Below, piece after piece: positions 1 to 64,000 of a stretch of 64,000 bases of DNA. Every line of letters begins with the position of its first letter. Position 1 is the stretch's first letter. A model generated the notes under the pieces. It ran no database searches. It had not been told where the DNA came from and was given only the letters and a program-made list of their open reading frames with translations. Source of the DNA: Herbinix sp. (GTDB taxonomy: Bacteria; Bacillota; Clostridia; Lachnospirales; Lachnospiraceae); the NCBI GenBank assembly GCA_029240245.1, contig JARBTJ010000002.1, positions 1 to 64,000 on the forward strand. The letters are read 5' to 3'. The position numbers were made by a program, and so were the translations under genes.

Positions 1-99
1 AAAAGAGGCGTGTTCAAAAAAGAGGCGTGTTCAAAAAAGAGGCGTGTTCAAAAAAGAGGCGTGTTCAAAAAAGAGGCGTGTTCAAAAAAGAGGCGTGTT
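1..99. repeat. 17-bp tandem repeat, six visible copies
   Basis: Six copies of GAGGCGTGTTCAAAAAA start at 5, 22, 39, 56, 73 and 90, exactly 17 bp apart. The array touches the window edge, so its full length is unknown. On the minus strand each unit reads CACGCCTCTTTTTTGAA, which is the 3' arm plus T-run of the terminator at 90-127. The array therefore looks like repeated duplication of half a terminator downstream of the phosphoglucomutase gene. Confidence 0.95.
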
Positions 100-128
100 T
101 TTATCAAAAGCACGCCCCTTTTTTTTTA
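84..128. terminator. Bidirectional terminator hairpin
   Basis: GAGGCGTG (90-97) pairs with CACGCCCC (111-118), with one A-C mismatch, around a 13-nt loop. An A-run precedes it and a run of nine T follows. The hairpin can terminate transcription in both directions. On the minus strand it would end the phosphoglucomutase transcript. Confidence 0.75.
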
Positions 129-236
129 TTATTGAAAATGCTATACTTGAAAATGTGAGCTTACTCCCTCACCATGGATGATGATCAAAAGCCGTATTCC
201 TATATCAAACATGGCTCTTTATTTCTCATAGACTTC

Positions 237-1952
237 TTAGCCTACATTAAATATCTCATCCCTCATCAATTTCTGTAATTTTGCATCTGCATCTTCCATG
301 CTGCTTCCCTTAACACCAAAATATAATTTAATTTTTGGCTCGGTTCCGGATGGCCTGATTGCGCACCATGCATCATCATTTAAATCAAAGTACAAAACAT
401 CCGAATTTGGCAGACCGGTAGTAGTAACCGCTCCGGTAGAAAGATCTGTGATGGTATCTTTTTTATAATCCCTGATCTTTATGATCTGATAATCTCCTGC
501 TGTTTTCGGAGGATTCATGCGGTATCCTTCCATGATATCCTTAATCTTTTCCATACCTTCAATGCCTTTTAAGGTAACCGATACCAGATCCTCTTTGAAG
601 TATCCGTATTTCTCGTACATGCGGTTCATTTGCTCATATAAAGTGATATCCTGTGATTTATAATAAGCTGCAGCTTCACATAATGCCATAACTGCAACAA
701 CAGCGTCCTTATCCCTGGAGTGGGTTCCAACAAGACAGCCATAACTTTCCTCAAAACCAAATACATACTCATTGGAGCCCGTTTCTTCGAAAAGCTTAAT
801 TTGCTCACCAATATATTTAAATCCAGTAAGCACTTCAATTAATTTAGCATTATAATTTGCAGCAATTGAATCCGACATATTGCCTGTAACAATTGTCTTA
901 ATCAGGGCCGCATTATTTGCGAGGATGCCTCTCGCCTTTTTCTGCGAGAATTCGTATTCAGCAATTAATGCTCCGGTCATATTGCCGTTAAATAGTACGT
1001 ATTCACCCGCTTCATCCTTAACCATAATACCCAGACGGTCTGCATCCGGATCGGTCGCCAGGATAAGATCTGCCCCAACCTCCCGAGCCAACTTTATACC
1101 AATTTCAAATACTTTCGGATCTTCCGGATTCGGATAACCTACCGTTGAAAAATTGGCGTCCGGAAGCTCCTGTTCGGGAACAACATATACCTCTAAAAAG
1201 CCCAGCTCCTTTAAAATTCTTCTTACCGGTAGATTACCGGTTCCATGAAGAGGGGTATATACGATTTTTATATATTTACCATTCCCGCTGATCGGGTTAA
1301 CAACAAGCTTTTTCAGTTCTTCAATATATTTATCATCAATTTCCTTACCTATTATAGTAAGCAGTCCCTGACTTATAGCATCTTCCTTACTCATTATTTT
1401 AGCATCGGAGAAGTCAGTAATGGAATTGACTTCGTTAATGATTTCAACATCCTTCGGTGCTGTAATCTGAGCACCATCCTCCCAATACACCTTATAACCA
1501 TTATATTCAGGCGGGTTATGACTTGCAGTAATAACAATACCGGAGGTACACCCCAATTCCCTTACCGCGAAAGAAAGTATCGGAGTGGGTCTTAAGGATT
1601 CGAAAAGGTATGCATGGATACCATTTGCTGCTAGACACAGTGCAGAATCCAAAGCAAATTCCGGTGACATTCTTCTGGAGTCATATGCAATAGCTACCCC
1701 TTTTTGTTGCCCTCCCTGTTTAATAATATAATTAGCCAGCCCCTGTGTTGCTCTGCGGACGGTATATAGGTTCATTCTGTTAACACCGGCACCTAGAATT
1801 CCTCTTAAACCACCGGTACCAAATTCCAGATCTTTATAAAAACGTTCTTTAATTTCGCTGTCATTACTTTTTAATTGTGCTAGTTCAGCTCTGGTTACCT
1901 CATCAAAGTATGTGTTAGATAACCATTCTTCATATTTACGTAAATAATCCAT
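237..1952 (-). CDS. pgcA: Phosphoglucomutase / phospho-sugar mutase (alpha-D-phosphohexomutase family)
   Basis: This 571-residue protein has the size of the PgcA-type phosphoglucomutases that interconvert glucose-1-phosphate and glucose-6-phosphate in the cytoplasm, feeding UDP-glucose and cell-envelope synthesis. The phosphoserine loop TASHNPPEYNGYK is near residue 143, the metal-binding DPDADR near 303, and the sugar-binding GFEESYG near 398. A C-terminal RPSGTEPK phosphate-binding loop lies near residue 535. The ATG at 1952 is preceded by a GATGAGG-like Shine-Dalgarno sequence. It stands alone, ending before the terminator at 84-128. Phosphomannomutase activity cannot be excluded from sequence alone. 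Confidence 0.93.
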   Translation of the reverse strand: MDYLRKYEEWLSNTYFDEVTRAELAQLKSNDSEIKERFYKDLEFGTGGLRGILGAGVNRMNLYTVRRATQGLANYIIKQGGQQKGVAIAYDSRRMSPEFALDSALCLAANGIHAYLFESLRPTPILSFAVRELGCTSGIVITASHNPPEYNGYKVYWEDGAQITAPKDVEIINEVNSITDFSDAKIMSKEDAISQGLLTIIGKEIDDKYIEELKKLVVNPISGNGKYIKIVYTPLHGTGNLPVRRILKELGFLEVYVVPEQELPDANFSTVGYPNPEDPKVFEIGIKLAREVGADLILATDPDADRLGIMVKDEAGEYVLFNGNMTGALIAEYEFSQKKARGILANNAALIKTIVTGNMSDSIAANYNAKLIEVLTGFKYIGEQIKLFEETGSNEYVFGFEESYGCLVGTHSRDKDAVVAVMALCEAAAYYKSQDITLYEQMNRMYEKYGYFKEDLVSVTLKGIEGMEKIKDIMEGYRMNPPKTAGDYQIIKIRDYKKDTITDLSTGAVTTTGLPNSDVLYFDLNDDAWCAIRPSGTEPKIKLYFGVKGSSMEDADAKLQKLMRDEIFNVG

Positions 1953-2342
1953 GCCTAAAACCTCATCTTTCTTAACCTTTATTCATGACAAGATGAATTC
2001 ACTTTTGTAGCTTAAGCATTCTCTGTCTTTACTGTCAGAAATTCATCCCGTACCCCAAAACATACAGTAACATATTACAATGCTTTATTTTTAAATGCAA
2101 TCATTTTTTATAACAGAATGTCTGTTTTAATCCAGAGTATCTAGTTTCTATGATCTAATAACCATAGTGCTGCTTTTTACTTGTCTCTATTCTATCGCCG
2201 GACTTTGACAAAAAACAGAATACAGAAATACATTCAATTAACAAGTTATCTTTTGGTTGAGAATGATAAAAACAACTCTAATTCCAGTTAAGGAAAAAAA
2301 TTCAATGAATCCCACCCCAATATTTGATTAAGAGCCAAAAAT

Positions 2343-2382
2343 ACCGCATAAAAGGCGATTATTTACACGCCTTTTATGCGGT
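2343..2382 (-). terminator. Terminator after rpoC
   Basis: A perfect 15-bp stem (2343-2357 with 2368-2382, ACCGCATAAAAGGCG and its complement) has a 10-nt loop and is followed on the minus strand by TATTTTT. It lies 60 bp beyond the rpoC stop. The rest of the 1953-2441 gap shows no convincing ORF or RNA gene. It holds a plus-strand TTGACA-17-ATACAT match near 2206 that would drive nothing recognisable. Confidence 0.8.
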
Positions 2383-2441
2383 GCTATATTATGCATTAAA
2401 ATTTCTTTGACTACTCGTAACTGTCTATAAAATACAATATT

Positions 2442-5400
2442 CTATAATCCGTCACTGTAATCGTCTTCTACAATACCCTTTAAGTTAAATTCGGTTTCTG
2501 TCCAATCACCGTCATTATGGGAGTTCTCTCCATAATTTACATGGGCATCATCGACTCCGGGGATAGCATCTTCTCTCTGTAGATAATCGTTGTCTGACTC
2601 ATATTTATCTTCGTCATAAACGATTTCAGGGATACCGTCTTCCACTTCGAATCCATCCTCGTTGTTTGCATCTTCATCAAAATCTGCTACATAACCATCA
2701 TCAAATTCATCTGAGTATCCAAAGGTATCAAACTGCCCGGGATAATCACCATCATCCTCAAAGTCTTCAGAAAGCATAAATTCTTCCTGTGTATCAGTAT
2801 CAAGCTTAACGGAGCGGTATCTCTTCATACCTGTTCCTGCCGGAATTAACTTACCGATAATAACATTTTCCTTAAGACCGATTAACGGGTCAATCTTACC
2901 CTTGATCGCAGCTTCCGTTAACACCTTTGTGGTTTCCTGGAAGGATGCAGCGGATAAGAAGGAGTTCGTTGCAAGGGAAGCCTTGGTGATACCAAGCATT
3001 ACCTGCTTACCATCTGCAGCTTCTAAGCCCTCGCCTACTAATCTATCGTTTTCGTCATTATACTCTAATATATCAATTAAGGTACCCGGAAGGAAGGTAG
3101 AATCTCCATTGTTTTCAATGCGAACCTTCTTCAACATCTGGCGCACAATCACTTCGATATGTTTATCGTTGATTTCAACACCTTGCAGTCGGTATACTCT
3201 TTGAACCTCCTGGATCATGTAATCCTGTACAGCACGAACACCCTTAATCTTAAGAATATCGTGAGGATTAACACTACCTTCGGTAAGCTCATCACCTGCT
3301 TCTAAGACATCGCCATCCATAACTTTAATTCTGGAACCATACGGAATTAAATATGCCTTTGATTCCATGGTTTCATTATTCGTTATAATAACTTCACGCT
3401 TTTTCTTTGTATCTTTTATTGTAACTACACCGCCGAATTCTGCAATAATAGCAAGACCCTTGGGCTTTCTAGCCTCGAAAAGTTCTTCAACACGAGGAAG
3501 ACCTTGTGTGATATCGTCACCCGCAACACCACCGGTATGGAAGGTACGCATGGTAAGCTGTGTACCAGGCTCACCGATAGACTGTGCTGCAATAATACCA
3601 ACTGCCTCGCCCACCTGTACTGCCTCGCCGGTCGCCATGTTAGCACCGTAGCATTTTGCACAGACACCAATGTGGGATTTACAGGATAATACATTACGGA
3701 TTTTAACTTTATCATCACCGGTTTCCTGCAGTCTTTTCATTATTCTGGCTGCACGCTTTGGTGTAATCATATGATTTGCTTTTACAATCATATTACCCTC
3801 TGCGTCGATTATAGTTTCGCAGGAATATCTTCCTGTGATTCTTTCTTCTAAGCTCTCGATAACTTCCTTGCCATCTGTGAATGCTTTAATCCACATGCCT
3901 GGAATTTCACCGGAATGCTCGCAGCAATCTACTTCACGGATAATCAAATCCTGTGATACGTCAACAAGACGACGGGTCAAATAACCGGAGTCCGCAGTAC
4001 GAAGCGCTGTATCGGACAGACCCTTTCTGGCACCATGTGCAGAAATGAAGTATTCCAATACGTCAAGTCCTTCACGAAGGTTGGACTTAATCGGTAATTC
4101 AATGGTACGACCGGAGGTATCTGCCATCAAGCCACGCATACCGGCAAGCTGTTTGATCTGCTTATCGGAACCACGGGCACCAGAGTCGGACATCATCTTG
4201 ATATTATTAAATTTATCGAGACCGTTAAGAAGTGTATCGGTCAAAATTCTATCCGCTACCTTCCAGGTTTCAATAACAGTATTGTATCTTTCATCCTCGG
4301 TCATTCTACCACGTCTGTATTCTTTGGAGATCTCTTCTACCGTTGCTTCTGCATCCGCAATAATCTGTTTCTTTTCTTCCGGTACCTTCATATCGGAAAT
4401 GGATACGGTCATAGCAGCTCTGGTTGAGTATTTGTAACCCATACTCTTGATATGATCCAAAATTTCAGCAGTCTGAGTAGAGCCGTGAATATTAATGCAT
4501 TTTTCCAAAATTTGTTTTAACTGCTTCTTAGCAACTAAGAAGTCAATTTCCAACTTTAAGAAATTCTCTTCCTTGCTTCTGTCAACAAAGCCCAAATCCT
4601 GCGGAATAATTTCATTAAGAATGAAACGTCCAAGCGTGGATTCGATCATGCGATATACTTTAACACCTTCTTCATTCATTGCATATCTCTTGACCTTAAT
4701 ATTCTCATGAAGGGTGATAACATCATTTTCATAAGCAAGAATGGCCTCATTGATACTCTTGAAGGTACGAATAATACCGGTATCATTATCCTTACCAATG
4801 GTCAAATAATAGATACCAAGCACCATATCCTGGGAAGGAACGGTTACAGGAGCACCATCAGAAGGTTTTAATAAGTTATTCGGTGAAAGTAGTAAGAAAC
4901 GGCATTCTGCCTGAGCTTCTACGGACAGAGGCAAATGCACCGCCATCTGGTCACCATCGAAGTCCGCATTGTAAGCGGTACATACAAGCGGATGAAGCTT
5001 AATCGCCTTACCTTCTACCAGAACCGGTTCGAAGGCCTGGATACCAAGTCTATGAAGGGTTGGGGCACGGTTCAGCATTACCGGATGTTCCTTAATAACC
5101 TCCTCGAGTACGTCCCATACCTCAGATTGAAGTCTTTCTACCATTTTCTTTGCTGATTTGATATTATGTGCGGTTCCTCTTGCTACCAGCTCCTTCATAA
5201 CGAAAGGCTTAAATAACTCGATTGCCATTTCCTTCGGCAGACCACACTGATATAACTTAAGTTCGGGACCAACAACGATAACAGAACGTCCGGAGTAGTC
5301 AACACGTTTACCAAGAAGGTTCTGACGGAAACGACCCTGTTTACCTTTTAACATATCCGATAAGGATTTTAATGCACGGTTACCGGGACCGGTTACCGGT

Positions 5401-6329
5401 CTGCCTCTTCTACCGTTATCAATCAAAGCATCTACTGCTTCCTGTAACATTCTCTTTTCATTACGAACGATAATATCAGGAGCACCCAGCTCTAAAAGTC
5501 TCTTTAAACGATTGTTACGGTTAATAATTCTACGATACAAATCATTCATATCGGAGGTAGCAAAACGACCTCCGTCTAATTGTACCATCGGACGTAAGTC
5601 CGGAGGAATAACAGGAATAACCGAAAGAATCATCCAATCGGGCTTGTTCTGAGATTCACGGAAGGCTTCCACTACCTCGAGACGCTTAATAATTCTTGCT
5701 CTCTTTTGTCCGGTGGAATCCTTGAGTCCTCTCTTTAATTCCTTTGACTCCTTTTCAAGATCAATTGCCTGTAAAAGTTCTTGAATAGCTTCTGCACCCA
5801 TTCCGAGGCGGAAGCTGTTATAACCATATTTTTCAATTGCTTCTTGCTTTTCTTTTTCATTCAGTACCTGTTTATATTGAAGGTCCGTGGTACCTCTTTC
5901 CAGTACTATATAAGAAGCAAAGTATAATACTTTTTCTAATGTACGGGGTGATAAATCCAAAATCAGACCCATACGGCTTGGTATACCTTTAAAATACCAG
6001 ATGTGGGATACTGGTGCAGCAAGCTCAATATGCCCCATTCTCTCACGGCGTACACTTGCTTTCGTTACTTCAACACCACAACGATCACAAACAACACCCT
6101 TATATCTGATTTTTTTATATTTACCGCAGTGACACTCCCAATCCTTACTTGGTCCAAAGATTCTTTCACAGAACAAACCATCCTTCTCGGGTTTCAGTGT
6201 CCTGTAATTAATCGTCTCCGGTTTTCTTACTTCTCCTTTGGACCATTCTCTGATCTTTTCAGGTGAAGCTAAACCTATTTTGATTGCGTCGTATGTTATT
6301 TCGTGAACGCTGTTCATCATTTCAGGCAT
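2442..6329 (-). CDS. rpoC: RNA polymerase subunit beta'
   Basis: This is the largest catalytic subunit of RNA polymerase. The N-terminal zinc ribbon [20 protein letters not shown] starts near residue 66. The catalytic [15 protein letters not shown] loop is near residue 455 and the C-terminal zinc site near 880-900. At 1295 residues it is longer than usual. The last ~110 residues form a strongly acidic, low-complexity tail rich in D and E that is not part of the conserved fold. The ATG at 6329 follows GGGAGACATTAGG. It is transcribed with rpoB across a 255-bp spacer. Confidence 0.98.
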
Positions 6330-6394
6330 CCTAATGTCTCCCTTCGTTAATACTCGATTTCAGAAATTTAACTTTTTTCCTGCTATACATGATT

Positions 6395-6475
6395 ACAGGA
6401 GAACAACCAGTTCCTGCAAACCGTCTTCAGCCTTGCCTGTTATGACGGCTGCAGAACCTGGTTTTGTTCCTGCAT
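6395..6475. other. Imperfect hairpin in the rpoB-rpoC spacer
   Basis: The 255-bp spacer holds a long imperfect inverted repeat. AACAACCAGTTCCTGCA (about 6403-6419) faces TGCAGAACCTGGTTTTGTT (about 6450-6468), with a shorter internal stem. There is no clear T-run, so a processing or pausing hairpin fits better than a terminator. That is inference only. Confidence 0.4.
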
Positions 6476-6584
6476 TTTTACTATCAGAAATGAATTCGAA
6501 ACCCTGTAATTACCTACTTGGTAAAAGGCTGATCGCAAGCATTATATTACTACTGCGAAGGCTTTTCTCAAACCACAGATAGGA

Positions 6585-9500
6585 TTAGAAATCTTCTGCA
6601 GGTTCCTCTTCTTCTTCATATTCGTAAATCTCTTCATCCAGTATTTCTTCCGATTCCTCTTCTTCATATACATCAAAAATGTCATTTTCGAGATCTTCAA
6701 CATTTGTTTGAGTGAAGCCGACATCCTCATAACCTTCATCATACCTGAAATTATTATCGCCTTCAATTAACGGTGTTAAATCCGAATCGCCGAAATCTAT
6801 GCTTTCTGTCATTTTCACTTCGTTACCGTTTTCATCAAGAACCGTGACATCAAGTGCAAGTGACTGAAGCTCTTTCAACAATACCTTAAAGGATTCCGGA
6901 ATACCGGGCTCTGATATATTCTCACCCTTAATAATCGCTTCGTAAGTCTTAACACGACCGGTTACATCATCGGATTTTACAGTTAAGATTTCCTGTAGAA
7001 TGTAAGCCGCACCATAAGCTTCAAGTGCCCAAACCTCCATCTCACCAAATCTCTGTCCACCGAATTGTGCTTTACCGCCGAGAGGCTGCTGTGTTACTAA
7101 GGAGTAAGGGCCTGTAGAACGGGCATGAATCTTATCATCAACCAAATGGTGGAGTTTAAGGTAATGCATGAAACCTACCGTAACCGAACCATCAAAGTAT
7201 TCACCGCTTCTACCATCACGAAGCCTAACCTTACCATCACGATTAATCGGAACACCCTTCCAATCTTCTCTGTTTTCCGGATGTTTCTTTAGGTAATCCA
7301 TAAAGTCTGCATCCAGTATATCTTTATATTTAACCTCGAATTCTTCCCAAGTGGTATTTGCATAATCATTGGCAATTTCAAGGGTATCCATAATATCAAA
7401 CTCATTTGCACCATCAAATACCGGTGTAGCAATATCAACACCAAGTACTTTTGCTGCTAAAGACAAGTGAATTTCAAGTACCTGTCCGATGTTCATACGT
7501 GAAGGAACGCCGAGAGGGTTGAGCACAATATCAAGTGCACGGCCGTTTGGTAAGAATGGCATATCTTCCACCGGTAATACGCGGGAAACAACACCCTTAT
7601 TACCATGACGTCCAGCCATCTTATCACCCACCTGGATCTTTCTTTTCTGAGCAATATAGACACGAACGGTCTGGTTAACACCTGGCGATAATTCGTCACC
7701 ATTTTCTCTGGTAAACACTTTAGCATCTACGATAATACCATATTCACCATGAGGAACACGAAGAGAGGTATCTCTAACTTCTCTTGCCTTCTCACCGAAG
7801 ATTGCGCGAAGCAGTCTCTCTTCTGCAGTCAACTCGGTTTCTCCCTTAGGGGTAACCTTACCAACCAGAATATCTCCTGCACGAACCTCAGCACCGATAC
7901 GAATAATTCCTCTTTCATCCAGATCTTTCAATGCGTCATCACCGACACCGGGAACATCTCTTGTAATTTCTTCAGGTCCCAGCTTGGTATCTCTTGATTC
8001 CGCTTCATATTCTTCAATATGAACTGAGGTATAAACATCCTCTTGTACCAGACGTTCACTGAGAAGTACCGCATCTTCATAGTTATAACCTTCCCAGGTC
8101 ATAAACCCGATCAACGGATTCTTTCCTAATGCCAATTCTCCCTTTGCTGTAGAAGGACCATCTGCTATTACCTGTCCTGCCGCAATCTTATCGCCTTTGT
8201 TGACGATTGGTCTCTGATTAATACAAGTCCCCTGGTTACTCTTAGAGAATTTTATCAAACGATACGAGGATTTTGTATTATCATCATTCTTAATAACGAC
8301 TTCTTTTGCTGTTATCCGTTCAACCACACCAGATTTTTTCGCAACGACACAAACACCGGAGTCGATTGCTGCCTTTGCTTCAATACCGGTACCTACAACT
8401 GGTGCTTCCGTTAACAACAGAGGAACCGCCTGACGCTGCATGTTTGCACCCATGAGGGCACGATTCGCATCATCATTTTCAAGGAAAGGAATTAAAGCTG
8501 TAGCAACAGAGAATACCATCTTCGGAGAAACGTCCATTAAATCGATTTTATGTTTCTCATACTCGGAGGTTTCTTCCTTATAACGACCGGCAATACTGTT
8601 TCCTACAAAGTATCCCTTTTCATCAATTTCCTCATTCGCCTGAGCAACCACATATTTATCTTCCTCGTCTGCGGTCATATAAACGACTTCATCTGTTACA
8701 CGAGGATTTATCGGGTCAATCTTATCTACCTTACGGTAAGGAGCTTCGATAAAACCATATTCATTAATTCTGGCATAAGTAGCAAGAGAGTTGATCAGAC
8801 CGATGTTAGGACCTTCCGGGGTCTCTACCGGACACATTCTTCCGTAATGGGAATAGTGTACATCTCGAACCTCGAAACCTGCTCTATCACGGGACAAACC
8901 ACCAGGTCCCAAAGCGGAAAGACGTCTCTTATGAGTTAACTCACCTAACGGATTATGCTGGTCCATAAACTGTGACAGCTGGGAACTACCGAAGAATTCT
9001 TTCACCGCTGCTGTTACTGGCTTAATATTGATTAATGACTGAGGACTGATACCTTCCAAATCCTGAGTCGTCATTCTTTCTCTTACAACACGTTCCATTC
9101 TGGATAAACCAATACGGTATTGGTTCTGCAAAAGTTCACCTACCGCTCTGATTCTTCTATTACCTAAATGGTCGATGTCGTCTGAATTACCGATTCCATA
9201 TTCCAAATGAATATTATAATTAATCGAAGCAATAATATCTTCCTTTGTAATATGTTTCGGGATTAATTCATTAATACTCTTCTTTATCGCTTCCATAATC
9301 TCTTCGCTTGAATTATTATCCTCAAGGATCTTTTTGAGAACCGGATAATAAACTTCTTCGGTTATGCCAAGAGCTTTTTTATTAACATCCACATAATAGC
9401 CAAGATCAACCATCATATTGGACAATACTTTAACATTGCGTTCCTCCGCTTGTACCATAACAAACGGTACAGCAGCATTTTGAATTTGTCTTGCCAAGGC

Positions 9501-10478
9501 ATCGGTAACCAAAGTTCCTGCTGATGCAATGATTTCACCTGTAGATTTATCAACTACATCGTCAGAGAGTATAAAACCAACAATTCGGTTTCTAAAAGCC
9601 AGCTTCTTATTAAACTTATATCTACCAACTTTTGCAAGGTCGTATCTTCTTGCATCAAAGAACATACTGTTTAATAAAGATTCTGCATTCTCAACCGCTA
9701 ACGGCTCGCCTGGACGTAGCTTTTTATACAGCTCAAGTAAACCGTCCTGGTAACTACCGGTCGGGTCCTTAGCAGTACTCGGGTCCTTTGCTAAGCTTGC
9801 AAGAATTTTCGGTTCCTCACCAAATAATTGTTTGATTTCTTCGTTAGTACCATATCCTAATGCTCTGACAAAGGTCGTAATCGGTACTTTTCTGTTTCGA
9901 TCAACACGTACGTAAAAAACATCATTGGAATCCGTTTCATATTCCAACCATGCACCTCTATTCGGAATAACGGTAGAGGAAAATAATCTCTTACCGATTT
10001 TATCATGATCTATTGCAAAATATATACCGGGGGAACGTACTAACTGGCTAACAATGACTCTCTCTGCACCATTAATTACAAAGGTACCAGTTTCCGTCAT
10101 TAAAGGTAAATCACCCATGAAAATATCATGCTCATTAATCTCGTTATTTTCCTTGTTATGAAGTCTGACCTTAACTTTCAGCGGAGCTGCATAGGTTGCA
10201 TCTCTTTCTTTACACTCTTCGATTGTATATTTGATGTCATCTTCACACAGTGCAAAATCTACGAATTCCAAACTTAAATGTCCGCTATAATCCGCAATTG
10301 GAGAAATGTCATCAAACACTTCTTTCAGCCCTTCATCCAGAAACCATTGATAGGAATCTTTCTGAACTTCAATGAGATTCGGCATCTCCAGGACTTCTTT
10401 CTGTTTGGAGTAGCTCATTCTAATGTTATTACCAACCTGAACTGGCTGCATTCTGTTTTTATCCATTGACGTTTTCAC
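6585..10478 (-). CDS. rpoB: RNA polymerase subunit beta
   Basis: This is the second catalytic subunit of RNA polymerase. It shows the rifampicin-region motif [17 protein letters not shown] near residue 495, [12 protein letters not shown] near 555, and the C-terminal [21 protein letters not shown] near 1155. Like RpoC it ends in a long acidic tail, here [21 protein letters not shown], in place of the usual short C terminus. The ATG at 10478 has AGGGGTG upstream. It is driven by the promoter at 10589-10617 and possibly by readthrough of the rplL terminator. Confidence 0.98.
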
Positions 10479-10588
10479 CCCTTGAATTTAATAAGTATCA
10501 TTCTTGAATAAAAAACACTTTCCATTTTGATGTTTATATGTTATAATATAAATAATTAGGCATATAAAACCACAATAGTGCATCTTTC

Positions 10589-10617
10589 ATACTACCACAG
10601 TTATTTTCTACTGTCAA
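10589..10617 (-). promoter_or_regulatory. rpoBC promoter
   Basis: On the minus strand TTGACA (10612-10617), a 17-bp spacer and TAGTAT (10589-10594) lie about 110 bp upstream of rpoB. This is a near-consensus vegetative promoter, so rpoBC can be transcribed independently of rplJL. Confidence 0.8.
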
Positions 10618-10674
10618 CTTAAATTTGTTAAATTTTTTATTTATTTACACACTTTTAATACAATTAATACAACC

Positions 10675-10698
10675 CCCGCAGAAAATGCGGGTTTTTTT
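10675..10698 (+). terminator. Orphan plus-strand terminator
   Basis: CCCGCA (10675-10680) pairs with TGCGGG (10686-10691) and is followed by seven T on the plus strand. No plus-strand gene precedes it. It may stop antisense transcription into the rpoB leader region, which is inference. Confidence 0.6.
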
Positions 10699-10841
10699 AT
10701 TGCCAATTATTAAACATTATTGTCGTGAGAATTGGTCAATATTCATCCGTTTGTTGAACACTTTACACAAAATAGTATATTAACCAGCAAATCACTGACT
10801 TTCATTATACCTATGATTCACCCGTATACCCCGGTCAAAAA

Positions 10842-10908
10842 ATACCGGCAGGTTTTATATTTATTCTTAAGTTCAGTCACTTAGAATAAAAACTTTTCCT
10901 GCCGGTAT
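10842..10908 (-). terminator. Terminator/attenuator between rplL and rpoB
   Basis: ATACCGGCAGG (10842-10852) and CCTGCCGGTAT (10898-10908) form an 11-bp stem. It is extended by TTATTCTTAAG/CTTAGAATAA and followed on the minus strand by TTTTTTG. It follows the rplL stop and would end or attenuate rplJL transcription before the rpoB promoter. Confidence 0.8.
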
Positions 10909-10937
10909 CATTATTTACTAATTTTCCAAGGTTTTAA

Positions 10938-11300
10938 TTACTTTAAAGTAACCTTAGCGCCTTCTGCTTCAAGTTTAGCTTTAATATCATCAGCTTCTGC
11001 CTTGTTTGCGCCTTCTTTAACCATCTTAGGAGCTGCGTCTACAAGATCCTTAGCTTCCTTTAAGCCTAAGCCAGTAGCTTCACGAACAACCTTGATAACC
11101 TTAACCTTGTTAGGACCAACTTCAGTTAACTCAACGTTAAATTCTGTCTTCTCTTCTTCCTCAACTACAGGACCTGCTGCTGCAACTACAACGCCTGCTG
11201 CTGCAGATACGCCAAATTCTTCTTCACAAGCTTTTACTAAATCATTTAATTCTAATACTGTAAGGCCCTTAATTGCCTCGATAAATTCTTGAGTTGTCAT
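10938..11300 (-). CDS. rplL: Ribosomal protein bL12 (L7/L12)
   Basis: This is a 120-residue stalk protein with the N-terminal dimerisation segment [14 protein letters not shown], an alanine-rich hinge, and a C-terminal domain containing [12 protein letters not shown]. The start is taken at 11300 because GGAGG (11309-11313) lies 8 bases upstream. An ATG at 11315 overlaps that Shine-Dalgarno sequence and is not used. It is cotranscribed with rplJ. Confidence 0.97.
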
Positions 11301-11440
11301 TTTATTTACCTCCATATAATTTAAAAGTTAATAATGAATTGTGAATATTTATTACGGGTATTCGTTCCCGACTAATTCACTGGATATTACATTGTTTTTC
11401 ATGCCTTTGTATACAAATCCACAGTGATGACTTATGCGCA

Positions 11441-11565
11441 TGCGGTCTTTTCTGCGATCTGTGAACAAACCGATTGTAACAACTGATAATTATGCTGTCT
11501 TTTCCGCGATCTGTGAACAGATCGTTCGCACAACTGATAATTATGCGGTCTTTTCTGCGATCTGT
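11441..11565. repeat. Tandem copies of the rplJ 3' end
   Basis: Three units with a 51-52 bp period begin at 11441, 11493 and 11544. The third is the real end of rplJ. Each copy on the minus strand still encodes QIAEKTA before a stop codon or nearly so. The spacer before rplL therefore contains two non-translated duplicates of the rplJ tail plus about 30 bp of its downstream sequence, with scattered substitutions. Confidence 0.85.
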
Positions 11566-12026
11566 TTGAGTACCCGAGCAAGATTTGCAATCGGTGACTG
11601 TAAGCTTCCAAGTAACTTGGAAATAAGAACTTCTCTGGAAGGAATAGTTGCGATAACCTGGATTCCTTTTTGATCATAGTAAGATCCATCTACAACACCT
11701 GATTTAAACTCTAACTTAGGCATTGTCTTAATGCAGTCATTTAATATTCTTGCTGGAGCTGTAGCATCCTCCATGCCGAATGCAACTGCAGTAGGACCGT
11801 TTAAATCTTTTCCTAATGCTTCAAATTCTGTTCCCTTAAAAGCAAAGTTAAGCATTGTGTTCTTGTATACCTTGTATACGACACCGGCCTCTCTTAACTT
11901 TTTACGAAGCTCAGTATCTTCTGCAACGGTTAAACCGCGGTAATCAACTAATACAGCTGCTTTTGCACCTACGACATAACCCTTGATTTCTTCTACGATA
12001 GGCTGCTTCATTTCAATTTTTGCCAT
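11541..12026 (-). CDS. rplJ: Ribosomal protein uL10
   Basis: This 161-residue protein binds 23S rRNA at the stalk base and carries L7/L12 dimers on its C-terminal helix. VLVDYRGLTVAEDTELRKKL near residue 28 and KVYKNTMLNFA near 54 are typical L10 sequence. The ATG at 12026 is 8 bases from AGGAGG (12034-12039). A GTG three codons earlier overlaps the Shine-Dalgarno sequence and is rejected. The upstream L10 leader should regulate it. Confidence 0.97.
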   Translation of the reverse strand: MAKIEMKQPIVEEIKGYVVGAKAAVLVDYRGLTVAEDTELRKKLREAGVVYKVYKNTMLNFAFKGTEFEALGKDLNGPTAVAFGMEDATAPARILNDCIKTMPKLEFKSGVVDGSYYDQKGIQVIATIPSREVLISKLLGSLQSPIANLARVLKQIAEKTA

Positions 12027-12096
12027 TTCGTACACCTCCTTATAGCATACTATTATGCAAGCCGAATTAGCGAACGCTATTCCACTTGCAATGAAT

Positions 12097-12235
12097 AAAA
12101 AAGCCTCTTCCTGCCAAAGCAGAAAGAGGTTAATAGCATAATCATACTATATATAAACCAACTTTTCCTCGGTAGGCGGTTTCACCTTATGCCCTACGGC
12201 ACCTACTGTCTTCGGCAGAATTTCACAATAGTGAT
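12097..12235 (-). ncRNA. Ribosomal protein L10 leader RNA
   Basis: Read on the minus strand, the segment contains the conserved L10-leader core around CCGAAGACAGTAGGTGCCGTA and CCGCCTACCGAGG. It ends in a terminator-like hairpin CCTCTTTCTGC/GGCAGGAAGAGG followed by CTTTTTT. This matches the known autoregulatory leader that L10 (with L12) binds to repress rplJL. Confidence 0.85.
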
Positions 12236-12294
12236 TGTAACACATGTCCTTAAGACATGTCAATCCTTTTGTGTTAATTCTATATTATTTATTA

Positions 12295-12987
12295 TTAGCC
12301 TAATTTTGCTGTGTTTAACTTAACGCCAGGACCCATAGTGGAAGCTAAGGTAACACTTCTTAAATATTGTCCTTTTGCAGCCGATGGCTTAGCCTTGATA
12401 ACAGCTCCCATTAAGGTCTGGAAGTTATCATTTAACATTTCCTCTGTGAAGGATGCTTTACCAACCGGTACGTGGATGATGTTTGTCTTATCAAGTCTGT
12501 ATTCAATCTTACCGGCTTTAATATCGTTGATCGCTTTTGTTACATCCATAGTTACGGTGCCTGCTTTAGGATTCGGCATCAAGCCCTTAGGACCGAGAAC
12601 ACGACCTAAACGGCCAACTACACCCATCATGTCAGGAGTTGCTACTACAACATCAAATTCAAACCAGTTTTCATTCTGAATCTTAGGTATTAATTCATCT
12701 CCGCCTACAAAATCTGCGCCAGCTGCTAAAGCTTCATTTGCTTTTTCACCTTTTGCAAATACAAGTACACGTACTGTCCTACCGGTTCCGTGAGGTAATA
12801 CTACCGCTCCACGAACCTGCTGATCAGCATGACGACCGTCAACACCAAGTCTGATGTGAGCTTCTACTGTCTCATCAAATTTAGCTACGGCTGATTTTTT
12901 TACTAAACTAATTGCTTCTGCTGCATCGTATTGAACGGATCTGTCAATTAACTTAGCAGAATCAAGATATTTCTTTCCTCTTTTCAT
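12295..12987 (-). CDS. rplA: Ribosomal protein uL1
   Basis: This is a 230-residue 23S rRNA-binding protein of the L1 stalk. The L1 signature region [20 protein letters not shown] near residue 125 is intact. The ATG at 12987 follows CTAGGAGGTTTATAGA. The 260-bp spacer from rplK holds an 8-bp perfect hairpin (GGAAAATC/GATTTTCC, about 13089-13111) without a T-run. This may be part of an rplKA translational control region. Confidence 0.97.
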
Positions 12988-13247
12988 TCTATAAACCTCC
13001 TAGTGGTTATACCGGAAGAAAACGGTAATTTGCGAATTCCGTTGGTGAAAATAACTTCGTCATTTTAACGGAGTTTCTCATACCCGTTGGAAAATCTGTT
13101 TTCGATTTTCCTGCCAAACCAAATCGTTGCAACCGTAAACCAAAGTTCGTCTTCGATTATTGCACAATTTTACTGTTCGACATATCCTCCCACGTTATTA
13201 GATTCTTAATCGCATAATCTCTTTCAATTATGCCGTTGTGTTCGTTA

Positions 13248-13673
13248 TTAGTCTACTACAGTGATACCCATACTTCTTGCTGTACCAGCAACCATGCTCA
13301 TAGCTGCTTCAACGCTTGCTGCATTTAAATCAGGCATTTTAAGCTCAGCTATTTTCTTAAGCTCTGCCTTAGTGATTGTAGCAACCTTCGTTTTGTTAGG
13401 TACTGCGGAACCGGATTTCAAATTAAGAGCCTTCTTAAGTAATACTGCTGCCGGGGGTGTCTTTGTGATGAAGCTGAAGCTTCTGTCAGCATATACAGTG
13501 ATTACTACCGGAGTAATAATTCCGTCCTGATCTGCTGTTCTTGCATTAAATTCCTTTGTGAACTGTACAATGTTCACACCATGTTGTCCAAGTGCGGGAC
13601 CTACCGGGGGAGCCGGTGTAGCCTTGCCAGCTGGAATCTGTAACTTAATATAACCTGTAACTTTTTTTGCCAT
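13248..13673 (-). CDS. rplK: Ribosomal protein uL11
   Basis: This is a 141-residue protein of the GTPase-associated centre. It shows the N-terminal [20 protein letters not shown] and the C-terminal [15 protein letters not shown] rRNA-binding segment. The start at 13673 follows AGGAGGTATGCTATC. Its 190-bp leader after nusG includes a direct repeat of TATGCAT-rich sequence (about 13771-13807). Confidence 0.97.
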
Positions 13674-13862
13674 GATAGCATACCTCCTGATAAATGTGGT
13701 GTTTTCGGGAATCTCCCTCCCACGTAACTAACCGCTAGTTACTGCTTCTTCTACTCACACATTAGTGAGAATGCATATAAAAATATGCATGCATATAAAA
13801 TATGCATTATTACACACGGATGTCTAACAAGTAAAATTAGCAAGCTAATTAACCTGCAACAA

Positions 13863-14384
13863 TTATTTGCGAACTTTAACCTCATTAAAACTGATTTCAA
13901 CCGGTGTTTCTCTACCGAACATATCCACGCTGATTGTAACAATCTGCTTATGGGTATTAATTTGTTTGATCACACCTGTCGTATTTTCCCAAACTCCGGA
14001 AGTAACCGTAACTGTATCTCCAACTTCAAAGTCAACTAAAACTTCGTTGTTTTTGATTCCCATGCTACGCATTTCAGTATCCGATAACGGAACCGGCTGT
14101 TTTGAATCCGGGCCAACGAAACCTGTTACACCTCGGGTGTTGCGGACTACATACCATACTTCATCATTCATAACCATATGGAGCAGTACATAACCGGGGA
14201 ACATTTTCTTCTGTACACGTTTTTTAACGCCGTTCTTTACTTCAATGACCTCTTGCATAGGAACAGACACTTCTACAATCTGGTCCTGAAGCTTTCTGTT
14301 TTCGATGGTCTTCTCAATGTTCGCTTTTACCTTGTTCTCATACCCTGAATAGGTGTGAACAACGTACCAATTAGTTTCTGACAT
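13863..14384 (-). CDS. nusG: Transcription antitermination/elongation factor NusG
   Basis: This is a 173-residue NusG. The N-terminal NGN domain begins NWYVVHTYSGYENKV, and the C-terminal KOW domain includes GDTVTVTSGVWENTTGVI near residue 122. It binds RNA polymerase during elongation. Fifteen bases separate it from secE, so the two are co-translated from one mRNA. Confidence 0.97.
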   Translation of the reverse strand: MSETNWYVVHTYSGYENKVKANIEKTIENRKLQDQIVEVSVPMQEVIEVKNGVKKRVQKKMFPGYVLLHMVMNDEVWYVVRNTRGVTGFVGPDSKQPVPLSDTEMRSMGIKNNEVLVDFEVGDTVTVTSGVWENTTGVIKQINTHKQIVTISVDMFGRETPVEISFNEVKVRK

Positions 14385-14399
14385 ATCATCACCCTTATC

Positions 14400-14609
14400 C
14401 TACATTATAGTGCTAATACCGAGATTAATAACATAATCTAGTACGTAAATAACTATACCCAAGATAACGGTTATGGCAACGACAGCAACTGACTGTTTCG
14501 TAAGGGTATCTCTGTCAGGCCATACGATTTTCTTAAACTCTGATTTAAGACCCTTTAACCAGCTTCTCTTTGGAGCTTTTTCGGTAGTAGTATTTGCCAT
14601 CTCTCCCAT
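14400..14609 (-). CDS. secE: Preprotein translocase subunit SecE
   Basis: This is a 69-residue single-span SecE. The amphipathic segment WLKGLKSEFKKIVWPDRDTL precedes one transmembrane helix (VAVVAITVILGIVIYVLDYV). It is part of the SecYEG channel. The short single-helix form is normal for Firmicutes. Confidence 0.96.
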   Translation of the reverse strand: MGEMANTTTEKAPKRSWLKGLKSEFKKIVWPDRDTLTKQSVAVVAITVILGIVIYVLDYVINLGISTIM

Positions 14610-14634
14610 GTCTTCACTTCCCTTTCAGATATAA

Positions 14635-14784
14635 TTATTTTGTTTCCTTGTGTAATGTGTGGGATCTGCAGAACTTACAATACTTCTTTGTTTCCATTCT
14701 GTCTGGATGTGTCTTCTTTTCTTTCGTCATGTTGTAATTGCGTTGTTTGCAATCGGTACATGCCAATGTGATTTTTACGCGCAC
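14635..14784 (-). CDS. rpmG: Ribosomal protein bL33
   Basis: The 49-codon ORF reads [20 protein letters not shown] and ends [13 protein letters not shown]. Both CxxC pairs (C-T-D-C and C-K-F-C) are present, so this is the zinc-binding form of L33. The start is GTG at 14784, 8 bases from GGAGG (14793-14797). It is the first gene of the secE-nusG transcript, the usual Firmicute order. Confidence 0.96.
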
Positions 14785-14882
14785 AATATCCACCTCCGAT
14801 TTCTCTTGTTGCGCAAGATCGCTTACTTAAGCTTTCGGGCTTTTTTTAGGCATAAAAAAAAAGCCTCTTTCATCGCTTCCTT

Positions 14883-14911
14883 AATATAACATACCGGTGT
14901 AAATACGTCAA
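14883..14911 (-). promoter_or_regulatory. Promoter for rpmG-secE-nusG-rplKA
   Basis: Minus strand TTGACG (14906-14911), a 17-bp spacer and TATATT (14883-14888) lie about 100 bp upstream of rpmG. The leader between them contains a GGCTTTTTTT/AAAAAAAGCC inverted repeat (about 14838-14864) of unknown role. Confidence 0.8.
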
Positions 14912-14960
14912 TAACTTTTTTCTCATGTATTTTATGGTATTTGAAGAGCTATTGCAGGTA

Positions 14961-14996
14961 GGATTTTACGTATTAATATTGTAATACATAAAATCC
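14961..14996. other. Hairpin downstream of the protease gene
   Basis: GGATTTTACGTATTA (14961-14975) and TAATACATAAAATCC (14982-14996) form a 15-bp stem with one mismatch. It follows the protease stop on the minus strand and could be a terminator, but no clear T-run follows. Confidence 0.45.
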
Positions 14997-15012
14997 CAAC
15001 CACAGCCTTTTT

Positions 15013-17232
15013 TTATTTCATTTTTATTGTTATTTCGCAAACCGTGTCAATCCCACTGGAGGCTTTCGCTGATATAGATACCTTACCTGCTTTTAATGCT
15101 TTTATTATACCCGTTTTTGAAATGGTTGCTATTTTTGCATCGGAACTGGTATAAGTGATTGCATCGGTTGTATCCACCGGTTTAATATATGCCCTTAAAA
15201 TATATTCATCCCCGACATACAAGGTTATTTTATTTCTGGCAAACTTAATATCCGTCGCCTTTACTGACTTCACTTGAATTTTTTTCAATGTAGTGTTTCC
15301 ACGGTAATCAACGGCAAAGATGGTATAGGTTCCATCCTTTTTCACAGTAAAGGATACTTTACCATCCTTCGGTTTTACTTCAGTGTTCTTCCCTGCTTCA
15401 AGGAAAGCTGCTTCATTTTTATTGCCATACATATATTTGACTTTTTGAATTCCGCTCTGTAAATCATTGATCCTTGCATGTATTGTTCTCGACTTATAGC
15501 TTCCGGCCACGGTATAATATGCTGAAATCTTTGGTGCGGTTTTATCCTCTTTCACATCGTAGAATTGAACGGTTTCATTTCCGGCAAAATCCGATGCATA
15601 AAAGGTATAAATACCAGCCTTTAACACCTCCGCCTGTTGATTAGACAATTTTGTTCCCGCTATCCCTCTTTTAAAATCCTGCAGTGTCTTCTCGCCGAAT
15701 ATCCATTTTAATACTCTTACACCGGAGCCTCCCTTGTCGTCAACCAAAACCGGGATTTGCATTTTATCCTTATTATATACCGTTTTGAAGGACAATTCCG
15801 GGAGGTCGCTATCTGTAATCAGGCTGTCGGAAGCCATTAACGCTAGATAGGCACTCGGGATACCAGGGATTATGATATTACCGTTTAAACTCTCCAGTGT
15901 CTTTACACTGTTTAAGATTATTTCCTTAATATTACCCGGATACAGGTTGTCCGATTTCGAATAAAGCATTGCGGCGATTGCTGTAACCTGAGGGGCAGCC
16001 ATGGAGGAACCGCTCATGGCGGCATAATCACCGACTATGGTACTATAAATATCTTCTCCAGGAGCTGCAATGTCAACGGAAGTGGCTCCATAATTAGCCA
16101 GACTCGTTAATTTTCCGGTAGAGTTTACAAATGTTACAGAAATCATATTATCGATGTCAAGACTTGCAGGATAAACAGGACTGCTGTTATTATTGGTACC
16201 CGTGTTACCGGCAGCTGCAACAAATAAGATGTCCGATTCCTCTAAGACCTGTCTGAGCGCTTCGGAATACTGGGAAGTTCCCCAGCTCATATTACCGATA
16301 TCTGCTCCCATCATAGTTGCGTATTTTACTGCTTCGATGGCACTTGAGATATTACCGGTTCCCTTCGGACCGCCGTTGATCTTCAATACCATTAGCTTGA
16401 TATTAATATTTGATGCAATACCGGCTATGCCCATATTATTACCGGCAACTGCACCGATAATTCCCGCAACATGGGTTCCATGATCGTCATTATCTCCCGG
16501 TAACGCAAAATTTGTATCAAATGTTTCATCATATTGATAATGACAGACGGTTGAATCATTATTATAGAAGTCCCAGCCGTGATAATCGTCAACATACCCA
16601 TTTTTATCATTATCAATCCCGTCGTCCGGCACTTCATTTTCATTCACCCATATATGATCTGCCAGATCCGGATGCATATAGTCAACGCCGGTATCTATGA
16701 CCGCTACGACCACTTCGCGTGTGTCCTCATATTCTTTATGAAGTATCTCCCATGCTTCTGGAACATCCATATCAATATCCACTGTGGATTTTCTGGTCTC
16801 TCTGCCGGCTTCCGAAACATATTCATATTGTCCCGGGTTAAAAAGAGCCCATTGGGTATCGGCAAAGGTATCATTGCTGAAACCCAAAGAGGATATACTG
16901 CTATTTTCCTGAACTACCGCAATTTCAGGATTGCTTTTCAGGTTATTTATGATAGGTTGATATTTTGCACTGTCTTCCACATAAAGCAGAGCATAATCAT
17001 CGATATGTCTTATGATATCAATCTTTGTATCATAGGTCCGTACAAGACCTGATAAATATTCATCACTAACCGCGTTATCAAACAAGACGACGATTTCGCC
17101 GCCTGCTTCCTCATATTCCCTATGTATATTGCTACTGATATTATATATTAACTTAATAAATAGGAAATATAGAAGGACTGCGGTTATACAGGCCTTAAAT
17201 ATACTAAATTTACTAGTTTTACAAGTTCTCAT
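15013..17232 (-). CDS. Membrane-anchored or secreted subtilisin-like (S8) serine protease with C-terminal Big_2 domain
   Basis: The complete S8 catalytic triad is visible: AVIDTGVDYMHPDLADH (Asp), DDHGTHVAGIIGAV (His) and GSSMAAPQVTAIAAMLYS (Ser). A single hydrophobic helix near residues 15-30 (ACITAVLLYFLFIKLIY) exports or anchors it. It is followed by an I9-like propeptide region. The C terminus after about residue 655 resembles a bacterial Ig-like Big_2 domain (LYVGDEYILRAYIKP..TYTSSDAKIATIS). The start at 17232 (739 residues) has GTGGAG 8 bases upstream. The longer ATG at 17298 has no Shine-Dalgarno sequence. It is divergent from the AraC-type gene. Confidence 0.9.
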   Translation of the reverse strand: MRTCKTSKFSIFKACITAVLLYFLFIKLIYNISSNIHREYEEAGGEIVVLFDNAVSDEYLSGLVRTYDTKIDIIRHIDDYALLYVEDSAKYQPIINNLKSNPEIAVVQENSSISSLGFSNDTFADTQWALFNPGQYEYVSEAGRETRKSTVDIDMDVPEAWEILHKEYEDTREVVVAVIDTGVDYMHPDLADHIWVNENEVPDDGIDNDKNGYVDDYHGWDFYNNDSTVCHYQYDETFDTNFALPGDNDDHGTHVAGIIGAVAGNNMGIAGIASNINIKLMVLKINGGPKGTGNISSAIEAVKYATMMGADIGNMSWGTSQYSEALRQVLEESDILFVAAAGNTGTNNNSSPVYPASLDIDNMISVTFVNSTGKLTSLANYGATSVDIAAPGEDIYSTIVGDYAAMSGSSMAAPQVTAIAAMLYSKSDNLYPGNIKEIILNSVKTLESLNGNIIIPGIPSAYLALMASDSLITDSDLPELSFKTVYNKDKMQIPVLVDDKGGSGVRVLKWIFGEKTLQDFKRGIAGTKLSNQQAEVLKAGIYTFYASDFAGNETVQFYDVKEDKTAPKISAYYTVAGSYKSRTIHARINDLQSGIQKVKYMYGNKNEAAFLEAGKNTEVKPKDGKVSFTVKKDGTYTIFAVDYRGNTTLKKIQVKSVKATDIKFARNKITLYVGDEYILRAYIKPVDTTDAITYTSSDAKIATISKTGIIKALKAGKVSISAKASSGIDTVCEITIKMK

Positions 17233-17390
17233 GTTTCGTCTCCACTTTTGCCTATAGTATCTGCAGGTTAAGTAAATAGTAAAACATAGAATTGGCATTT
17301 ATGTGGCAGAATTCGATTTTATCATAGGCCTAATTACCTTTTCTGAATTTAAATCATCCCATAAATTGGTCGTGTAATCTATAGTAATTT

Positions 17391-17400
17391 ATGGTATAAT
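17391..17400 (+). promoter_or_regulatory. Extended -10 promoter for the AraC-type gene
   Basis: TGGTATAAT ends at 17400, about 54 bp upstream of the start codon. The TG extension compensates for the lack of a good -35 box at the expected distance. Confidence 0.6.
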
Positions 17401-17453
17401 ATCAGTAGAAAATACACATAACTGATTATTCTGACAGCAAAAGGAGTGTAAAT

Positions 17454-18716
17454 ATGAATACTACAGATATCATGCAACCGAATAATGCTGATCAAAAGGA
17501 TTTTTGGGACAGGCTTCATTCTGAGATATTGATCTCTAACCGCAAGCTGTCTCACGGAGATGTATTGCCCTTAATGGAACAGAACTTCATGTTTTCTTTG
17601 TTCTTTCGTGGTTGTTCCCAGGCAGAACTGCTTGATTTTCAGACCATATTAAATATAAAGGACAATGGTTACCTCATTCTGGTTGAGCTTTCAGCCTTGA
17701 CAAAATCCAATATTACAGGCATAGATATCGACGATTTGTCCCTGCATCAATATCTGAAGGAAGTACTACATAAAACGAATAACACAATCGGCCCTTTGAT
17801 TACAAATAGGATAGCAATTCTTATTACAAACGATAACCGGTTATCCGAACAGGAAGCTAGAGAAGACGCCCAAGCCGTTTGCCAGTTAATCATGGAAGCC
17901 TTAAGCAAGCGGTTTAAGATTTCTGCTTCCTTCGGGGTGGGTTCTATTCAGAATATAAATTCCTTCCATATTTCATTTATAGAAGCATTGTCCTGCCATC
18001 ATTATACTGCGCCGGGCAAAATAATTATGATATATGATACCACGAAAAAAGAGGGAGATCTGGCCTTTGATTATGTAGAAGCGGAAAAGCATATGTTTGA
18101 TGCTTTACGTCTACGCAAGAATGAAGCCTTTGATTATTTTGCTCTGATGATGGAATGGATCCGTCCCATGAATGATGATACAAAGAGGAACAAAATACTG
18201 GAAACCCTGGTACTGGCATCCTATGCCATGCGTATCGATAACCCCAGTGTTGTATGTTTTAATTATATGAGCCATGCTCATATTTTAATGGAAGCAACAG
18301 AAGACGAGTTAATAGCTTGGGCAATACAAAGCTTTATTAGTATCACCGGAAGCGTAAAGCCTCAGAATTCCATTGACTATACCAACAAAATTGTTCAAGC
18401 TACCAAGGAATATTTAGAAAGCCATTACACAGATGATATTTCGCTCGATGATATCGCAGAACAGGTAAATATAAGTCCCCAGTATTTCAGTAAACTGATT
18501 AAGAAAACCACGGGCTTTAACTTTATCGACTGGCTCTCTATATTACGAGTGAAAAAAGCAAAGGAACTTTTAACTAACTCAAGTTTAACCGTAAAAGAAG
18601 TCTGCTTTATGGTAGGTTACAAAGACCCGAACTATTTCAGCAGAATATTTAAGAAACGCATCGGTATTACCCCAAGCGAGTTTGTGAAAAGCAATACCTT
18701 TAGCAATAAGAATTAA
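17454..18716 (+). CDS. AraC/XylS-family transcriptional regulator with large N-terminal sensory region
   Basis: The C-terminal ~100 residues are a two-helix-turn-helix AraC domain: ISLDDIAEQVNISPQYFSKLIKK, then VKEVCFMVGYKDPNYFSRIF and GITPSEF. The ~300-residue N-terminal part includes ASFGVGSIQNINSFHISFIE, which recalls the degenerate GGDEF-like region of YesN-type regulators. No receiver domain is seen. AAAGGAGTG precedes the ATG. Its 3' end overlaps the convergent FliD-like gene by 17 bp. Targets are unknown. Confidence 0.85.
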   Translation: MNTTDIMQPNNADQKDFWDRLHSEILISNRKLSHGDVLPLMEQNFMFSLFFRGCSQAELLDFQTILNIKDNGYLILVELSALTKSNITGIDIDDLSLHQYLKEVLHKTNNTIGPLITNRIAILITNDNRLSEQEAREDAQAVCQLIMEALSKRFKISASFGVGSIQNINSFHISFIEALSCHHYTAPGKIIMIYDTTKKEGDLAFDYVEAEKHMFDALRLRKNEAFDYFALMMEWIRPMNDDTKRNKILETLVLASYAMRIDNPSVVCFNYMSHAHILMEATEDELIAWAIQSFISITGSVKPQNSIDYTNKIVQATKEYLESHYTDDISLDDIAEQVNISPQYFSKLIKKTTGFNFIDWLSILRVKKAKELLTNSSLTVKEVCFMVGYKDPNYFSRIFKKRIGITPSEFVKSNTFSNKN

Positions 18717-19977
18717 ATAGCATCCCGCTGTACATTGACGTCATGTACGGGTTTGCATATGCTGTTTTTGTAAGATCCGGATAAGTTACTACCGTCTTGT
18801 CCAAATACTCCATCGGATTGATTGTAATCGCTTCCGCCTTTTCACGGACCTTTGCAATGAATCCGTTTTCTCTTGTAAACAGGCTCTCCATTCCGCCATC
18901 TTCAGAAGCCTGGACCGCTAAGGCTTCCTCTATGTCAATCCTTCCGTCTTCCATGACCTTGAGCCCACAGGACTCAAGCTCCTCTTTGTATAATTTTTCG
19001 AGTCCTTTGATTTCGTTAAGCAATTTCGTTGCACCGAAATGCTCTTCAACTTCACTCATCCTCTCTTTGGCAATATGTATTAAGCCATTAAAGGTATGTA
19101 AAAAGGAATCTACACCTTTCATAACTTGAAGTTTATCAGGAACTATTCGTATCCCAATTGGTTCTTCACTTGTCCGATGAAGTGTAATTTGTAATGTATT
19201 CTCGATTGAAAATGTATTAGATGCTGTCTGTTTTTTCATTCCGTTTAATTCAAATTCTGCACTGGAAGGTGTTTGCTCCATACGGTTTAGTCCAAAAAAT
19301 TCAATAATACTCTCCTGAAAAAAATCCTGCTCAGCAAACGAAAAAGTTCTTTCACCCGACCTTCCCATATAGTCCGAGGTTAGTACCAGCTTACTGTATT
19401 CCTGCCGGCTTCCTTGTTCGACAGTCGCAGTAATCCCAGGCAGAGATTCATTTAAAAAGTCAGCCATATTATGGATCGTATCCTTATTCTCCAGTCGATC
19501 TGTCTGGTTAAAGGACAGTCGGTAGGATTTATCCAGGACATTCGCTCTAAACTCATAACTTCCACTTGGAAGACCTCTGGATGGAAGGAATAATTCCCTT
19601 CCTTTATTCACTTGGGCCAAAGCCAAGCCCTGAACCGAGATGGATATTAACTCAGGCAATAAATCGGTATCTTCCTTCATTAATACAGCAGATAATACTT
19701 CCTGATTACTAACGGTGGTTGCTTTGGTTTTAAAACCCGAAACTGATGGATCCGTCATAATACCGATTTTCGATTGAATGACAAGTGCCGTTTCCTTTAT
19801 ACCTATGGTATAATCCTGATTCTCTTTGGAAAGATTGATCTTGTATAACGGAGAACGTTTGCTTAAGTTTACAATATTATTATAAACCCGCTTGAGTTCA
19901 TTCCGATTGTTCACCCGATAATTTATTTCCCTGTTTGGCTGATAGCTCTCGATCAGATAATTATATACCTGGGACAT
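18700..19977 (-). CDS. FliD-like flagellar cap domain protein (tentative)
   Basis: The 425-residue protein has the sequence pattern of the FliD core. This includes SAEFELNGMKKQTASNTFSI followed by LQITLHRTSEEPIGIRIVPD and a downstream segment resembling the 'FVxxYNxL' helix (SFLHTFNGLIHIAKERM). The typical FliD N terminus is absent, no flagellar genes adjoin, and coiled-coil ends are weak. It may therefore be a divergent cap-like or export-related protein. The start at 19977 follows AGGAGGGATCTTGT. Confidence 0.5.
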   Translation of the reverse strand: MSQVYNYLIESYQPNREINYRVNNRNELKRVYNNIVNLSKRSPLYKINLSKENQDYTIGIKETALVIQSKIGIMTDPSVSGFKTKATTVSNQEVLSAVLMKEDTDLLPELISISVQGLALAQVNKGRELFLPSRGLPSGSYEFRANVLDKSYRLSFNQTDRLENKDTIHNMADFLNESLPGITATVEQGSRQEYSKLVLTSDYMGRSGERTFSFAEQDFFQESIIEFFGLNRMEQTPSSAEFELNGMKKQTASNTFSIENTLQITLHRTSEEPIGIRIVPDKLQVMKGVDSFLHTFNGLIHIAKERMSEVEEHFGATKLLNEIKGLEKLYKEELESCGLKVMEDGRIDIEEALAVQASEDGGMESLFTRENGFIAKVREKAEAITINPMEYLDKTVVTYPDLTKTAYANPYMTSMYSGMLFNSYC

Positions 19978-20080
19978 ACAAGATCCCTCCTTTCCTGACT
20001 TTGTTCTATAACTTAAGCTTATGATAACGGAAAAGTTATGGATAATCTTTTATTCTAGCTTTATCATATATTAGGTTTAG

Positions 20081-20188
20081 AGTGTCAAAAGGTGCTACGC
20101 ACTTTTCATGATACAATATATTGATATGGAAGCAAGCATCCATATCAATATATTGTATCACGAAAGTGCCGAAGGTGCTTTTGACACT
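20081..20188. repeat. Long imperfect palindrome (about 49-bp arms)
   Basis: The 5' arm (20081-20129) and the 3' arm (20140-20188) are near-complementary around a 10-nt loop, AAGCAAGCAT. The inner 21 bp, ATACAATATATTGATATGG and flanks, is almost perfect. The outer GTGTCAAAAG/CTTTTGACAC is also perfect, with a divergent patch between. Weaker symmetry reaches about 20066 and 20200. It could be a terminator for the FliD-like gene or a dispersed palindromic element. Confidence 0.85.
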
Positions 20189-20234
20189 TTAACCATATTA
20201 GGCATATCTGTTTACGAGATAGAAAATCATTAAA

Positions 20235-21260
20235 TTATGATGATCCAATTCGCACCAGCTTCTTAACAGAATTACCTTTAATTAGCGTCTGTTTCATGTA
20301 TACAGTATCGAGTACCTGCTCAGACGGTTTCTCAATTAATTGAATCAACTTCTTAGCTGCTTCCCTGCCTATCTGTTCTCTTTCCTGCTTAACCGATGTA
20401 ATCTTTATTCCAACGAGTAAATCCATATTATCAACTCCATCATAACCGGCAACGGAGATATCCTTCAATTGAAGTCCATGTTTCCTCAATGCACTGATAA
20501 CACCCATCGCAGAGTGATCATCCGGAGCAATAATGCAGGTCGGTATTTTGGTCAGTTTTAAAAGTTTATTCGTTAATTCCTCGGAAACCATAGGATTACG
20601 GTAGAGTCCCTCCAGCATAAATTCCTTCTGTACCTCCAGACCACGTTCCTCTAAGGCATCCGAATAACCTCGAATCCGATTTCTAGTAACCATAGTATTA
20701 ACACCGTGGATGAGCGCTATCTCCTTATGCCCCTGATGGAGGATATAATTGACCAGCTGTTTCATCCCCCGGTAATTATCAGATAGGATAGAATATGCCT
20801 TTTCAAATGCATAGTCAATTGTTACCACCGGTATATCTGAATTAACCAGCTGGATAACTTCCTCGCTTTCATAGTTAGCGGTCACAATGCAAACTCCGTC
20901 AAAATGACGATATTGGCAATGCTCCAAGTAAGTCATTCGTCTTCTACCGACATGATGCTCTATAAAGGTAATATCATATCCGCTTAAAGCCATTTCTTCT
21001 TTAAAGGCCGACAGGATATGGGCAAAATATTCATTTCTGAGACCAAGATTCGTCGTTGTATTAAACAAAACTCCGATGTTATAGGTCTTCTTTAACTTTA
21101 GAGCCCTGGCATTGGCATTCGGGAAATATCCCATATCATTTGCCGCTTTGATGACAAGTTCCCTTGTCTTTTCACTGATATCGGTATAACCATTCAATGC
21201 TTTACTGACTGTGGAAACCGAAACTCCGCAATACTCTGAAAGCTCCTGTATTGTAGCCAT
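20235..21260 (-). CDS. LacI/GalR-family transcriptional regulator
   Basis: The 341 residues comprise an N-terminal LacI helix-turn-helix (TIQELSEYCGVSVSTVSKALNG) with the hinge NANARALKLKKT, and a periplasmic-binding-protein-like sensor domain beginning YNIGVLFNT. Such proteins usually control sugar utilisation genes in response to a bound sugar or to CcpA-type signals. No sugar operon adjoins, so the effector is unknown. GTGAGG precedes the ATG. Confidence 0.9.
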   Translation of the reverse strand: MATIQELSEYCGVSVSTVSKALNGYTDISEKTRELVIKAANDMGYFPNANARALKLKKTYNIGVLFNTTTNLGLRNEYFAHILSAFKEEMALSGYDITFIEHHVGRRRMTYLEHCQYRHFDGVCIVTANYESEEVIQLVNSDIPVVTIDYAFEKAYSILSDNYRGMKQLVNYILHQGHKEIALIHGVNTMVTRNRIRGYSDALEERGLEVQKEFMLEGLYRNPMVSEELTNKLLKLTKIPTCIIAPDDHSAMGVISALRKHGLQLKDISVAGYDGVDNMDLLVGIKITSVKQEREQIGREAAKKLIQLIEKPSEQVLDTVYMKQTLIKGNSVKKLVRIGSS

Positions 21261-21405
21261 ATATCCTCACCCGGCCCTTTCTCATTTATGATATACTAAA
21301 TATTATTTTATAGCATTATTTGACACAATTCAAGTGCCTGCTCATCTTATTTCTACAAAAAAAGTAAAAAAGATACCATAACTACCAAAATAGTTACGAT
21401 TAAAA

Positions 21406-21436
21406 CAGCTCAAACCTTCATGAACGGTTTGAGCTG
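21406..21436 (-). terminator. Terminator after rnfB
   Basis: CAGCTCAAACC (21406-21416) and GGTTTGAGCTG (21426-21436) form a perfect 11-bp stem followed on the minus strand by TTTTAATC. It closes the rnf operon. Confidence 0.85.
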
Positions 21437-21513
21437 CCAAATAACTTTATTTTAATTCTATAAGGTATTAACATTAGTTTGATAAAAGTATTACTTTATC
21501 ATATCAATAAGTG

Positions 21514-22383
21514 TTATGCCTGCTCCAGCTGAATTACCTTAACCGGGCATACCGCAGCACATTTACCGCAATTGGTACACTTGCTATAATCGATATAAGC
21601 AATGTTATCTTCTACATGAATTGCATCATATTCACAAGCCTTTACACACATCTTGCATGCGATACAACCAGCCTGGCAAGCAGCCTTAACATCCTTACCC
21701 TTATCCTTTGAACTGCAGGCTACTTTGGTTCTTGCACCAAACGGAACCATATCAATAAGGTTGTTCGGACATTCTGCTGTACATTTCGTGCAGCCGGAAC
21801 ATTTTTCTTTGTCTACAACAGCAATCCCATTAACGATATGAATTGCATCAAAGGCACAAACCTTAACACAGGAGCCAAAGCCCATACAGCCGTAGCTGCA
21901 TTTTTTATTGCCTTTTCCCGGAGCCAGAGCTGCTTTTTTACAATCCTGCACTCCGTAATATTCATATTTCACTTCTGTTTTATCACAGGTACCGGCACAT
22001 TTTACAAATGCTACCGTTTTCTCGGTTTCTGCCGCCTCTGTTCCCATAACCGCAGCAATCTGGTTATAAACAGCTTGATTTGCTACAGGACAGGCATTTA
22101 CCGGCGCTTCGCCGTTTGCGATTGCCTTTGCCAGACCGTCACAGCCGGGGAAACCGCAGCCACCACAGTTGTTACCTGGCAGTAACCCTCTTACTTCTGC
22201 TTCTTTTTCATCTACTTCTACTTCAAATTTCTTAGCAGCAAAGCCTAAGAATAATCCGATGAACAATCCGGTTGCACCAACCACTGCTGTTGCTATTCCA
22301 ACACCCTGGAGGCTGAAAGTGCTTAAAAGACCCACCGTATTCGGAAGGATTGTTCCTGCTGATATCATCTCATATAGTATCAT
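21514..22383 (-). CDS. rnfB: Rnf complex subunit B (iron-sulfur protein)
   Basis: This is a 289-residue electron-entry subunit of the Rnf ferredoxin:NAD+ oxidoreductase. One N-terminal membrane helix is followed by the four-cysteine motif CGGCGFPGCDG near residue 72. After that come several ferredoxin-type CxxCxxCxxxCP motifs (CSGCTKCTAECP, CIACKMCVKACE, CTNCGKCAAVCP). It probably receives electrons from soluble ferredoxin. It is the last gene of rnfCDGEAB, 17 bp from rnfA. Confidence 0.96.
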   Translation of the reverse strand: MILYEMISAGTILPNTVGLLSTFSLQGVGIATAVVGATGLFIGLFLGFAAKKFEVEVDEKEAEVRGLLPGNNCGGCGFPGCDGLAKAIANGEAPVNACPVANQAVYNQIAAVMGTEAAETEKTVAFVKCAGTCDKTEVKYEYYGVQDCKKAALAPGKGNKKCSYGCMGFGSCVKVCAFDAIHIVNGIAVVDKEKCSGCTKCTAECPNNLIDMVPFGARTKVACSSKDKGKDVKAACQAGCIACKMCVKACEYDAIHVEDNIAYIDYSKCTNCGKCAAVCPVKVIQLEQA

Positions 22384-22400
22384 ATTTCAACTCCTCCTTC

Positions 22401-22976
22401 CTAGAATAGGCCTGAAAATCCAATGAATGCGATTGCCATTAAACCAGCTGTGATTAATACGATCGGTGATCCCTGGAATGATTTCGGAACATCGTTGAAT
22501 TCAATTCGCTCACGGATACCCGCCATAATGATAATGGCAATCGTAAATCCTGCAGCGGTACCAAAGCCGTTTACCACGCTGGTTAATAAACTGTAATCAC
22601 TCTGAACATTAATAATAGCAACACCGAGTACTGCACAGTTTGTGGTGATCAGTGGCAGGTAAACGCCGAGAGCACTGTAAAGCGCACGACTGTATTTTTT
22701 TAATACCAACTCAACAAACTGTACCAGACATGCTATCAGCAGAATGAATACAATCGTATTTAAGTATTTTAATTCCATAGGAACCAAAATAAAATTATAT
22801 ACCAGACTGCAAAGTGCAGATGCTATTGTGATAACAAAGACAACTGCAGCTCCCATACCCGCTGCCGTACCTGTTTTTTTGGATACACCTAAAAACGGAC
22901 ATAAGCCAAGGAATTGACTTAGTACAACGTTATTAACAAGCGCAGCGCCAATTAAAATGATTAATAGTTCTTTCAT
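22401..22976 (-). CDS. rnfA: Rnf complex subunit A
   Basis: This is a 191-residue integral membrane subunit with about six hydrophobic helices. It begins MKELLIILIGAALVNNVVLSQF, and LGLCPFLGVSKK is the conserved cysteine-containing loop. It pairs with RnfE as one of two pseudo-symmetrical membrane subunits. Spacing to both neighbours is 15-17 bp. Confidence 0.96.
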   Translation of the reverse strand: MKELLIILIGAALVNNVVLSQFLGLCPFLGVSKKTGTAAGMGAAVVFVITIASALCSLVYNFILVPMELKYLNTIVFILLIACLVQFVELVLKKYSRALYSALGVYLPLITTNCAVLGVAIINVQSDYSLLTSVVNGFGTAAGFTIAIIIMAGIRERIEFNDVPKSFQGSPIVLITAGLMAIAFIGFSGLF

Positions 22977-22991
22977 CTAAATCAATCCTCC

Positions 22992-23717
22992 TTAATTCTT
23001 ATTTTTTCCTATTTCAGGTTTTGTTGCATCAATTTTATCCCTATTGGTCGTACAAGTGCTTCCGCCACAGTGTGAACAGTCGCCGCCACAGGCTAGACCT
23101 GCCTTTTCACCGGAACCATTGGTAGCTGATGGCAGCTTTAACTTATTCTGAACTGCCGTTAATAATGCCAGTACAAAAAACGCTCCGGGAGCAAGTATAA
23201 ATATGGAGATCGGTTCAAAAGAAGAAGGTGTGATTTTGTAACTAAAGATGGTTCCCGCACCAAGTAATTCTCTGACAGACCCTATAATTGTTAACGCCAC
23301 GGTAAATCCGAGTCCCATACCGATACCGTCAAAGAAGGATAAGCCTACCGAATTCTTAGCAGCATATGCTTCTGCTCTTCCTAAAATAATACAGTTAACA
23401 ACGATTAACGGAATGTAAATACCAAGCAGTTCATTTACCACCGGTACATACGCTCCCAGTAAAAGTTGAACAATAGTTACCAGGGAAGCAACTACTACGA
23501 TATAAGCCGGAATTCTTACCTTATCCGGTATTGCCTTCCGAAGAGCCGAAATCAACAGATTCGCCGCGGTTAAAACTACCGTCGTGGTAAGACCCATATA
23601 TAAACCATTATTTCCGGAGGTAGTTACCGCAAGAGTGGGGCACATACCGAGCATCATGATGAAGGTAGGGTTTTCTTTAAAAACACCGTTATAAATACGC
23701 TCTATATATTTATTCAT
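22992..23717 (-). CDS. rnfE: Rnf complex subunit E
   Basis: This is a 241-residue membrane subunit homologous to RnfA (GMCPTLAVTT, LGIYIPLIVVNC). After the last helix it has an unusual cysteine-rich tail, GLACGGDCSHCGGSTC, then a lysine-rich end. Canonical RnfE proteins lack a tail of this kind as far as I know. Its start overlaps the end of rnfG by 8 bp. Confidence 0.94.
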   Translation of the reverse strand: MNKYIERIYNGVFKENPTFIMMLGMCPTLAVTTSGNNGLYMGLTTTVVLTAANLLISALRKAIPDKVRIPAYIVVVASLVTIVQLLLGAYVPVVNELLGIYIPLIVVNCIILGRAEAYAAKNSVGLSFFDGIGMGLGFTVALTIIGSVRELLGAGTIFSYKITPSSFEPISIFILAPGAFFVLALLTAVQNKLKLPSATNGSGEKAGLACGGDCSHCGGSTCTTNRDKIDATKPEIGKNKN

Positions 23718-24363
23718 TTGCTCCGCCTCCTAATTCCGTAGAATACTCCTTAATAAATCCTATTCCTGCATTCACCGCATTAACAACTGCCCTGGAGGTA
23801 ATCGTCGCACTGCTTAATGCATCTATCTGGTTATCCGTAGTTGCACCGGTCTTAGTTACTTCAAACTGCTCTACGTTTTTATCAGAAAATTGGCCTTTAA
23901 ACTCCGGTTTAACAGCATTCATACCAAGTCCTGCTGTCTCATTGATGGCAAGAAACTCTATTCCCTTCACCGTACCGTCAAGTGAATAGCCGATAGCAAT
24001 TGTGATATGGTCTTTATAACTGTCTGATGTAGTCACCTTAAGAATATATCCAATCAGAGTACCATTTGAATCAAAAGCCTTATTAACTTCATCTACTACA
24101 ACGCTCTGAAAATCTGCATTTAAACTTCCTAAATCTGCATCCTTTGCGTCTAAGTTTAATGTTTCATCAAGTTCGTAGGTATCTACCTGGGCAAATACCG
24201 ACTGATAAGCTTCCAATTGTTTATCTGCCTGCTGCTTTTCAATCGGAGCCTTTGTAATTTCAAATACATAACTTAATGCCAGTCCCGAAATTAAGGTAAT
24301 TAAGAATAAGGCGATTGCATCATGAAGCAGTGTTGATTTTTCTTTCATTTTACTATTTTCCAT
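23710..24363 (-). CDS. rnfG: Rnf complex subunit G (FMN-binding)
   Basis: This subunit has one N-terminal membrane anchor (AIALFLITLISGLALSYVF) and an extracytoplasmic FMN-binding domain. The covalent flavin site is in DALSSATITSRAVVNAVN, with the threonine in SSATIT. The start at 24363 is preferred because GGAG lies 10 bases upstream and it gives an 11-bp overlap with rnfD. The longer ORF would overlap rnfD by 59 bp. Confidence 0.94.
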   Translation of the reverse strand: MENSKMKEKSTLLHDAIALFLITLISGLALSYVFEITKAPIEKQQADKQLEAYQSVFAQVDTYELDETLNLDAKDADLGSLNADFQSVVVDEVNKAFDSNGTLIGYILKVTTSDSYKDHITIAIGYSLDGTVKGIEFLAINETAGLGMNAVKPEFKGQFSDKNVEQFEVTKTGATTDNQIDALSSATITSRAVVNAVNAGIGFIKEYSTELGGGANE

Positions 24364-25351
24364 CTGCAACACGCTCCATTCCGAAGAATTTAGGAACCGT
24401 CGCTTTATCAATGAGCGGTACTAAAAGATTACAGAAAATAATCGCATAGGATACACCCTCCGGTGCTTCCCCTGCGAAAAGACGGAAGATACCGGTAAGT
24501 ACACCCAGCATAATACCGAATACGATCTGGCCTGTTCTGGAGACGGGACTGGTAACATAATCCGTTGCCATAAAAAATGCTCCGAGCAGTAAACCGCCGC
24601 CTAATATATGAGCCAATAAAAACTCCGTATCAAAGCCTTTTTGTCCGAATAACAGGATAAATACAGCAAAGGATACAATATAGCTAAGCGGAATTCTTAA
24701 GGAGATCACTTTCCTCATCACCAGGTAAAGGGCACCGAGTAAAATGGCAGCTGCACTGGTTTCACCAATTGTTCCACCGATATTACCAACAAACATCTTA
24801 AATAAATCTACCGATTGTCCTGCTTTCATACCTGTCAGTGGGGTTGCACCCGAAACACCGTCAATCGCTAGTGCACCATTTTTTATAATATCGATCACTC
24901 CGGTAGAATTCATCTTCTCTACGGTGTAAACCGCCATTCTTGCAGGAAAGCTGATAAGTAAGAATACTCTGGCTGCAAGAGCCGGATTCATGATATTCTG
25001 TCCAAGGCCACCAAAGACCATTTTTACAACGAGAATCGCAAAAACACCGCCTAGTGCAGCAATCCAAAAAGGAATACTGGCCGGAAGGTTAAGTGCCAGT
25101 AAAAGACCGGTTACAGCTGCGCTGTAATCCCCTACCATGACCTTTTTCTTCATGCCTTTACAATAGACATATTCCGTTAAAATACAGGCAATTACCGTCA
25201 CCAGTATAACGGATAACGCTCTTAGGCCAAAGTTATAAACACCAAACAAGCTGGCCGGTATTAATGCTATTACCACATCACGCATTATATTTCTGGTCGT
25301 AAACGAGCTCCTGGTATGGGGAGCTGTTGATACGTGAAACAAATCGCTCAA
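24353..25351 (-). CDS. rnfD: Rnf complex subunit D (FMN-binding membrane protein)
   Basis: This is a 332-residue multi-span membrane subunit. The covalent FMN site is the threonine of GVSGATPLTG near residue 168. The N terminus, VSTAPHTRSSFTTRNIMRDV, is typical. It conducts electrons across the membrane together with RnfG and is thought to couple transfer to Na+ or H+ pumping. Confidence 0.95.
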   Translation of the reverse strand: MSDLFHVSTAPHTRSSFTTRNIMRDVVIALIPASLFGVYNFGLRALSVILVTVIACILTEYVYCKGMKKKVMVGDYSAAVTGLLLALNLPASIPFWIAALGGVFAILVVKMVFGGLGQNIMNPALAARVFLLISFPARMAVYTVEKMNSTGVIDIIKNGALAIDGVSGATPLTGMKAGQSVDLFKMFVGNIGGTIGETSAAAILLGALYLVMRKVISLRIPLSYIVSFAVFILLFGQKGFDTEFLLAHILGGGLLLGAFFMATDYVTSPVSRTGQIVFGIMLGVLTGIFRLFAGEAPEGVSYAIIFCNLLVPLIDKATVPKFFGMERVADGK

Positions 25352-25382
25352 AACTTACACCTCTTTCTATATGCTGATTAGC

Positions 25383-26702
25383 TTACGCTCTTCTTCTCTT
25401 AGCCAAAACACTGTTTTTGGTCTGATTAATTGATTGGTTGAGATTTCTTTTCGCCGGACATATATAGGTACAACAGCTACAATTGCAGCATTCTAATCCG
25501 CCAAGCCTTACAAAATTCTCTTCATCGGAGCGATCACCGAAAGCTGCGAGCTGAAAGGGAAGTAAGTTGAGCGGACATTTTTCAGCACATTTGCCACAGC
25601 GGATGCAGGGGGATTCTTCCACGGCTGCTTTGTCCTTTAAAAACCCAAGTAATGCGGAGCTGGTTTTGATTACCGGTACATTGCAGGTATACAATGCAAT
25701 TCCCATCAAAGGTCCACCGGAAACCATTTTCTCAGGTCGCTCTATAAAACCGCCTGCAGCCTCTAAAATTTCAGCATAATCAATACCGATTGCCACATTG
25801 AAATTCTGTGGATTCCTTATTGCGTCTCCGGATACTGTAACAATTTTACGGATAAGCGGAGTACTCTTAGCTACTGCATTATAAATAGCAATTACCGTAT
25901 CCACGTTATCTACGACACAGCCGACATCCGCCGGAAGCTTCTTTGAATTTAATTTTCGTTCCGTTACTGCATAGATTAACTGACGTTCTCCTCCCTGAGG
26001 ATACTTGGTTTTTAATACACGGACATCAATCTTTTCTTCTGATGCAGTTAATTCCTGCATTATCCTGATTGCCTCCGGTTTGTTATCTTCGATCGCAACT
26101 ATGCCTCTGGCATTCTCAAATAGCTGCATAATTATTTTCAATCCCCCGATAATATTTTCGGGTTCCTCTAGTAGCATACGGTAATCGGAGGTTAAATACG
26201 GTTCACATTCTGCCGCATTTACAATGACATAATCAATCTTACTGTCGTCCTTCGGTGTGAGCTTTACATTGGTCGGGAAGCCCGCACCACCTAAGCCCAC
26301 GATACCTGCCTCTTTAATATAGTTTCTGATGTCTGCTTTGGACAGCTTTGTATAATCACGATTTTCACCAAAGCCTTCCACCTTCTGATATTCATTGTCA
26401 TTTTCTATGATAATTGATTCTATCATATTCCCTGATACGGTTAACCTTTTTTCGACTGCTTTCACTGTACCGGATACAGAACTAATAATATTCGATGATA
26501 TCATGCCGGAAGCTTCACCAATCTTCTGACCTATTAAAACCTTGTCCCCTTTGGCGACAATCGGTTTCGCAGGAGCCCCTATGTGCTGTGCCATAGGATA
26601 TACCAGGTCACCCTTGGGCAGCAGAACCGTAGTGTGCTTGTCCATCGTCAGTTCCTTACCGTCATAGGTATGAATTCCGCCCGGAAAAGTTGACTTACCC
26701 AT
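25383..26702 (-). CDS. rnfC: Rnf complex subunit C (NADH/FMN/iron-sulfur)
   Basis: This is a 439-residue cytoplasmic subunit related to the Nqo1-type fold. The glycine-rich nucleotide loop GLGGAGFPTNVKL is near residue 149. Two four-cysteine clusters, CIRCGKCAEKCP and CCNCSCCTYICP, are near residues 378 and 415. It carries the NAD+ site. The start at 26702 (MGKSTFPGGIH) has AGAGGGA upstream. An ORF start 69 bp earlier lacks a Shine-Dalgarno sequence. It is the first gene of the operon. Confidence 0.95.
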   Translation of the reverse strand: MGKSTFPGGIHTYDGKELTMDKHTTVLLPKGDLVYPMAQHIGAPAKPIVAKGDKVLIGQKIGEASGMISSNIISSVSGTVKAVEKRLTVSGNMIESIIIENDNEYQKVEGFGENRDYTKLSKADIRNYIKEAGIVGLGGAGFPTNVKLTPKDDSKIDYVIVNAAECEPYLTSDYRMLLEEPENIIGGLKIIMQLFENARGIVAIEDNKPEAIRIMQELTASEEKIDVRVLKTKYPQGGERQLIYAVTERKLNSKKLPADVGCVVDNVDTVIAIYNAVAKSTPLIRKIVTVSGDAIRNPQNFNVAIGIDYAEILEAAGGFIERPEKMVSGGPLMGIALYTCNVPVIKTSSALLGFLKDKAAVEESPCIRCGKCAEKCPLNLLPFQLAAFGDRSDEENFVRLGGLECCNCSCCTYICPAKRNLNQSINQTKNSVLAKRRRA

Positions 26703-26776
26703 TAGAATTTCCCTCTCTCTTTCTACAATTTTTATCAAAGTCCTATTAAAATGTACCTCTGTAACAAACACGCTTA

Positions 26777-26782
26777 ATTATA
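26777..26782 (-). promoter_or_regulatory. Possible second rnf promoter (-10 only)
   Basis: Minus-strand TGTTATAAT is an extended -10 about 75 bp from rnfC. No good -35 is seen, so it is secondary to the upstream promoter. Confidence 0.4.
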
Positions 26783-26918
26783 ACACAATTTTGACATTTT
26801 TCCATACCATTTTCTAAAAAGTATCATAAAATACTAAAAAATTATTAAAAACATGAAAAAAAATGCCATGTTCCTCTATCAGCATCTTTGACTTAGCATT
26901 ATTTTAAGTTATAATCCT

Positions 26919-26947
26919 ATTATAAAACCCTGTACCCCCATCGTCAA
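26919..26947 (-). promoter_or_regulatory. rnfCDGEAB promoter
   Basis: Minus strand TTGACG (26942-26947), a 17-bp spacer and a perfect TATAAT (26919-26924). The predicted start near 26912 leaves a leader of about 210 nt, in which no known riboswitch was recognised. Confidence 0.85.
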
Positions 26948-27028
26948 TATGGATTTCATACCATAAAACACTTATTTTTGTACGTCGTACAAAGACATTT
27001 GCATTTATCGATTGACTGCATGTAAAAA

Positions 27029-27067
27029 GGTATTTCCATACAGTATGATAAACTGCTTAGAAATACC
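27029..27067 (-). terminator. Terminator after spoIIID
   Basis: GGTATTTC (27029-27036) and GAAATACC (27060-27067) form a stem followed by five T on the minus strand. It lies about 100 bp beyond the spoIIID stop codon and would terminate the reconstituted gene. Confidence 0.7.
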
Positions 27068-27165
27068 CTTTAAACTTATTCGCCTTTCGTTATTCAATCT
27101 TACATTCATCCGCCCAGCATTTGGCAGCCATAAATTAAGATTGTGGCCTACATATTCCAGCCTTT

Positions 27166-27318
27166 TTAGTTATATCTCGTCTTATGGAGATATTTTTCCT
27201 TCGTTGCCAGGCCGCCTCTGATATGGCGCTCTGACTTATTAAGGTCCAAGACTACCCGCGCTTTGTTTGCAAGGGAGGGGTTAATTTGAGCAAGACGTTC
27301 CGTCACGTCTTTATGTAC
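27166..27318 (-). pseudogene. spoIIID: spoIIID, 3' portion (codons 37-86), separated from its 5' part by the element
   Basis: Minus-strand translation through the core gives VHKDVTERLAQINPSLANKA, then VLDLNKSERHIRGGLATKEK and YLHKTRYN before TAA at 27166. This is the conserved C-terminal part of SpoIIID, the mother-cell DNA-binding protein of sporulation. No start codon or ribosome site of its own is present. It is not decayed: the frame is open and conserved residues are kept, consistent with a gene that is functional after excision. Its partner is at 60529-60669. Confidence 0.95.
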
Positions 27319-28981
27319 AGATTTCTCTATCTGTGTCGGTTATCTTTTTGCTTTTCAATGCTCTGCCCTTTACAATAGGTTCAACCTCTGTATCACAATC
27401 ACTCTCAATTAATATAGGAAAGAATAGTCCGTTGATTTCATCATCCACTTTAAAGTATACGTGTAGCTCCTGCTCGTTGATTACTACTATTTCCTTTACA
27501 ACACCCCGCAGCATATTATTTGTTAAGCCATCTTTGAAAGATAAGGTATCAAAGTTGCGAATAAAATTCTTAACACTCTCTTTGACTTTACGTGTAAGCT
27601 CTGCTGTCACATCCTTAGTGTGTAGTATGGTTGATATACGTTTGATATCCTCATCTAAGTTTGCTAAATCCGCTGCACCCTCATCTATTTCAAGTATACC
27701 TTTCTTCATCATAAGCTTAATTCGTTCTCTCTGCGCTTGTAGGTCTTTTAATTCTTTGTTTAGTTCGTCCAAATTTAACCCTGTGGCGTTTGTAAGGTAT
27801 TCTTTAATTACTTCACTACATTTAGATTCAATCATTCTAAAAAAGGCTTCACGGTCTTTGATTAATGCGTCAAATAAAAGCGTCAATCCTGTGAGTGCAT
27901 CTTCTTCCTCAATTCTTATATGTGGAGAGGTACACCTTGCACTACCATAAGTCTGTCTTTTTCCACAGGTCCACCAATAATAGTAGGGACCATCCTCACT
28001 ATACTTGCGTTTGTAACGCCTATACCCGCCACCACAGGTACTGCATTTCAACATATTAGATAAGACATGGTCCTCACTACGCCTTGTCATTTTCCTTAGT
28101 CCGTTTTCGTTGGACGGAAAACACTCTGCATTTTCTTTTATAAGCTTCTGGGCTTTTTCGAACTGTTCATCGGAGATTATACGGAATTCAGGCCTTTCCG
28201 TGACATACCAATCCTCAGAGTCTACTGTAAGGCGTGCGCCTGTATAAATTGACTTTATATTCTCCTTGTTATTGATTACAACCCCAGTATATAAGCGATT
28301 TTTAAGAATACAAGATACCGTATGCTGTGTCCAGTTGTAGTTGGGTTCACCACTCTTTTTCTTTTTTGTTACTACTCTATTCTTGTACAAATAATCAGCT
28401 ATACGGCTCATTCCATAGTGTTCTTCTGTGTATAAATCAAATATCTTATGAACCCAATAAGCTTCTCCATCTATATCTGGTTTTAATGTGTATTTATCAA
28501 TACGCTCATAGCCAAAAACGAAGTTAGGCACTATTCCCCTCTTTTTGCTGATATCTTTACCAAATTTAACACGCTCACTAATTTTAACGGATTCGTTCTC
28601 GGCTAATAAAGACATAATACTAAGCGATAAGGAGTCCACATCCTTACCTTTCTCACCCTGTGCTGCTAAGTGTAATACTATCTTACGTTCGTCTAATAAA
28701 TCCCTCGTAAACTCTATATAATCAAGCTGATTCCTGAATAGTCTTGAGATTTCTTTTGCATAAATTTTCTGATAAAACCCTTTCTTTCCGTCACTTAGCA
28801 TTTCCTGTAATGCTTTTCGGTTCTTCGTTTTGGTAGCGGATTTACCCTCATCGCAATATATTTTGACCAATTCGTCACCACGGTCTGTAATATACTTCTC
28901 GAAGAACTCCCGCTGATTCTTTAGTGATAATGCCTGTTCTTCTTTATTTGTGGAAACACGTATATATGCAACTGCTCTCAT
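27311..28981 (-). CDS. Large serine recombinase (site-specific integrase/excisionase)
   Basis: This is a 556-residue large serine recombinase. The N-terminal catalytic domain starts RAVAYIRVSTNKEEQALSL, with the catalytic serine in RVST near residue 10. It continues with a recombinase domain and a zinc-ribbon (MLKCSTCGGGYRRY..YWWTCGKR) near residues 305-335. A coiled-coil segment (ELNKELKDLQAQRERIKLM) lies near residues 405-445. AGAGGAATTAACCT precedes the ATG. The TAA stop spans the att core and one chromosomal base, so the C terminus would differ in the excised circle. It is the obvious enzyme for excision from spoIIID. Confidence 0.96.
   Translation of the reverse strand: MRAVAYIRVSTNKEEQALSLKNQREFFEKYITDRGDELVKIYCDEGKSATKTKNRKALQEMLSDGKKGFYQKIYAKEISRLFRNQLDYIEFTRDLLDERKIVLHLAAQGEKGKDVDSLSLSIMSLLAENESVKISERVKFGKDISKKRGIVPNFVFGYERIDKYTLKPDIDGEAYWVHKIFDLYTEEHYGMSRIADYLYKNRVVTKKKKSGEPNYNWTQHTVSCILKNRLYTGVVINNKENIKSIYTGARLTVDSEDWYVTERPEFRIISDEQFEKAQKLIKENAECFPSNENGLRKMTRRSEDHVLSNMLKCSTCGGGYRRYKRKYSEDGPYYYWWTCGKRQTYGSARCTSPHIRIEEEDALTGLTLLFDALIKDREAFFRMIESKCSEVIKEYLTNATGLNLDELNKELKDLQAQRERIKLMMKKGILEIDEGAADLANLDEDIKRISTILHTKDVTAELTRKVKESVKNFIRNFDTLSFKDGLTNNMLRGVVKEIVVINEQELHVYFKVDDEINGLFFPILIESDCDTEVEPIVKGRALKSKKITDTDREICT
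27312..27342. other. Element end / attachment site (recombinase side)
   Basis: The core TATGTAC (27312-27318, plus strand) is shared with 60555-60561. Ten bases inside the element lies ATCTGTGTCGGTTA (27329-27342), the inverted match of the arm at the other end. The chromosomal side encodes SpoIIID codon 39 onward. The site overlaps the last codons of the recombinase. Confidence 0.88.
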
Positions 28982-29016
28982 AGGTTAATTCCTCTCTGTA
29001 ACATCTACTAAACTAA

Positions 29017-29073
29017 AAGCATCCAATAAAACCTCACTGAGAGGATTATATCAGATGCTTAGTAGTGTATCAA
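29017..29073 (-). promoter_or_regulatory. Recombinase promoter embedded in a terminator-like hairpin
   Basis: Minus strand TTGATA (29068-29073), a 17-bp spacer and TATAAT (29045-29050) form a strong vegetative promoter. The -10 lies in the 5' arm of a ~19-bp hairpin (29041-29060 with 29017-29035, loop ACTGA). Transcripts from this promoter would start near the loop. Transcripts arriving from the upstream 84-residue gene would contain the whole hairpin, which could insulate the recombinase from readthrough. Confidence 0.75.
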
Positions 29074-29082
29074 TATGTATTA

Positions 29083-29337
29083 TCAAGCTGTTTCTGGGAG
29101 TATAAGTGCTTCGGCCGACTCAGCAACTATCTTTCTAGCAATACTAAGTGCGAGACTTTCGGCTATCTTTTGTAGAAATTCGTTAGGTAATTCTGGTTGT
29201 TGTGGCATACCGTTTACCTCTTTATTTGCTTGTCCTATACTTATGCGCTTTTTAACCTGATTATGCTTATTAGTTTTCTTAACATTAGATATAGACTTCT
29301 TTGCTACTCGTGCATCCCTTAGTGACCTGTTTGTCAT
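29083..29337 (-). CDS. Small basic protein of unknown function next to the recombinase
   Basis: This is an 84-residue protein with a lysine/arginine-rich N-terminal half (RVAKKSISNVKKTNKHNQVKK) and a helical C-terminal half (NEFLQKIAESLALSIARKIV). GGAGG is 9 bases from the ATG. I do not recognise a family. Its position directly upstream of the serine recombinase makes it a candidate recombination directionality factor, which is inference from context only. Confidence 0.65.
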   Translation of the reverse strand: MTNRSLRDARVAKKSISNVKKTNKHNQVKKRISIGQANKEVNGMPQQPELPNEFLQKIAESLALSIARKIVAESAEALILPETA

Positions 29338-29350
29338 TTCTCGTATCCTC

Positions 29351-29374
29351 CATGTAAATTCGCTTATTTACATG
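29351..29374. promoter_or_regulatory. 9-bp-arm palindrome at the start of the recombinase-side genes
   Basis: CATGTAAAT (29351-29359) and ATTTACATG (29366-29374) are perfect inverted repeats with a 6-nt spacer. They lie directly upstream of the Shine-Dalgarno sequence of the 84-residue gene and within the divergent region shared with the methyltransferase gene. It may be an operator or a leader hairpin. Confidence 0.6.
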
Positions 29375-29496
29375 AGAGTTGGGATGGGCACACAGGTACG
29401 AACCCCGTAGGCATCGGCAATTCGACGAAAATTGTATTTCGTTTTTAGCAGAAACTACTAAAGAGTAGGAAATTGGGTTATCGAACTACCTGTTTG

Positions 29497-29505
29497 TGGT
29501 ATAAT
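29497..29505 (+). promoter_or_regulatory. Extended -10 promoter of the methyltransferase gene
   Basis: TGGTATAAT with a weak TTATCG -35 candidate 16 bp upstream. It lies inside the longest possible reading frame, which is why a downstream TTG start is preferred for the gene. Confidence 0.6.
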
Positions 29506-29547
29506 AGGTATCGGCCTATATTTATAGAAGAAAGTGGTGTAGATACA

Positions 29548-30585
29548 TTGCAAATAAAGCAGTTTACAAGAGCTGAGAAACGGGATTTAGTTATTGAAAG
29601 ATTAAAGAAAATGCCTGAATTAGGGGACATGGACATTGCTCATAATATTGGGGTAAGTAGGTCATTTGTATGGAAAATTAGACAGGAATTAATAGGACAG
29701 GGCGTTCTTAAAAAACGTGAGAACACAAACGACGACAGCTGGAGTAGACATCCTTATCTGGTGGCTAATAAAGAGCTTCTGGCTGGACTGTCAGAGAAGT
29801 CTTTAATTGCACTTCGTACTGATGGAGTCTTATCTAAGATGCAGGAGATTGGTAGTTTATCACCACGGTACGCACAGAGGCTACTACATAAGGAACGAAA
29901 AGCTGCAAATAAAAGTACAGCGGTTAATATACTTGAGAGTGATGTAAAGGTATTTCAAGCAGATATACGCTCTGGATTACCCGAAATCGCAGACGGCTCC
30001 GTACAGCTCTGCTTTGTGGATATACCGTATCACCGTAGGGCAATAGAAGAACTAACCCCGCATATTGCTATGACTGCATCAAGGATACTTTCTGATGGTG
30101 GTTCATTATTACTGATGGTAGGTGGTTCTCACCTCAATATTGTACTTGAAAAACTGACACAAGCTGCAGATAAAAGCCTTAGATTTCAGTGGGATATTTT
30201 ATATGTATGTCCTCGTGGAACACCATTAATACAGGGTCGGCGAGTTACAACAGCAGTGAAACATATAATCTGGATGGTAAAAGGTAAATACTCCGGCCCA
30301 ATTCAACACGACCTCATATTTGCTCCACCTGACCCTGATAATGCGGATAAAGAACTCTACTACCATGGACAATCAACAGTCGCAGTCCGTGAAATACTGG
30401 AACGCTGGTCTTCTAGTGGTGATACAATATGCGATTTCATGTGTGGGGGCGGTTCTGTTGCAGTTGCAGCACATGAGCTGGGCGGTCGCAAGCTGATTTT
30501 AAGTGATATTAACCCGGAGGCAGTCGCTATTACTAAAAAACGTATAGCAGAAATACTTAATGCAAATAGAGGACAGGTGCATTGA
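29548..30585 (+). CDS. HTH-containing DNA methyltransferase (N6-adenine/N4-cytosine class)
   Basis: The 345-residue protein has an N-terminal winged-helix-like part (MDIAHNIGVSRSFVWKIRQEL). This is followed by a methylase core: the DIPY catalytic motif (CFVDIPYHRRA) near residue 161 and the AdoMet motif I near the end (CDFMCGGGSVAVAAHELGGR), an order seen in beta-class enzymes. The TTG start at 29548 is chosen because the extended -10 lies upstream and an AAAGTGG Shine-Dalgarno sequence is near. No nuclease adjoins, so it is probably a solitary or regulatory methylase, perhaps DNA-binding through its HTH. Confidence 0.82.
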   Translation: MQIKQFTRAEKRDLVIERLKKMPELGDMDIAHNIGVSRSFVWKIRQELIGQGVLKKRENTNDDSWSRHPYLVANKELLAGLSEKSLIALRTDGVLSKMQEIGSLSPRYAQRLLHKERKAANKSTAVNILESDVKVFQADIRSGLPEIADGSVQLCFVDIPYHRRAIEELTPHIAMTASRILSDGGSLLLMVGGSHLNIVLEKLTQAADKSLRFQWDILYVCPRGTPLIQGRRVTTAVKHIIWMVKGKYSGPIQHDLIFAPPDPDNADKELYYHGQSTVAVREILERWSSSGDTICDFMCGGGSVAVAAHELGGRKLILSDINPEAVAITKKRIAEILNANRGQVH

Positions 30586-30665
30586 TATGTGCATCTGCCC
30601 TTTATTTGAACTATATGAATAAACCCGCATACTACTGATAAAACCTGTTCGGAATCCTTAGGCAC

Positions 30666-30694
30666 TTGTAAAACTGTCCCATATCTGATACAAT
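30666..30694 (+). promoter_or_regulatory. Promoter of the small His-rich protein gene
   Basis: TTGTAA (30666-30671), a 17-bp spacer and TACAAT (30689-30694), about 90 bp upstream of the start codon. Confidence 0.6.
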
Positions 30695-30786
30695 ACGTAC
30701 ATCATATTTTAGGTCTTTCAACCATTCAAAGCCTGCATCCGGGCGTAAATTCCACTACTCTTATCCAATAAAACAAAGGAGAATCT

Positions 30787-31068
30787 ATGATAACCAAGTC
30801 TGAGCTACTTTCTATCGACAAGTCTTATTTCACTATTTTACAGGCTTCCAGCTTTGCAATATACATCAAATCTAACTGCACGGGTCACTATTTTGGGCTT
30901 CTTGTTGAGGAATATCGCACATTTAAGCATTATCGTGTATATCATAAGCACCATCAGCACAATGAGTATCATCGCCATAGAGATTGTAAAAGCATTAAGG
31001 TCGCTGTGGAACGAATTATGAGTCATGATAAATTTCATCTTAACGGAAGAAGACCTGTCACTATATAA
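30787..31068 (+). CDS. Small histidine-rich protein of unknown function
   Basis: This is a 93-residue protein with a strong AAAGGAG site upstream and its own promoter. The middle is rich in histidine and charged residues (HYRVYHKHHQHNEYHRHRDC), which might bind metal or nucleic acid. No known family recognised. It is followed by a perfect 12-bp hairpin. Confidence 0.65.
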   Translation: MITKSELLSIDKSYFTILQASSFAIYIKSNCTGHYFGLLVEEYRTFKHYRVYHKHHQHNEYHRHRDCKSIKVAVERIMSHDKFHLNGRRPVTI

Positions 31069-31154
31069 ACCCGCACAGTTTCCAATAAAACCTACTGCTA
31101 TATAGGCGTTTTAGCGTGTTGGTGATACAGCACACGGCCTCATACGGGGACAGT

Positions 31155-31192
31155 AAAAGACAGCTATCACGGGAGGCGGGTAGCTGTCTTTT
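31155..31192. terminator. Perfect 12-bp hairpin, probable terminator
   Basis: AAAAGACAGCTA (31155-31166) and TAGCTGTCTTTT (31181-31192) can pair around a GC-rich loop. The T-run is in the stem. It could end the His-rich gene on the plus strand or a minus-strand transcript from the 32.77-kb promoter. Confidence 0.6.
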
Positions 31193-32585
31193 GAAAGGAA
31201 AGAATTAGTATGAAACCGGATTATGCAGGATAAAGCCCGCATTGTCAGGATAGTTGGTAAAATTATTAATCTCACTACGGCCTTTGGATTGGTATGTATT
31301 TAGGCGGGAGAGGCGTTGCTATCGGATAAAACCTCTCAATATCCTTGTTACCAAGATAACTTCACGGATTTGAATTATGATATAGTATTAGTTAAGGCCT
31401 GAAGTGGAGTCAAATTAGGTAAATTAGGTGAGAATAGCGGTGGTATAGGAGCTGGTGACCCAAAATAGTGGCTGGCCTCCGAGAATGAATGAAAATAAAG
31501 TATGTGATTTAGAATGTGAAATAAGAAATTTTAAGAGTATGCTTTTGAATTTGGGAGTAATGTAGAATGTGATTATGGGTATCCCGCAAATAAATACTGG
31601 AATTTATTCCGCAGTTTGGGATACTAAGAAGTCATGTGACCTTGGAGTCTGAATACTTAATAATGCTGGTAAAATGCCCTGAATAACGGGGACAGTTGCT
31701 GATGATGCATTTAGTTCACGGCCTTCGGTTATAGGTGAAATAAGGCATAAAAGAGAATATTTCAAATAAAATTGACTTACGTATTTAGTATTTTGCATCC
31801 CGCATATCAGAAATAATCATATACAGGTGTGAGATAGAATTGTGACTATAAGGTCATGTCAGCCCTCTCAATGCGGGTTATATGGTATTTATGATAACTG
31901 GTAAGGGTAAGGGTGTGGAAATGCCTTCATGGAGCTTATATGGCGTTTGAAATAATTTGAAGAATGTCGTTTGGCAGATAAAGCTGCTCTGGGCTGTAAT
32001 GTATGCATCCCGCAGTATTTTGTGAGACAGTCTTTTACGGTGTGCATCCCGCACAGCTGTATGTCAGTATACGGAAAGGATATAAGGCTGACGTACTTTA
32101 TGAATGATAAGACGGCATCTATGGCAGATAAAGCGGTTCTGCTTATGGATAAACCCACATCCTTTATGGGGGCGTCTTTTCGGTGACCGTACAGCTGAAT
32201 GACAGTCATGCGAAATAAATTCTTGATTTTCAGAACACGGTATAATCCCGCAAAATGTGGATATTGTCACAGAACGGCTACGGCTTAGGATACCTGAAAG
32301 AACTATCGGTGCGGATAAATACTGCATTGCGGGTATTATGGATTAACTCTGCATTATCATGAGCCGTATACTGTACATAGAATAGTCTCTGAGTAACCCG
32401 CCAATATGCAGGGCTAAAAGTCAGGATATGAAAGAACCATAGCAGATAAATACTGCTCCATATGCTATTGAACATAACCCGCATTGTACTGACTGTACAC
32501 AGAAATCGGCGAAAACCTTTAAAAGCGGGATTATGCTATAAATACTGTGACCTTACATCCGAATTGTAAACAGAACACAGAATAA
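31193..32585. other. 1.4-kb non-coding tract of degenerate repeated motifs
   Basis: No ORF with a ribosome binding site was found here on either strand. Two short motifs recur on the plus strand. One is (A/T)TCCCGCA or AACCCGC, at about 31236, 31583, 31799, 32009, 32048, 32247, 32397 and 32478. The other is GATAAA, often as GATAAATACTGC. On the minus strand these read GCGGGATT and GCAGTATTTATCTGC, the latter able to form small hairpins. A strong minus-strand promoter (32768-32796) points into the tract. It may encode a structured RNA, but no known RNA family is recognised. Confidence 0.6.
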
Positions 32586-32735
32586 TTAATATTTTAATCC
32601 CGCCATCAATATTGAATTATGTGACCGTAGGTAACTTAGCATCATAATAGTAAAACCTGTAGGCAAGTAAAGAAGACTATTTATCTCAGCCATAAAATCG
32701 TGGAATGTTTCGCCTTGTGAACGCTTATTGCTCAT
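32586..32735 (-). CDS. Small 49-residue protein, unknown
   Basis: The ORF starts MSNKRSQGETFHDFMAEINS and includes a hydrophobic LPTGFTIMMLSYL stretch. GGAGG is 8 bases upstream of the ATG at 32735, and a near-perfect promoter lies just beyond. No homology recognised. Coding is supported only by expression signals. Confidence 0.6.
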   Translation of the reverse strand: MSNKRSQGETFHDFMAEINSLLYLPTGFTIMMLSYLRSHNSILMAGLKY

Positions 32736-32767
32736 AAAGTGTACCTCCTGTATATTTGGTTGTGGTT

Positions 32768-32796
32768 ACTATAGCTCTAGCGTGGTCAGGTGTCAA
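32768..32796 (-). promoter_or_regulatory. Strong vegetative promoter into the repeat tract
   Basis: Minus strand TTGACA (32791-32796), a 17-bp spacer and TATAGT (32768-32773). It would transcribe the 49-residue ORF and then the 1.4-kb repeat tract. Confidence 0.8.
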
Positions 32797-33046
32797 CCTG
32801 AGGATAAGGCCTCATCATGCAAATATACATCTGTAGGTTTCTGTTAAAGTGGTATTTTTGATTGAAGAAATAGTCTATACAAAAGTCATCAGTAAATCGT
32901 GTTAATCCAAAATGAAAATTTCACTCAAAAATGCTAAAACCTATTATATATAAAGGCGTTCCCCCCTTAATCCACTTTTTCTGCTGAAATGACTGTGGTA
33001 TAGGGCTTGATGGCTCATTTTTAGGGTATTACAATTTAAAAGTGAT

Positions 33047-33111
33047 AAATAACTAAAAGTCAGCAGTTACTGTGGGAAATCCACGACAACTGTTAATTTT
33101 TAGTTATTAGG
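33047..33111. other. Long imperfect hairpin
   Basis: ATAACTAAAA...CAGTT..CTGTGG pairs with CCACGA..AACTG..TTTTTAGTTAT around GAAAT. Two diverged copies of TGTGGTATA...GGCTCATTT flank it (about 32994 and 33123). It lies between the 49-residue ORF and the 891-residue gene terminator; role unknown. Confidence 0.5.
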
Positions 33112-33162
33112 GCTAAACCTCCTGTGGTATATAGTCTAAAGGCTCATTTAAAGTAAAAGAAA

Positions 33163-33186
33163 AACCCTATGAGTTGCCATAGGGTT
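33163..33186 (-). terminator. Terminator of the XRE/891-residue operon
   Basis: AACCCTATG (33163-33171) pairs with CATAGGGTT (33178-33186), followed on the minus strand by TTTTTCTTTT. It lies 8 bp after the stop codon. Confidence 0.85.
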
Positions 33187-33193
33187 AGTTATA

Positions 33194-35869
33194 CTATACT
33201 ATGTTTGCTATTTTACCATTTCCATCCAAATAAAAACGATATTTCTTGTTTTTAAATTTACGCTCGAACTCCGATTTGCCAGCTTTTCTCGCACTGCTCA
33301 GAGCATTGTGGAGACTTTTATAATCAATCATTACGTCGTCAGCAAAAGCTTTCGCTGTGGCATATGCCTTACCTTTATAGGTGATTTGATTGGCAACTTT
33401 GAACTCACTGTCGGTGACTACAAGTTTTTTATGCTCAACCAGTGTGTAAGTTCGGTTATCAGACTCAAAACTCTCATCCGGATTAAGATTATATGTAATT
33501 TCTTGTAGGTAGTCATAAGTCTCTAAACCTACGGCTTTACAATAAGCTGATAAAGACACATACTCATCACCATTATAGTGTGTTTCTATACTTTTGCTGG
33601 TGCGACCACTGTTGTAAGGTTTTGGCTTAATACGGAGATTTTCTTTACTGTTGTCGGAGCGATATTCCTCGCCTATTCTGATATGGTCAATGCTATTTGC
33701 ACCGTTACCGTTGGTGATTTTATCTGTGTACTTCGCTGGGTCATATACCCACTCAGCAAGGTAGTGACCACTTATATAGTATGGTGGGTCATAATACTTT
33801 GTGAAAGGAACATAATACTTAAGACCGAGTTCTTTGTACACTCCTTTGACCGTGGATTTTAAACATTTATAAAGTGCATCGTCCTCCCAATAACAGCGGG
33901 TTTGCGAGTCTAACTGCTCGGATATTGAATTAAGACCGAGGTGGATTTGGCTACTGTGCATACGGGCTTTTAGCAAGTCATTTAGCTTTTGCAGTGTGCA
34001 GATACTATTATTGTCTATTGCATCAAGGGATATTGTATCAATGGAGTCCTCGGCATCGTAGTCATACTGGGGAGCAATACCAAAAATTTCATTCACGGGG
34101 TCTCTGTAGTATCCAATGAGTTTTTCATACTCCGGGATAGCTTTAAGCAACTCGCAGTATTTATTTATAAGCCAATTTAGGACTTTTCCATTTATGGCGG
34201 TGAATTTGTAACTGACATAATCTTCACTTTTTGTAGGGATTATCTTTAGATAGGTTCCGTCCTTAGTATGAGCCAATAAATCACCTCTAAGCAGATATGG
34301 TGTTGTACCTTTTCCCGCAAATAACAGTAGCAGTTCCTGTATAGTGTGGTCTGAAACTGGTTCTAATGACTGGATTTCTACCTCAGATAAAGATATTTCT
34401 TCACACTCGGTGAGTGCTATGGTTGGTCTTAACACATTGAGGCTTTGCTGGATTGGTTTTGTTATATCAAAGGAGGTATCAGCGAGTTTTACTTGCTGTG
34501 CAGTGCTTTCCTGTGCATTAAGCAGTTGCTCTCTGCCCGTAGACTCTAGCTCTGGTAGTGGTCTTGTCTCAGTAAAGTATCCTGTATGTACCCGTAGCTG
34601 GTGGCGTAGCTCGTCTGCCAGCTGAGAGTAGTCAAATGCCTGAGTACCTGTGTTGTACTTGTACTTCAACTGCTCTGCAAAGGTAAGCATACCATGTATA
34701 GCACCGTGGGATAAGGCATCAGAGGACAATACTGTGTTTGGAGCGATGTCGTTTAGGACAATTTGCAGAACGGCCGATAAAGATTGGCTGATGTTGTGAT
34801 AGTCGTAGTACCATTCCTCGGTGGATTTCTGCTGGTCTTGTACTGCTTCGAAGCTTGTACCCTGTGCCTGTGTAAGATAAATAGCATCAATATCTGCAAA
34901 AACATCATCCAAAGTGGCATTATTAGTCATAGGCAATGGTTTGGAGTACGCTTGCTCTAGTTGTAGCATAAATTCGTGAATAAATAGCTCATTTGTATCG
35001 AATATATCGACTTCTTCTGTAACTGTAATCGGAGTTGGAGCTTGCTTGATAGCCTTTACGCTTGCTCTGATGAGCTTTCTGACTTCCTCAGTCACCACTT
35101 TGCTTTCGAGGGTTTCTGAGATTGTTGCCCAGTCCGCTTCTGGGATACGGTCTTTATGAGCCGTAATTAATGCTATGTTTTTCGGGTTGAGATTATAGTA
35201 AGCAAGGCGGTCATCGACGAGCTGTCTGAGCCTGCTAAGCTCTGTACCATACTTAGGCTTAGGTATTGTTACACCATATACAGCTGCAGATGCTTGCTGT
35301 GTGAGTGTTAATTGCGTACCGACAAAGGCAGTGAGAGCTTTGTTACCAGCGTCACGCATCGCTTCTACCTCTGCTATAATAGCAAGCACTCGAGCGTCGG
35401 TCACGGTGTCTCTGCGTAGCGGAGAGTATGAGCTAAACAAAAAGTCATTAAGATTACTGTATAAATCATCATTTTTACCACTCAAAAAATCTGAAATTTC
35501 GGAGTATACTCGGTTAGGTACTGGTGGTAGAGTGTTAGGCTCTGACTCAGTAGGTGTTTCTGCAATATTTCTAAGAAGGCCGATAAAATCCTCGGTTTTG
35601 GATGCAAGCTGCACTTGTAAATTGGTGTGGGGTGCAAGCCACTGGGCTACATATTCCTCCTCAGTGAGTTCAACTGCACCATAATGAGGTAATATATAGC
35701 GATAAATGGCTGAGGCATACTCTGTAAGGGCTTCGGCACTATATATAAGGAGTGGATGGTTGCCAAAGGTATAGGCATCCTGTCGGCACTTTGCGTCGAT
35801 GGACTCCAAAGTGGTAAGGTCAAGCAAGGAAAGCATCTGTTCTAAATCATGTCTGCTGAGTGCTACCAT
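33194..35869 (-). CDS. Large 891-residue protein with degenerate HNH-like C-terminal region
   Basis: I do not recognise the N-terminal ~650 residues, which are helical and acidic. Near residue 735 the stretch NSIDHIRIGEEYRSDNSKEN followed by LRIKP resembles the 'DHIDGNRSNNRIENLR' core of HNH homing-type nucleases. It is followed by two repeat-like modules ('YNGDEYVSLSAYCKAVGLE' and 'YKGKAYATAKAFADDV') like NUMOD DNA-binding modules. AGGAGG precedes the ATG and only 3 bp separate it from the XRE gene, so the two form an operon. A DNA-binding or nicking role is inferred. Confidence 0.55.
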   Translation of the reverse strand: MVALSRHDLEQMLSLLDLTTLESIDAKCRQDAYTFGNHPLLIYSAEALTEYASAIYRYILPHYGAVELTEEEYVAQWLAPHTNLQVQLASKTEDFIGLLRNIAETPTESEPNTLPPVPNRVYSEISDFLSGKNDDLYSNLNDFLFSSYSPLRRDTVTDARVLAIIAEVEAMRDAGNKALTAFVGTQLTLTQQASAAVYGVTIPKPKYGTELSRLRQLVDDRLAYYNLNPKNIALITAHKDRIPEADWATISETLESKVVTEEVRKLIRASVKAIKQAPTPITVTEEVDIFDTNELFIHEFMLQLEQAYSKPLPMTNNATLDDVFADIDAIYLTQAQGTSFEAVQDQQKSTEEWYYDYHNISQSLSAVLQIVLNDIAPNTVLSSDALSHGAIHGMLTFAEQLKYKYNTGTQAFDYSQLADELRHQLRVHTGYFTETRPLPELESTGREQLLNAQESTAQQVKLADTSFDITKPIQQSLNVLRPTIALTECEEISLSEVEIQSLEPVSDHTIQELLLLFAGKGTTPYLLRGDLLAHTKDGTYLKIIPTKSEDYVSYKFTAINGKVLNWLINKYCELLKAIPEYEKLIGYYRDPVNEIFGIAPQYDYDAEDSIDTISLDAIDNNSICTLQKLNDLLKARMHSSQIHLGLNSISEQLDSQTRCYWEDDALYKCLKSTVKGVYKELGLKYYVPFTKYYDPPYYISGHYLAEWVYDPAKYTDKITNGNGANSIDHIRIGEEYRSDNSKENLRIKPKPYNSGRTSKSIETHYNGDEYVSLSAYCKAVGLETYDYLQEITYNLNPDESFESDNRTYTLVEHKKLVVTDSEFKVANQITYKGKAYATAKAFADDVMIDYKSLHNALSSARKAGKSEFERKFKNKKYRFYLDGNGKIANIV

Positions 35870-35872
35870 AGA

Positions 35873-36346
35873 TTACACCTCCTTAATTACTCGGAACTCG
35901 AACCCCATCGGAATCTCCTGCTCGGGGTTAAGGTCAATATTTGGTTTGGGGTCTGTACACAAATATAGCTTTCCACGCTTGCCAGCGGTCAGTATAGTCT
36001 CACCATAAAAATCTTGTGAACACTCGGGCTGTTCCTGTACTTTACCTGATAAAAACTCTGCTCTGAAGAGGTCAGCAAGCTTTTGAGGGAGAGGTTTACC
36101 ATACTTGTCAGTAAACGTGTAGACTGGCTCTGCTGGCTTTGTTACTGTTTCTGTGGGGAAATCAATCTCTAAGCAGTGTAAAAGTAAAGTTACTACATAA
36201 TTCGGACAGCTATGTCTATTGGTTTCCCAATCCTCAAGACTACGAGTAGGGATTCCATACTTTGTGGCTAACTGCTTTTGGGTTAATTTTGCTTGTTTAC
36301 GGGCTTTTTTTATTAATTCACCTGCTGTGGCTTGTGTTGAGTTCAT
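35873..36346 (-). CDS. XRE-family HTH regulator
   Basis: This 157-residue protein has an N-terminal helix-turn-helix (AKLTQKQLATKYGIPTRSLEDWE) and an uncharacterised C-terminal domain (EQEIPMGFEFRVIKEV). AAGGAGG precedes the ATG. Its promoter contains CCACG inverted and direct repeats that suit autoregulation. It is cotranscribed with the 891-residue gene. Confidence 0.82.
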   Translation of the reverse strand: MNSTQATAGELIKKARKQAKLTQKQLATKYGIPTRSLEDWETNRHSCPNYVVTLLLHCLEIDFPTETVTKPAEPVYTFTDKYGKPLPQKLADLFRAEFLSGKVQEQPECSQDFYGETILTAGKRGKLYLCTDPKPNIDLNPEQEIPMGFEFRVIKEV

Positions 36347-36387
36347 GATTATTCAACCTCCTTAAAAGTTCGTGGTTTATGTCAATT

Positions 36388-36416
36388 ATTATACCACGGT
36401 GGTCGTGGTTTTTCAA
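36388..36416 (-). promoter_or_regulatory. Promoter and likely operator of the XRE operon
   Basis: Minus strand TTGAAA (36411-36416), a 17-bp spacer and TATAAT (36388-36393). The spacer is the near-palindrome CCACGACCACCGTGG (36394-36408), and another AACCACGAA copy follows near 36370. The repeats overlap the polymerase site, as an autorepressor operator would. Confidence 0.75.
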
Positions 36417-36526
36417 TCATTTGGAACAAATTAGTAAAAATAGTGAATTAAGCCCTATGCCATCGAGGTTCGTGAGATATATGCAATTTGTGTAGCTCGA
36501 TATATAATTACTTTTAATAAATGATG

Positions 36527-36552
36527 TAGGAGTGCAAGTTGATGCACTCCTA
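36527..36552. terminator. Hairpin in the 36347-36731 gap
   Basis: TAGGAGTGCA (36527-36536) and TGCACTCCTA (36543-36552) form a perfect 10-bp stem. It lies between the 869-residue gene (ending at 36732 on the minus strand) and the XRE promoter. No T-run is evident. Nothing else is seen in this gap. Confidence 0.55.
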
Positions 36553-36731
36553 TATGAAATCCTTATTCATTGATTTATCTGTTTTGTAGATACCTTGCAG
36601 TTTATTCTACAGCTGTCTACTGGCGTTAAAATGCCTCGGAATGAAGTTTGGAGCATTTAGATGGGAGTTGCTATGCCTCGAGCAAACAAAAAGGCTATAT
36701 GAGGCTTTTAGAGCTTCGAAGTTTTTGGTTA

Positions 36732-39341
36732 TTACATGATTTTTACTCCAAATAGTTTCTCGCTTATAATATTAAGCAAGAAATTAAGCCAACCAAGCAA
36801 TTTAACTATTAGATTTACCGGGTCTATCGTGATTAAAATAACACCCACAGCTGCAAATGCTAAACAGCGCATGATAAGTCGCCTAAAATCTACATATGTT
36901 GTGGTGCTATCCGGGTCCGCATCTGGCATCTCATCCAGCGACCTTACAGCCACGAAATGTCCAAAGCTTACTTTTTCCAGAATATTAAGGCCCAAGTCTA
37001 AATTAACATCTAGTGACCATGCCGCTAATAAAACACTTACATATGACACTAGGATGAAACCAAGGATGAGTAGAGCTGTACGAAGTAACACAACTCCGCC
37101 ACCTCTACGTTCCTCTTTGAGGTCATCATTTATTTGTACTACTGTATTAAGGTCAATGGTTAACAGACCGTCTTCATTCAGCTCGAAAGCATAGTTACCT
37201 TTCATCTTTTCGGTCAGAACTGCATTGCTTATAGCGTAATTCTTGTAACCTAAGTCAGATACCGTCTTCGCCCACTTTACTAGATTTGCATTACCGGACG
37301 CATTTATCCAATCAGAGAACAAAGCCCGCTCATAAAGCCCGCCGTACAGCGTTATACCATACAAAGGTGTTTTCGGAATGTTGTTACTGTCGGTACTATT
37401 TAAGCCGTTAGCCCCGAACATCATAATACATTCGACACCAGAACCGGCTGATATCTGGGGTAAGGTATCACTACGCTCCGAGGATGGGTCACCAGAACGT
37501 ACTGTACCTGCCTTTTCGAAGCTTGAAGTACCTGCTGATATGAAGTGAACGGCTGCTGAAACATTATAAGAATCAGTAGAAGAATCCTTACTCTTAATAG
37601 ATAAATCAGAATTGTAAATACCATCAATGTCAAGAAAATCTGTCATTGTAAGTGCTGAGTAGCCTACTTTTGAAGTCCACTCGGACTGAGTAGCTCCCTC
37701 ACCTACAACATAAGCGATTGTACCTGTACTTGCCGATAAAGCAGAAGAACCGAGAATATACTTTTCGTCTAGCCTGACCTTACGTCCATAGGCAGTAAAA
37801 GCGTCTGTACCTACGGTATTAGGGGAATATGCAAGTTCTAAATAGTCCATAAGAAATACCACAGGCATTATATTAGTATCATTTCCCGGAAGGGTCACTT
37901 TATTGGAGCTTTTGTCACCTATATGTAAGGTTTCAGAAGGATTAAATTTAGTGGTTTGTGCCACCGTAGTTATGCAGGCCTGGTTGTTATTATCTACATA
38001 AACAGCTGTGTTAGGTTTAATTACCACAGAGGACTCAAGGTCAGCTGTGCCGATACTCATGAAAGTGTTGGCGTTACCTATCTGCTCATCCTTGTAATAC
38101 ATAGCACCTGAGTAAAGGTCTATATATGCACATTTGGTTTCTGCAGTGCCTTTATCACCAGTTTTTAAAGTATCTGTGTAAGCTGATGCACTACCACTAA
38201 AGATAGAACCCGATAAAGTACCATAGGTAGAACCAGATAAAAACTGAGGGTGTGTGAATACTGGAATATACTTAGTCTTATCTGCAGTCTGCTCAAAGCC
38301 TCGGAATACCGCCACAGGATACCGGGTTATAAAGAACTTATTACCTATAAGGACACCCGAGGATAAGTCACCGGCGCTACTTGTCTTGTTGAACGCATCT
38401 AAAAGAGCATCTCTATTGAGCAGAAGAATTTTATACCGAGCTACTTCACGGTTACTTTCATTGACAGTCACTTCTTTGACAGAGTAGGCTCTACCTACAT
38501 TCAGAGAACCATCTGTAAAATTTATTGTCTCTCCTGAATTAATAAAATAGTCAGAGTCCAGTATGTTCGTCTTGCTTATATCTGCTTTGGCTTCGTCGAT
38601 AGCAGTTTTAAGACCTTGTAATGACTTGGTATCCCCTACTTTATTGGCATCCACATAATAAACTTGAATATCTTTTAATTTATTTATGTGGTCCACCAAG
38701 GCTGATATTGTATCATTACCCATATCACCGAACGGAGCTAAAGGCTTTGCTTTAGCAACCGAATATGTAGCAATACCCGCATATCCAGTAGTCTCTATGA
38801 TTTTCTTAGTGTTATATCCCGAGTATCCATCTATTGGACTCCCATGTGCTTGCACAAATGACTCTGCAATACCTGTCTGAGATAATTCAGTAGCAACAGG
38901 AGGAATCGTTGGAAGATTATCACCAAGCATCGTAAGACTACGCAGTACTGAGCCGATAAAATCATTGTATTCTGCACCTATTGTTATAGGCGGAGGAGTT
39001 GTACTGGGGTCAGTAGATGTGGTTGTTGTAGAAGTTGTAGTTGCTCCATTGGTTAAGGTTGATGCCGCTTTATAGATACGATTTAATTGCTCATTTAGAT
39101 TGTTAGCCATCGTATCAGGTATAACCCCCATACGCTGCATTTCTGCTATAAGAGTGGCTTGGCCTTGCAGTTCGCTACTTATACTGTTCATAACTGCCGA
39201 ATTGGCAAATGCCTTATTTACCATAGAGTTATCTACTTGACCACAACCTGTAAGGCTAATCATTATTGCACTTAGCATTAAAATTACAGTAATTCCTTTA
39301 CAGGCACTACGGATAAAATCTTTAAATTTATTCCTTATCAT
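36732..39341 (-). CDS. Large lipoprotein with C-terminal membrane helices
   Basis: The 869-residue protein has a signal peptide and lipobox (SLTGCGQ, cysteine near residue 33). A Thr/Ser-rich linker (TTTSTTTTSTDPSTTPPP) follows near residue 100, then a ~600-residue extracellular region. The C terminus carries about three hydrophobic helices (LLILGFILVSYVSVLLAAW, AFAAVGVILITIDPVNLIV, WLNFLLNIISEKLF). The combination of lipid anchor and C-terminal spans is unusual and suggests a membrane-embedded surface assembly. GGAGG is 8 bases from the ATG. No function recognised. Confidence 0.7.
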   Translation of the reverse strand: MIRNKFKDFIRSACKGITVILMLSAIMISLTGCGQVDNSMVNKAFANSAVMNSISSELQGQATLIAEMQRMGVIPDTMANNLNEQLNRIYKAASTLTNGATTTSTTTTSTDPSTTPPPITIGAEYNDFIGSVLRSLTMLGDNLPTIPPVATELSQTGIAESFVQAHGSPIDGYSGYNTKKIIETTGYAGIATYSVAKAKPLAPFGDMGNDTISALVDHINKLKDIQVYYVDANKVGDTKSLQGLKTAIDEAKADISKTNILDSDYFINSGETINFTDGSLNVGRAYSVKEVTVNESNREVARYKILLLNRDALLDAFNKTSSAGDLSSGVLIGNKFFITRYPVAVFRGFEQTADKTKYIPVFTHPQFLSGSTYGTLSGSIFSGSASAYTDTLKTGDKGTAETKCAYIDLYSGAMYYKDEQIGNANTFMSIGTADLESSVVIKPNTAVYVDNNNQACITTVAQTTKFNPSETLHIGDKSSNKVTLPGNDTNIMPVVFLMDYLELAYSPNTVGTDAFTAYGRKVRLDEKYILGSSALSASTGTIAYVVGEGATQSEWTSKVGYSALTMTDFLDIDGIYNSDLSIKSKDSSTDSYNVSAAVHFISAGTSSFEKAGTVRSGDPSSERSDTLPQISAGSGVECIMMFGANGLNSTDSNNIPKTPLYGITLYGGLYERALFSDWINASGNANLVKWAKTVSDLGYKNYAISNAVLTEKMKGNYAFELNEDGLLTIDLNTVVQINDDLKEERRGGGVVLLRTALLILGFILVSYVSVLLAAWSLDVNLDLGLNILEKVSFGHFVAVRSLDEMPDADPDSTTTYVDFRRLIMRCLAFAAVGVILITIDPVNLIVKLLGWLNFLLNIISEKLFGVKIM

Positions 39342-39366
39342 TTTATGTACCTCCTTCTATGCAAAA

Positions 39367-39388
39367 CCCTCTGAAATGTATCAGAGGG
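39367..39388 (-). terminator. Hairpin preceding the lipoprotein gene
   Basis: CCCTCTGA (39367-39374) and TCAGAGGG (39381-39388) sit between the 165-residue gene and the lipoprotein gene, 25 bp before the latter's ATG. An almost identical hairpin with the same downstream AAGGAGGTACATA context precedes the gene at 41094. Confidence 0.65.
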
Positions 39389-39412
39389 CTTTAAATCGGT
39401 TTGTAAGGATTC

Positions 39413-39910
39413 TTATATTTTAGTTTTAAGTATTTTGATAAACCCTCTCCGATTAATCTCAGCATACACAATACTATATAGGTGGCTCAACTGACAGAAT
39501 CCACTATGATTAATCTTAGTAAGGTAGCGCTCATAATAATCAATGTGGTGTATACCAAAAGAACTAAAATAGCGGTGAATTAACGGATTTTGCCACACTT
39601 CTTCGGCAGTTGCATACTCTGCTAAAATCTCACCACGTTTTCCTGTGTAACCGAGGATTATGCGGTAGGCTGCTGGACGGCTTAAATCATGTTTGACAAT
39701 TAGTGGTCTGCCTGTAACAGCTGTAATCTTAGGGTTGCGGTCGCATAACTTATACAAGGCACCCTCGCTTATACCCAACGTTGGGGCTAGACTGCAGATA
39801 GTGTATTCGGTCGATAGCCACTCGATGAGCTGGGCTACACCATCAGGAGTTTTTAGTAATATAAGCTTTTCTGGGGTGGGTAGAGATAGGAAATCTTCGG
39901 ATAAAACCAT
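39413..39910 (-). CDS. Hypothetical 165-residue protein with HTH-like segment
   Basis: The segment EYTICSLAPTLGISEGALYKLCDRNPKITA resembles a helix-turn-helix near residues 35-65. The rest (GKRGEILAEYATAEEVWQNP) is not recognised. AGGAGG overlaps the stop codon of the preceding 40-residue ORF, so they are translationally linked. Confidence 0.6.
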   Translation of the reverse strand: MVLSEDFLSLPTPEKLILLKTPDGVAQLIEWLSTEYTICSLAPTLGISEGALYKLCDRNPKITAVTGRPLIVKHDLSRPAAYRIILGYTGKRGEILAEYATAEEVWQNPLIHRYFSSFGIHHIDYYERYLTKINHSGFCQLSHLYSIVYAEINRRGFIKILKTKI

Positions 39911-39924
39911 TCTAGGAACACCTC

Positions 39925-40047
39925 CTATTCTGTAGGTTCTGTAAGTTGTTCTCTTTCTGCTGAGTGCATAAGCTCCTTTTTTATATTTATTAAATTAAGG
40001 GTTGCAATGGCAAAGGCAGTAAACCATAAGATTTTTAGTAGTAACAT
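39925..40047 (-). CDS. Small 40-residue membrane peptide
   Basis: The ORF reads MLLLKILWFTAFAIATLNLI, then a charged tail ending EQLTEPTE. GGAGG lies 9 bases upstream of the ATG at 40047, and its TAG stop is embedded in the next gene's Shine-Dalgarno sequence. A single membrane helix is likely. Function unknown. Confidence 0.65.
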   Translation of the reverse strand: MLLLKILWFTAFAIATLNLINIKKELMHSAEREQLTEPTE

Positions 40048-40095
40048 TTTTAGCACCTCCTAATGATAATGTTTTATATCATGTGTGACTATTAG

Positions 40096-41094
40096 TCACC
40101 AACCGCCACACGTTGCCGAACCACACCCTATGTACCCTTCTGAGCAAACTGAAGCATCGGAATACCAACTTCCATAAGTTATCCTACCCTCAGTGGCTTT
40201 AGGTGGTACTGTACCCCAACATATATCAACTGCCTGTAAGCTCGCCACGCCATTATGCACCACTACAACAAGCTCAGACCAGTATTCTTCGCTTTTGTGG
40301 TTGCCTGGGCTTGCGTACCACACTAGCTCCTTAATACAGTACAAGCCATCGGATAAATCGGATAAATCTATTTCGTAGGATAGAGTTTTTGGTCGCTTAG
40401 CATCAGCATCAGCATCAGCACCAAAAGGGTCTGGAGCTAGGATTAAGGTATCACTATTAATGACAGCTGCATTTTTCACAAATATTTTGGTATCATCAAG
40501 ATTTCCTCGTGATTCTGCATATGCCAGCCCATCCTCACCTACATAGGCATCCATTCCTTTGGTCGGCTTAAAAAGCTGAAATTTGCCTCGCACCGAGTAT
40601 ACATGTTTTGTACTACTAACATCATTTTTACCTGTGATTTTTAGCGTATTATTTTTTACGCTTACTGAGTACAAATCAGAGCCTAATCCCTCTAAATAAA
40701 CATCCCAATTTGACTTAATTTTGACTCCCTGCGTATAGTCTAGCCCGACAGCATAAGATGGAAAGCCTACGAGTTCCCATAGATTGCATGGGCGTGGCAC
40801 CTCCACGCCAGAGCGTATCATCGTACAGTCCTTTGCAAGCTCTTCTTCCCAAGTTTTACCTCCGGGCATGTGTGGGTCATTTCCTCCGTATTTATCCCAC
40901 TCATTTTTTAAAGTTCTCATGCGACTTTTATCCCAACCAGTCAAGGTACTTATGTATTTCTCCCATGCAGTATCTAACTTAGCTCTGACTTTTTCCACTT
41001 CTGTGGTTGTTGCTGCACTAACTGTAGGTGTATGTTGTGGTGCTAGGGTTATTAAGACTGCAAATAAAACTACGAATGATATAATCTTTTTCAT
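40096..41094 (-). CDS. Secreted protein of unknown function
   Basis: This 332-residue protein has a clear signal peptide (KKIISFVVLFAVLITLAP, cleavage probably after VSAA). The mature part contains many aromatic residues and ends in a cysteine-rich EGYIGCGSATCGGW. AGGAGG precedes the ATG. It lies in the block of exported proteins from 36.7 to 46.6 kb. Confidence 0.7.
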   Translation of the reverse strand: MKKIISFVVLFAVLITLAPQHTPTVSAATTTEVEKVRAKLDTAWEKYISTLTGWDKSRMRTLKNEWDKYGGNDPHMPGGKTWEEELAKDCTMIRSGVEVPRPCNLWELVGFPSYAVGLDYTQGVKIKSNWDVYLEGLGSDLYSVSVKNNTLKITGKNDVSSTKHVYSVRGKFQLFKPTKGMDAYVGEDGLAYAESRGNLDDTKIFVKNAAVINSDTLILAPDPFGADADADAKRPKTLSYEIDLSDLSDGLYCIKELVWYASPGNHKSEEYWSELVVVVHNGVASLQAVDICWGTVPPKATEGRITYGSWYSDASVCSEGYIGCGSATCGGW

Positions 41095-41114
41095 AAGTAT
41101 GTACCTCCTTTGAG

Positions 41115-41141
41115 AACCCTCTGAAATGTTATCAGAGGGTT
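41115..41141 (-). terminator. Hairpin preceding the 332-residue secreted protein gene
   Basis: AACCCTCTGA (41115-41124) pairs with TCAGAGGGTT (41132-41141). It is the near twin of the hairpin at 39367-39388 and also stands immediately before AAAGGAGGTACATA. An attenuator or processing site for the downstream gene is plausible. Confidence 0.65.
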
Positions 41142-41209
41142 TAAATAGGTTTGCATGAGTTGCTATAAATCTTATGGTAAATACTGGTTTAAGGTATTGT
41201 ATATCTCAA

Positions 41210-41755
41210 TTATGCTAAAATCGTTACTACCATCCTAGCCTTGCTCGTACCTATGCGGTCATTAGTAGCAGGGTCAACGGTGTAAAGATACATGATGCAG
41301 TCATATACACCCTTAGGTAAGTCGACTAAAAGCTTACAGGACTCTATTTTGTGCCCTGCTTTAACACCACACGAATAAATCAACTGGTCGGTATCTATGG
41401 TGCGTATTTCCAGCATTTGTGCGTATTTGTTGTTCTTACCGTTCGCAAATATAAACTTTCCTTCAGCTTGGCCATCGGCAAATGTTAAACTGGTGCTAAA
41501 TGCTAAGGCTGCTTCATTTTCATCAACTGCCTGATTGAGGGTTGCTACAATTTCTGCTTCTTCTTTCTTTCGAATATCACCTTCTGTTGTGTCGCCTGCT
41601 ATAAAATTGATTTTGTCATCATCAACAGGGAGAGAGGTGCTGTCTGCACCCTTTATCCCAAAAAGCAGATAAGCTAAAAACCCTGCCAATAAAAGCGCTA
41701 GAATAGCTAGCCCTGCAAACAAAACTTTCTCACGCTTTTCCTTCTGGTTTGTCAT
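41210..41755 (-). CDS. Single-span surface protein
   Basis: This 181-residue protein has one membrane helix near the N terminus (FAGLAILALLLAGFLAYLLF) after a charged cytoplasmic start. A ~140-residue extracellular domain ends KARMVVTILA. GGAGG precedes the ATG, and 14 bp separate it from the 178-residue gene. No family recognised. Confidence 0.65.
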   Translation of the reverse strand: MTNQKEKREKVLFAGLAILALLLAGFLAYLLFGIKGADSTSLPVDDDKINFIAGDTTEGDIRKKEEAEIVATLNQAVDENEAALAFSTSLTFADGQAEGKFIFANGKNNKYAQMLEIRTIDTDQLIYSCGVKAGHKIESCKLLVDLPKGVYDCIMYLYTVDPATNDRIGTSKARMVVTILA

Positions 41756-41769
41756 AATTTTAGCCTCCC

Positions 41770-42306
41770 TTAGTCATTCCATCCGATTGTAAAAATCACC
41801 TCAGCAACTTGTACTCCAACCATTTCGTCTTTTTGCGCTGGTAACACAGCATCATAAGTCAAAGGTAATGATTGACCCTTTGTTATCACGATAGCACCGC
41901 TTGAAAAATTATCTGTGTTTGCACCTGTGGTTAAGATATTAGTAGCAGCAAGATTTAGCGAAAAACCGACGTTTTTACCACCTACCGTTGCACTAGCATT
42001 ATCAAGGCTGTTATAATCCACCGTACTCCAACCATTAGCACCTTTAATTTCGATGTCGGTGATTTTGATTGGTCCGGCACCGTGATTTGTGATTGAGGCA
42101 TTATCGGCTACCATTACCTCACCATCCTCGGTCATGGTAATCGGTAAGCTCAGTGGGATAGTTACACGTAAGATTTGGGTTTCGACTGTTAGGTCAACAG
42201 GTGTAGTGCCAGCACCAGCTGCTGTAATCTCGGAAGCAGAAACAGGTGATGAGGTTGCAAATAAAAGTGTTAATGAGAGTAGGGTTGCGATAACTTTCTT
42301 TTTCAT
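41770..42306 (-). CDS. Secreted beta-rich surface protein
   Basis: This 178-residue protein has a signal peptide (KKKVIATLLSLTLLFATSSPVSA). The mature domain (VETQILRVTIPLSLPITMTE...ITNHGAGPIKITDIEI) is clearly similar to the N-terminal domain of the next protein, 42361-44097. It resembles WxL-like cell-wall-associated domains in style and ends VAEVIFTIGWND. The paralogy of neighbours indicates local duplication. Confidence 0.65.
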   Translation of the reverse strand: MKKKVIATLLSLTLLFATSSPVSASEITAAGAGTTPVDLTVETQILRVTIPLSLPITMTEDGEVMVADNASITNHGAGPIKITDIEIKGANGWSTVDYNSLDNASATVGGKNVGFSLNLAATNILTTGANTDNFSSGAIVITKGQSLPLTYDAVLPAQKDEMVGVQVAEVIFTIGWND

Positions 42307-42360
42307 AGGTTGTTTCCTCCTTAAATTTTGATGTGCGAGTGGGTAAACCCGCCCGCTATG

Positions 42361-44097
42361 TTATTTGGTTGTGAATACTAACCCTACTGGCTTGTTACTG
42401 ATAGAGTTAAAAGTACTAGCAATTCCGGTAGTTTTCGTATAGCCAGTAGTCGCTGTAGAGTAAGAAAACATATTGGTCATAGTAGGTGTTGGATAGCCTA
42501 AATCAAAGGTACTTAGGTCAAGTGTCAATACTTTAGACCCCTCAAACATACTGCTATAATTTGTAACCTGATAAGTGCTAAAGGTGTTGAGGTTGATGGT
42601 TGTTGCAGCGGAATTCTTGAACATTGCTTGCAAATTTGTGACGGAGGCCGTAATGAACATAGTCAGGTCGAGTACTTCGGCTTTAGAGCCCTCAAACATC
42701 GAGGTCATTGATATAAGTTTACTTGTATCAAAGCCACTTCCAAAATTAATGGTTGTAGCTTCGCAATTCCTAAACATATACATCATGCCAGTGGTATTAC
42801 TCGTCACAAAATTTGTTAGGTCAAGCGCTTCGACTTTAGCTCCCTCAAACATCGAATTCATATTTAGTACAGAGGCCGTGTTGTAACTGCCGTCAAAACT
42901 GATACTACGTGCTTCACAATTCTTAAACATTCCACTCATTGACGTAACTTTACTCGTTTCGAAATTCGTTAAGTCGAGTGACAAGACTTTTGAGTTTGCG
43001 AATAAATTCTGCATATTAGTAACATTACTGGTGTTTGTTGCACTTAGGTCAATAACGGAAGCACTAGAATTACTAAAAGCTGCTGTCATATTAGTGACAT
43101 TTCTGGTATCCATTGAACTTAAGTCGAGCGATAATGCCTTGGAATCAGCAAACATATTACTCATATCTACAAGATTGCTCGTAGAAAATCCGGAAAGGTC
43201 AAGTGACAACGCTTGGCTTCCGCTGAACATTTTTGCCATTGTCGTGACGGAGGTCGTGTTAAGGTCAAGTTCGAGGGTATCTGAGCTGGTATTCTGAAAC
43301 ATCTGCTCCATTGTCGTAATATTGGGATTTTCAGAGATAACTCCCTTTATGCCTGTATTTGCAAACATATTACGATAACTAGTGACGTTAACCCCCTTAA
43401 TCGTAGCTGGCATTATTATATTCTCGGCTGTACCGATGTACATAAATCCACCATCGTAATCGCCTTCAAAATCAGAATCCGCTGCAAGGACATAACCGGC
43501 TGGATAACCCGTTTCGGGGTCTGTCTCTCCGGGGTCAGTTACTTCAGGGTCCTCAGGGTCAGGTACTTCGGGGTCGATTGCTGCCTCATCGGAGTACCAG
43601 TCGACTGTTATTATCATTTCACCTATTTTTATGGCATTTAAGGCTTCTTTTTGCGGTGAAACTTCTGCATCAAACTCCAATAAAAGACTTTCACCACCGT
43701 TAATCGGGGTAGGAAAGGTTAAGGCACCCAGAGCTGGGTCCATACCATTTAGGGTCATATTAAAATGCTTAAGTCCTGACTTATAATTTATGTAATCTGT
43801 ACTGACTGGGTCTAATGTCCAGCCGTTATCAGGTACGACCTCAAGACTTAGCACCTGTATAGGACCAGCTGAATTATTTGTTATTTGCAAGTTGTCAGGC
43901 GTAAATACGTTACCATCTGCGTCTACATATATCATGACTGCTAGTGGCAGGGTGACATTCATCAAAGTCGCTTCTGTGGTTAAAACTGCACTGGTTGTTG
44001 CTTCTCCGGGAGCAGATACCTCCGACGCAAAAGCTTGTGTGGTACTACTTGCCAATAAAATCATCACTGCAAGTAGTGTGGATAGTATCTTTCTCAT
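42361..44097 (-). CDS. BspA-like (DUF285) leucine-rich surface protein
   Basis: This 578-residue protein has a signal peptide (ILSTLLAVMILLASSTTQAFAS) and a beta-rich N-terminal domain shared with the 178-residue neighbour. A Pro/Asp/Glu linker (DPEVPDPEDPEVTDPGETDP) is followed by about thirteen repeats of the pattern 'LDLSxFxTSxVTxMxxMFxxSxA', typical of BspA/DUF285 domains that form extended surface solenoids used in adhesion. GGAGG lies 9 bases before the ATG. The upstream 53-residue ORF overlaps its start. Confidence 0.85.
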   Translation of the reverse strand: MRKILSTLLAVMILLASSTTQAFASEVSAPGEATTSAVLTTEATLMNVTLPLAVMIYVDADGNVFTPDNLQITNNSAGPIQVLSLEVVPDNGWTLDPVSTDYINYKSGLKHFNMTLNGMDPALGALTFPTPINGGESLLLEFDAEVSPQKEALNAIKIGEMIITVDWYSDEAAIDPEVPDPEDPEVTDPGETDPETGYPAGYVLAADSDFEGDYDGGFMYIGTAENIIMPATIKGVNVTSYRNMFANTGIKGVISENPNITTMEQMFQNTSSDTLELDLNTTSVTTMAKMFSGSQALSLDLSGFSTSNLVDMSNMFADSKALSLDLSSMDTRNVTNMTAAFSNSSASVIDLSATNTSNVTNMQNLFANSKVLSLDLTNFETSKVTSMSGMFKNCEARSISFDGSYNTASVLNMNSMFEGAKVEALDLTNFVTSNTTGMMYMFRNCEATTINFGSGFDTSKLISMTSMFEGSKAEVLDLTMFITASVTNLQAMFKNSAATTINLNTFSTYQVTNYSSMFEGSKVLTLDLSTFDLGYPTPTMTNMFSYSTATTGYTKTTGIASTFNSISNKPVGLVFTTK

Positions 44098-44206
44098 TGT
44101 TTTTCACCTCCTTATTTTTTAGTTGCTTGAGTCCATTTAAAGCATTGATTGTAAAAAACGCTATAGTAAGCAACACAATGTTAATGAGATTCTCTAAGAT
44201 TGTCAT
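44045..44206 (-). CDS. Small 53-residue membrane peptide overlapping the BspA-like gene
   Basis: The ORF reads MTILENLINIVLLTIAFFTI (a membrane helix), then a basic region, and ends CSDDFIGK. AGGAGG lies 8 bases upstream of the ATG at 44206. It overlaps the first 53 bp of the BspA-like gene in another frame, whose own Shine-Dalgarno sequence lies inside it, suggesting translational coupling. Confidence 0.6.
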   Translation of the reverse strand: MTILENLINIVLLTIAFFTINALNGLKQLKNKEVKNNEKDTIHTTCSDDFIGK

Positions 44207-44220
44207 TGGTTACGCCTCCT

Positions 44221-44400
44221 TTATCCTTTTAAACTGCCGTAATTGTTATCGTGCATTGGTATGCGGTCAAAAAGCTTTGCTTGCTCAATCTCGGCGTCCC
44301 GTATGTCCTGAGGTGGCTTAAAAAGGCTTGCTAAATAACTGGGCTTTGGTGATTCTTTTGGGGCTGGGGTTGATAGCTTTTTGTAATCCTTATTAATCAT
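44221..44400 (-). CDS. Small 59-residue protein, unknown
   Basis: The ORF begins MINKDYKKLSTPAPKESPKP and ends MHDNNYGSLKG. Its ATG overlaps the TGA of the HTH gene (ATGA), and GGAGGAGG lies just upstream, so it is translationally coupled. No family recognised. Confidence 0.65.
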   Translation of the reverse strand: MINKDYKKLSTPAPKESPKPSYLASLFKPPQDIRDAEIEQAKLFDRIPMHDNNYGSLKG

Positions 44401-44609
44401 TTTTTTGCCTCCTCCTTGGAGTGCATTGATGCCTGTGCTTCGGTACCCAGAACCTGTTCCACAGCCTGTAAATCAAAAAGTAGTTTACCTCGTGGGATGT
44501 TGTTCAGTCTGATATGTGGAAATCTTCCAGAATGAGCTCCCCTTCTGAGAGTGGTTACCGAAATTCCTGTTAAGCGAGAAATCTCGGTAATATCGGTGTA
44601 TTGTGCCAT
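44397..44609 (-). CDS. Excisionase/MerR-like HTH protein
   Basis: The 70 residues contain a single winged HTH-like domain (TDITEISRLTGISVTTLRRG...LLFDLQAVEQVL). Such small proteins act as excisionases or local regulators. It is one of three in this element, so any could be a directionality factor. AGGAGG precedes the ATG. It starts a small operon with the 59-, 53- and 578-residue genes. Confidence 0.75.
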   Translation of the reverse strand: MAQYTDITEISRLTGISVTTLRRGAHSGRFPHIRLNNIPRGKLLFDLQAVEQVLGTEAQASMHSKEEAKK

Positions 44610-44742
44610 AATTTTTAACCTCCTTTTGAAAAAATTTGTAATTGTTTTTGATTCTTTATAATTCTTTTACCATGCAGGGCCTGATTTAAAATTCAATTCA
44701 TGAACCAAAAAAAATATATATTTTATTTTAAAGACAAAAAAT

Positions 44743-44775
44743 ACCCCCAGAAGGGTCTTTAGGACCTCTGAGGGT
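44743..44775 (-). terminator. Terminator after the 191-residue secreted protein gene
   Basis: On the minus strand ACCCTCAGA pairs with TTCTGGGGGT and is followed by ATTTTTTG. It separates the gene at 44834 from the HTH gene. Confidence 0.7.
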
Positions 44776-44833
44776 TTATGTATCATATTATATTTAATTA
44801 GCTTATTTAGTCAAATAAAACGCTATTATGCTA

Positions 44834-45409
44834 TTATTTTACCACGATGAATACGGGTGTCAGTTCGTCACTCATTTCATCATCCGAATCGTCTGCATAT
44901 GCCTGTACAAATAAAACATATGTACCAGCCTTCGTTATCTTCTGAGTGCTTCCATCTGCATAGCCCCAGAAATCACTCGGTATAGTGTCATACTTCATTG
45001 AGTAATCATATGCCCATGCTTCTGTATCAAAGGCGTAGTATTTGTCGGTTCTTGTTACCGTGTTGGTCTTAATCTTTTTAGAGTCAAATGCCATATAAAA
45101 ATCATAAACTCCGGCGTGTTTATCTCCTTTATTAGGTTGTAGTGTTATCGTTACAGGAGCTTTACAATAGATAACTTTACTCTTTTTTCCGGCGATGGTT
45201 TCATTTCCGAGTTTAACTGAGTAATCTTTCGTTTTCTGAGAGGTTACATTGGTGACTTTCACCGTAATAGGTGTTATAGCATCTTTACTAGTATAAGAAT
45301 TGAATGTGACAGTTTTGGTGCTGGTTTTGGTGGCTGCCATAGCCGGGGATGTTAGGGAAAGGGCTAATAATAAGGTTAATAATACGGATAAAATACTCTT
45401 TTTCTTCAT
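44834..45409 (-). CDS. Secreted protein of unknown function
   Basis: This 191-residue protein has a signal peptide (KSILSVLLTLLLALSLTSPAMA). It is followed by a small beta-rich domain ending DDEMSDELTPVFIVVK. AAGGAG precedes the ATG. Terminators on both sides make it a single-gene unit. No family recognised. Confidence 0.65.
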   Translation of the reverse strand: MKKKSILSVLLTLLLALSLTSPAMAATKTSTKTVTFNSYTSKDAITPITVKVTNVTSQKTKDYSVKLGNETIAGKKSKVIYCKAPVTITLQPNKGDKHAGVYDFYMAFDSKKIKTNTVTRTDKYYAFDTEAWAYDYSMKYDTIPSDFWGYADGSTQKITKAGTYVLFVQAYADDSDDEMSDELTPVFIVVK

Positions 45410-45557
45410 TGTTATTCTCCTTTGTTGGTGGTTTTACCATATTTTGCTAAAGTATAGCGCAGATTAATAAGCATTTCAACAGGGCTATAGTAAAAGAGGC
45501 AAATAATTCATATACGTCTTCATCAAACTCGTAATTATGAATAAATCTGCCTACAGA

Positions 45558-45600
45558 CAAGACAAAGCACCTCAAAAATTTGTTGAGGTGCTTTGTCTTG
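45558..45600. terminator. Perfect 18-bp terminator hairpin
   Basis: CAAGACAAAGCACCTCAA (45558-45575) and its exact complement (45583-45600) are separated by 7 bases. It follows the transglutaminase-like gene and would terminate it on the minus strand. Confidence 0.8.
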
Positions 45601-45640
45601 TAAATATTTTATAATGTACTGTATATAAGTATGTTTGCCC

Positions 45641-46648
45641 CTAAATCCTCTGCCACTTTGCATAAAGTGTGGTGTTCTTAGTAACCTTAGACTTGGTAAA
45701 ATCCCATTTCTTTGTTAATTTGCTATCGGTATACCAAGCCACAAACTTATAACCTTTTCGTGTGGGTGATTTCGGCTTTGTAATCGTTGCCTTTGCTGTT
45801 ACTGTCACAGCCTTTACGATTGTACCGTGGTTGGAGTTGAAAGTAACTTCGTATTTCTTTGCCACAGGTAATGGCTTAACATAGATAAGAGCCGTCTGTG
45901 AATCAACTTTCAGAGTATTAAGCTTGAACGGTTTCGTATAATGCTTATCCAAATAGAGTTCTTTAATATCGAAACTGTAGGTTGAGTTCACCAAACCGTT
46001 AAAAGGAAAGTTCTTTACTTCTTTGAGCATTTTATCATTATCATAATCATAAAAGTATAATGAACCATTCCAAGCTTCTTCGTCTTGGTTCTTGATGTCA
46101 GGTCCTACAGAATGGTCCTGTGACCACTCAGACATAGGTAAGTCGAACTCTCCCCAAGTTGAGTCAACATAAACCCATCTGTTATCTACATATACTTCAT
46201 TCCATTCATGTCCGTCCCAACCATACGCATTTTTAGCACCGCCAGCTACCGTTTTAGCTGGTAAGCCAACTGCATTTAATAAATTTTGTGTCGTAGCTGC
46301 ATAGCCCACACAGGTAAATTGCATATATCCGTTCTTTTCAAATTCCCTAAAACCATTAGAACCCTCATCAGAATAGATACTATTCTCAACTACCCAATTA
46401 AATATAGCCTGTGCCTTATCATACTCGTTTGTGATACCAACTGTAATCTTGTTTGCCCACTTTACGTATAACGGGTCATCATAATAGGGACCATACTTAT
46501 AATAATCAAGTGCATAAGCATCTGTTCTTTCGTTTTTGGTATCTTCTAATGCTTGTTCATACAGACTGTTATCGGCTGCATAAGCTACGCTTGAAAAAGA
46601 AAGTGCTGTAAGTACCATAACTGCTACTGTTAATAATATTTTTTTCAT
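45641..46648 (-). CDS. Secreted transglutaminase-like protein with InlB-type repeat
   Basis: This 335-residue protein has a signal peptide (ILLTVAVMVLTALSFSSVAY). The transglutaminase-like core has the Cys in GYMQFTCVGYAATTQNLLNA, the His in DGHEWNEVYVDNRWVYVD and the Asp in DSTWGEFD, a full Cys-His-Asp triad. The C terminus is one Listeria-Bacteroides repeat (FNSNHGTIVKAVTV...RKGYKFVAWYTD). It probably processes or cross-links extracellular protein. It has its own promoter at 46684. Confidence 0.85.
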   Translation of the reverse strand: MKKILLTVAVMVLTALSFSSVAYAADNSLYEQALEDTKNERTDAYALDYYKYGPYYDDPLYVKWANKITVGITNEYDKAQAIFNWVVENSIYSDEGSNGFREFEKNGYMQFTCVGYAATTQNLLNAVGLPAKTVAGGAKNAYGWDGHEWNEVYVDNRWVYVDSTWGEFDLPMSEWSQDHSVGPDIKNQDEEAWNGSLYFYDYDNDKMLKEVKNFPFNGLVNSTYSFDIKELYLDKHYTKPFKLNTLKVDSQTALIYVKPLPVAKKYEVTFNSNHGTIVKAVTVTAKATITKPKSPTRKGYKFVAWYTDSKLTKKWDFTKSKVTKNTTLYAKWQRI

Positions 46649-46683
46649 ACTATAACCTCCCTTAAAAACCCGCTATTGCTGTA

Positions 46684-46712
46684 AATATACAATATTTAGG
46701 GATATATTGCAA
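46684..46712 (-). promoter_or_regulatory. Promoter of the transglutaminase-like gene
   Basis: Minus strand TTGCAA (46707-46712), a 17-bp spacer and TATATT (46684-46689), 36 bp from the start codon. Confidence 0.65.
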
Positions 46713-46765
46713 CAAAATACAATTAAAATCGGTAAAATATTCCACAGGCATCCGATAAAACACTT

Positions 46766-47194
46766 TTAATTCTCAAATCCATAGTATGATTCAGGTGGTA
46801 TCTCGGTAGGTGCTGTATAACGCAACCCTTTGAGCCTATACACCTCTGAGGTCGGCACTCGTAGGTGTTGACCTCCACCAGTAACAATACCTTTTATGAT
46901 TTTGTTGTTGTACCATTCTCTGATTGTTTTTCGGGTCACCCCCAACATAAGTGCGGCTTCGTGGGGAAGTAAGTAAGGGTCTAAATCAGAGGTGTCAGTT
47001 GTTACGGTTACATTTGTTACGGTGTCATTTGTTACGGTTACACTTGTTTCATTTGTTGCAGGCATTAAAATTACCTTTACAGATGCACCAAATGCCTGTG
47101 CATCTTGCTTCGCCTGAGCTACTTGTGCCTCTTGTGCTTGTTTCAAAAGGTCAACATCAAACAAATCTGATTTACGTACTTTTATATTTGACAT
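46766..47194 (-). CDS. Excisionase-type HTH protein with Thr/Val repeat linker
   Basis: This 142-residue protein has a basic/coiled N-terminal part and a repetitive linker (SVTVTNDTVTNVTVTTDTSD) encoded by GTTACGGTTACA-like DNA repeats. The C-terminal DNA-binding domain is of the excisionase type (LLPHEAALMLGVTRKTIREWYNNK). AAAGGAGG precedes the ATG. It is 20 bp downstream of the HNH gene, so the two probably form an operon. Confidence 0.75.
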   Translation of the reverse strand: MSNIKVRKSDLFDVDLLKQAQEAQVAQAKQDAQAFGASVKVILMPATNETSVTVTNDTVTNVTVTTDTSDLDPYLLPHEAALMLGVTRKTIREWYNNKIIKGIVTGGGQHLRVPTSEVYRLKGLRYTAPTEIPPESYYGFEN

Positions 47195-47214
47195 ATTCGT
47201 TTACCTCCTTTGTT

Positions 47215-48015
47215 TTATAAAATCATTATCTTAATTGCACTTTTTAAATATAAGGCCGATAAAATCTGGTACACATTTAAACCCTCAATATTAACAGAGT
47301 CATATTTACCGTTAAGACATCTTATCCACAGGAGTTTGGTATCAACAGGGAGCTGAGCTTCTGAAAGCTGGGTGAGCATAAGCTGAGTGTAAGGGATGCC
47401 GTTGATGGCTGAGGTAAAGACGCTCCTATCGCCGTAGTTAAAGTAAGCTTCATCGAAAATACTGTTTACTAGCTCCTCACCTAGTGCATATACGAGTGCT
47501 CCATAAGTACCAGCTCCTCTATATAATGCGCTATGGATTCTTCTGTGTTCTTTCCGGGTAACAGGTATGAGATTAACGATGCTGTTATCTTGGCGATTAC
47601 GATTCAGATGATGTACATCTATTACAGCCTTAGTTATATCACAGTCATACTGTATAGCAGCTCTTCGAAGTGCATCCTCGAATAGATTTCTGTGAAAATC
47701 CGATAAAATACTGTTGATTATATGTACTCTACCTTGACGATATAGGGATTCCGTAACTTCCGGGTCCGGGTCTTCGAAATAAACAGGTGTGTAAACATAT
47801 TCATCGGGGTCGTCGTGACGCTTATTGTGCTTGCGTTGCTTGTAATACGCTGATACTGGGGTTACAATACCTGTGGCCAGGTCTATTAAGCTACTGCACC
47901 CGTTAGAATAGGTGATTTTAGATTTAAGAAAACCTAGGGGTGTGACTGCATCGGATGCAGTGAGGGATAGGCAGTTACGAGTTAAAATCATAGAATCTGC
48001 TGTTTGGTATGTCAT
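47215..48015 (-). CDS. HNH endonuclease-domain protein
   Basis: The 266-residue protein contains the HNH signature VDVHHLNRNRQDNSIVNLIP, then TRKEHRRIH, near residues 130-165. The HH, N and H ligand residues are kept. Flanking parts are unrecognised. AGGAGG precedes the ATG. It could be a homing-type nuclease or part of a defence function. Confidence 0.75.
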   Translation of the reverse strand: MTYQTADSMILTRNCLSLTASDAVTPLGFLKSKITYSNGCSSLIDLATGIVTPVSAYYKQRKHNKRHDDPDEYVYTPVYFEDPDPEVTESLYRQGRVHIINSILSDFHRNLFEDALRRAAIQYDCDITKAVIDVHHLNRNRQDNSIVNLIPVTRKEHRRIHSALYRGAGTYGALVYALGEELVNSIFDEAYFNYGDRSVFTSAINGIPYTQLMLTQLSEAQLPVDTKLLWIRCLNGKYDSVNIEGLNVYQILSALYLKSAIKIMIL

Positions 48016-48138
48016 AGTGGTTGTCCTCCTAATATTTTTGTTGGTTAGTGCCCGCCAAATACCGTGGAGTCTGCCTTAAAACAAGGGCTATGATTATTAT
48101 TCGCATCAACAGATAAATATGTTCTTAAATCTTATGAT

Positions 48139-48162
48139 GGCCGCCCATTTTCGTGGACGGCC
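48139..48162 (-). promoter_or_regulatory. Orphan copy of the GGCC leader hairpin
   Basis: GGCCGCCCA and TGGACGGCC pair (one G-U) around TTTTCG. This matches the leader hairpin at 48757-48779, but no gene starts directly downstream. It lies after the stop of the 185-residue gene, perhaps marking a lost gene. Confidence 0.55.
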
Positions 48163-48181
48163 GTACTTTTAATATATTTAA

Positions 48182-48736
48182 TCAGCTTTCTTTTCTATCT
48201 ACGTAAATAGTGTCTTGCTGTGTGTAACAGATAATACAGGGTAATGTATCTGTATTATCTACAATAGTAAATCGAGCCTCCGCTTCATATCTGTGCTTTA
48301 GTGTTTCTAAGTCAATGATGGATTTATACTCTACGAATAACTTGGACTTATAAACATTATTAACGCTCACATATTCACGATAGGTTTTGTCATTGGTTAT
48401 AATTCCATAAAAGGCTGGACCGTTATTAATCTCAAGCATTAAGCACTCTCTAAAGTTTTCATCTTGTCCTTTTGCCAAACTACAAAAAGAGCTTTCACGG
48501 CTAGAATTAAGAGTACAGAGCCTTTTCGAGAACCACGGGTCCGCCACAAGCGTAAATCCAAAATAGATAGGACTCAGAGCAATAAGAGTATCAGCTGTTT
48601 GTCTAACATCTTCTATGGTATCCAATGTTTCTGATACGTACAGACAAGATATTGTATAAACAGGTGGTTTACCTTTCTTTACTTCACCTCTGGGACTTGT
48701 TAACATTTTGCCTACTGACAGTTTGTATTTAAGCAT
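48182..48736 (-). CDS. Hypothetical protein
   Basis: The start is set at MLKYKLSVGKMLTSPRGEVK because GAAGGAG lies 12 bases upstream. The longer frame crosses the leader hairpin. It gives 184 residues with PPVYTISCLYVSETLDTIED and no recognisable motif or membrane segment. It belongs to the set of small genes (48.2-50.2 kb) sharing a leader hairpin. Confidence 0.6.
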   Translation of the reverse strand: MLKYKLSVGKMLTSPRGEVKKGKPPVYTISCLYVSETLDTIEDVRQTADTLIALSPIYFGFTLVADPWFSKRLCTLNSSRESSFCSLAKGQDENFRECLMLEINNGPAFYGIITNDKTYREYVSVNNVYKSKLFVEYKSIIDLETLKHRYEAEARFTIVDNTDTLPCIICYTQQDTIYVDRKES

Positions 48737-48746
48737 ATTTTGAGTT

Positions 48747-48780
48747 TTCTCCTTCTGGCCACCCATTTCGTGGACGGCCG
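48747..48780 (-). promoter_or_regulatory. Leader hairpin before the 184-residue gene
   Basis: GGCCACCCA (48757-48765) and TGGACGGCC (48771-48779) pair around a 5-nt loop, immediately upstream of AGAAGGAG. It is one of a family of four or five such leaders with compensatory stem changes. Confidence 0.65.
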
Positions 48781-48898
48781 CACCTTTGTACACACCTAGT
48801 GGTTACATATAAACAAATCCTACCGGTATAAGCTCACCGTCTAACTTTTTACACACCGTGACAACGAAGTCCTCGGCTTGTGCTGTGATATGCTTGTA

Positions 48899-49117
48899 CT
48901 ACTCTATAAAATTCAATCTATTCATACAGCCAGCATTATACCTCTCACTGCTCGACAGGTAGTCACTCTCATCATAGCGGTCGGCAATACATAAGTCATA
49001 GTCTGTCTTTAGGCATGCTATATCTTCAAAGTCGATAAATCCCTCTTTCACAAGGCTTTTAACGGTGTTCTCAAAGCCCAGTCCATAAATTCTATATAAC
49101 GAATCTACTTTTAACAT
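48899..49117 (-). CDS. Hypothetical 72-residue protein with an open in-frame extension past its TAG stop
   Basis: The ORF runs MLKVDSLYRIYGLGFENTVK to RLNFIE, with AAGGAG upstream. Directly after the TAG (48899-48901) the same frame stays open for about 31 codons (YKHITAQAEDFVVTVCKKLD then GELIPVGFVYM) to TAA at 48803. The extension looks protein-like. This is either a nonsense mutation, stop-codon readthrough, or chance. Confidence 0.6.
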   Translation of the reverse strand: MLKVDSLYRIYGLGFENTVKSLVKEGFIDFEDIACLKTDYDLCIADRYDESDYLSSSERYNAGCMNRLNFIE

Positions 49118-49121
49118 AATA

Positions 49122-49155
49122 TTCTCCTTTACTAGCCGCTGCCCTTTGTCAGCCG
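49122..49155 (-). promoter_or_regulatory. Leader hairpin before the 72-residue gene
   Basis: On the minus strand GCTG-ACAAAGGG-CAGC, then GGCTAGTAAAGGAG and the start codon. The stem is perfect. Confidence 0.65.
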
Positions 49156-49164
49156 TCGCCTTAT

Positions 49165-49524
49165 CTATTCTTGTGTACTATTTACTCTTAATCTGTCTAT
49201 GTAGTCGGCTAGGGATAATTTCTTGACTTCCTCGTATCGCACTAAAACAAAGTCATCATCGGTGTAGCCAAGAAAATCTGGGTTCATCCAGAGGAGGTCG
49301 TTTTGTATATGTTCGACCAAACGACCGTTATATCTAACAGAAAGTTCCTTATACAGAACAGCTACCATATCAGCATCTGTGTAACCTGAAAATTCAGGAC
49401 TCTGCTCAATAAGTGCATCTCGCACATTGTCAACCCATCGACCGTTCCGTGTATGTGCCACAGCCATAACTTCTACTATATCCTTAACATTAACCCCTAA
49501 TAACTTGATTTCTTCATTTTTCAT
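49165..49524 (-). CDS. Hypothetical protein with an internal duplication
   Basis: The start MKNEEIKLLGVNVK at 49524 follows AAAGGAGAG; the longer frame is rejected. The 119 residues contain two similar units: RNGRWVDNVRDALIEQSPEF-SGYTDADMVAVLYKE and YNGRLVEHIQNDLLWMNPDF-LGYTDDDFVLVRYEE. Function unknown. Confidence 0.6.
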   Translation of the reverse strand: MKNEEIKLLGVNVKDIVEVMAVAHTRNGRWVDNVRDALIEQSPEFSGYTDADMVAVLYKELSVRYNGRLVEHIQNDLLWMNPDFLGYTDDDFVLVRYEEVKKLSLADYIDRLRVNSTQE

Positions 49525-49529
49525 AGTCT

Positions 49530-49560
49530 TTCTCTCCTTTGGCCGCTCCATTTGCTGAGC
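49530..49560 (-). promoter_or_regulatory. Leader hairpin before the duplicated-unit gene
   Basis: On the minus strand GCTC-AGCAAATG-GAGC, then GGCCAAAGGAG. The fourth stem base pair differs from the GCTG/CAGC copy but stays paired. Confidence 0.65.
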
Positions 49561-49570
49561 TATCGTCGTA

Positions 49571-49918
49571 TCAAATAAAATTCTTATAAAATCCTCTGAT
49601 TTCTTCCAATTCTCTTTGGATAATATAATGACGGCTTTCTAAATCCCCATCTAAACAAAAATTGATTTTCTCCCAGATTTCTGACTCCATAATATCAAAT
49701 TCATCAGCAGCCTCCGCAACTTCCTCCTCATCAGTTTCGTAATATCTGAAGAACTCTTTCCACCACTCGTATTCATCTTCGCTCATTTCGTGTTCTTCGG
49801 TTTCTTCGTTATAGTGTAATGCACCATTATTACCTAACATATCCCGTGTATATTCAATTCCATTTTTCATTAAGCATAAATCTACTAAATCGTGAGACTC
49901 TCTAACTCTTATCAACAT
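49571..49918 (-). CDS. Hypothetical acidic protein
   Basis: The start MLIRVRESHDLVDLC at 49918 follows AAAAGGAG. The 115 residues are strongly acidic (NEETEEHEMSEDEYEWWKEF; ETDEEEVAEAADEFDIMESE). Acidic, small and element-borne, it could be a DNA-mimic type protein, but that is speculation. Confidence 0.6.
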   Translation of the reverse strand: MLIRVRESHDLVDLCLMKNGIEYTRDMLGNNGALHYNEETEEHEMSEDEYEWWKEFFRYYETDEEEVAEAADEFDIMESEIWEKINFCLDGDLESRHYIIQRELEEIRGFYKNFI

Positions 49919-49923
49919 AGTGT

Positions 49924-49955
49924 TTTCTCCTTTTGGCCGCCGTCCTTTGTCAGCT
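49924..49955 (-). promoter_or_regulatory. Leader hairpin before the acidic protein gene
   Basis: On the minus strand GCTG-ACAAAGGA-CGGC (one G-U pair), then GGCCAAAAGGAG. The loop matches the 49122 copy. Confidence 0.6.
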
Positions 49956-49976
49956 GTCACCTTTCAAATAAAATCC

Positions 49977-50195
49977 TTAGAAACTAGCTTTTCTGCTGAA
50001 CAGACTACCGAAAAAGGTATTGTGTGTATATTCATCTAAGCTCTTATAGCCGTACTCGTTCATCTCGTAATAAGCTCTACTTGCATCAAAGCGCCCGTCC
50101 TCTTGTAGGCGATTGTAAACATATCGGTTGACTACAGATTTGATGGATGTTACAATAGAGTCAACAATTTTTTGAAAAAAGTCAGGGTTTGTCAT
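49977..50195 (-). CDS. Hypothetical 72-residue protein
   Basis: The ORF begins MTNPDFFQKIVDSIVTSIKS and has AAGGAGG upstream. It lacks the GGCC-type leader of its downstream neighbours. No family recognised. Confidence 0.6.
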   Translation of the reverse strand: MTNPDFFQKIVDSIVTSIKSVVNRYVYNRLQEDGRFDASRAYYEMNEYGYKSLDEYTHNTFFGSLFSRKASF

Positions 50196-50296
50196 AATAA
50201 TTTCCTCCTTGCTGGGATGTGATTTTGGGTGACAATGCTTCGAGATGATGTGCTACGCCAATAGCATACCGTCTCTTTTTTTGTTGTCTTAAATGT

Positions 50297-50497
50297 TTAC
50301 TGCTTAATATCATTCGGTGCTTGTACTACATCAGAGCCAATAAAAGCGTCTAAGTCTGAGCGTTTAATACGGCGATGACCACCGGGTGTAGTTACGTACA
50401 GCAACTTTTTGTTATTGCAATAGTATCTAATACACTGTGGGGTCACGTGGAGCTGTTCGGCTACCTCTTGTGGTGTAAGATATTTTTCCTTTTCCAT
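50297..50497 (-). CDS. Excisionase-like HTH protein
   Basis: The 66 residues form a complete excisionase/MerR-type DNA-binding domain: LTPQEVAEQLHVTPQCIRYY followed by GGHRRIKRSDLDAFI. It is first in the minus-strand set running towards 48 kb, downstream of a 17-bp-spaced promoter. It is a good candidate for a recombination directionality factor or regulator. Confidence 0.8.
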   Translation of the reverse strand: MEKEKYLTPQEVAEQLHVTPQCIRYYCNNKKLLYVTTPGGHRRIKRSDLDAFIGSDVVQAPNDIKQ

Positions 50498-50554
50498 TTT
50501 GTGTTATCCTCCTTTTTTATAGATTTTTAAATTGTGTTTGCTTTTGCTGTTTTT

Positions 50555-50583
50555 ATAGTATCATAACTTTAATTATCTTACAA
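50555..50583 (-). promoter_or_regulatory. Promoter of the 50.5-48.2 kb gene set
   Basis: Minus strand TTGTAA (50578-50583), a 17-bp spacer and TACTAT (50555-50560), about 58 bp from the HTH gene start. Confidence 0.6.
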
Positions 50584-50845
50584 TATACTCTAATGGAGCA
50601 CCATTTTTTTAATTGTGTCACCATTTAGCATCATTGTACACTATTTGTCACTATTTATCATTATTTCTACCAGTATATTACATATGTAAATAATATCTAA
50701 ATTTGTCGTTAATGCCGATTGTATCGGAGCTAATGAATTATTTTCAGATAAATTATAAAATTTTTATAAACATATTGACTTATTTTTATGGAGTGAGTCG
50801 GAAATACCTGTGTCACGGATAAAGCTCGACAAAAGGCATAAAAAT

Positions 50846-50875
50846 AGCATCTCGCTATATAACTACTGAGATGCT
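50846..50875. terminator. Hairpin between the HTH and cytosine methyltransferase promoters
   Basis: AGCATCTC (50846-50853) pairs with GAGATGCT (50868-50875). A similar stem occurs at 53307-53336. It lies in the divergent 490-bp gap and no gene ends here, so its role is unclear. Confidence 0.55.
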
Positions 50876-50905
50876 CTATTAGTCCAATATCATATTATGT
50901 TCGTG

Positions 50906-50934
50906 TTGATTTTGGGCTGTATTTATGTTATCAT
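50906..50934 (+). promoter_or_regulatory. Promoter of the cytosine methyltransferase gene
   Basis: TTGATT (50906-50911), a 17-bp spacer and TATCAT (50929-50934). The predicted start near 50941 places the GC-rich palindrome in the early transcribed region. Confidence 0.65.
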
Positions 50935-50950
50935 TGCTTTGTTTTAATAA

Positions 50951-50962
50951 GCGGCGCGCCGC
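50951..50962. promoter_or_regulatory. Perfect 12-bp GC palindrome GCGGCGCGCCGC
   Basis: This self-complementary all-GC 12-mer stands out in AT-rich sequence about ten bases after the methyltransferase transcription start and 26 bp before its ATG. It is a candidate methylation-sensitive operator or the recognition site itself. Confidence 0.6.
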
Positions 50963-50988
50963 AAATAATTTAATAGGAGTTTATACAT

Positions 50989-51948
50989 ATGAGTCTAAAA
51001 TGTGCTTCATTCTTTGCTGGTGTCGGTGGAATTGATAAAGGTTTTTCAAAAGCGGGCTTTGAAACAATATATGCTAATGAATTTGATAAGAACGCTAGTC
51101 TTACATACAAAGCAAACTTCCCGAATGTGCATATGGATGTCTGTGATATACGTGATTTAGATGAACATAAAGACATTCCAGCCTTCGATATAATGCTTGC
51201 AGGATTCCCCTGCCAAGCCTTCTCCGTAGCTGGATACAGACAAGGTTTTGATGATGAAAAGGGCAGAGGTAACTTATTCTTTGAATTAGTAAGAATTATT
51301 AAGGCAAAGAAACCTAAGATTGTCTTCCTAGAAAATGTTAAAAACTTGGTTGCACACGATGACGGAAAAACATTTACAGTAATCAGTAACGCATTAGAGG
51401 ATTTAGGTTACCACGTTAAACCGATGGTTCTCAACGCAAGTAGTTACGGAAATACCCCGCAAACAAGGGAAAGAATATACATTGTCTGCTTTAAGAGTGT
51501 TACTCAGTACAGAAAGTTTGATTTTCCTAAGCCAATAAAACTTGAAAAGAACTTGAAAAATGTAATAGACTTTGATACGCAACAGGATAAACGTTACTAT
51601 TACACTGAGGATTGTGCATTTTATAATCAACTAAGAGAAAATATCAATCGTTCAGATACTTGTTATCAGTGGCGTAGGGTCTACGTGCGTGAAAACAAAA
51701 GTAATCTATGTCCAACATTAACCGCTAATATGGGAACCGGTGGACATAACGTACCTCTTATTTTGACTCATGATAACAAGATAAGAAAGCTTACTCCAAG
51801 AGAATGTTTTAATCTTCAGGGATTCCCTTATGATTTTATTTTACCCGATACTTTAAGTAATGGTGCATTATATAAGCAAGCTGGTAATTCAGTAGCTGTA
51901 TCGGTCATCGAAAGAATTGCTAACGAAATAAAAAAGGCCGTCGAATAA
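50989..51948 (+). CDS. DNA (cytosine-5) methyltransferase
   Basis: This is a 319-residue C5-methylase. Motif I is FFAGVGGIDKGF, the catalytic Cys is in GFPCQAFSVAG (motif IV), ENVKNL is motif VI, and QTRERIYIVC is motif VIII. The C-terminal motifs LTPRECFNLQGFP and QAGNSVAVSV (IX-X) close the fold. AGGAG precedes the ATG. The convergent gene downstream is a probable restriction nuclease, making a type II R-M system. Confidence 0.95.
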   Translation: MSLKCASFFAGVGGIDKGFSKAGFETIYANEFDKNASLTYKANFPNVHMDVCDIRDLDEHKDIPAFDIMLAGFPCQAFSVAGYRQGFDDEKGRGNLFFELVRIIKAKKPKIVFLENVKNLVAHDDGKTFTVISNALEDLGYHVKPMVLNASSYGNTPQTRERIYIVCFKSVTQYRKFDFPKPIKLEKNLKNVIDFDTQQDKRYYYTEDCAFYNQLRENINRSDTCYQWRRVYVRENKSNLCPTLTANMGTGGHNVPLILTHDNKIRKLTPRECFNLQGFPYDFILPDTLSNGALYKQAGNSVAVSVIERIANEIKKAVE

Positions 51949-51960
51949 AACATTATAACC

Positions 51961-52006
51961 AAAAGCACCTAATTGTTAGTTGAATGTCTAACAACTAGGT
52001 GCTTTT
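51961..52006. terminator. Bidirectional terminator between methyltransferase and nuclease genes
   Basis: The stem AAAAGCACCT(AA)TTGTTAG (51961-51979) pairs with CTAACAA(CT)AGGTGCTTTT (51988-52006). A-rich and T-rich ends let it work in both directions for the convergent genes. Confidence 0.85.
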
Positions 52007-52007
52007 A

Positions 52008-53174
52008 CTAATCTATTATATCCTCAGCATCAGTATTATTATAAAAGCGCTCATATGTTCCAATTTCAGAAAAATCTATTGTATATTGTAAGTCACCTAT
52101 CTTAGTGAATACAACACTATCAATTCCAAACACTTCTAGCATTGAATATGTAATTAGCGTACCCTCTCTTAATTCAAAAACATTACGCAATAACCATTCA
52201 CCTAATATCCTGTTCGGATTACTCATAATCGCTTTACCGTCAGCTTGGCAGACTTTTGCTGGAATTGTTGTACCATCAGGTAAAGTAAGGTTAAAGACTG
52301 TATCTCTTGGTGGAAAGAAACCTACGGTATTCGCCCTGTCCTCAGCAGGATAAGGGATATAGATTTCATTAGGATTTCTTTCTCTACCATTAGCGTTCCA
52401 TTGATTTAACCCGCTTCGTTCTGCAACAAATTTAGTTCCATCATGCCGGGTTGAATATAATCTTAAACAAATTCTATTTTCAGTTTCTATCCTATGTATG
52501 GTTTCTATAGGTTCAATTACCTGTGTAACTGCTTGTGATTCTGCCATACCCATTAAATGGCTATATGGGTCGGTCATTATCTCAACTTCAAACTCATCCA
52601 GCACCTGCATATCTTCAAATAACATATACAAAGTATTCTTTGAATTGCTAAAGTGATATGTGTGCCGACCATCAGAGAAGTATGTATTGTTTACATTACC
52701 TCTCCCATCAATAACGGAGATATTATCTAAGTCTATACTATCAAAAGCGTGTTCAATAATCCTCATTGCTCCCGGAACTCTTTTTACAATATGGTATATC
52801 ATTTCGTCTATGCCATACATATTTTTAGTTATACGAACACGCTCGTTTCTATATTCCGATATTGTTCTAGCAAGTTCATACCCGGTTAAATCTTGATATG
52901 TTTCTCTTAGCTGTCCGAACTCAGCCACCTTTTGGTCATCGTTACCTACCCAAGTTTTAAGACCTATTCCAATTCGGTCCTTTTTTGCATCAGCTGAGCA
53001 GTCAAAGCGTGCTAAATTATCTGCAATGAAGTATTTACAAAAAATATTTTCATGAGCTCTATAATGTAAGTATGGACTAGCGCTTTCTGAAAATAATTCT
53101 GATAAGCTTCCAACTATTGATAACATTCTCTTATATTGCTCTTGCTGTACAGCTGGTTGGTTCTCATAAAACAT
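52008..53174 (-). CDS. Probable type II restriction endonuclease
   Basis: The start ATG at 53174 (MFYENQPAVQQEQYKRM) has GGGGT upstream, giving 388 residues. The N terminus (SPYLHYRAHENIFCKYFIAD, GIGLKT) and the C-terminal segment (NQWNANGRERNPNEIYIPYP...LPDGTTIPAKVCQ) match my memory of nucleases paired with C5-methylases, with a B3-like target-recognition domain as in the NgoFVII group. Assignment rests on this resemblance and on convergence with the methyltransferase. The specificity is unknown. Confidence 0.7.
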   Translation of the reverse strand: MFYENQPAVQQEQYKRMLSIVGSLSELFSESASPYLHYRAHENIFCKYFIADNLARFDCSADAKKDRIGIGLKTWVGNDDQKVAEFGQLRETYQDLTGYELARTISEYRNERVRITKNMYGIDEMIYHIVKRVPGAMRIIEHAFDSIDLDNISVIDGRGNVNNTYFSDGRHTYHFSNSKNTLYMLFEDMQVLDEFEVEIMTDPYSHLMGMAESQAVTQVIEPIETIHRIETENRICLRLYSTRHDGTKFVAERSGLNQWNANGRERNPNEIYIPYPAEDRANTVGFFPPRDTVFNLTLPDGTTIPAKVCQADGKAIMSNPNRILGEWLLRNVFELREGTLITYSMLEVFGIDSVVFTKIGDLQYTIDFSEIGTYERFYNNTDAEDIID

Positions 53175-53306
53175 AGTAACATTACCCCGCAAATATTATT
53201 TTGATACATCTATCGTGTAATACAGATATGTATATTACCATTATATTACTTTGTTTGGAAAACCTCAATAAGTATCGTCGGCCCAGCTCGAATAAAACAT
53301 TAAAAA

Positions 53307-53336
53307 AGCATCTCATAAATAAACTAATGAGATGCT
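53307..53336. terminator. Terminator hairpin downstream of the 122-residue gene
   Basis: AGCATCTCAT (53307-53316) and ATGAGATGCT (53327-53336) pair perfectly, with flanking A-run and CTTT. It would end minus-strand transcripts from the 53.4-54.1 kb genes. Confidence 0.75.
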
Positions 53337-53432
53337 CTTTAAAATAAAATAATCTTATAAACGTAATTTACAGGGTTTACTCAAATAAAACTACCAACAC
53401 GTATTGATATTTTGGGTATGTTCATCACAATT

Positions 53433-53801
53433 TTATTGACATATAGTTCTGAACTTTTCTAATAAGGCTTCTATAGTCTTTTCTCCATTTTCATAACTTA
53501 ATTCGTAACTGCCGTTAACCATTTCAATAACATTACTTTCCGCTGATAATAGTTTATCAAAATCAAATTGAAAATGATACCTAGCATCGCTGAGAAAATC
53601 TTCGATTTCTCTTTTCTTAGTCTCGTTTGCATTTGCGTATATATACATACACGTGGCAACCACAGCAGTATGAGGATTTCGTCTTATAAAATCAGCATCT
53701 GCCATACCGCAAGCTCCTCCTCTATCACAATGAAAAACTTTGCACATTATGTACTCAAAAGGATGCGCATAAGCCTGTGGATTAATAATTCTATTTTCCA
53801 T
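53433..53801 (-). CDS. Hypothetical protein
   Basis: This 122-residue protein contains several cysteines and an N-terminal region CKVFHCDRGGACGMADADFI. AAGGAGG precedes the ATG, and 14 bp separate it from the Mrr_N-like gene. It probably belongs to the restriction/defence cluster. No motif recognised. Confidence 0.55.
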   Translation of the reverse strand: MENRIINPQAYAHPFEYIMCKVFHCDRGGACGMADADFIRRNPHTAVVATCMYIYANANETKKREIEDFLSDARYHFQFDFDKLLSAESNVIEMVNGSYELSYENGEKTIEALLEKFRTICQ

Positions 53802-53815
53802 AAAGACCTCCTTTT

Positions 53816-54130
53816 TTAGTTTAAAGCTTCTTTATGCTCTGCTTTAACAGCCTGCATTAGTAATTCATCATCCATATCCAGAAAGGTTTTATCCAATTCC
53901 CATACTCCTCTTTTATCTACAGGTTTAAGTATTTCTAATGCTCTTAGTCTACTTCCTGCCCATCCTAGTTCCTTTTTAGCTTTATCAAAAGCACTTTCAG
54001 GTAAATCCAGGTCAATCATAAGTTGATAGAGCACTTTATGCTTTTCGGCTTTACCTCCAAACTTTTTTAGAGCCACAGCTACATAAGGTAATAATGTTTG
54101 ATAACAAGGTGCTATCTTTTTCTTCTTCAT
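53816..54130 (-). CDS. Small protein resembling the Mrr N-terminal winged-helix domain
   Basis: The start at 54130 (MKKKKIAPCYQTLLPYVAVA) follows GAGGAAATGATT. The 104 residues (LPYVAVALKKFGGKAEKHKV...AKKELGWAGSRLRALEILKP) resemble the DNA-binding winged helix found in front of Mrr-type restriction nucleases. There is no nuclease domain. It may regulate or assist the neighbouring R-M genes. Confidence 0.6.
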   Translation of the reverse strand: MKKKKIAPCYQTLLPYVAVALKKFGGKAEKHKVLYQLMIDLDLPESAFDKAKKELGWAGSRLRALEILKPVDKRGVWELDKTFLDMDDELLMQAVKAEHKEALN

Positions 54131-54373
54131 AATCATTTCCTCATTTCGTATTTTTATTACATTATATACCATCATACGCTATCTATCAATGTTTAACTGT
54201 AAATATACTCCATATTATAATCGTATTTGCCTTCTAATGAGTTACGAAGCCCATCATAGACGATAAACTCTAAAACTGAGACTTGACAAATATTGCTTAA
54301 CCGCTTACTGTAGTGCTACAGTTTTGTGCCCCAATAAGTCGTACGAGGAGGTGTTGCCGTTATAGCAAGAAAA

Positions 54374-54544
54374 ATGGGGCGTCCGACCGATGCACCCAAG
54401 AAGAACGAATTGAAGTTCCGCTCAGACGACCGGACAACTAAGATGCTTAGAGAGTGCAGCGAACGACTTGGTGTACCACAGGCAGAGGTCTTGCGTATGG
54501 GAGTTCACAGAATCCATGCAGACCTACAAAAAGAAGACAAATAA
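54374..54544 (+). CDS. Ribbon-helix-helix DNA-binding protein
   Basis: The frame gives MGRPTDAPKKNELKFRSDDR and CSERLGVPQAEVLRMGVHRI, the common 'MGRPTDAPK..' ribbon-helix-helix family of Clostridia. The first ATG gives 56 residues. GAGGAGG (54345-54351) lies 22 bases upstream of it, and the frame stays open to there but offers only GTT/ATA near the optimal distance. The true start is therefore uncertain. No ORF-sized gap remains elsewhere between 54181 and 54696. Confidence 0.7.
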   Translation: MGRPTDAPKKNELKFRSDDRTTKMLRECSERLGVPQAEVLRMGVHRIHADLQKEDK

Positions 54545-54696
54545 AAAGGATGTAGCTACCTCCGGCAAGAGTAGAAGCCACATCCACAAGGAACAGTCAC
54601 TCATTGAAGCAACCGGCCCACATATGATATTGTAGCATACTGTCGGCACAAGCTCAATGGTGGATAACACACACATTGAAAAGGAGAAATGATAGT

Positions 54697-55719
54697 ATGA
54701 GTAGGAAAACAAATGAATTTAAGGTTTTAGCAACAGCTACGGAGCTTATAAGTAAGCATATGAATTTAAAGTCATTTGAGCAAAAAGGTACAGCAGAGAG
54801 TGCACAGGCACTTATTAATGCTTATAAGACAGCCGAAACATCCTTAATAGCAACTATTCAACAGGAAATACAGCAGATAAAAACGATTGATAGCCTGACC
54901 CGTTTTTTCCGGGAATCATGCTATAGTCTTAGTGCTGTATCGCTTCGATATGATTTGCTTCAAAAGATGCTTATAGGAAAATCTAGAACCGGTGCAGAAG
55001 CTCTTAGGGAAGCGATTGAGGACGGCGTAGAAGAAGATAAATTCCCAGAATGGGGTGTATGCTGTGGAGATAGTAAGGGATTGAGCTTGAGCAATGAGGC
55101 CTTTGATTTAGGTGCAGTAGGAGCCTGTGAAACCGATAAGAGGTCACTTGTGACAATGATTTTACTGGATTATGTGGTGAATATGGGCTATACCGGGCTT
55201 AAAGTAGCCAGTGTGATGGCAGACTTAGCGTTTAGTTGTTGTCGGATGCTGATTGATGGTGCTACTAAGGATAGGTCAGTTATCGGCTACTATGAGGAAT
55301 ATGAATATATAATTGAAGGTGCTAATAAAACCTTTATCGAATTGTTTGCAACCAAGCTTAATGAGCTTCTGGCACATAAAGAATCAATAAAGGCACTAGA
55401 AATGAAGCAGTATTTGCAGGACCAGGTGATTATGGCTTGGACGGGAAGTAGCATTACTAAGCCGATGGAGGTTTATACTGAGATTGAAAGGTTTATAGCT
55501 ACGAATAAAACCACTAAGGAAGTATCCACCGAAGTTGTTAGTGATTTGAGTCACAGCAGGGATTTTTCAGTAAGTAGGCGATATGGTAGTAATGGTGTGA
55601 CATATGAGCTTAATCGTGAAGGTTTAAAATGCTTTGTGGAGCTGCTTAATGCACTTGGACTTAGCGAGTTGCAAGAGGTGGCTATGATATCTAATAAGAT
55701 TAGAGAAGCGATTGTATAA
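54697..55719 (+). CDS. Hypothetical 340-residue protein
   Basis: The start MSRKTNEFKVLATATELISK follows AAAGGAG. The protein is mostly helical, with ETSLIATIQQEIQQIKTIDS near the N terminus and no signal peptide or obvious motif. It is followed by a terminator. Possibly in the same transcript as the ribbon-helix-helix gene. No function inferred. Confidence 0.6.
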   Translation: MSRKTNEFKVLATATELISKHMNLKSFEQKGTAESAQALINAYKTAETSLIATIQQEIQQIKTIDSLTRFFRESCYSLSAVSLRYDLLQKMLIGKSRTGAEALREAIEDGVEEDKFPEWGVCCGDSKGLSLSNEAFDLGAVGACETDKRSLVTMILLDYVVNMGYTGLKVASVMADLAFSCCRMLIDGATKDRSVIGYYEEYEYIIEGANKTFIELFATKLNELLAHKESIKALEMKQYLQDQVIMAWTGSSITKPMEVYTEIERFIATNKTTKEVSTEVVSDLSHSRDFSVSRRYGSNGVTYELNREGLKCFVELLNALGLSELQEVAMISNKIREAIV

Positions 55720-55730
55720 ATGAGATATAT

Positions 55731-55768
55731 ACCCCGATAAAAGCATTTCTATGTCGGGGTTTTCTTTT
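55731..55768 (+). terminator. Terminator after the 340-residue gene
   Basis: ACCCCGA (55731-55737) pairs with TCGGGGT (55754-55760), followed by TTTCTTTT. Confidence 0.7.
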
Positions 55769-55879
55769 AAAAATGACTGGCCATAAAAGTATCATTTCAA
55801 GGTGGTCTATAAAAGTATACAAAGATAGGATATCAAAAACTTACTGCAAATACGGGCATAAAAGCTCACATGGCACTTT

Positions 55880-55893
55880 GTAGACCAGTCTAC
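55880..55893. promoter_or_regulatory. Palindrome upstream of the resolvase, possible res subsite
   Basis: GTAGACCAGTCTAC is a 14-bp inverted repeat 60 bp upstream of the small serine recombinase. Resolvases often act at sites next to their own gene. Confidence 0.45.
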
Positions 55894-55951
55894 GATAAGT
55901 GATTACATTGATAGGCTGATTATACCAAATAAAGAAAGGACCGAGATTACT

Positions 55952-56602
55952 ATGGCTATTTACGGCTACCACCGAACCTCGACTCAAGAACAGCACCTCG
56001 ATAGAGGCGTTAATGCCATTTATGATTATTGCAAAGCTAATAATACTGAGCTTGATGTGATGTTTACAGACCAGCAGACAGGGAAGAATTTCTCCCGGCC
56101 GGATTACCAAGCAATGAAACGAGTTGCAAAAGCAGGTAGTTGCATCATAATAAGCGAAATTGACCGCCTTGGGCGCGATAAAACCGATACTCTGAAAGAA
56201 CTGCGTCACTTCAAGGACATGGGTGTACGTGTAATGATACTCGAAATACCTACTACCTTAGTTGACTATGGTAAGTTAGATAACGGAATGGCTGCAATGC
56301 TTATGGAGACCATCAATAATATGCTCATCGAAATGTACGCCACATTCGCTCATGCGGAGATGCTGAAACGTGAAACCCGCCAGAAGCAAGGGATACAGGC
56401 TATGAAAGACCGGGGAGACTGGGATAACTATGGCAGACCTGTTGTAATGGACTACAAGAAATTTGCGTCAGAATACACTAAAGTCGTTGATGGCCAGATA
56501 AAACCATTTGAGTTAATGAAACAACTCGGAATGGCTAAAGCTACATACTATAAGTATGCTAAGCGATATAAACAGGAGCTACTACTTAACAAAGGAGCGT
56601 GA
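55952..56602 (+). CDS. Resolvase/invertase-type small serine recombinase
   Basis: The 216 residues begin AIYGYHRTSTQEQHLDRGVN, with the catalytic serine in YHRTST. It has IISEIDRLGRDKTD in the catalytic core and a C-terminal HTH (KPFELMKQLGMAKATYYKYAKRY). It differs from the large recombinase in lacking a zinc ribbon. It may resolve dimers of the excised circle or invert a local segment. The next gene begins at its stop codon. Confidence 0.9.
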   Translation: MAIYGYHRTSTQEQHLDRGVNAIYDYCKANNTELDVMFTDQQTGKNFSRPDYQAMKRVAKAGSCIIISEIDRLGRDKTDTLKELRHFKDMGVRVMILEIPTTLVDYGKLDNGMAAMLMETINNMLIEMYATFAHAEMLKRETRQKQGIQAMKDRGDWDNYGRPVVMDYKKFASEYTKVVDGQIKPFELMKQLGMAKATYYKYAKRYKQELLLNKGA

Positions 56603-56607
56603 TTACT

Positions 56608-57060
56608 ATGGGACTTTATTGCCTTAAGCACAAGGTGTTCGCTTATCGTAATCATAAACCTGATTGTACTATACGTAATATAATCCCCATATCAAAGGAG
56701 ATGCTAACTGTAGCAGACAGGCTATATGAGTTGGGATTCAAGGTGATGAGTGCATCCTGCTTTTCTAACCCAGTTCAGGATTCCATATACGAGTATCGGA
56801 TTACTTTAGAGGTGGAATTCAAAATACGTTATTGGGAGTCGATATTAGGAGAATTGCCAAAAGGCTGGAAGTATTATACGGAAACCAGCTCTTTGGACTG
56901 CTTCCCTATATCTATATTAGCTTATTGTGAAGTATACATATGGCTGGGCTTTGAAACCGTTGAGGAGCGGGTAAAACAAATTATAGATGAGTTGGTCAGC
57001 TATCTGGATACCAGAGATAAGGTGGCCTTAGGAGCTATAATGCTACTGTCGGATAGCTAA
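56608..57060 (+). CDS. Hypothetical protein
   Basis: The ATG at 56608 has GGAG 10 bases upstream. The GTG at 56599 overlaps the resolvase stop. The 150 residues (MGLYCLKHKVFAYRNHKPDC...) show no known motif. It is translationally linked to the resolvase. Confidence 0.6.
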   Translation: MGLYCLKHKVFAYRNHKPDCTIRNIIPISKEMLTVADRLYELGFKVMSASCFSNPVQDSIYEYRITLEVEFKIRYWESILGELPKGWKYYTETSSLDCFPISILAYCEVYIWLGFETVEERVKQIIDELVSYLDTRDKVALGAIMLLSDS

Positions 57061-57211
57061 TTGGAGGTGAGAGTTACGGTGTAAGAATCAGCAGTGATAT
57101 ATTAGTGCTCTCGAGGATTGGATTAGGTGTAAGATGTGGCTGGATTTAAGAGTAAAGTACGACTGGCCGGGTACGGGTGAGGATTTATTTGGAGAAAATC
57201 CCGCAAATGAA

Positions 57212-57255
57212 AACCGCTGTAATCAAAGTAAAAGAAGGGTTACAGCGGTTTTTAT
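57212..57255 (+). terminator. Terminator for the resolvase operon
   Basis: AACCGCTGTAA (57212-57222) pairs with TTACAGCGGTT (57240-57250), followed by TTTAT. It separates plus-strand genes from the minus-strand metalloprotease gene. Confidence 0.8.
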
Positions 57256-57304
57256 AATATAACATTAACCTAAATGGACTATGCTAATAAAAGCGTAATC
57301 TTTT

Positions 57305-58423
57305 TCATATTCGTGATATTTCGTTAAACTTATCGCATATATTATAAATTGTATCCTTATGAGTTTTCCATAATGTTGAGATAATATCTTGTATGAATTT
57401 ACTATTATCAAGAATGTTTTTAGAATGGTCCAGTGGTAATAACTGTTTCAATGTCTTTTGGATATTTGCTCTCCTCATTCCGGCAGACGGGTGAGTTTCA
57501 CTACTTTCAATATTATAGAATCTTTCAATTACTTCTAAACAAGATATACATAGTTCTACTCCCAGATACCCGCACATCCAACCATTTAACTTATTTCGGT
57601 TATTAGCTAATACTGATTGTACTGCCAAAGCATCTGCGGAGTATTCATCATTCCAATTTCTCATTATTTGATATAATGATGAAGCTTCATCTAAAAATCG
57701 CTTCTTTAATTTCCGATTAGGTGATAAGTGGTCAAGTATTATATGTGAATATTCATGAGCAACCACAAAAAGCTCAGCATTATCGTATAAAACACCAGAT
57801 AACTGTTTGTTATTATCCTTTTCATAATATGTGCTTGAAATATGTAAATTTTCATATGCAAAGTATAAAACCAAGGTTTCAATAAACTTGGCGTGACCAC
57901 TCTTGTTATTCTCCAAAGCTTCTGATATTACTTCTTCGTTTAAGCTATAAGTATCTTTATCTTTATCCTCATCTGTTTTGGTAAAAAAAGATGCAACTAC
58001 TCGTCCCATTAAATATATAAAATCAATTAGCCCCTCATTTAACGCTAGCAACATCTGACCATTTGGAAATGGGCACACAAAAGCATTTAGGTCATTTATT
58101 GGTAAAGTACCTAAAACTATATCATAATGTAGCTTAAGATTATTTTCTTTTAATACCTTATTCATATTTTCAGAATGTCTATTCAATATAGCATATGCAA
58201 TTCTATTTTGTTCCTCAATAGGTAACTTTAGTTCAGAAGCTATTTCGTCCAGTTTCCTAAATAATATTTTATTACTTTCATATAAATCAGCGTTCTCATT
58301 CCCATATTTATATTTCTGCTGTTCAAAAAAGGTATCAAAGTCTTTAGGCTCTATATTTTTTGTTTTAGTAGTTAATCTAGAATATTCCCATTTCAAATAA
58401 TCATAAGCATTTTCAATAGCCAT
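57305..58423 (-). CDS. Zinc metalloprotease-like protein (HExxH)
   Basis: The start at 58423 (MAIENAYDYLKWEYSRL) follows AAAGGAA, giving 372 residues. The zinc motif is in ELFVVAHEYSHIILDHL near residue 225, with a likely third ligand in WNDEYSADALAVQSV about 40 residues later, as in M48-like peptidases. It lacks a signal peptide or clear membrane helix, so it is probably cytoplasmic. Similar stand-alone peptidases occur in defence islands. Confidence 0.75.
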   Translation of the reverse strand: MAIENAYDYLKWEYSRLTTKTKNIEPKDFDTFFEQQKYKYGNENADLYESNKILFRKLDEIASELKLPIEEQNRIAYAILNRHSENMNKVLKENNLKLHYDIVLGTLPINDLNAFVCPFPNGQMLLALNEGLIDFIYLMGRVVASFFTKTDEDKDKDTYSLNEEVISEALENNKSGHAKFIETLVLYFAYENLHISSTYYEKDNNKQLSGVLYDNAELFVVAHEYSHIILDHLSPNRKLKKRFLDEASSLYQIMRNWNDEYSADALAVQSVLANNRNKLNGWMCGYLGVELCISCLEVIERFYNIESSETHPSAGMRRANIQKTLKQLLPLDHSKNILDNSKFIQDIISTLWKTHKDTIYNICDKFNEISRI

Positions 58424-58481
58424 ATAATACATTCCTTTCAAATTTATTATATTAAAATTATAAAGTACCTCATACTCATTA

Positions 58482-59333
58482 TTAATTTGAATTTAAGCCA
58501 AAAACTCTTGTTCCCAGCTTATGTTTGTAAAGGGTTTCATATTTCAACACATCATCCTTCACCAGCGCAGTTGGTAATATTTTTAGGATGGAATACTGGA
58601 AATATTTATATCTGTCAGGATATTGCTCTAATAAAGCAATTAGCTGTTGATTACCGCCGTGGTGTGTCTTTGCATATGTGGTCCAACGTCCTAAGATGCC
58701 TTCTTTTCCATAGGCGCTGCCTATATATTGGGAACCGGTAACTGAATCAAGTATCAAATACACTCCGGCAACTGAGGTCAACTGGCGATGCCACTCTCGA
58801 TTGGCATCTTTATTATCTATAATGGTTTTAAGGTCTGCAAATGAAAGGATAAGGTCATCAAATCCGGGAAACTCTTTGGCATATCCTGTCGGTAGTATCT
58901 CAATGACTTCTTTCTTAACAAGATACTGATGCCACGCTATGCCTGTGTTACCCCAACTGATTATAAGCCGATTCTTTAGGTCTGACATAAAATCTATTTC
59001 TTGTAAATCATAATAGTTCTTGTCGTCCTGATAAAAGTCTTGCATCCCCAAGTCAGGTAAGCCTAGGGTTCTTCTTATCTCTCCAACAGTTGTTTTATCT
59101 CCAACCTTATACATCCCAATAAAAACACACTTATCATTTTCTGTTGCAATGAAAGTCATTATGTAATCACAGGTGTCAAATACAGGTTTACCCTGTGCAC
59201 TCTGATAAGCATTAAGTAATCCTTGCTTATATAACTGTTCTACATCTTTACCTTTCTCTCTTGTATGTCTAACCAACTTAATCGTGCCTTGGGGTTGGTT
59301 ATCGTAGGATTTCATTAACTGTATCAAATTCAT
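58482..59333 (-). CDS. GIY-YIG nuclease-domain protein
   Basis: The start at 59333 (MNLIQLMKSYDNQPQG) follows AAAGGAA. The C-terminal third holds a GIY-YIG domain: SVAGVYLILDSVTGSQYIGS followed by the catalytic arginine region GILGRWTTYAKTHHGGN and a downstream glutamate in LKYETLYKHKLGTR. The N-terminal ~190 residues form an unrecognised domain seen with such nucleases. Probably a restriction or defence nuclease. Confidence 0.82.
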   Translation of the reverse strand: MNLIQLMKSYDNQPQGTIKLVRHTREKGKDVEQLYKQGLLNAYQSAQGKPVFDTCDYIMTFIATENDKCVFIGMYKVGDKTTVGEIRRTLGLPDLGMQDFYQDDKNYYDLQEIDFMSDLKNRLIISWGNTGIAWHQYLVKKEVIEILPTGYAKEFPGFDDLILSFADLKTIIDNKDANREWHRQLTSVAGVYLILDSVTGSQYIGSAYGKEGILGRWTTYAKTHHGGNQQLIALLEQYPDRYKYFQYSILKILPTALVKDDVLKYETLYKHKLGTRVFGLNSN

Positions 59334-59470
59334 ATGAGTGTCTTCCTTTGTCATTATACATTTTTACTTATCCAAAAAAGTTCACTTGGAAGAATCCTTA
59401 TTAAAACTCTATTTCTCCATTACCCTATCTTAGCGCATATTTAATTGTACATATACTACAAATAATTATC

Positions 59471-60226
59471 TCACTGTTCATCCTTATCCTTGTTTACATC
59501 CTTTTTTAAACTCTCTAACTCATCAGAATTAACTTTTAGAAATTCAATTCCAGAACCTTCACAATTATTAAAGGAGGCGTCTGTTAAAAGGCGATAAAGA
59601 GTGTACTTCATCCATAAATAATCTATGTAGTTAAAATTAAACCAATCTGTATCTGTTGAATTTTCATTTATCTGTAAATGTACTTTATTTCGCAAACTTT
59701 TTAATTTTTTAATGTATGGGTATGCTTTATGCGATAAATTTATAAGCTTCTTGCTCTCCATTTTCTTTATCATGGAATCAAAATTCATCTCATCATCAAT
59801 AGGCACTATCTTTTTCAGCATATGTGTTTCAACTTTATACTTTATTAAATCTTTTGAAAACTCATTTGATTTTATTATATTTTCTAGTTCCCATTCTTTT
59901 TGTCTCCATAAACCATTTGACTTAAGTAGATGATAAAAGAGTGCTTCAATTATGGATGTTCCGGTTATTATGAAATTCTTATATAGCATTGTAATTATTA
60001 CATTATGTAGATTTAATTCTTTTAATTGTAATTCCATATGTTGCAAATACATTAAACTGTAGGCTATATTCTTTCTCATTCCTCTTGGCATATTACTAAG
60101 AAGTCCTCTACTTACAGCACTTTCAAGTACTGGAACTGTCTTAGGATGCCATCTATTTGAATAAGGTATATTTTTACTCTTTTGTAATGTATCAAATGGT
60201 TCAAGGTTACTTGAATTATTCATCAT
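59471..60226 (-). CDS. Helical protein with HEPN-like RNxxH segment (tentative)
   Basis: This 251-residue, all-helical protein contains LKSLRNKVHLQI near residue 195, the kind of R-x-x-x-H motif seen in HEPN-like domains. The spacing is one residue shorter than the classic Rx4-6H, so the assignment is tentative. It is the last gene before the element end and belongs to the nuclease-rich group. Confidence 0.5.
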   Translation of the reverse strand: MMNNSSNLEPFDTLQKSKNIPYSNRWHPKTVPVLESAVSRGLLSNMPRGMRKNIAYSLMYLQHMELQLKELNLHNVIITMLYKNFIITGTSIIEALFYHLLKSNGLWRQKEWELENIIKSNEFSKDLIKYKVETHMLKKIVPIDDEMNFDSMIKKMESKKLINLSHKAYPYIKKLKSLRNKVHLQINENSTDTDWFNFNYIDYLWMKYTLYRLLTDASFNNCEGSGIEFLKVNSDELESLKKDVNKDKDEQ

Positions 60227-60442
60227 TTATAAATACCCTCCTATATTTATTGGCTATATAAATATTATATTCCTTATTTCAACATTTTTCCAGATAAAAT
60301 TCTTGAGAGCAGAGGGTTACAACGTTTTGCTATACACCATATCGAATAAAATAGTGTACTTATACCAACTGGCATCACATTGTTATGGTTGACTCCACAT
60401 AAAATGACCCGCAGATAAAACCGGTTGCTATACAAAAACAGA

Positions 60443-60472
60443 GCCGGTCACACCAATAAAAATGTGACCGGC
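60443..60472. terminator. Hairpin near the element end
   Basis: GCCGGTCAC (60443-60451) and GTGACCGGC (60464-60472) form a perfect 9-bp stem, 60 bp inside the attachment arm. Together with the ATAAAA-containing sequences around it, this is all that is seen in 60227-60528. Confidence 0.65.
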
Positions 60473-60528
60473 CCGATGCTCAAACCATTGATTTTGCTAA
60501 CTTTTCTAAGTATACTCTATAAACCATT

Positions 60529-60669
60529 TTAACCGACACAGATTGGTACAACTGTATGTACGGTCGACTTCGAAATGCCGAACTGTTTCGCGGTCTGCCT
60601 CACAGTTGCATTATTATCGATGATATAATTAGCGATTTCAACCGCCCGTTCCTCTATATAGCCTTTCAT
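60529..60669 (-). pseudogene. spoIIID: spoIIID, 5' portion (codons 1-38), interrupted in its helix-turn-helix
   Basis: Minus-strand translation from the ATG at 60669 gives MKGYIEERAVEIANYIIDNN, then ATVRQTAKQFGISKSTVH, the conserved N terminus of SpoIIID. At the core the frame passes into the element as TVVPICVG and stops (TAA 60529), a 46-residue truncated product lacking half of the recognition helix and the C-terminal part. The interruption is exactly between S-T-V-H and K-D-V-T. The other portion is at 27166-27318. A sigma-E-type -10 lies upstream. Confidence 0.96.
60530..60561. other. Element end / attachment site (spoIIID 5' side)
   Basis: The arm TAACCGACACAGAT (60530-60543) is the inverse of 27329-27342. 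Eleven bases later comes the core TATGTAC (60555-60561), beyond which spoIIID codon 36 and upstream continue on the minus strand. Confidence 0.88.
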
Positions 60670-60675
60670 AGTGTC

Positions 60676-60714
60676 TGCGTTCCATGCCCAACCGGACGGA
60701 ACGCATTCCCCCTT
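60676..60714 (-). promoter_or_regulatory. spoIIID leader hairpin between Shine-Dalgarno and start codon
   Basis: TGCGTTCC (60698-60705 read on the minus strand) pairs with GGAACGCA (60676-60683). AAGGGGG (60708-60714) lies on the 5' side and GACACTATG on the 3' side. Only when the hairpin folds would the Shine-Dalgarno sequence be at a workable distance (about 8-10 nt) from the ATG. No other ribosome site is seen. Confidence 0.55.
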
Positions 60715-60731
60715 ATTATCGTTGTTGTTAC

Positions 60732-60739
60732 ATTGTATG
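60732..60739 (-). promoter_or_regulatory. Candidate sigma-E -10 element of spoIIID
   Basis: Minus-strand CATACAAT matches the sigma-E -10 consensus (CATACAnT), about 65 bp upstream of the spoIIID ATG. The -35 region is only weakly like the consensus. Mother-cell sigma-E control of spoIIID is established in Bacillus. Confidence 0.6.
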
Positions 60740-60944
60740 CAGGGGGAATCAGCAGTAGTACTTTGAAATTAAGTGATATTTAATATATCCTGTGCCGTTG
60801 ATTAATATCTTAATAAAAAACCTGCTTGATGCAGTTTACCGTAAAAGTCACAGAGACATTCAAGGCCTATTGCTACAAGCAGGTGTAAATTCTATCTATT
60901 ATTAAGGCAGTTCTAACTATGTACTTTGTAGGTTTGATACCAAA

Positions 60945-61406
60945 CTATTCTTCAAAGAACGCATTTAATTCTATCATTCCCTTGGACAGCATATAAAATT
61001 TGTCATAATATTTCAGAGCCATTCTTAAGCAGGTAATAAATATGGTGTACAAATCTTCACCTGCGATAACACTGTTTTCGATAAGTTCTGAATATTCAAA
61101 GTGTAACTCACCGTCTCTAAAATCATAGGAGAAAGCACCAAGTAATAGTTTGTAATTAATGGTGCAGGTTGCTACAGCAGCTTCCGCCCGTCTTTCATCC
61201 TTGATATTAAACGGGAAGGGGATGAGAAAATATACAACAGAGCCGCTTCCTTGGAATAATACCTTAATCTTTACATTGGTTCCATCAGAGGTCAGTCCGG
61301 ATTCTAACACCATACGTTCTTTATCAAAGTTGTAATTAAACTCATTTTTGTCCAGCTCATCCATCAGAGCCTGCATTACTTCCATTTGTTTTTGTTGTGA
61401 AGTCAT
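60945..61406 (-). CDS. YbjN-like protein
   Basis: This 153-residue protein has the pattern of YbjN/type III chaperone-like domains (FNYNFDKERMVLESGLTSDG, VVYFLIPFPFNIKDERRAEA, ATCTINYKLLLGAFSYDFRD). These are small alpha/beta proteins that bind partner proteins. GGAGG precedes the ATG. It is 12 bp downstream of the Rossmann/RyR gene and probably acts with it. Confidence 0.75.
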   Translation of the reverse strand: MTSQQKQMEVMQALMDELDKNEFNYNFDKERMVLESGLTSDGTNVKIKVLFQGSGSVVYFLIPFPFNIKDERRAEAAVATCTINYKLLLGAFSYDFRDGELHFEYSELIENSVIAGEDLYTIFITCLRMALKYYDKFYMLSKGMIELNAFFEE

Positions 61407-61418
61407 TTTATTGTCCTC

Positions 61419-63716
61419 CTATTTTGTTATTTTATATCCCAGTTTGGTTATCAGTTTTAAAGTTTCCATAGCCGTCTGTCTGTCATACAGTTTTTCACTT
61501 TCCGGCAGAGATTCATAAGGTATCAGACATGGGTGTTTTTTTAATGCATCGTTTCTTTCCGGTCCAAAGGTCCAACCGTCTTTTATCCTGCTCTGCGCCC
61601 ATAAGTCATGTGTATTCGTTGCAAGCTCTTCGCACAAATCTGTAAGATCTTGGCTGAGTTCCACATTACTTGTGTTTACCGGCCTTGGTGTATACAAAAT
61701 ACCATCATCTCCCTTTGTAATATCAGATATACTAATAATAATTTTTAACATCCACTCTGTCAAGCATTTATCATAGTTTAAGAAATAGTTTTTCAGAACT
61801 TCTTCTTTGCTATTTAGCTCAGACAGATTAATAATCGATGCATTAATTTTCGCTATTTTTAACTGATAGATCTTTTTCGTTCCGTGTGGTGTCTTATTAA
61901 GAAACTTGAGCTCTTCATGATAGGCATCCACCTTCTCAAACGGAAATCCGATCCAACCCTCGCATAATTTAAATATATTCCAACGTCGCTTCTCAATATA
62001 AACCATATTGTCAAACCAGTTTATATAATTTTTTTCTTCCAGTTCCTTAAGTATGGATTTATACTTTTCGTTATTTTCCAATAGTTCAGCCAGGTTAGCT
62101 TCCGCAGGAATGCTATTTAATTGAGTAAATAGTTCTTTATTAATATTAATTTTATAACCCAGATCCCAGATTTTATAAAAAGCATGCAATGCAAATGCTC
62201 GGTCGGAACGTCTGTCTATTTCCCGTGAATAACTGCAATCTTCTAATTTTAGACTTTGATTGGTACTCTTCTGATAGGCATACTGTACAAATATGCTCAT
62301 ATTTTCCAGGAGTCCGTCCATTACATTGTCGTAATTATAGATATCCGTGATCTTACCAAACGGATACAAATGGTATTCCTTGCTCAGTTCATCCACTATG
62401 ATGTATTTCTCTTCGTCTCTGACCATTGGGAATATGTCCGGCTGCAGCACAGTCAGATTACTATCATTTTTATCCAAAACATAATTGCGGATAAACAGCT
62501 TGCGGATTTTGGCTGATATATCAATCGTTTTTTCATCGGAATCAAGACATACCACGATATAGTTCACCTGGCTTAATTCCTTAAGCTTCCTATCAAAATC
62601 GGAACTATTGACGTCAATGGCATAAAAATGCAATATATCCTCTATCGACTTTATAATACTATTACCTGTGTCATAAAAACCGGGGCAGTCGCTTTCAAAT
62701 TCCTTTTTCTTTTCCTCGGCAAACAGATCAAATGCATAAATCTCCAGCGAATAATTAAGCATCTGCCCGCACCATAATATTGATTTTAATATCTCCATAC
62801 CAACGGTTCCGAGGCCTACAATCATTACATTCATTTTCTTAAGCTCCCTGACTTTAGGTGCAAGATAAAGCGGGTGCTTCAGTAATAACTGCATTGCATT
62901 TTCATTTGCTTCATGAAAAAGTCGGATATTGAAATTCCTTTTATCCTCAGCCGAAATTGCATCCAGGAATTCCACTGAGTTTTTCAAATTCGAAAATACA
63001 TGTATATTTAACTTAAGGGGCAGTTTTATATTTCGGTATAAGGTAACGAGCGATAATGTATCATTTAAATTATATTCTTCTATATTTTTGATTAAAAATA
63101 TAGTTTTAGTACATTTCCCTTTATTTTCAAAGGGTATCGCAGTAATACTTTTACTAAACATTAATGCATGTATTTGTTTTAATTGTTTCTCATATTGATT
63201 TTTTAATATATTATCCTTTTGAACATTACAGAAGATAATTTTTACCTTTTTCTTCTTGTCAATAATGCTTAATGCAAGGTGCAGCGAGTTTTTATTTAAC
63301 TCTGAAAAGTAATAGATATCTTTCCGAAACAGTATTCCATACCTGATATAGTTCAGGCCATCCCTTGCCAACGCAAAAACACCGCTTACCAATAAAACTG
63401 CCGCAATGATATACAAAAAACTGATAATGCTTCGCAAAATGATATCAAAACCCGTAGCATCAGAGTTTATCTTCAAATCATCTACACTAATATTGAAAAG
63501 AAATACCTGAAACGTCTCATAGAGAGAGGAAAAAAAGCTTGTATTCACAGGATAGGAATTAAAGTTTACATAACAACGATATAATAAAATTGCCAAAAAA
63601 ACATATCCGATGAATGACCAATATACGATGTTGCTCTTCTTTCTTACTAAGATTATGGTAAACAGTAAAGCTATCAGCAATACTGACCAGCCAATACTAA
63701 GTACAATCTGACTCAT
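61419..63716 (-). CDS. Membrane protein with TrkA-N-like Rossmann domain and C-terminal RyR domain
   Basis: The 765 residues begin with two membrane helices (VLSIGWSVLLIALLFTIILV; WSFIGYVFLAILLY) and further hydrophobic segments to about residue 125. Then come a TrkA-N-like region and a Rossmann nucleotide-binding loop, MNVMIVGLGTVGMEILKSIL, near residue 300. The last ~70 residues (HDLWAQSRIKDGWTFGPERN...LIPYESLPESEKLYDRQTAM) are a RyR (ryanodine receptor) domain. Bacterial proteins of this build are rare and thought to sense a nucleotide or ligand. It is in an operon with the YbjN-like gene and the partial upstream gene. Confidence 0.8.
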   Translation of the reverse strand: MSQIVLSIGWSVLLIALLFTIILVRKKSNIVYWSFIGYVFLAILLYRCYVNFNSYPVNTSFFSSLYETFQVFLFNISVDDLKINSDATGFDIILRSIISFLYIIAAVLLVSGVFALARDGLNYIRYGILFRKDIYYFSELNKNSLHLALSIIDKKKKVKIIFCNVQKDNILKNQYEKQLKQIHALMFSKSITAIPFENKGKCTKTIFLIKNIEEYNLNDTLSLVTLYRNIKLPLKLNIHVFSNLKNSVEFLDAISAEDKRNFNIRLFHEANENAMQLLLKHPLYLAPKVRELKKMNVMIVGLGTVGMEILKSILWCGQMLNYSLEIYAFDLFAEEKKKEFESDCPGFYDTGNSIIKSIEDILHFYAIDVNSSDFDRKLKELSQVNYIVVCLDSDEKTIDISAKIRKLFIRNYVLDKNDSNLTVLQPDIFPMVRDEEKYIIVDELSKEYHLYPFGKITDIYNYDNVMDGLLENMSIFVQYAYQKSTNQSLKLEDCSYSREIDRRSDRAFALHAFYKIWDLGYKININKELFTQLNSIPAEANLAELLENNEKYKSILKELEEKNYINWFDNMVYIEKRRWNIFKLCEGWIGFPFEKVDAYHEELKFLNKTPHGTKKIYQLKIAKINASIINLSELNSKEEVLKNYFLNYDKCLTEWMLKIIISISDITKGDDGILYTPRPVNTSNVELSQDLTDLCEELATNTHDLWAQSRIKDGWTFGPERNDALKKHPCLIPYESLPESEKLYDRQTAMETLKLITKLGYKITK

Positions 63717-63732
63717 TTCCGTCTTTGACCTC

Positions 63733-64000
63733 CTATTTCTTCAGTATACTGTTAATGGATGAGAACTTTGTTCTCATTGCAGCCATAACATCCTCCTTAG
63801 CATGATCCGCATTTGAGGATTCAGACGCGCTCTCCGGTTTATTCGGTTGTTCTTCGTGTCGGTTTTCGCTTCCGGCACCGGCTTCAGCTTCTGTCCCGTC
63901 TCCGTTTTTTCCACTGCTTTCGCTTCCTACGCCGGCATCTGTTTCTTCATCGGTAACGGCCTCCTCTGTACCGGATTTCTTCTTCAACCCTTCATTAAGA
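63733..64000 (-). CDS. C-terminal end of a gene running off the window
   Basis: The frame is open to the window edge (LNEGLKKKSGTEEAV...). The visible part is a low-complexity acidic, Gly/Ser/Glu-rich segment ending MAAMRTKFSSINSILKK. A TTG at 63987 is not a convincing start. It is therefore treated as a tail of a longer protein. It ends 16 bp before the Rossmann/RyR gene, so it is probably in the same operon. Confidence 0.6.
   Translation of the reverse strand, partial: LNEGLKKKSGTEEAVTDEETDAGVGSESSGKNGDGTEAEAGAGSENRHEEQPNKPESASESSNADHAKEDVMAAMRTKFSSINSILKK

Follow-up and report, generated by a model that had tools for sequence, protein, structure and literature searches.

A 33.2-kb serine recombinase element in spoIIID of a Herbinix genome and related spoIIID-sited elements in gut Clostridia

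Can a sporulating cell make SpoIIID from a gene whose two parts lie 33.2 kb apart? The window analyzed here, a 64,000-nucleotide stretch of a Herbinix sp. contig, raises this question. A sequence-only reading had described spoIIID as split by a skin-like element, with two co-oriented parts that share a 7-bp core, GTACATA, and an 86-codon fusion without a frame break, and our analysis confirms this arrangement (Table 1).

An integrative element within spoIIID

Both parts of spoIIID lie on the minus strand, and joining them at the core, the sequence shared by both junctions, gives an open frame for an 86-aa SpoIIID that is 98.8% identical to the intact protein of G015 (L033). The 3' part is free of stops and frameshifts, in agreement with the earlier description of it as not decayed. 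A PF12116 profile search of the 3.78-Mb assembly (147 contigs, 77% complete) returned two partial matches only, to profile positions 1-38 and 31-81, and thus no second copy of the gene, a check that the sequence-only reading had proposed. With one 5' half, one 3' half and no replacement end in the assembly, this is not an integrative element that restores its target gene.

Joining the two ends of the element produces a palindromic attP with a dyad of 21/27, compared to only 11-12 for attB, attL and attR. None of 5000 random joins reached this value (maximum 18). The other proposed check, for empty sites in close relatives, found intact spoIIID at this site in same-genus genomes, from which the intervening element is absent. 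Nine of the 10 same-genus intact loci align to both halves, such that window positions 27318 and ~60544-60555 adjoin (with 7-18 bp of overlap between the alignments around the core), and in eight of these nine the downstream flank is also collinear. At the tenth locus, L027, blastn found a match over 100 bp on the 5' side only. Across 33 same-genus genomes, spoIIID has a full-length match in 25, partial matches only in three and none in five. Given the empty-site alignments and a dyad unmatched in random joins, the arrangement is not due to chance. To this extent it is that of a gene-intervening element of the skin/gin type: a sporulation-specific gene interrupted into collinear parts that fuse in frame, a serine recombinase of its own, and att sites with a short core and inverted arms.

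Table 1. Features of the split gene and the intervening element (window positions)
Feature	Position	Strand	Evidence or remark
spoIIID 3' part, from core (codon 37-38) through codon 86 plus stop	27166..27318	-	PF12116 positions 31-81; no stop or frameshift
Core GTACATA, 3'-half junction (attL)	27312..27318	-	
Intervening element between the two cores	27319..60554		absent from same-genus sites
Large serine recombinase (LSR), 556 aa	27311..28981	-	Resolvase, Recombinase and zinc-ribbon domains; phrog_95 integrase 2e-82
attP arm AACCGACACAGAT (minus strand)	27329..27341	-	LSR-side element end
sigA-like LSR promoter, TTGATA-N17-TATAAT	29045..29073	-	by eye
84-aa ORF directly upstream of LSR	29083..29337	-	about where relatives have the candidate directionality gene
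Large element protein	33194-35869		
HTH repressor-like regulator	35873..36346	-	PF12844 1.4e-7; PHROG repressors
Large element protein	36732-39341		
Excisionase-like HTH protein, alternative RDF candidate	46766..47194	-	PF12728; phrog_66 excisionase 5.8e-5
C5 cytosine methyltransferase, type II restriction system (cargo)	50989..51948	+	PF00145; PADLOC MTase_II
NgoFVII-like type II restriction enzyme (cargo)	52008..53192	-	PF20731; PADLOC REase_II 5e-88
Second, small serine recombinase with resolvase domain	55952..56602	+	PF00239 3.7e-21
UzuA-like defence protein (cargo)	58482..59354	-	PADLOC UzuA 8e-90
attP arm ATCTGTGTCGGTT	60531..60543	-	inverted-repeat partner of 27329-27341
Core GTACATA, 5'-half junction (attR)	60555..60561	-	
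spoIIID 5' part, codons 1-38	60556..60669	-	PF12116 positions 1-38; tblastn 100% over 38 aa
sigE-type -10 of spoIIID promoter, CATACAAT	60732..60739	-	intact before 5' part; conserved among same-genus relatives

The stop codon of the large serine recombinase (LSR) falls at the core, where it overlaps the start of the 3' half. The element does not look like an intact prophage: of 20 of its proteins compared with PHROGs, none matched a structural (capsid), terminase or tail family. The 84-aa ORF upstream of the LSR has no family match, and its assignment as a directionality factor (RDF) is a positional guess. In a search of the window element for sigE promoters the pattern matched 14 times, where base shuffling predicts 11.9, so we claim no sigE promoter there; this result counts against the explanation that we favor below.

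Related recombinases at spoIIID

Among 299 family genomes, eight of the nine closest relatives of the window LSR (E <= 1e-70) abut a spoIIID 3' half, the ninth, L084, having no spoIIID half beside the LSR. In the main LSR family, drawn from GTDB, 76 of the best 80 of 551 relatives abut a 3' half, and L098, L103 and L110 of these 80 lie at other sites. Such exceptions weigh against our favored explanation. The LSR is accompanied by both spoIIID halves even in the shortest elements, of ~4 kb. Both halves are present, 5.3 kb from each other, in the deposited strain Schaedlerella arabinosiphila DSM 106076 (L125), and the LSR plus 3' half in Extibacter muris DSM 28560 (L096) and Agathobaculum butyriciproducens DSM 100391 (L117), where the 5' half lies outside the stretch fetched. 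These observations support the existence of a family of spoIIID-linked elements with related LSRs that spans the order and reaches beyond it.

The family extends to phage contigs, four of which (L184-L187) carry an LSR and an unoccupied attP. Two attP-type patterns had no match in viral contigs, and a looser main-family pattern matched three, all already known by their LSR. No window-type attP was found in viral contigs, which again counts against the favored explanation, and no relative of the window LSR was confirmed in IMG/VR. As a separate observation, seven loci with an intact spoIIID plus a relic (L025, L060, L065-L069) have no LSR of the spoIIID-linked family in the stretch examined.

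In many relatives a small gene lies upstream of the LSR (63 of 80 upstream stretches), and the motif CATA-N1-6-GGACAA precedes it in 34 of the 45 distinct regions upstream of it, where 0.05 would be expected, compared to none of 78 LSR upstreams. We regard this gene, with its sigE-like promoter, as a candidate RDF. Two results count against this part of the explanation: the -35/N13-15/CATA pattern is found in only 16 of the 45 regions (0.84 expected), and, judged by a strict motif, the small gene is missing in seven of 23 elements whose 5' end is known. Searches of Pfam, NCBIfam, PHROGs and the PDB gave it no match at a usable E-value, and its identification as TnpW is not supported by the Pfam search. 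The predicted structure consists of two helices (mean pLDDT 79, pTM 0.42). Many of the LSR promoters look vegetative, and by eye a copy of spoIIID codons 39-45 lies beside the -10, which could allow the LSR to regulate itself.

Excision during sporulation and its alternatives

We propose that an integrative element in spoIIID is cut out early in sporulation via an RDF made under sigE, and we consider this explanation, taken as a whole, to be probable. The 33.2-kb element, phage-derived or island-like, is integrative and site-specific, and its LSR put attP into attB around spoIIID codons 36-40, in the helix-turn-helix. A vegetative (sigA) promoter would drive the LSR, which would need a small directionality factor that the mother cell would make under sigE. 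Precise removal of the element early in sporulation would then restore spoIIID downstream of its own sigE promoter, which is intact, and the rebuilt SpoIIID would act and possibly also shut off the directionality gene. Because SpoIIID would be absent before excision, the trigger must be independent of SpoIIID, unlike that of skin in B. subtilis and C. difficile. The element would be inherited because the forespore would keep it.

A simpler possibility, which we think unlikely while giving it more weight than the other alternatives, is that a plain mobile element has inactivated spoIIID, leaving a lysogen that sporulates poorly or not at all, with low, unregulated excision for transfer and a 3' half that is intact because the insertion is recent. 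Some pairs of elements do have LSR identity far above host-flank identity (for example, 99% versus 82%), which indicates that the elements move horizontally and that some insertions are recent. The phage contigs with unoccupied attP, which we also count in favor of our explanation, fit the same possibility, as do the strong constraint on the LSR itself, which mobility alone would give, and the assembly, in which a search for the fused attB at <=1 mismatch found none, a result that counts against our explanation but does not bear on sporulating cells. The 3' halves argue otherwise. Among 97 loci, 11 were missed by the LSR pattern and six have no LSR-linked 3' half: three of these lie elsewhere than in spoIIID, two lie at contig ends and in one the LSR is distal. 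In each of the remaining 80 LSR-linked 3' halves (73 distinct), all of them assessed, the frame stays open as far as a native-like stop. For 15 hand-picked pairs in which LSR identity exceeds flank identity by at most ~3 points, the pooled pN/pS of the 3' halves is 0.12 (11 evaluable, non-independent pairs), and pN/pS is near 0.1 in some pairs where LSR and flank have diverged about equally (for example, 77.6 and 77.5%). Sporulation genes also appear to be retained: spoIVA is present in 45 of 51 genomes without full-length spoIIID, a class that does not mean a proven element because it retains G271 (more likely a frameshift, with halves 2 bp apart) and G345, G256 and G096 (spoIIID cut by contig ends), compared to 19 of 112 genomes without any spoIIID match and ~208 of 223 others, although recent insertion into sporulating lineages would fit this as well. 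For this comparison the list of 51 and the total of 223 were compiled by hand from tables, and six genomes with only E ~1e-4 spoIIID matches were excluded. With a sigK model, 20 of 25 genomes without full-length spoIIID have two full-length matches, taken as sigK and sigE, and three have sigK in two pieces. The persistence of the LSR with both halves in elements of ~4 kb and the sigE-like promoter of the nearby small gene also speak against simple inactivation.

It is quite improbable, in our judgment, that the element is a stochastic switch, in which frequent, untimed excision and reintegration would leave a subpopulation with intact spoIIID to sporulate as a form of bet-hedging. The vegetative-looking LSR promoters and their possible autoregulation would suit such a switch, as would five contig ends (two in G007 and one each in G025, G096 and G256) that fall at or within ~seven codons of the core in these four draft genomes, as mixed alleles would produce. 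However, LSRs that lack an RDF normally act in one direction, and the sigE-like motif of the candidate RDF gene argues for timing. We give hardly any credence to an assembly chimera or to a hidden intact spoIIID, even in an assembly as incomplete and fragmented as this one, because two single-contig genomes (G305 and G081) and contigs of cultured isolates also have both halves together on the same strand, the joined element ends are palindromic, and eight same-genus loci have the intact gene at the same place.

Taken together, these observations leave regulated excision as our preferred explanation. The proposal that the element could be removed precisely, which would make SpoIIID-dependent expression depend on DNA rearrangement, is borne out as far as a precise, reversible-looking LSR integration, a gene with no second copy in the assembly, an intact 3' part and empty sites are concerned; a fused junction was not found in the assembly. 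We consider precise excision during sporulation likely, judging from these sequence features, and dependence of SpoIIID-controlled expression on the rearrangement is likely as well. The sigK gene of the window genome is also split, by a separate 7.2-kb LSR element, which adds to the support for our explanation. A broader and more tentative proposal, to which we would not yet commit, is that the LSR family may have turned spoIIID into a checkpoint by DNA rearrangement in a sizeable fraction of the gut Clostridia that form spores. In this scheme sigE alone would lead to excision via a small RDF, which the rebuilt SpoIIID would repress; some species, including that of the window, would have to rebuild both spoIIID and sigK; and anti-phage cargo would be kept in the vegetative line and lost only in the doomed mother cell.

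In the reports drawn on here, developmental excision in spore formers concerns few genes and mostly single species or strains. If our explanation is correct, its recurrence across many genera in the gene of a mother-cell regulator would make such excision common in gut sporulation, would account for the apparently truncated spoIIID in many gut Clostridia genomes and would mean that sigK has a second checkpoint above it. The family would also be a source of recombinases with defined attB and attP sites. As dozens of related species have the same arrangement, removal of chromosomal DNA may be required to finish the spore.

Comparison with known systems

The closest parallel is skin of B. subtilis and C. 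difficile (skinCd), in which an LSR element likewise splits a mother-cell regulator gene. The window element is not a sigK skin element; its target is spoIIID, one step earlier. As excerpts of the C. difficile report describe it (PMC5025042), skinCd has a vegetative-type promoter for its LSR and makes a small RDF under sigE, and excision of skin in both species normally needs SpoIIID as well as sigE, a dependence that is impossible for the window element. The same excerpts report SpoIIID as less crucial than sigK in C. difficile, which counts against our explanation. The element gin splits gerE of B. cereus ATCC 10987, a gene that is rebuilt in sporulation according to the report consulted (PMC5595907). 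Gin resembles the window element in its ~30-kb size, gene content that is not phage-like, several serine recombinases and the splitting of a small mother-cell regulator; gin is reported there for one strain, whereas spoIIID elements occur in many genera and their excision is proposed from sequence. SPbeta in spsM (PMC4191935) and the vfbin and yin elements, located in spoVFB and yabG respectively (PMC10747680), are prophage-like elements within sporulation genes, with precise excision where tested and with targets other than spoIIID.

Among PDB entries, the relatives of the window LSR are SPbeta YokA (E ~1e-11) and TnpX. Its best NCBIfam match is XisF (94 of 375 bits), and it reaches only 75 bits against the CcrB cut-off of 900, so that it does not mark an SCC cassette; the main-family LSR matches CcrB best (3.6e-46, 158 of the 900 bits of the curated cut-off). 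CcrAB/SCC and the spoIIID elements are alike as cassette-like islands with defence cargo, but SCC leaves its target gene intact, whereas the window element splits spoIIID. We found no published report of an element in spoIIID; gene-splitting sporulation elements are already known from other genes.

A split spoIIID and its empty counterpart

The spoIIID gene of the window genome (G000) is divided by an element of about 33.2 kb, and both parts carry the same 7-bp core, GTACATA. The sequence-only reading had described this arrangement together with an 86-aa fusion product, and coordinates and sequence agree with it: the two cores lie 33,243 bp apart, and joining the parts at the core yields a SpoIIID of 86 aa. 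It had also proposed looking for a second intact copy and for empty sites in relatives. By PF12116, no further spoIIID is present in the window assembly (3.78 Mb, 77% complete, 147 contigs). In a blastn comparison with ten same-genus intact spoIIID loci, the window halves adjoin in nine, with alignments overlapping by 7-18 bp around the core, and these adjoining halves are the empty site. The downstream flank is also collinear in eight of the nine; locus L029, for example, matches window positions 21523-26722, 27170-27318 and 60552-60767. On the upstream side, nucleotide similarity to the same-genus loci stops about 100 bp past spoIIID (near 60770), and the tenth locus, L027, has a blastn match over 100 bp on the 5' side only.

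The sigK gene of this genome is split as well, by an element with genes for an RNase J-like protein and a serine recombinase of 551 aa (both named by eye). Ten same-genus genomes in which spoIIID is intact were checked with the sigK model: sigK is intact in nine and was not found in G001.

Features of the two split genes and neighbouring element genes
Feature	Coordinates	Strand	Remarks
spoIIID 5' part, codons 1-38	60669..60556	-	end carries core GTACATA at 60561..60555
spoIIID 3' part	begins 27318..27312, stop at 27166	-	begins with GTACATA, the same seven bases as the end of the 5' part
Large serine recombinase (LSR), 556 aa	28981..27311	-	stop at core
DNA methyltransferase-like protein, N-terminal HTH	29473-30585	+	by eye; divergent from 84-aa ORF and LSR
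Split sigK, 7.2-kb element with LSR	L182 1292-9164 = G000:C82:95791-103663		apparent in-frame junction RCIDN/ELLMM, by eye

Attachment sites and cargo

The ends of the spoIIID element carry AACCGACACAGAT and ATCTGTGTCGGTT. Joining them creates a palindrome across the core, with 21 of 27 positions symmetrical, versus 11-12 in attB (the empty site), attL and attR (the junctions at the 3' and 5' halves). Since this symmetry lies beyond all of 5000 random joins (mean 11.6, maximum 18), we infer that the two element ends were once joined at the core. Site-specific integration into spoIIID by the LSR is practically certain.

Seven IMG/VR contigs encode LSR relatives. Four of them, namely L184-L186, which resemble one another near the site, and L187, have both arms flanking a core after the LSR (in L187 by eye). 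The attP of L184 again has a symmetry of 21/27, and its centre, CTGTACATACAG, is identical to the centre predicted for the window attP, an agreement that supports the proposed attP geometry. The stretches fetched of L184-L187 contain no spoIIID match (L187 judged by eye); these phages presumably integrate into spoIIID. Searches of viral contigs with attP-type patterns found none with the window element's own arms.

Of the element's proteins, 20 were compared with PHROGs, and none of these matched a structural phage family. Among the cargo are a type II restriction-modification pair and a UzuA-like defence protein. A second, small serine recombinase is also encoded in the element, as are an excisionase-like HTH protein and a repressor-like protein. 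Elsewhere, the 5-6-kb elements of L109, L125 and L126 encode an AAA ATPase-like protein, with an RloB-like partner in L109 and L125; under these names, which we assigned by eye, the genes are defence-like cargo.

Recurrence and state of the split genes

A PF12116 match is found in 280 of 392 genomes of the order, and 51 of the 280, the window genome among them, lack a full-length spoIIID (table read by hand). In 15 of these 51, again counting the window, the halves share a contig and a strand, at a distance of 6 to 120 kb; G305 and G081, which belong to the 15, are single-contig genomes. LSRs of one main family stand beside the 3' half, on the same strand, in 11 of the 14 non-window split genomes (456 bp away in G196; pieced together from two adjacent stretches in G390). 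The LSR is in opposite orientation in G132 and lies elsewhere within the element in G315, and none was found in the stretches fetched for G081. Main-family LSRs are 35 to 98% identical among themselves, and the window LSR is 28-34% identical to them. With a cut-off of E <= 1e-70, 10 of 299 family genomes, the window's own counted, have a match to the window LSR, and in eight of the other nine the relative adjoins a spoIIID 3' half (exception, L084). When GTDB genome contigs were scanned with the main-family alignment and the best 80 of 551 relatives kept, 76 of the 80 adjoined a 3' half. As for the other four, the contig stops at the LSR in L157, and L098, L103 and L110 have the same LSR family and arm joined to unrelated sequence, which are secondary integration sites. 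Named hosts include Blautia, Extibacter muris, Schaedlerella arabinosiphila, Pseudoflavonifractor, Flavonifractor, Agathobaculum and Angelakisella.

Relics of the 5' half, with attP-like arms behind them, lie upstream of an intact spoIIID in L025 (8891-9010), L065-L069 and L060/L061; these loci would be tandem islands at the same spoIIID site that leave one intact gene. In G341 four such relics, one of them partial, follow each other, and three of the four share a near-identical promoter stretch with the intact gene. The relic arm of G018 is almost that of the window element. In L062 (G259) and G102:C11 the two halves are on different strands, as an inversion following the insertion would produce. 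Some draft contigs stop at the core or no more than about seven codons from it (L015 1, L016 1, L017 1 (G007, G025), G096:C100:1, G256:C33:2), as would be expected of a sample with both integrated and excised alleles.

The LSR pattern caught 86 of 97 loci, and 80 of the 86, representing 73 distinct contexts, have a 3' half beside the LSR. Every one of these 80 halves keeps an open frame from codon 39 until a stop codon 38-69 codons further. In the remaining six, the element is at another site (L098, L103, L110), the contig ends (L147, L157) or the LSR is distal (L051). For the 3' half, pooled pN/pS is 0.08-0.21 across bins of LSR divergence (some loci duplicated); it is 0.12 in the 11 evaluable pairs in which the LSRs exceed the flanks in identity by no more than about 3 points (15 picked by hand, four skipped, members shared between pairs). 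In other pairs the LSRs are much more alike than the flanks, which means that the elements also spread horizontally and that some were inserted recently. spoIVA is present in 45 of the 51 genomes without full-length spoIIID (in the window genome a contig end truncates the match), in about 208 of 223 with it and in 19 of 112 without a match (Fisher p = 1.5e-18 for no full-length spoIIID versus no match; p = 0.24 versus full-length). Two full-length sigK-model matches, assigned to sigK and sigE by score, are found in 20 of 25 examined genomes without full-length spoIIID; sigK is in two pieces on one contig in G000 and G385 and on two contigs in G261, and G042 and G054 have a sigE-type match only. 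Regulated excision during sporulation is the best explanation, one that we consider probable, well short of assured.

Proposed control of excision and known systems

A sigA pattern fits 24 of 78 distinct LSR upstream regions, and the window LSR has, by eye, the promoter TTGATA-N17-TATAAT. Many LSR upstreams show, by eye, TATAAT and then a stretch that nearly repeats spoIIID codons 39-45 (such as AAAGATGTAACAGAACG; e.g. L093, L125). Its position just after the -10 suggests autoregulation via an attB-like half site, and the copy is a candidate attB mimic.

A short protein of 53-77 aa (KLNYRFHNPN...) is a candidate directionality factor (RDF). Its gene lies ahead of the LSR in 63 of 80 upstream stretches; among elements whose 5' end is known, 18 of 21 have it by BLAST clustering and 16 of 23 by strict motif. 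CATA-N1-6-GGACAA precedes this gene in 34 of 45 distinct cases (0.05 expected) and occurs in none of the 78 LSR upstreams. A -35/N13-15/CATA pattern is found in 16 of the 45 (0.84 expected) versus 5 of the 78, and by eye the -35-like part is 14 nt from CATA, the same spacing as in many spoIIID promoters. We take GGACAA to resemble the B. subtilis SpoIIID box, and this likeness suggests possible feedback by SpoIIID on the gene. The motif of the gene was not found in the window, whose 84-aa ORF, at roughly the corresponding position, is a positional candidate only; a sigE pattern scan of the window element gave nothing above expectation.

PMC5025042 describes the C. difficile skin LSR as constitutive, with a sigA-type promoter, and places the RDF CD1234 under both sigE and SpoIIID; it also reports that sporulation depends less critically on SpoIIID than on sigK. 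In a full-text search, with most subscription papers and all preprints outside its range, no title or abstract among the matches listed described an element in spoIIID; the interrupted genes named in excerpts of PMC10747680 and PMC5595907 are sigK, spsM, spoVFB, gerE and yabG. The spoIIID element probably works like skin or gin and is a candidate member of that group.
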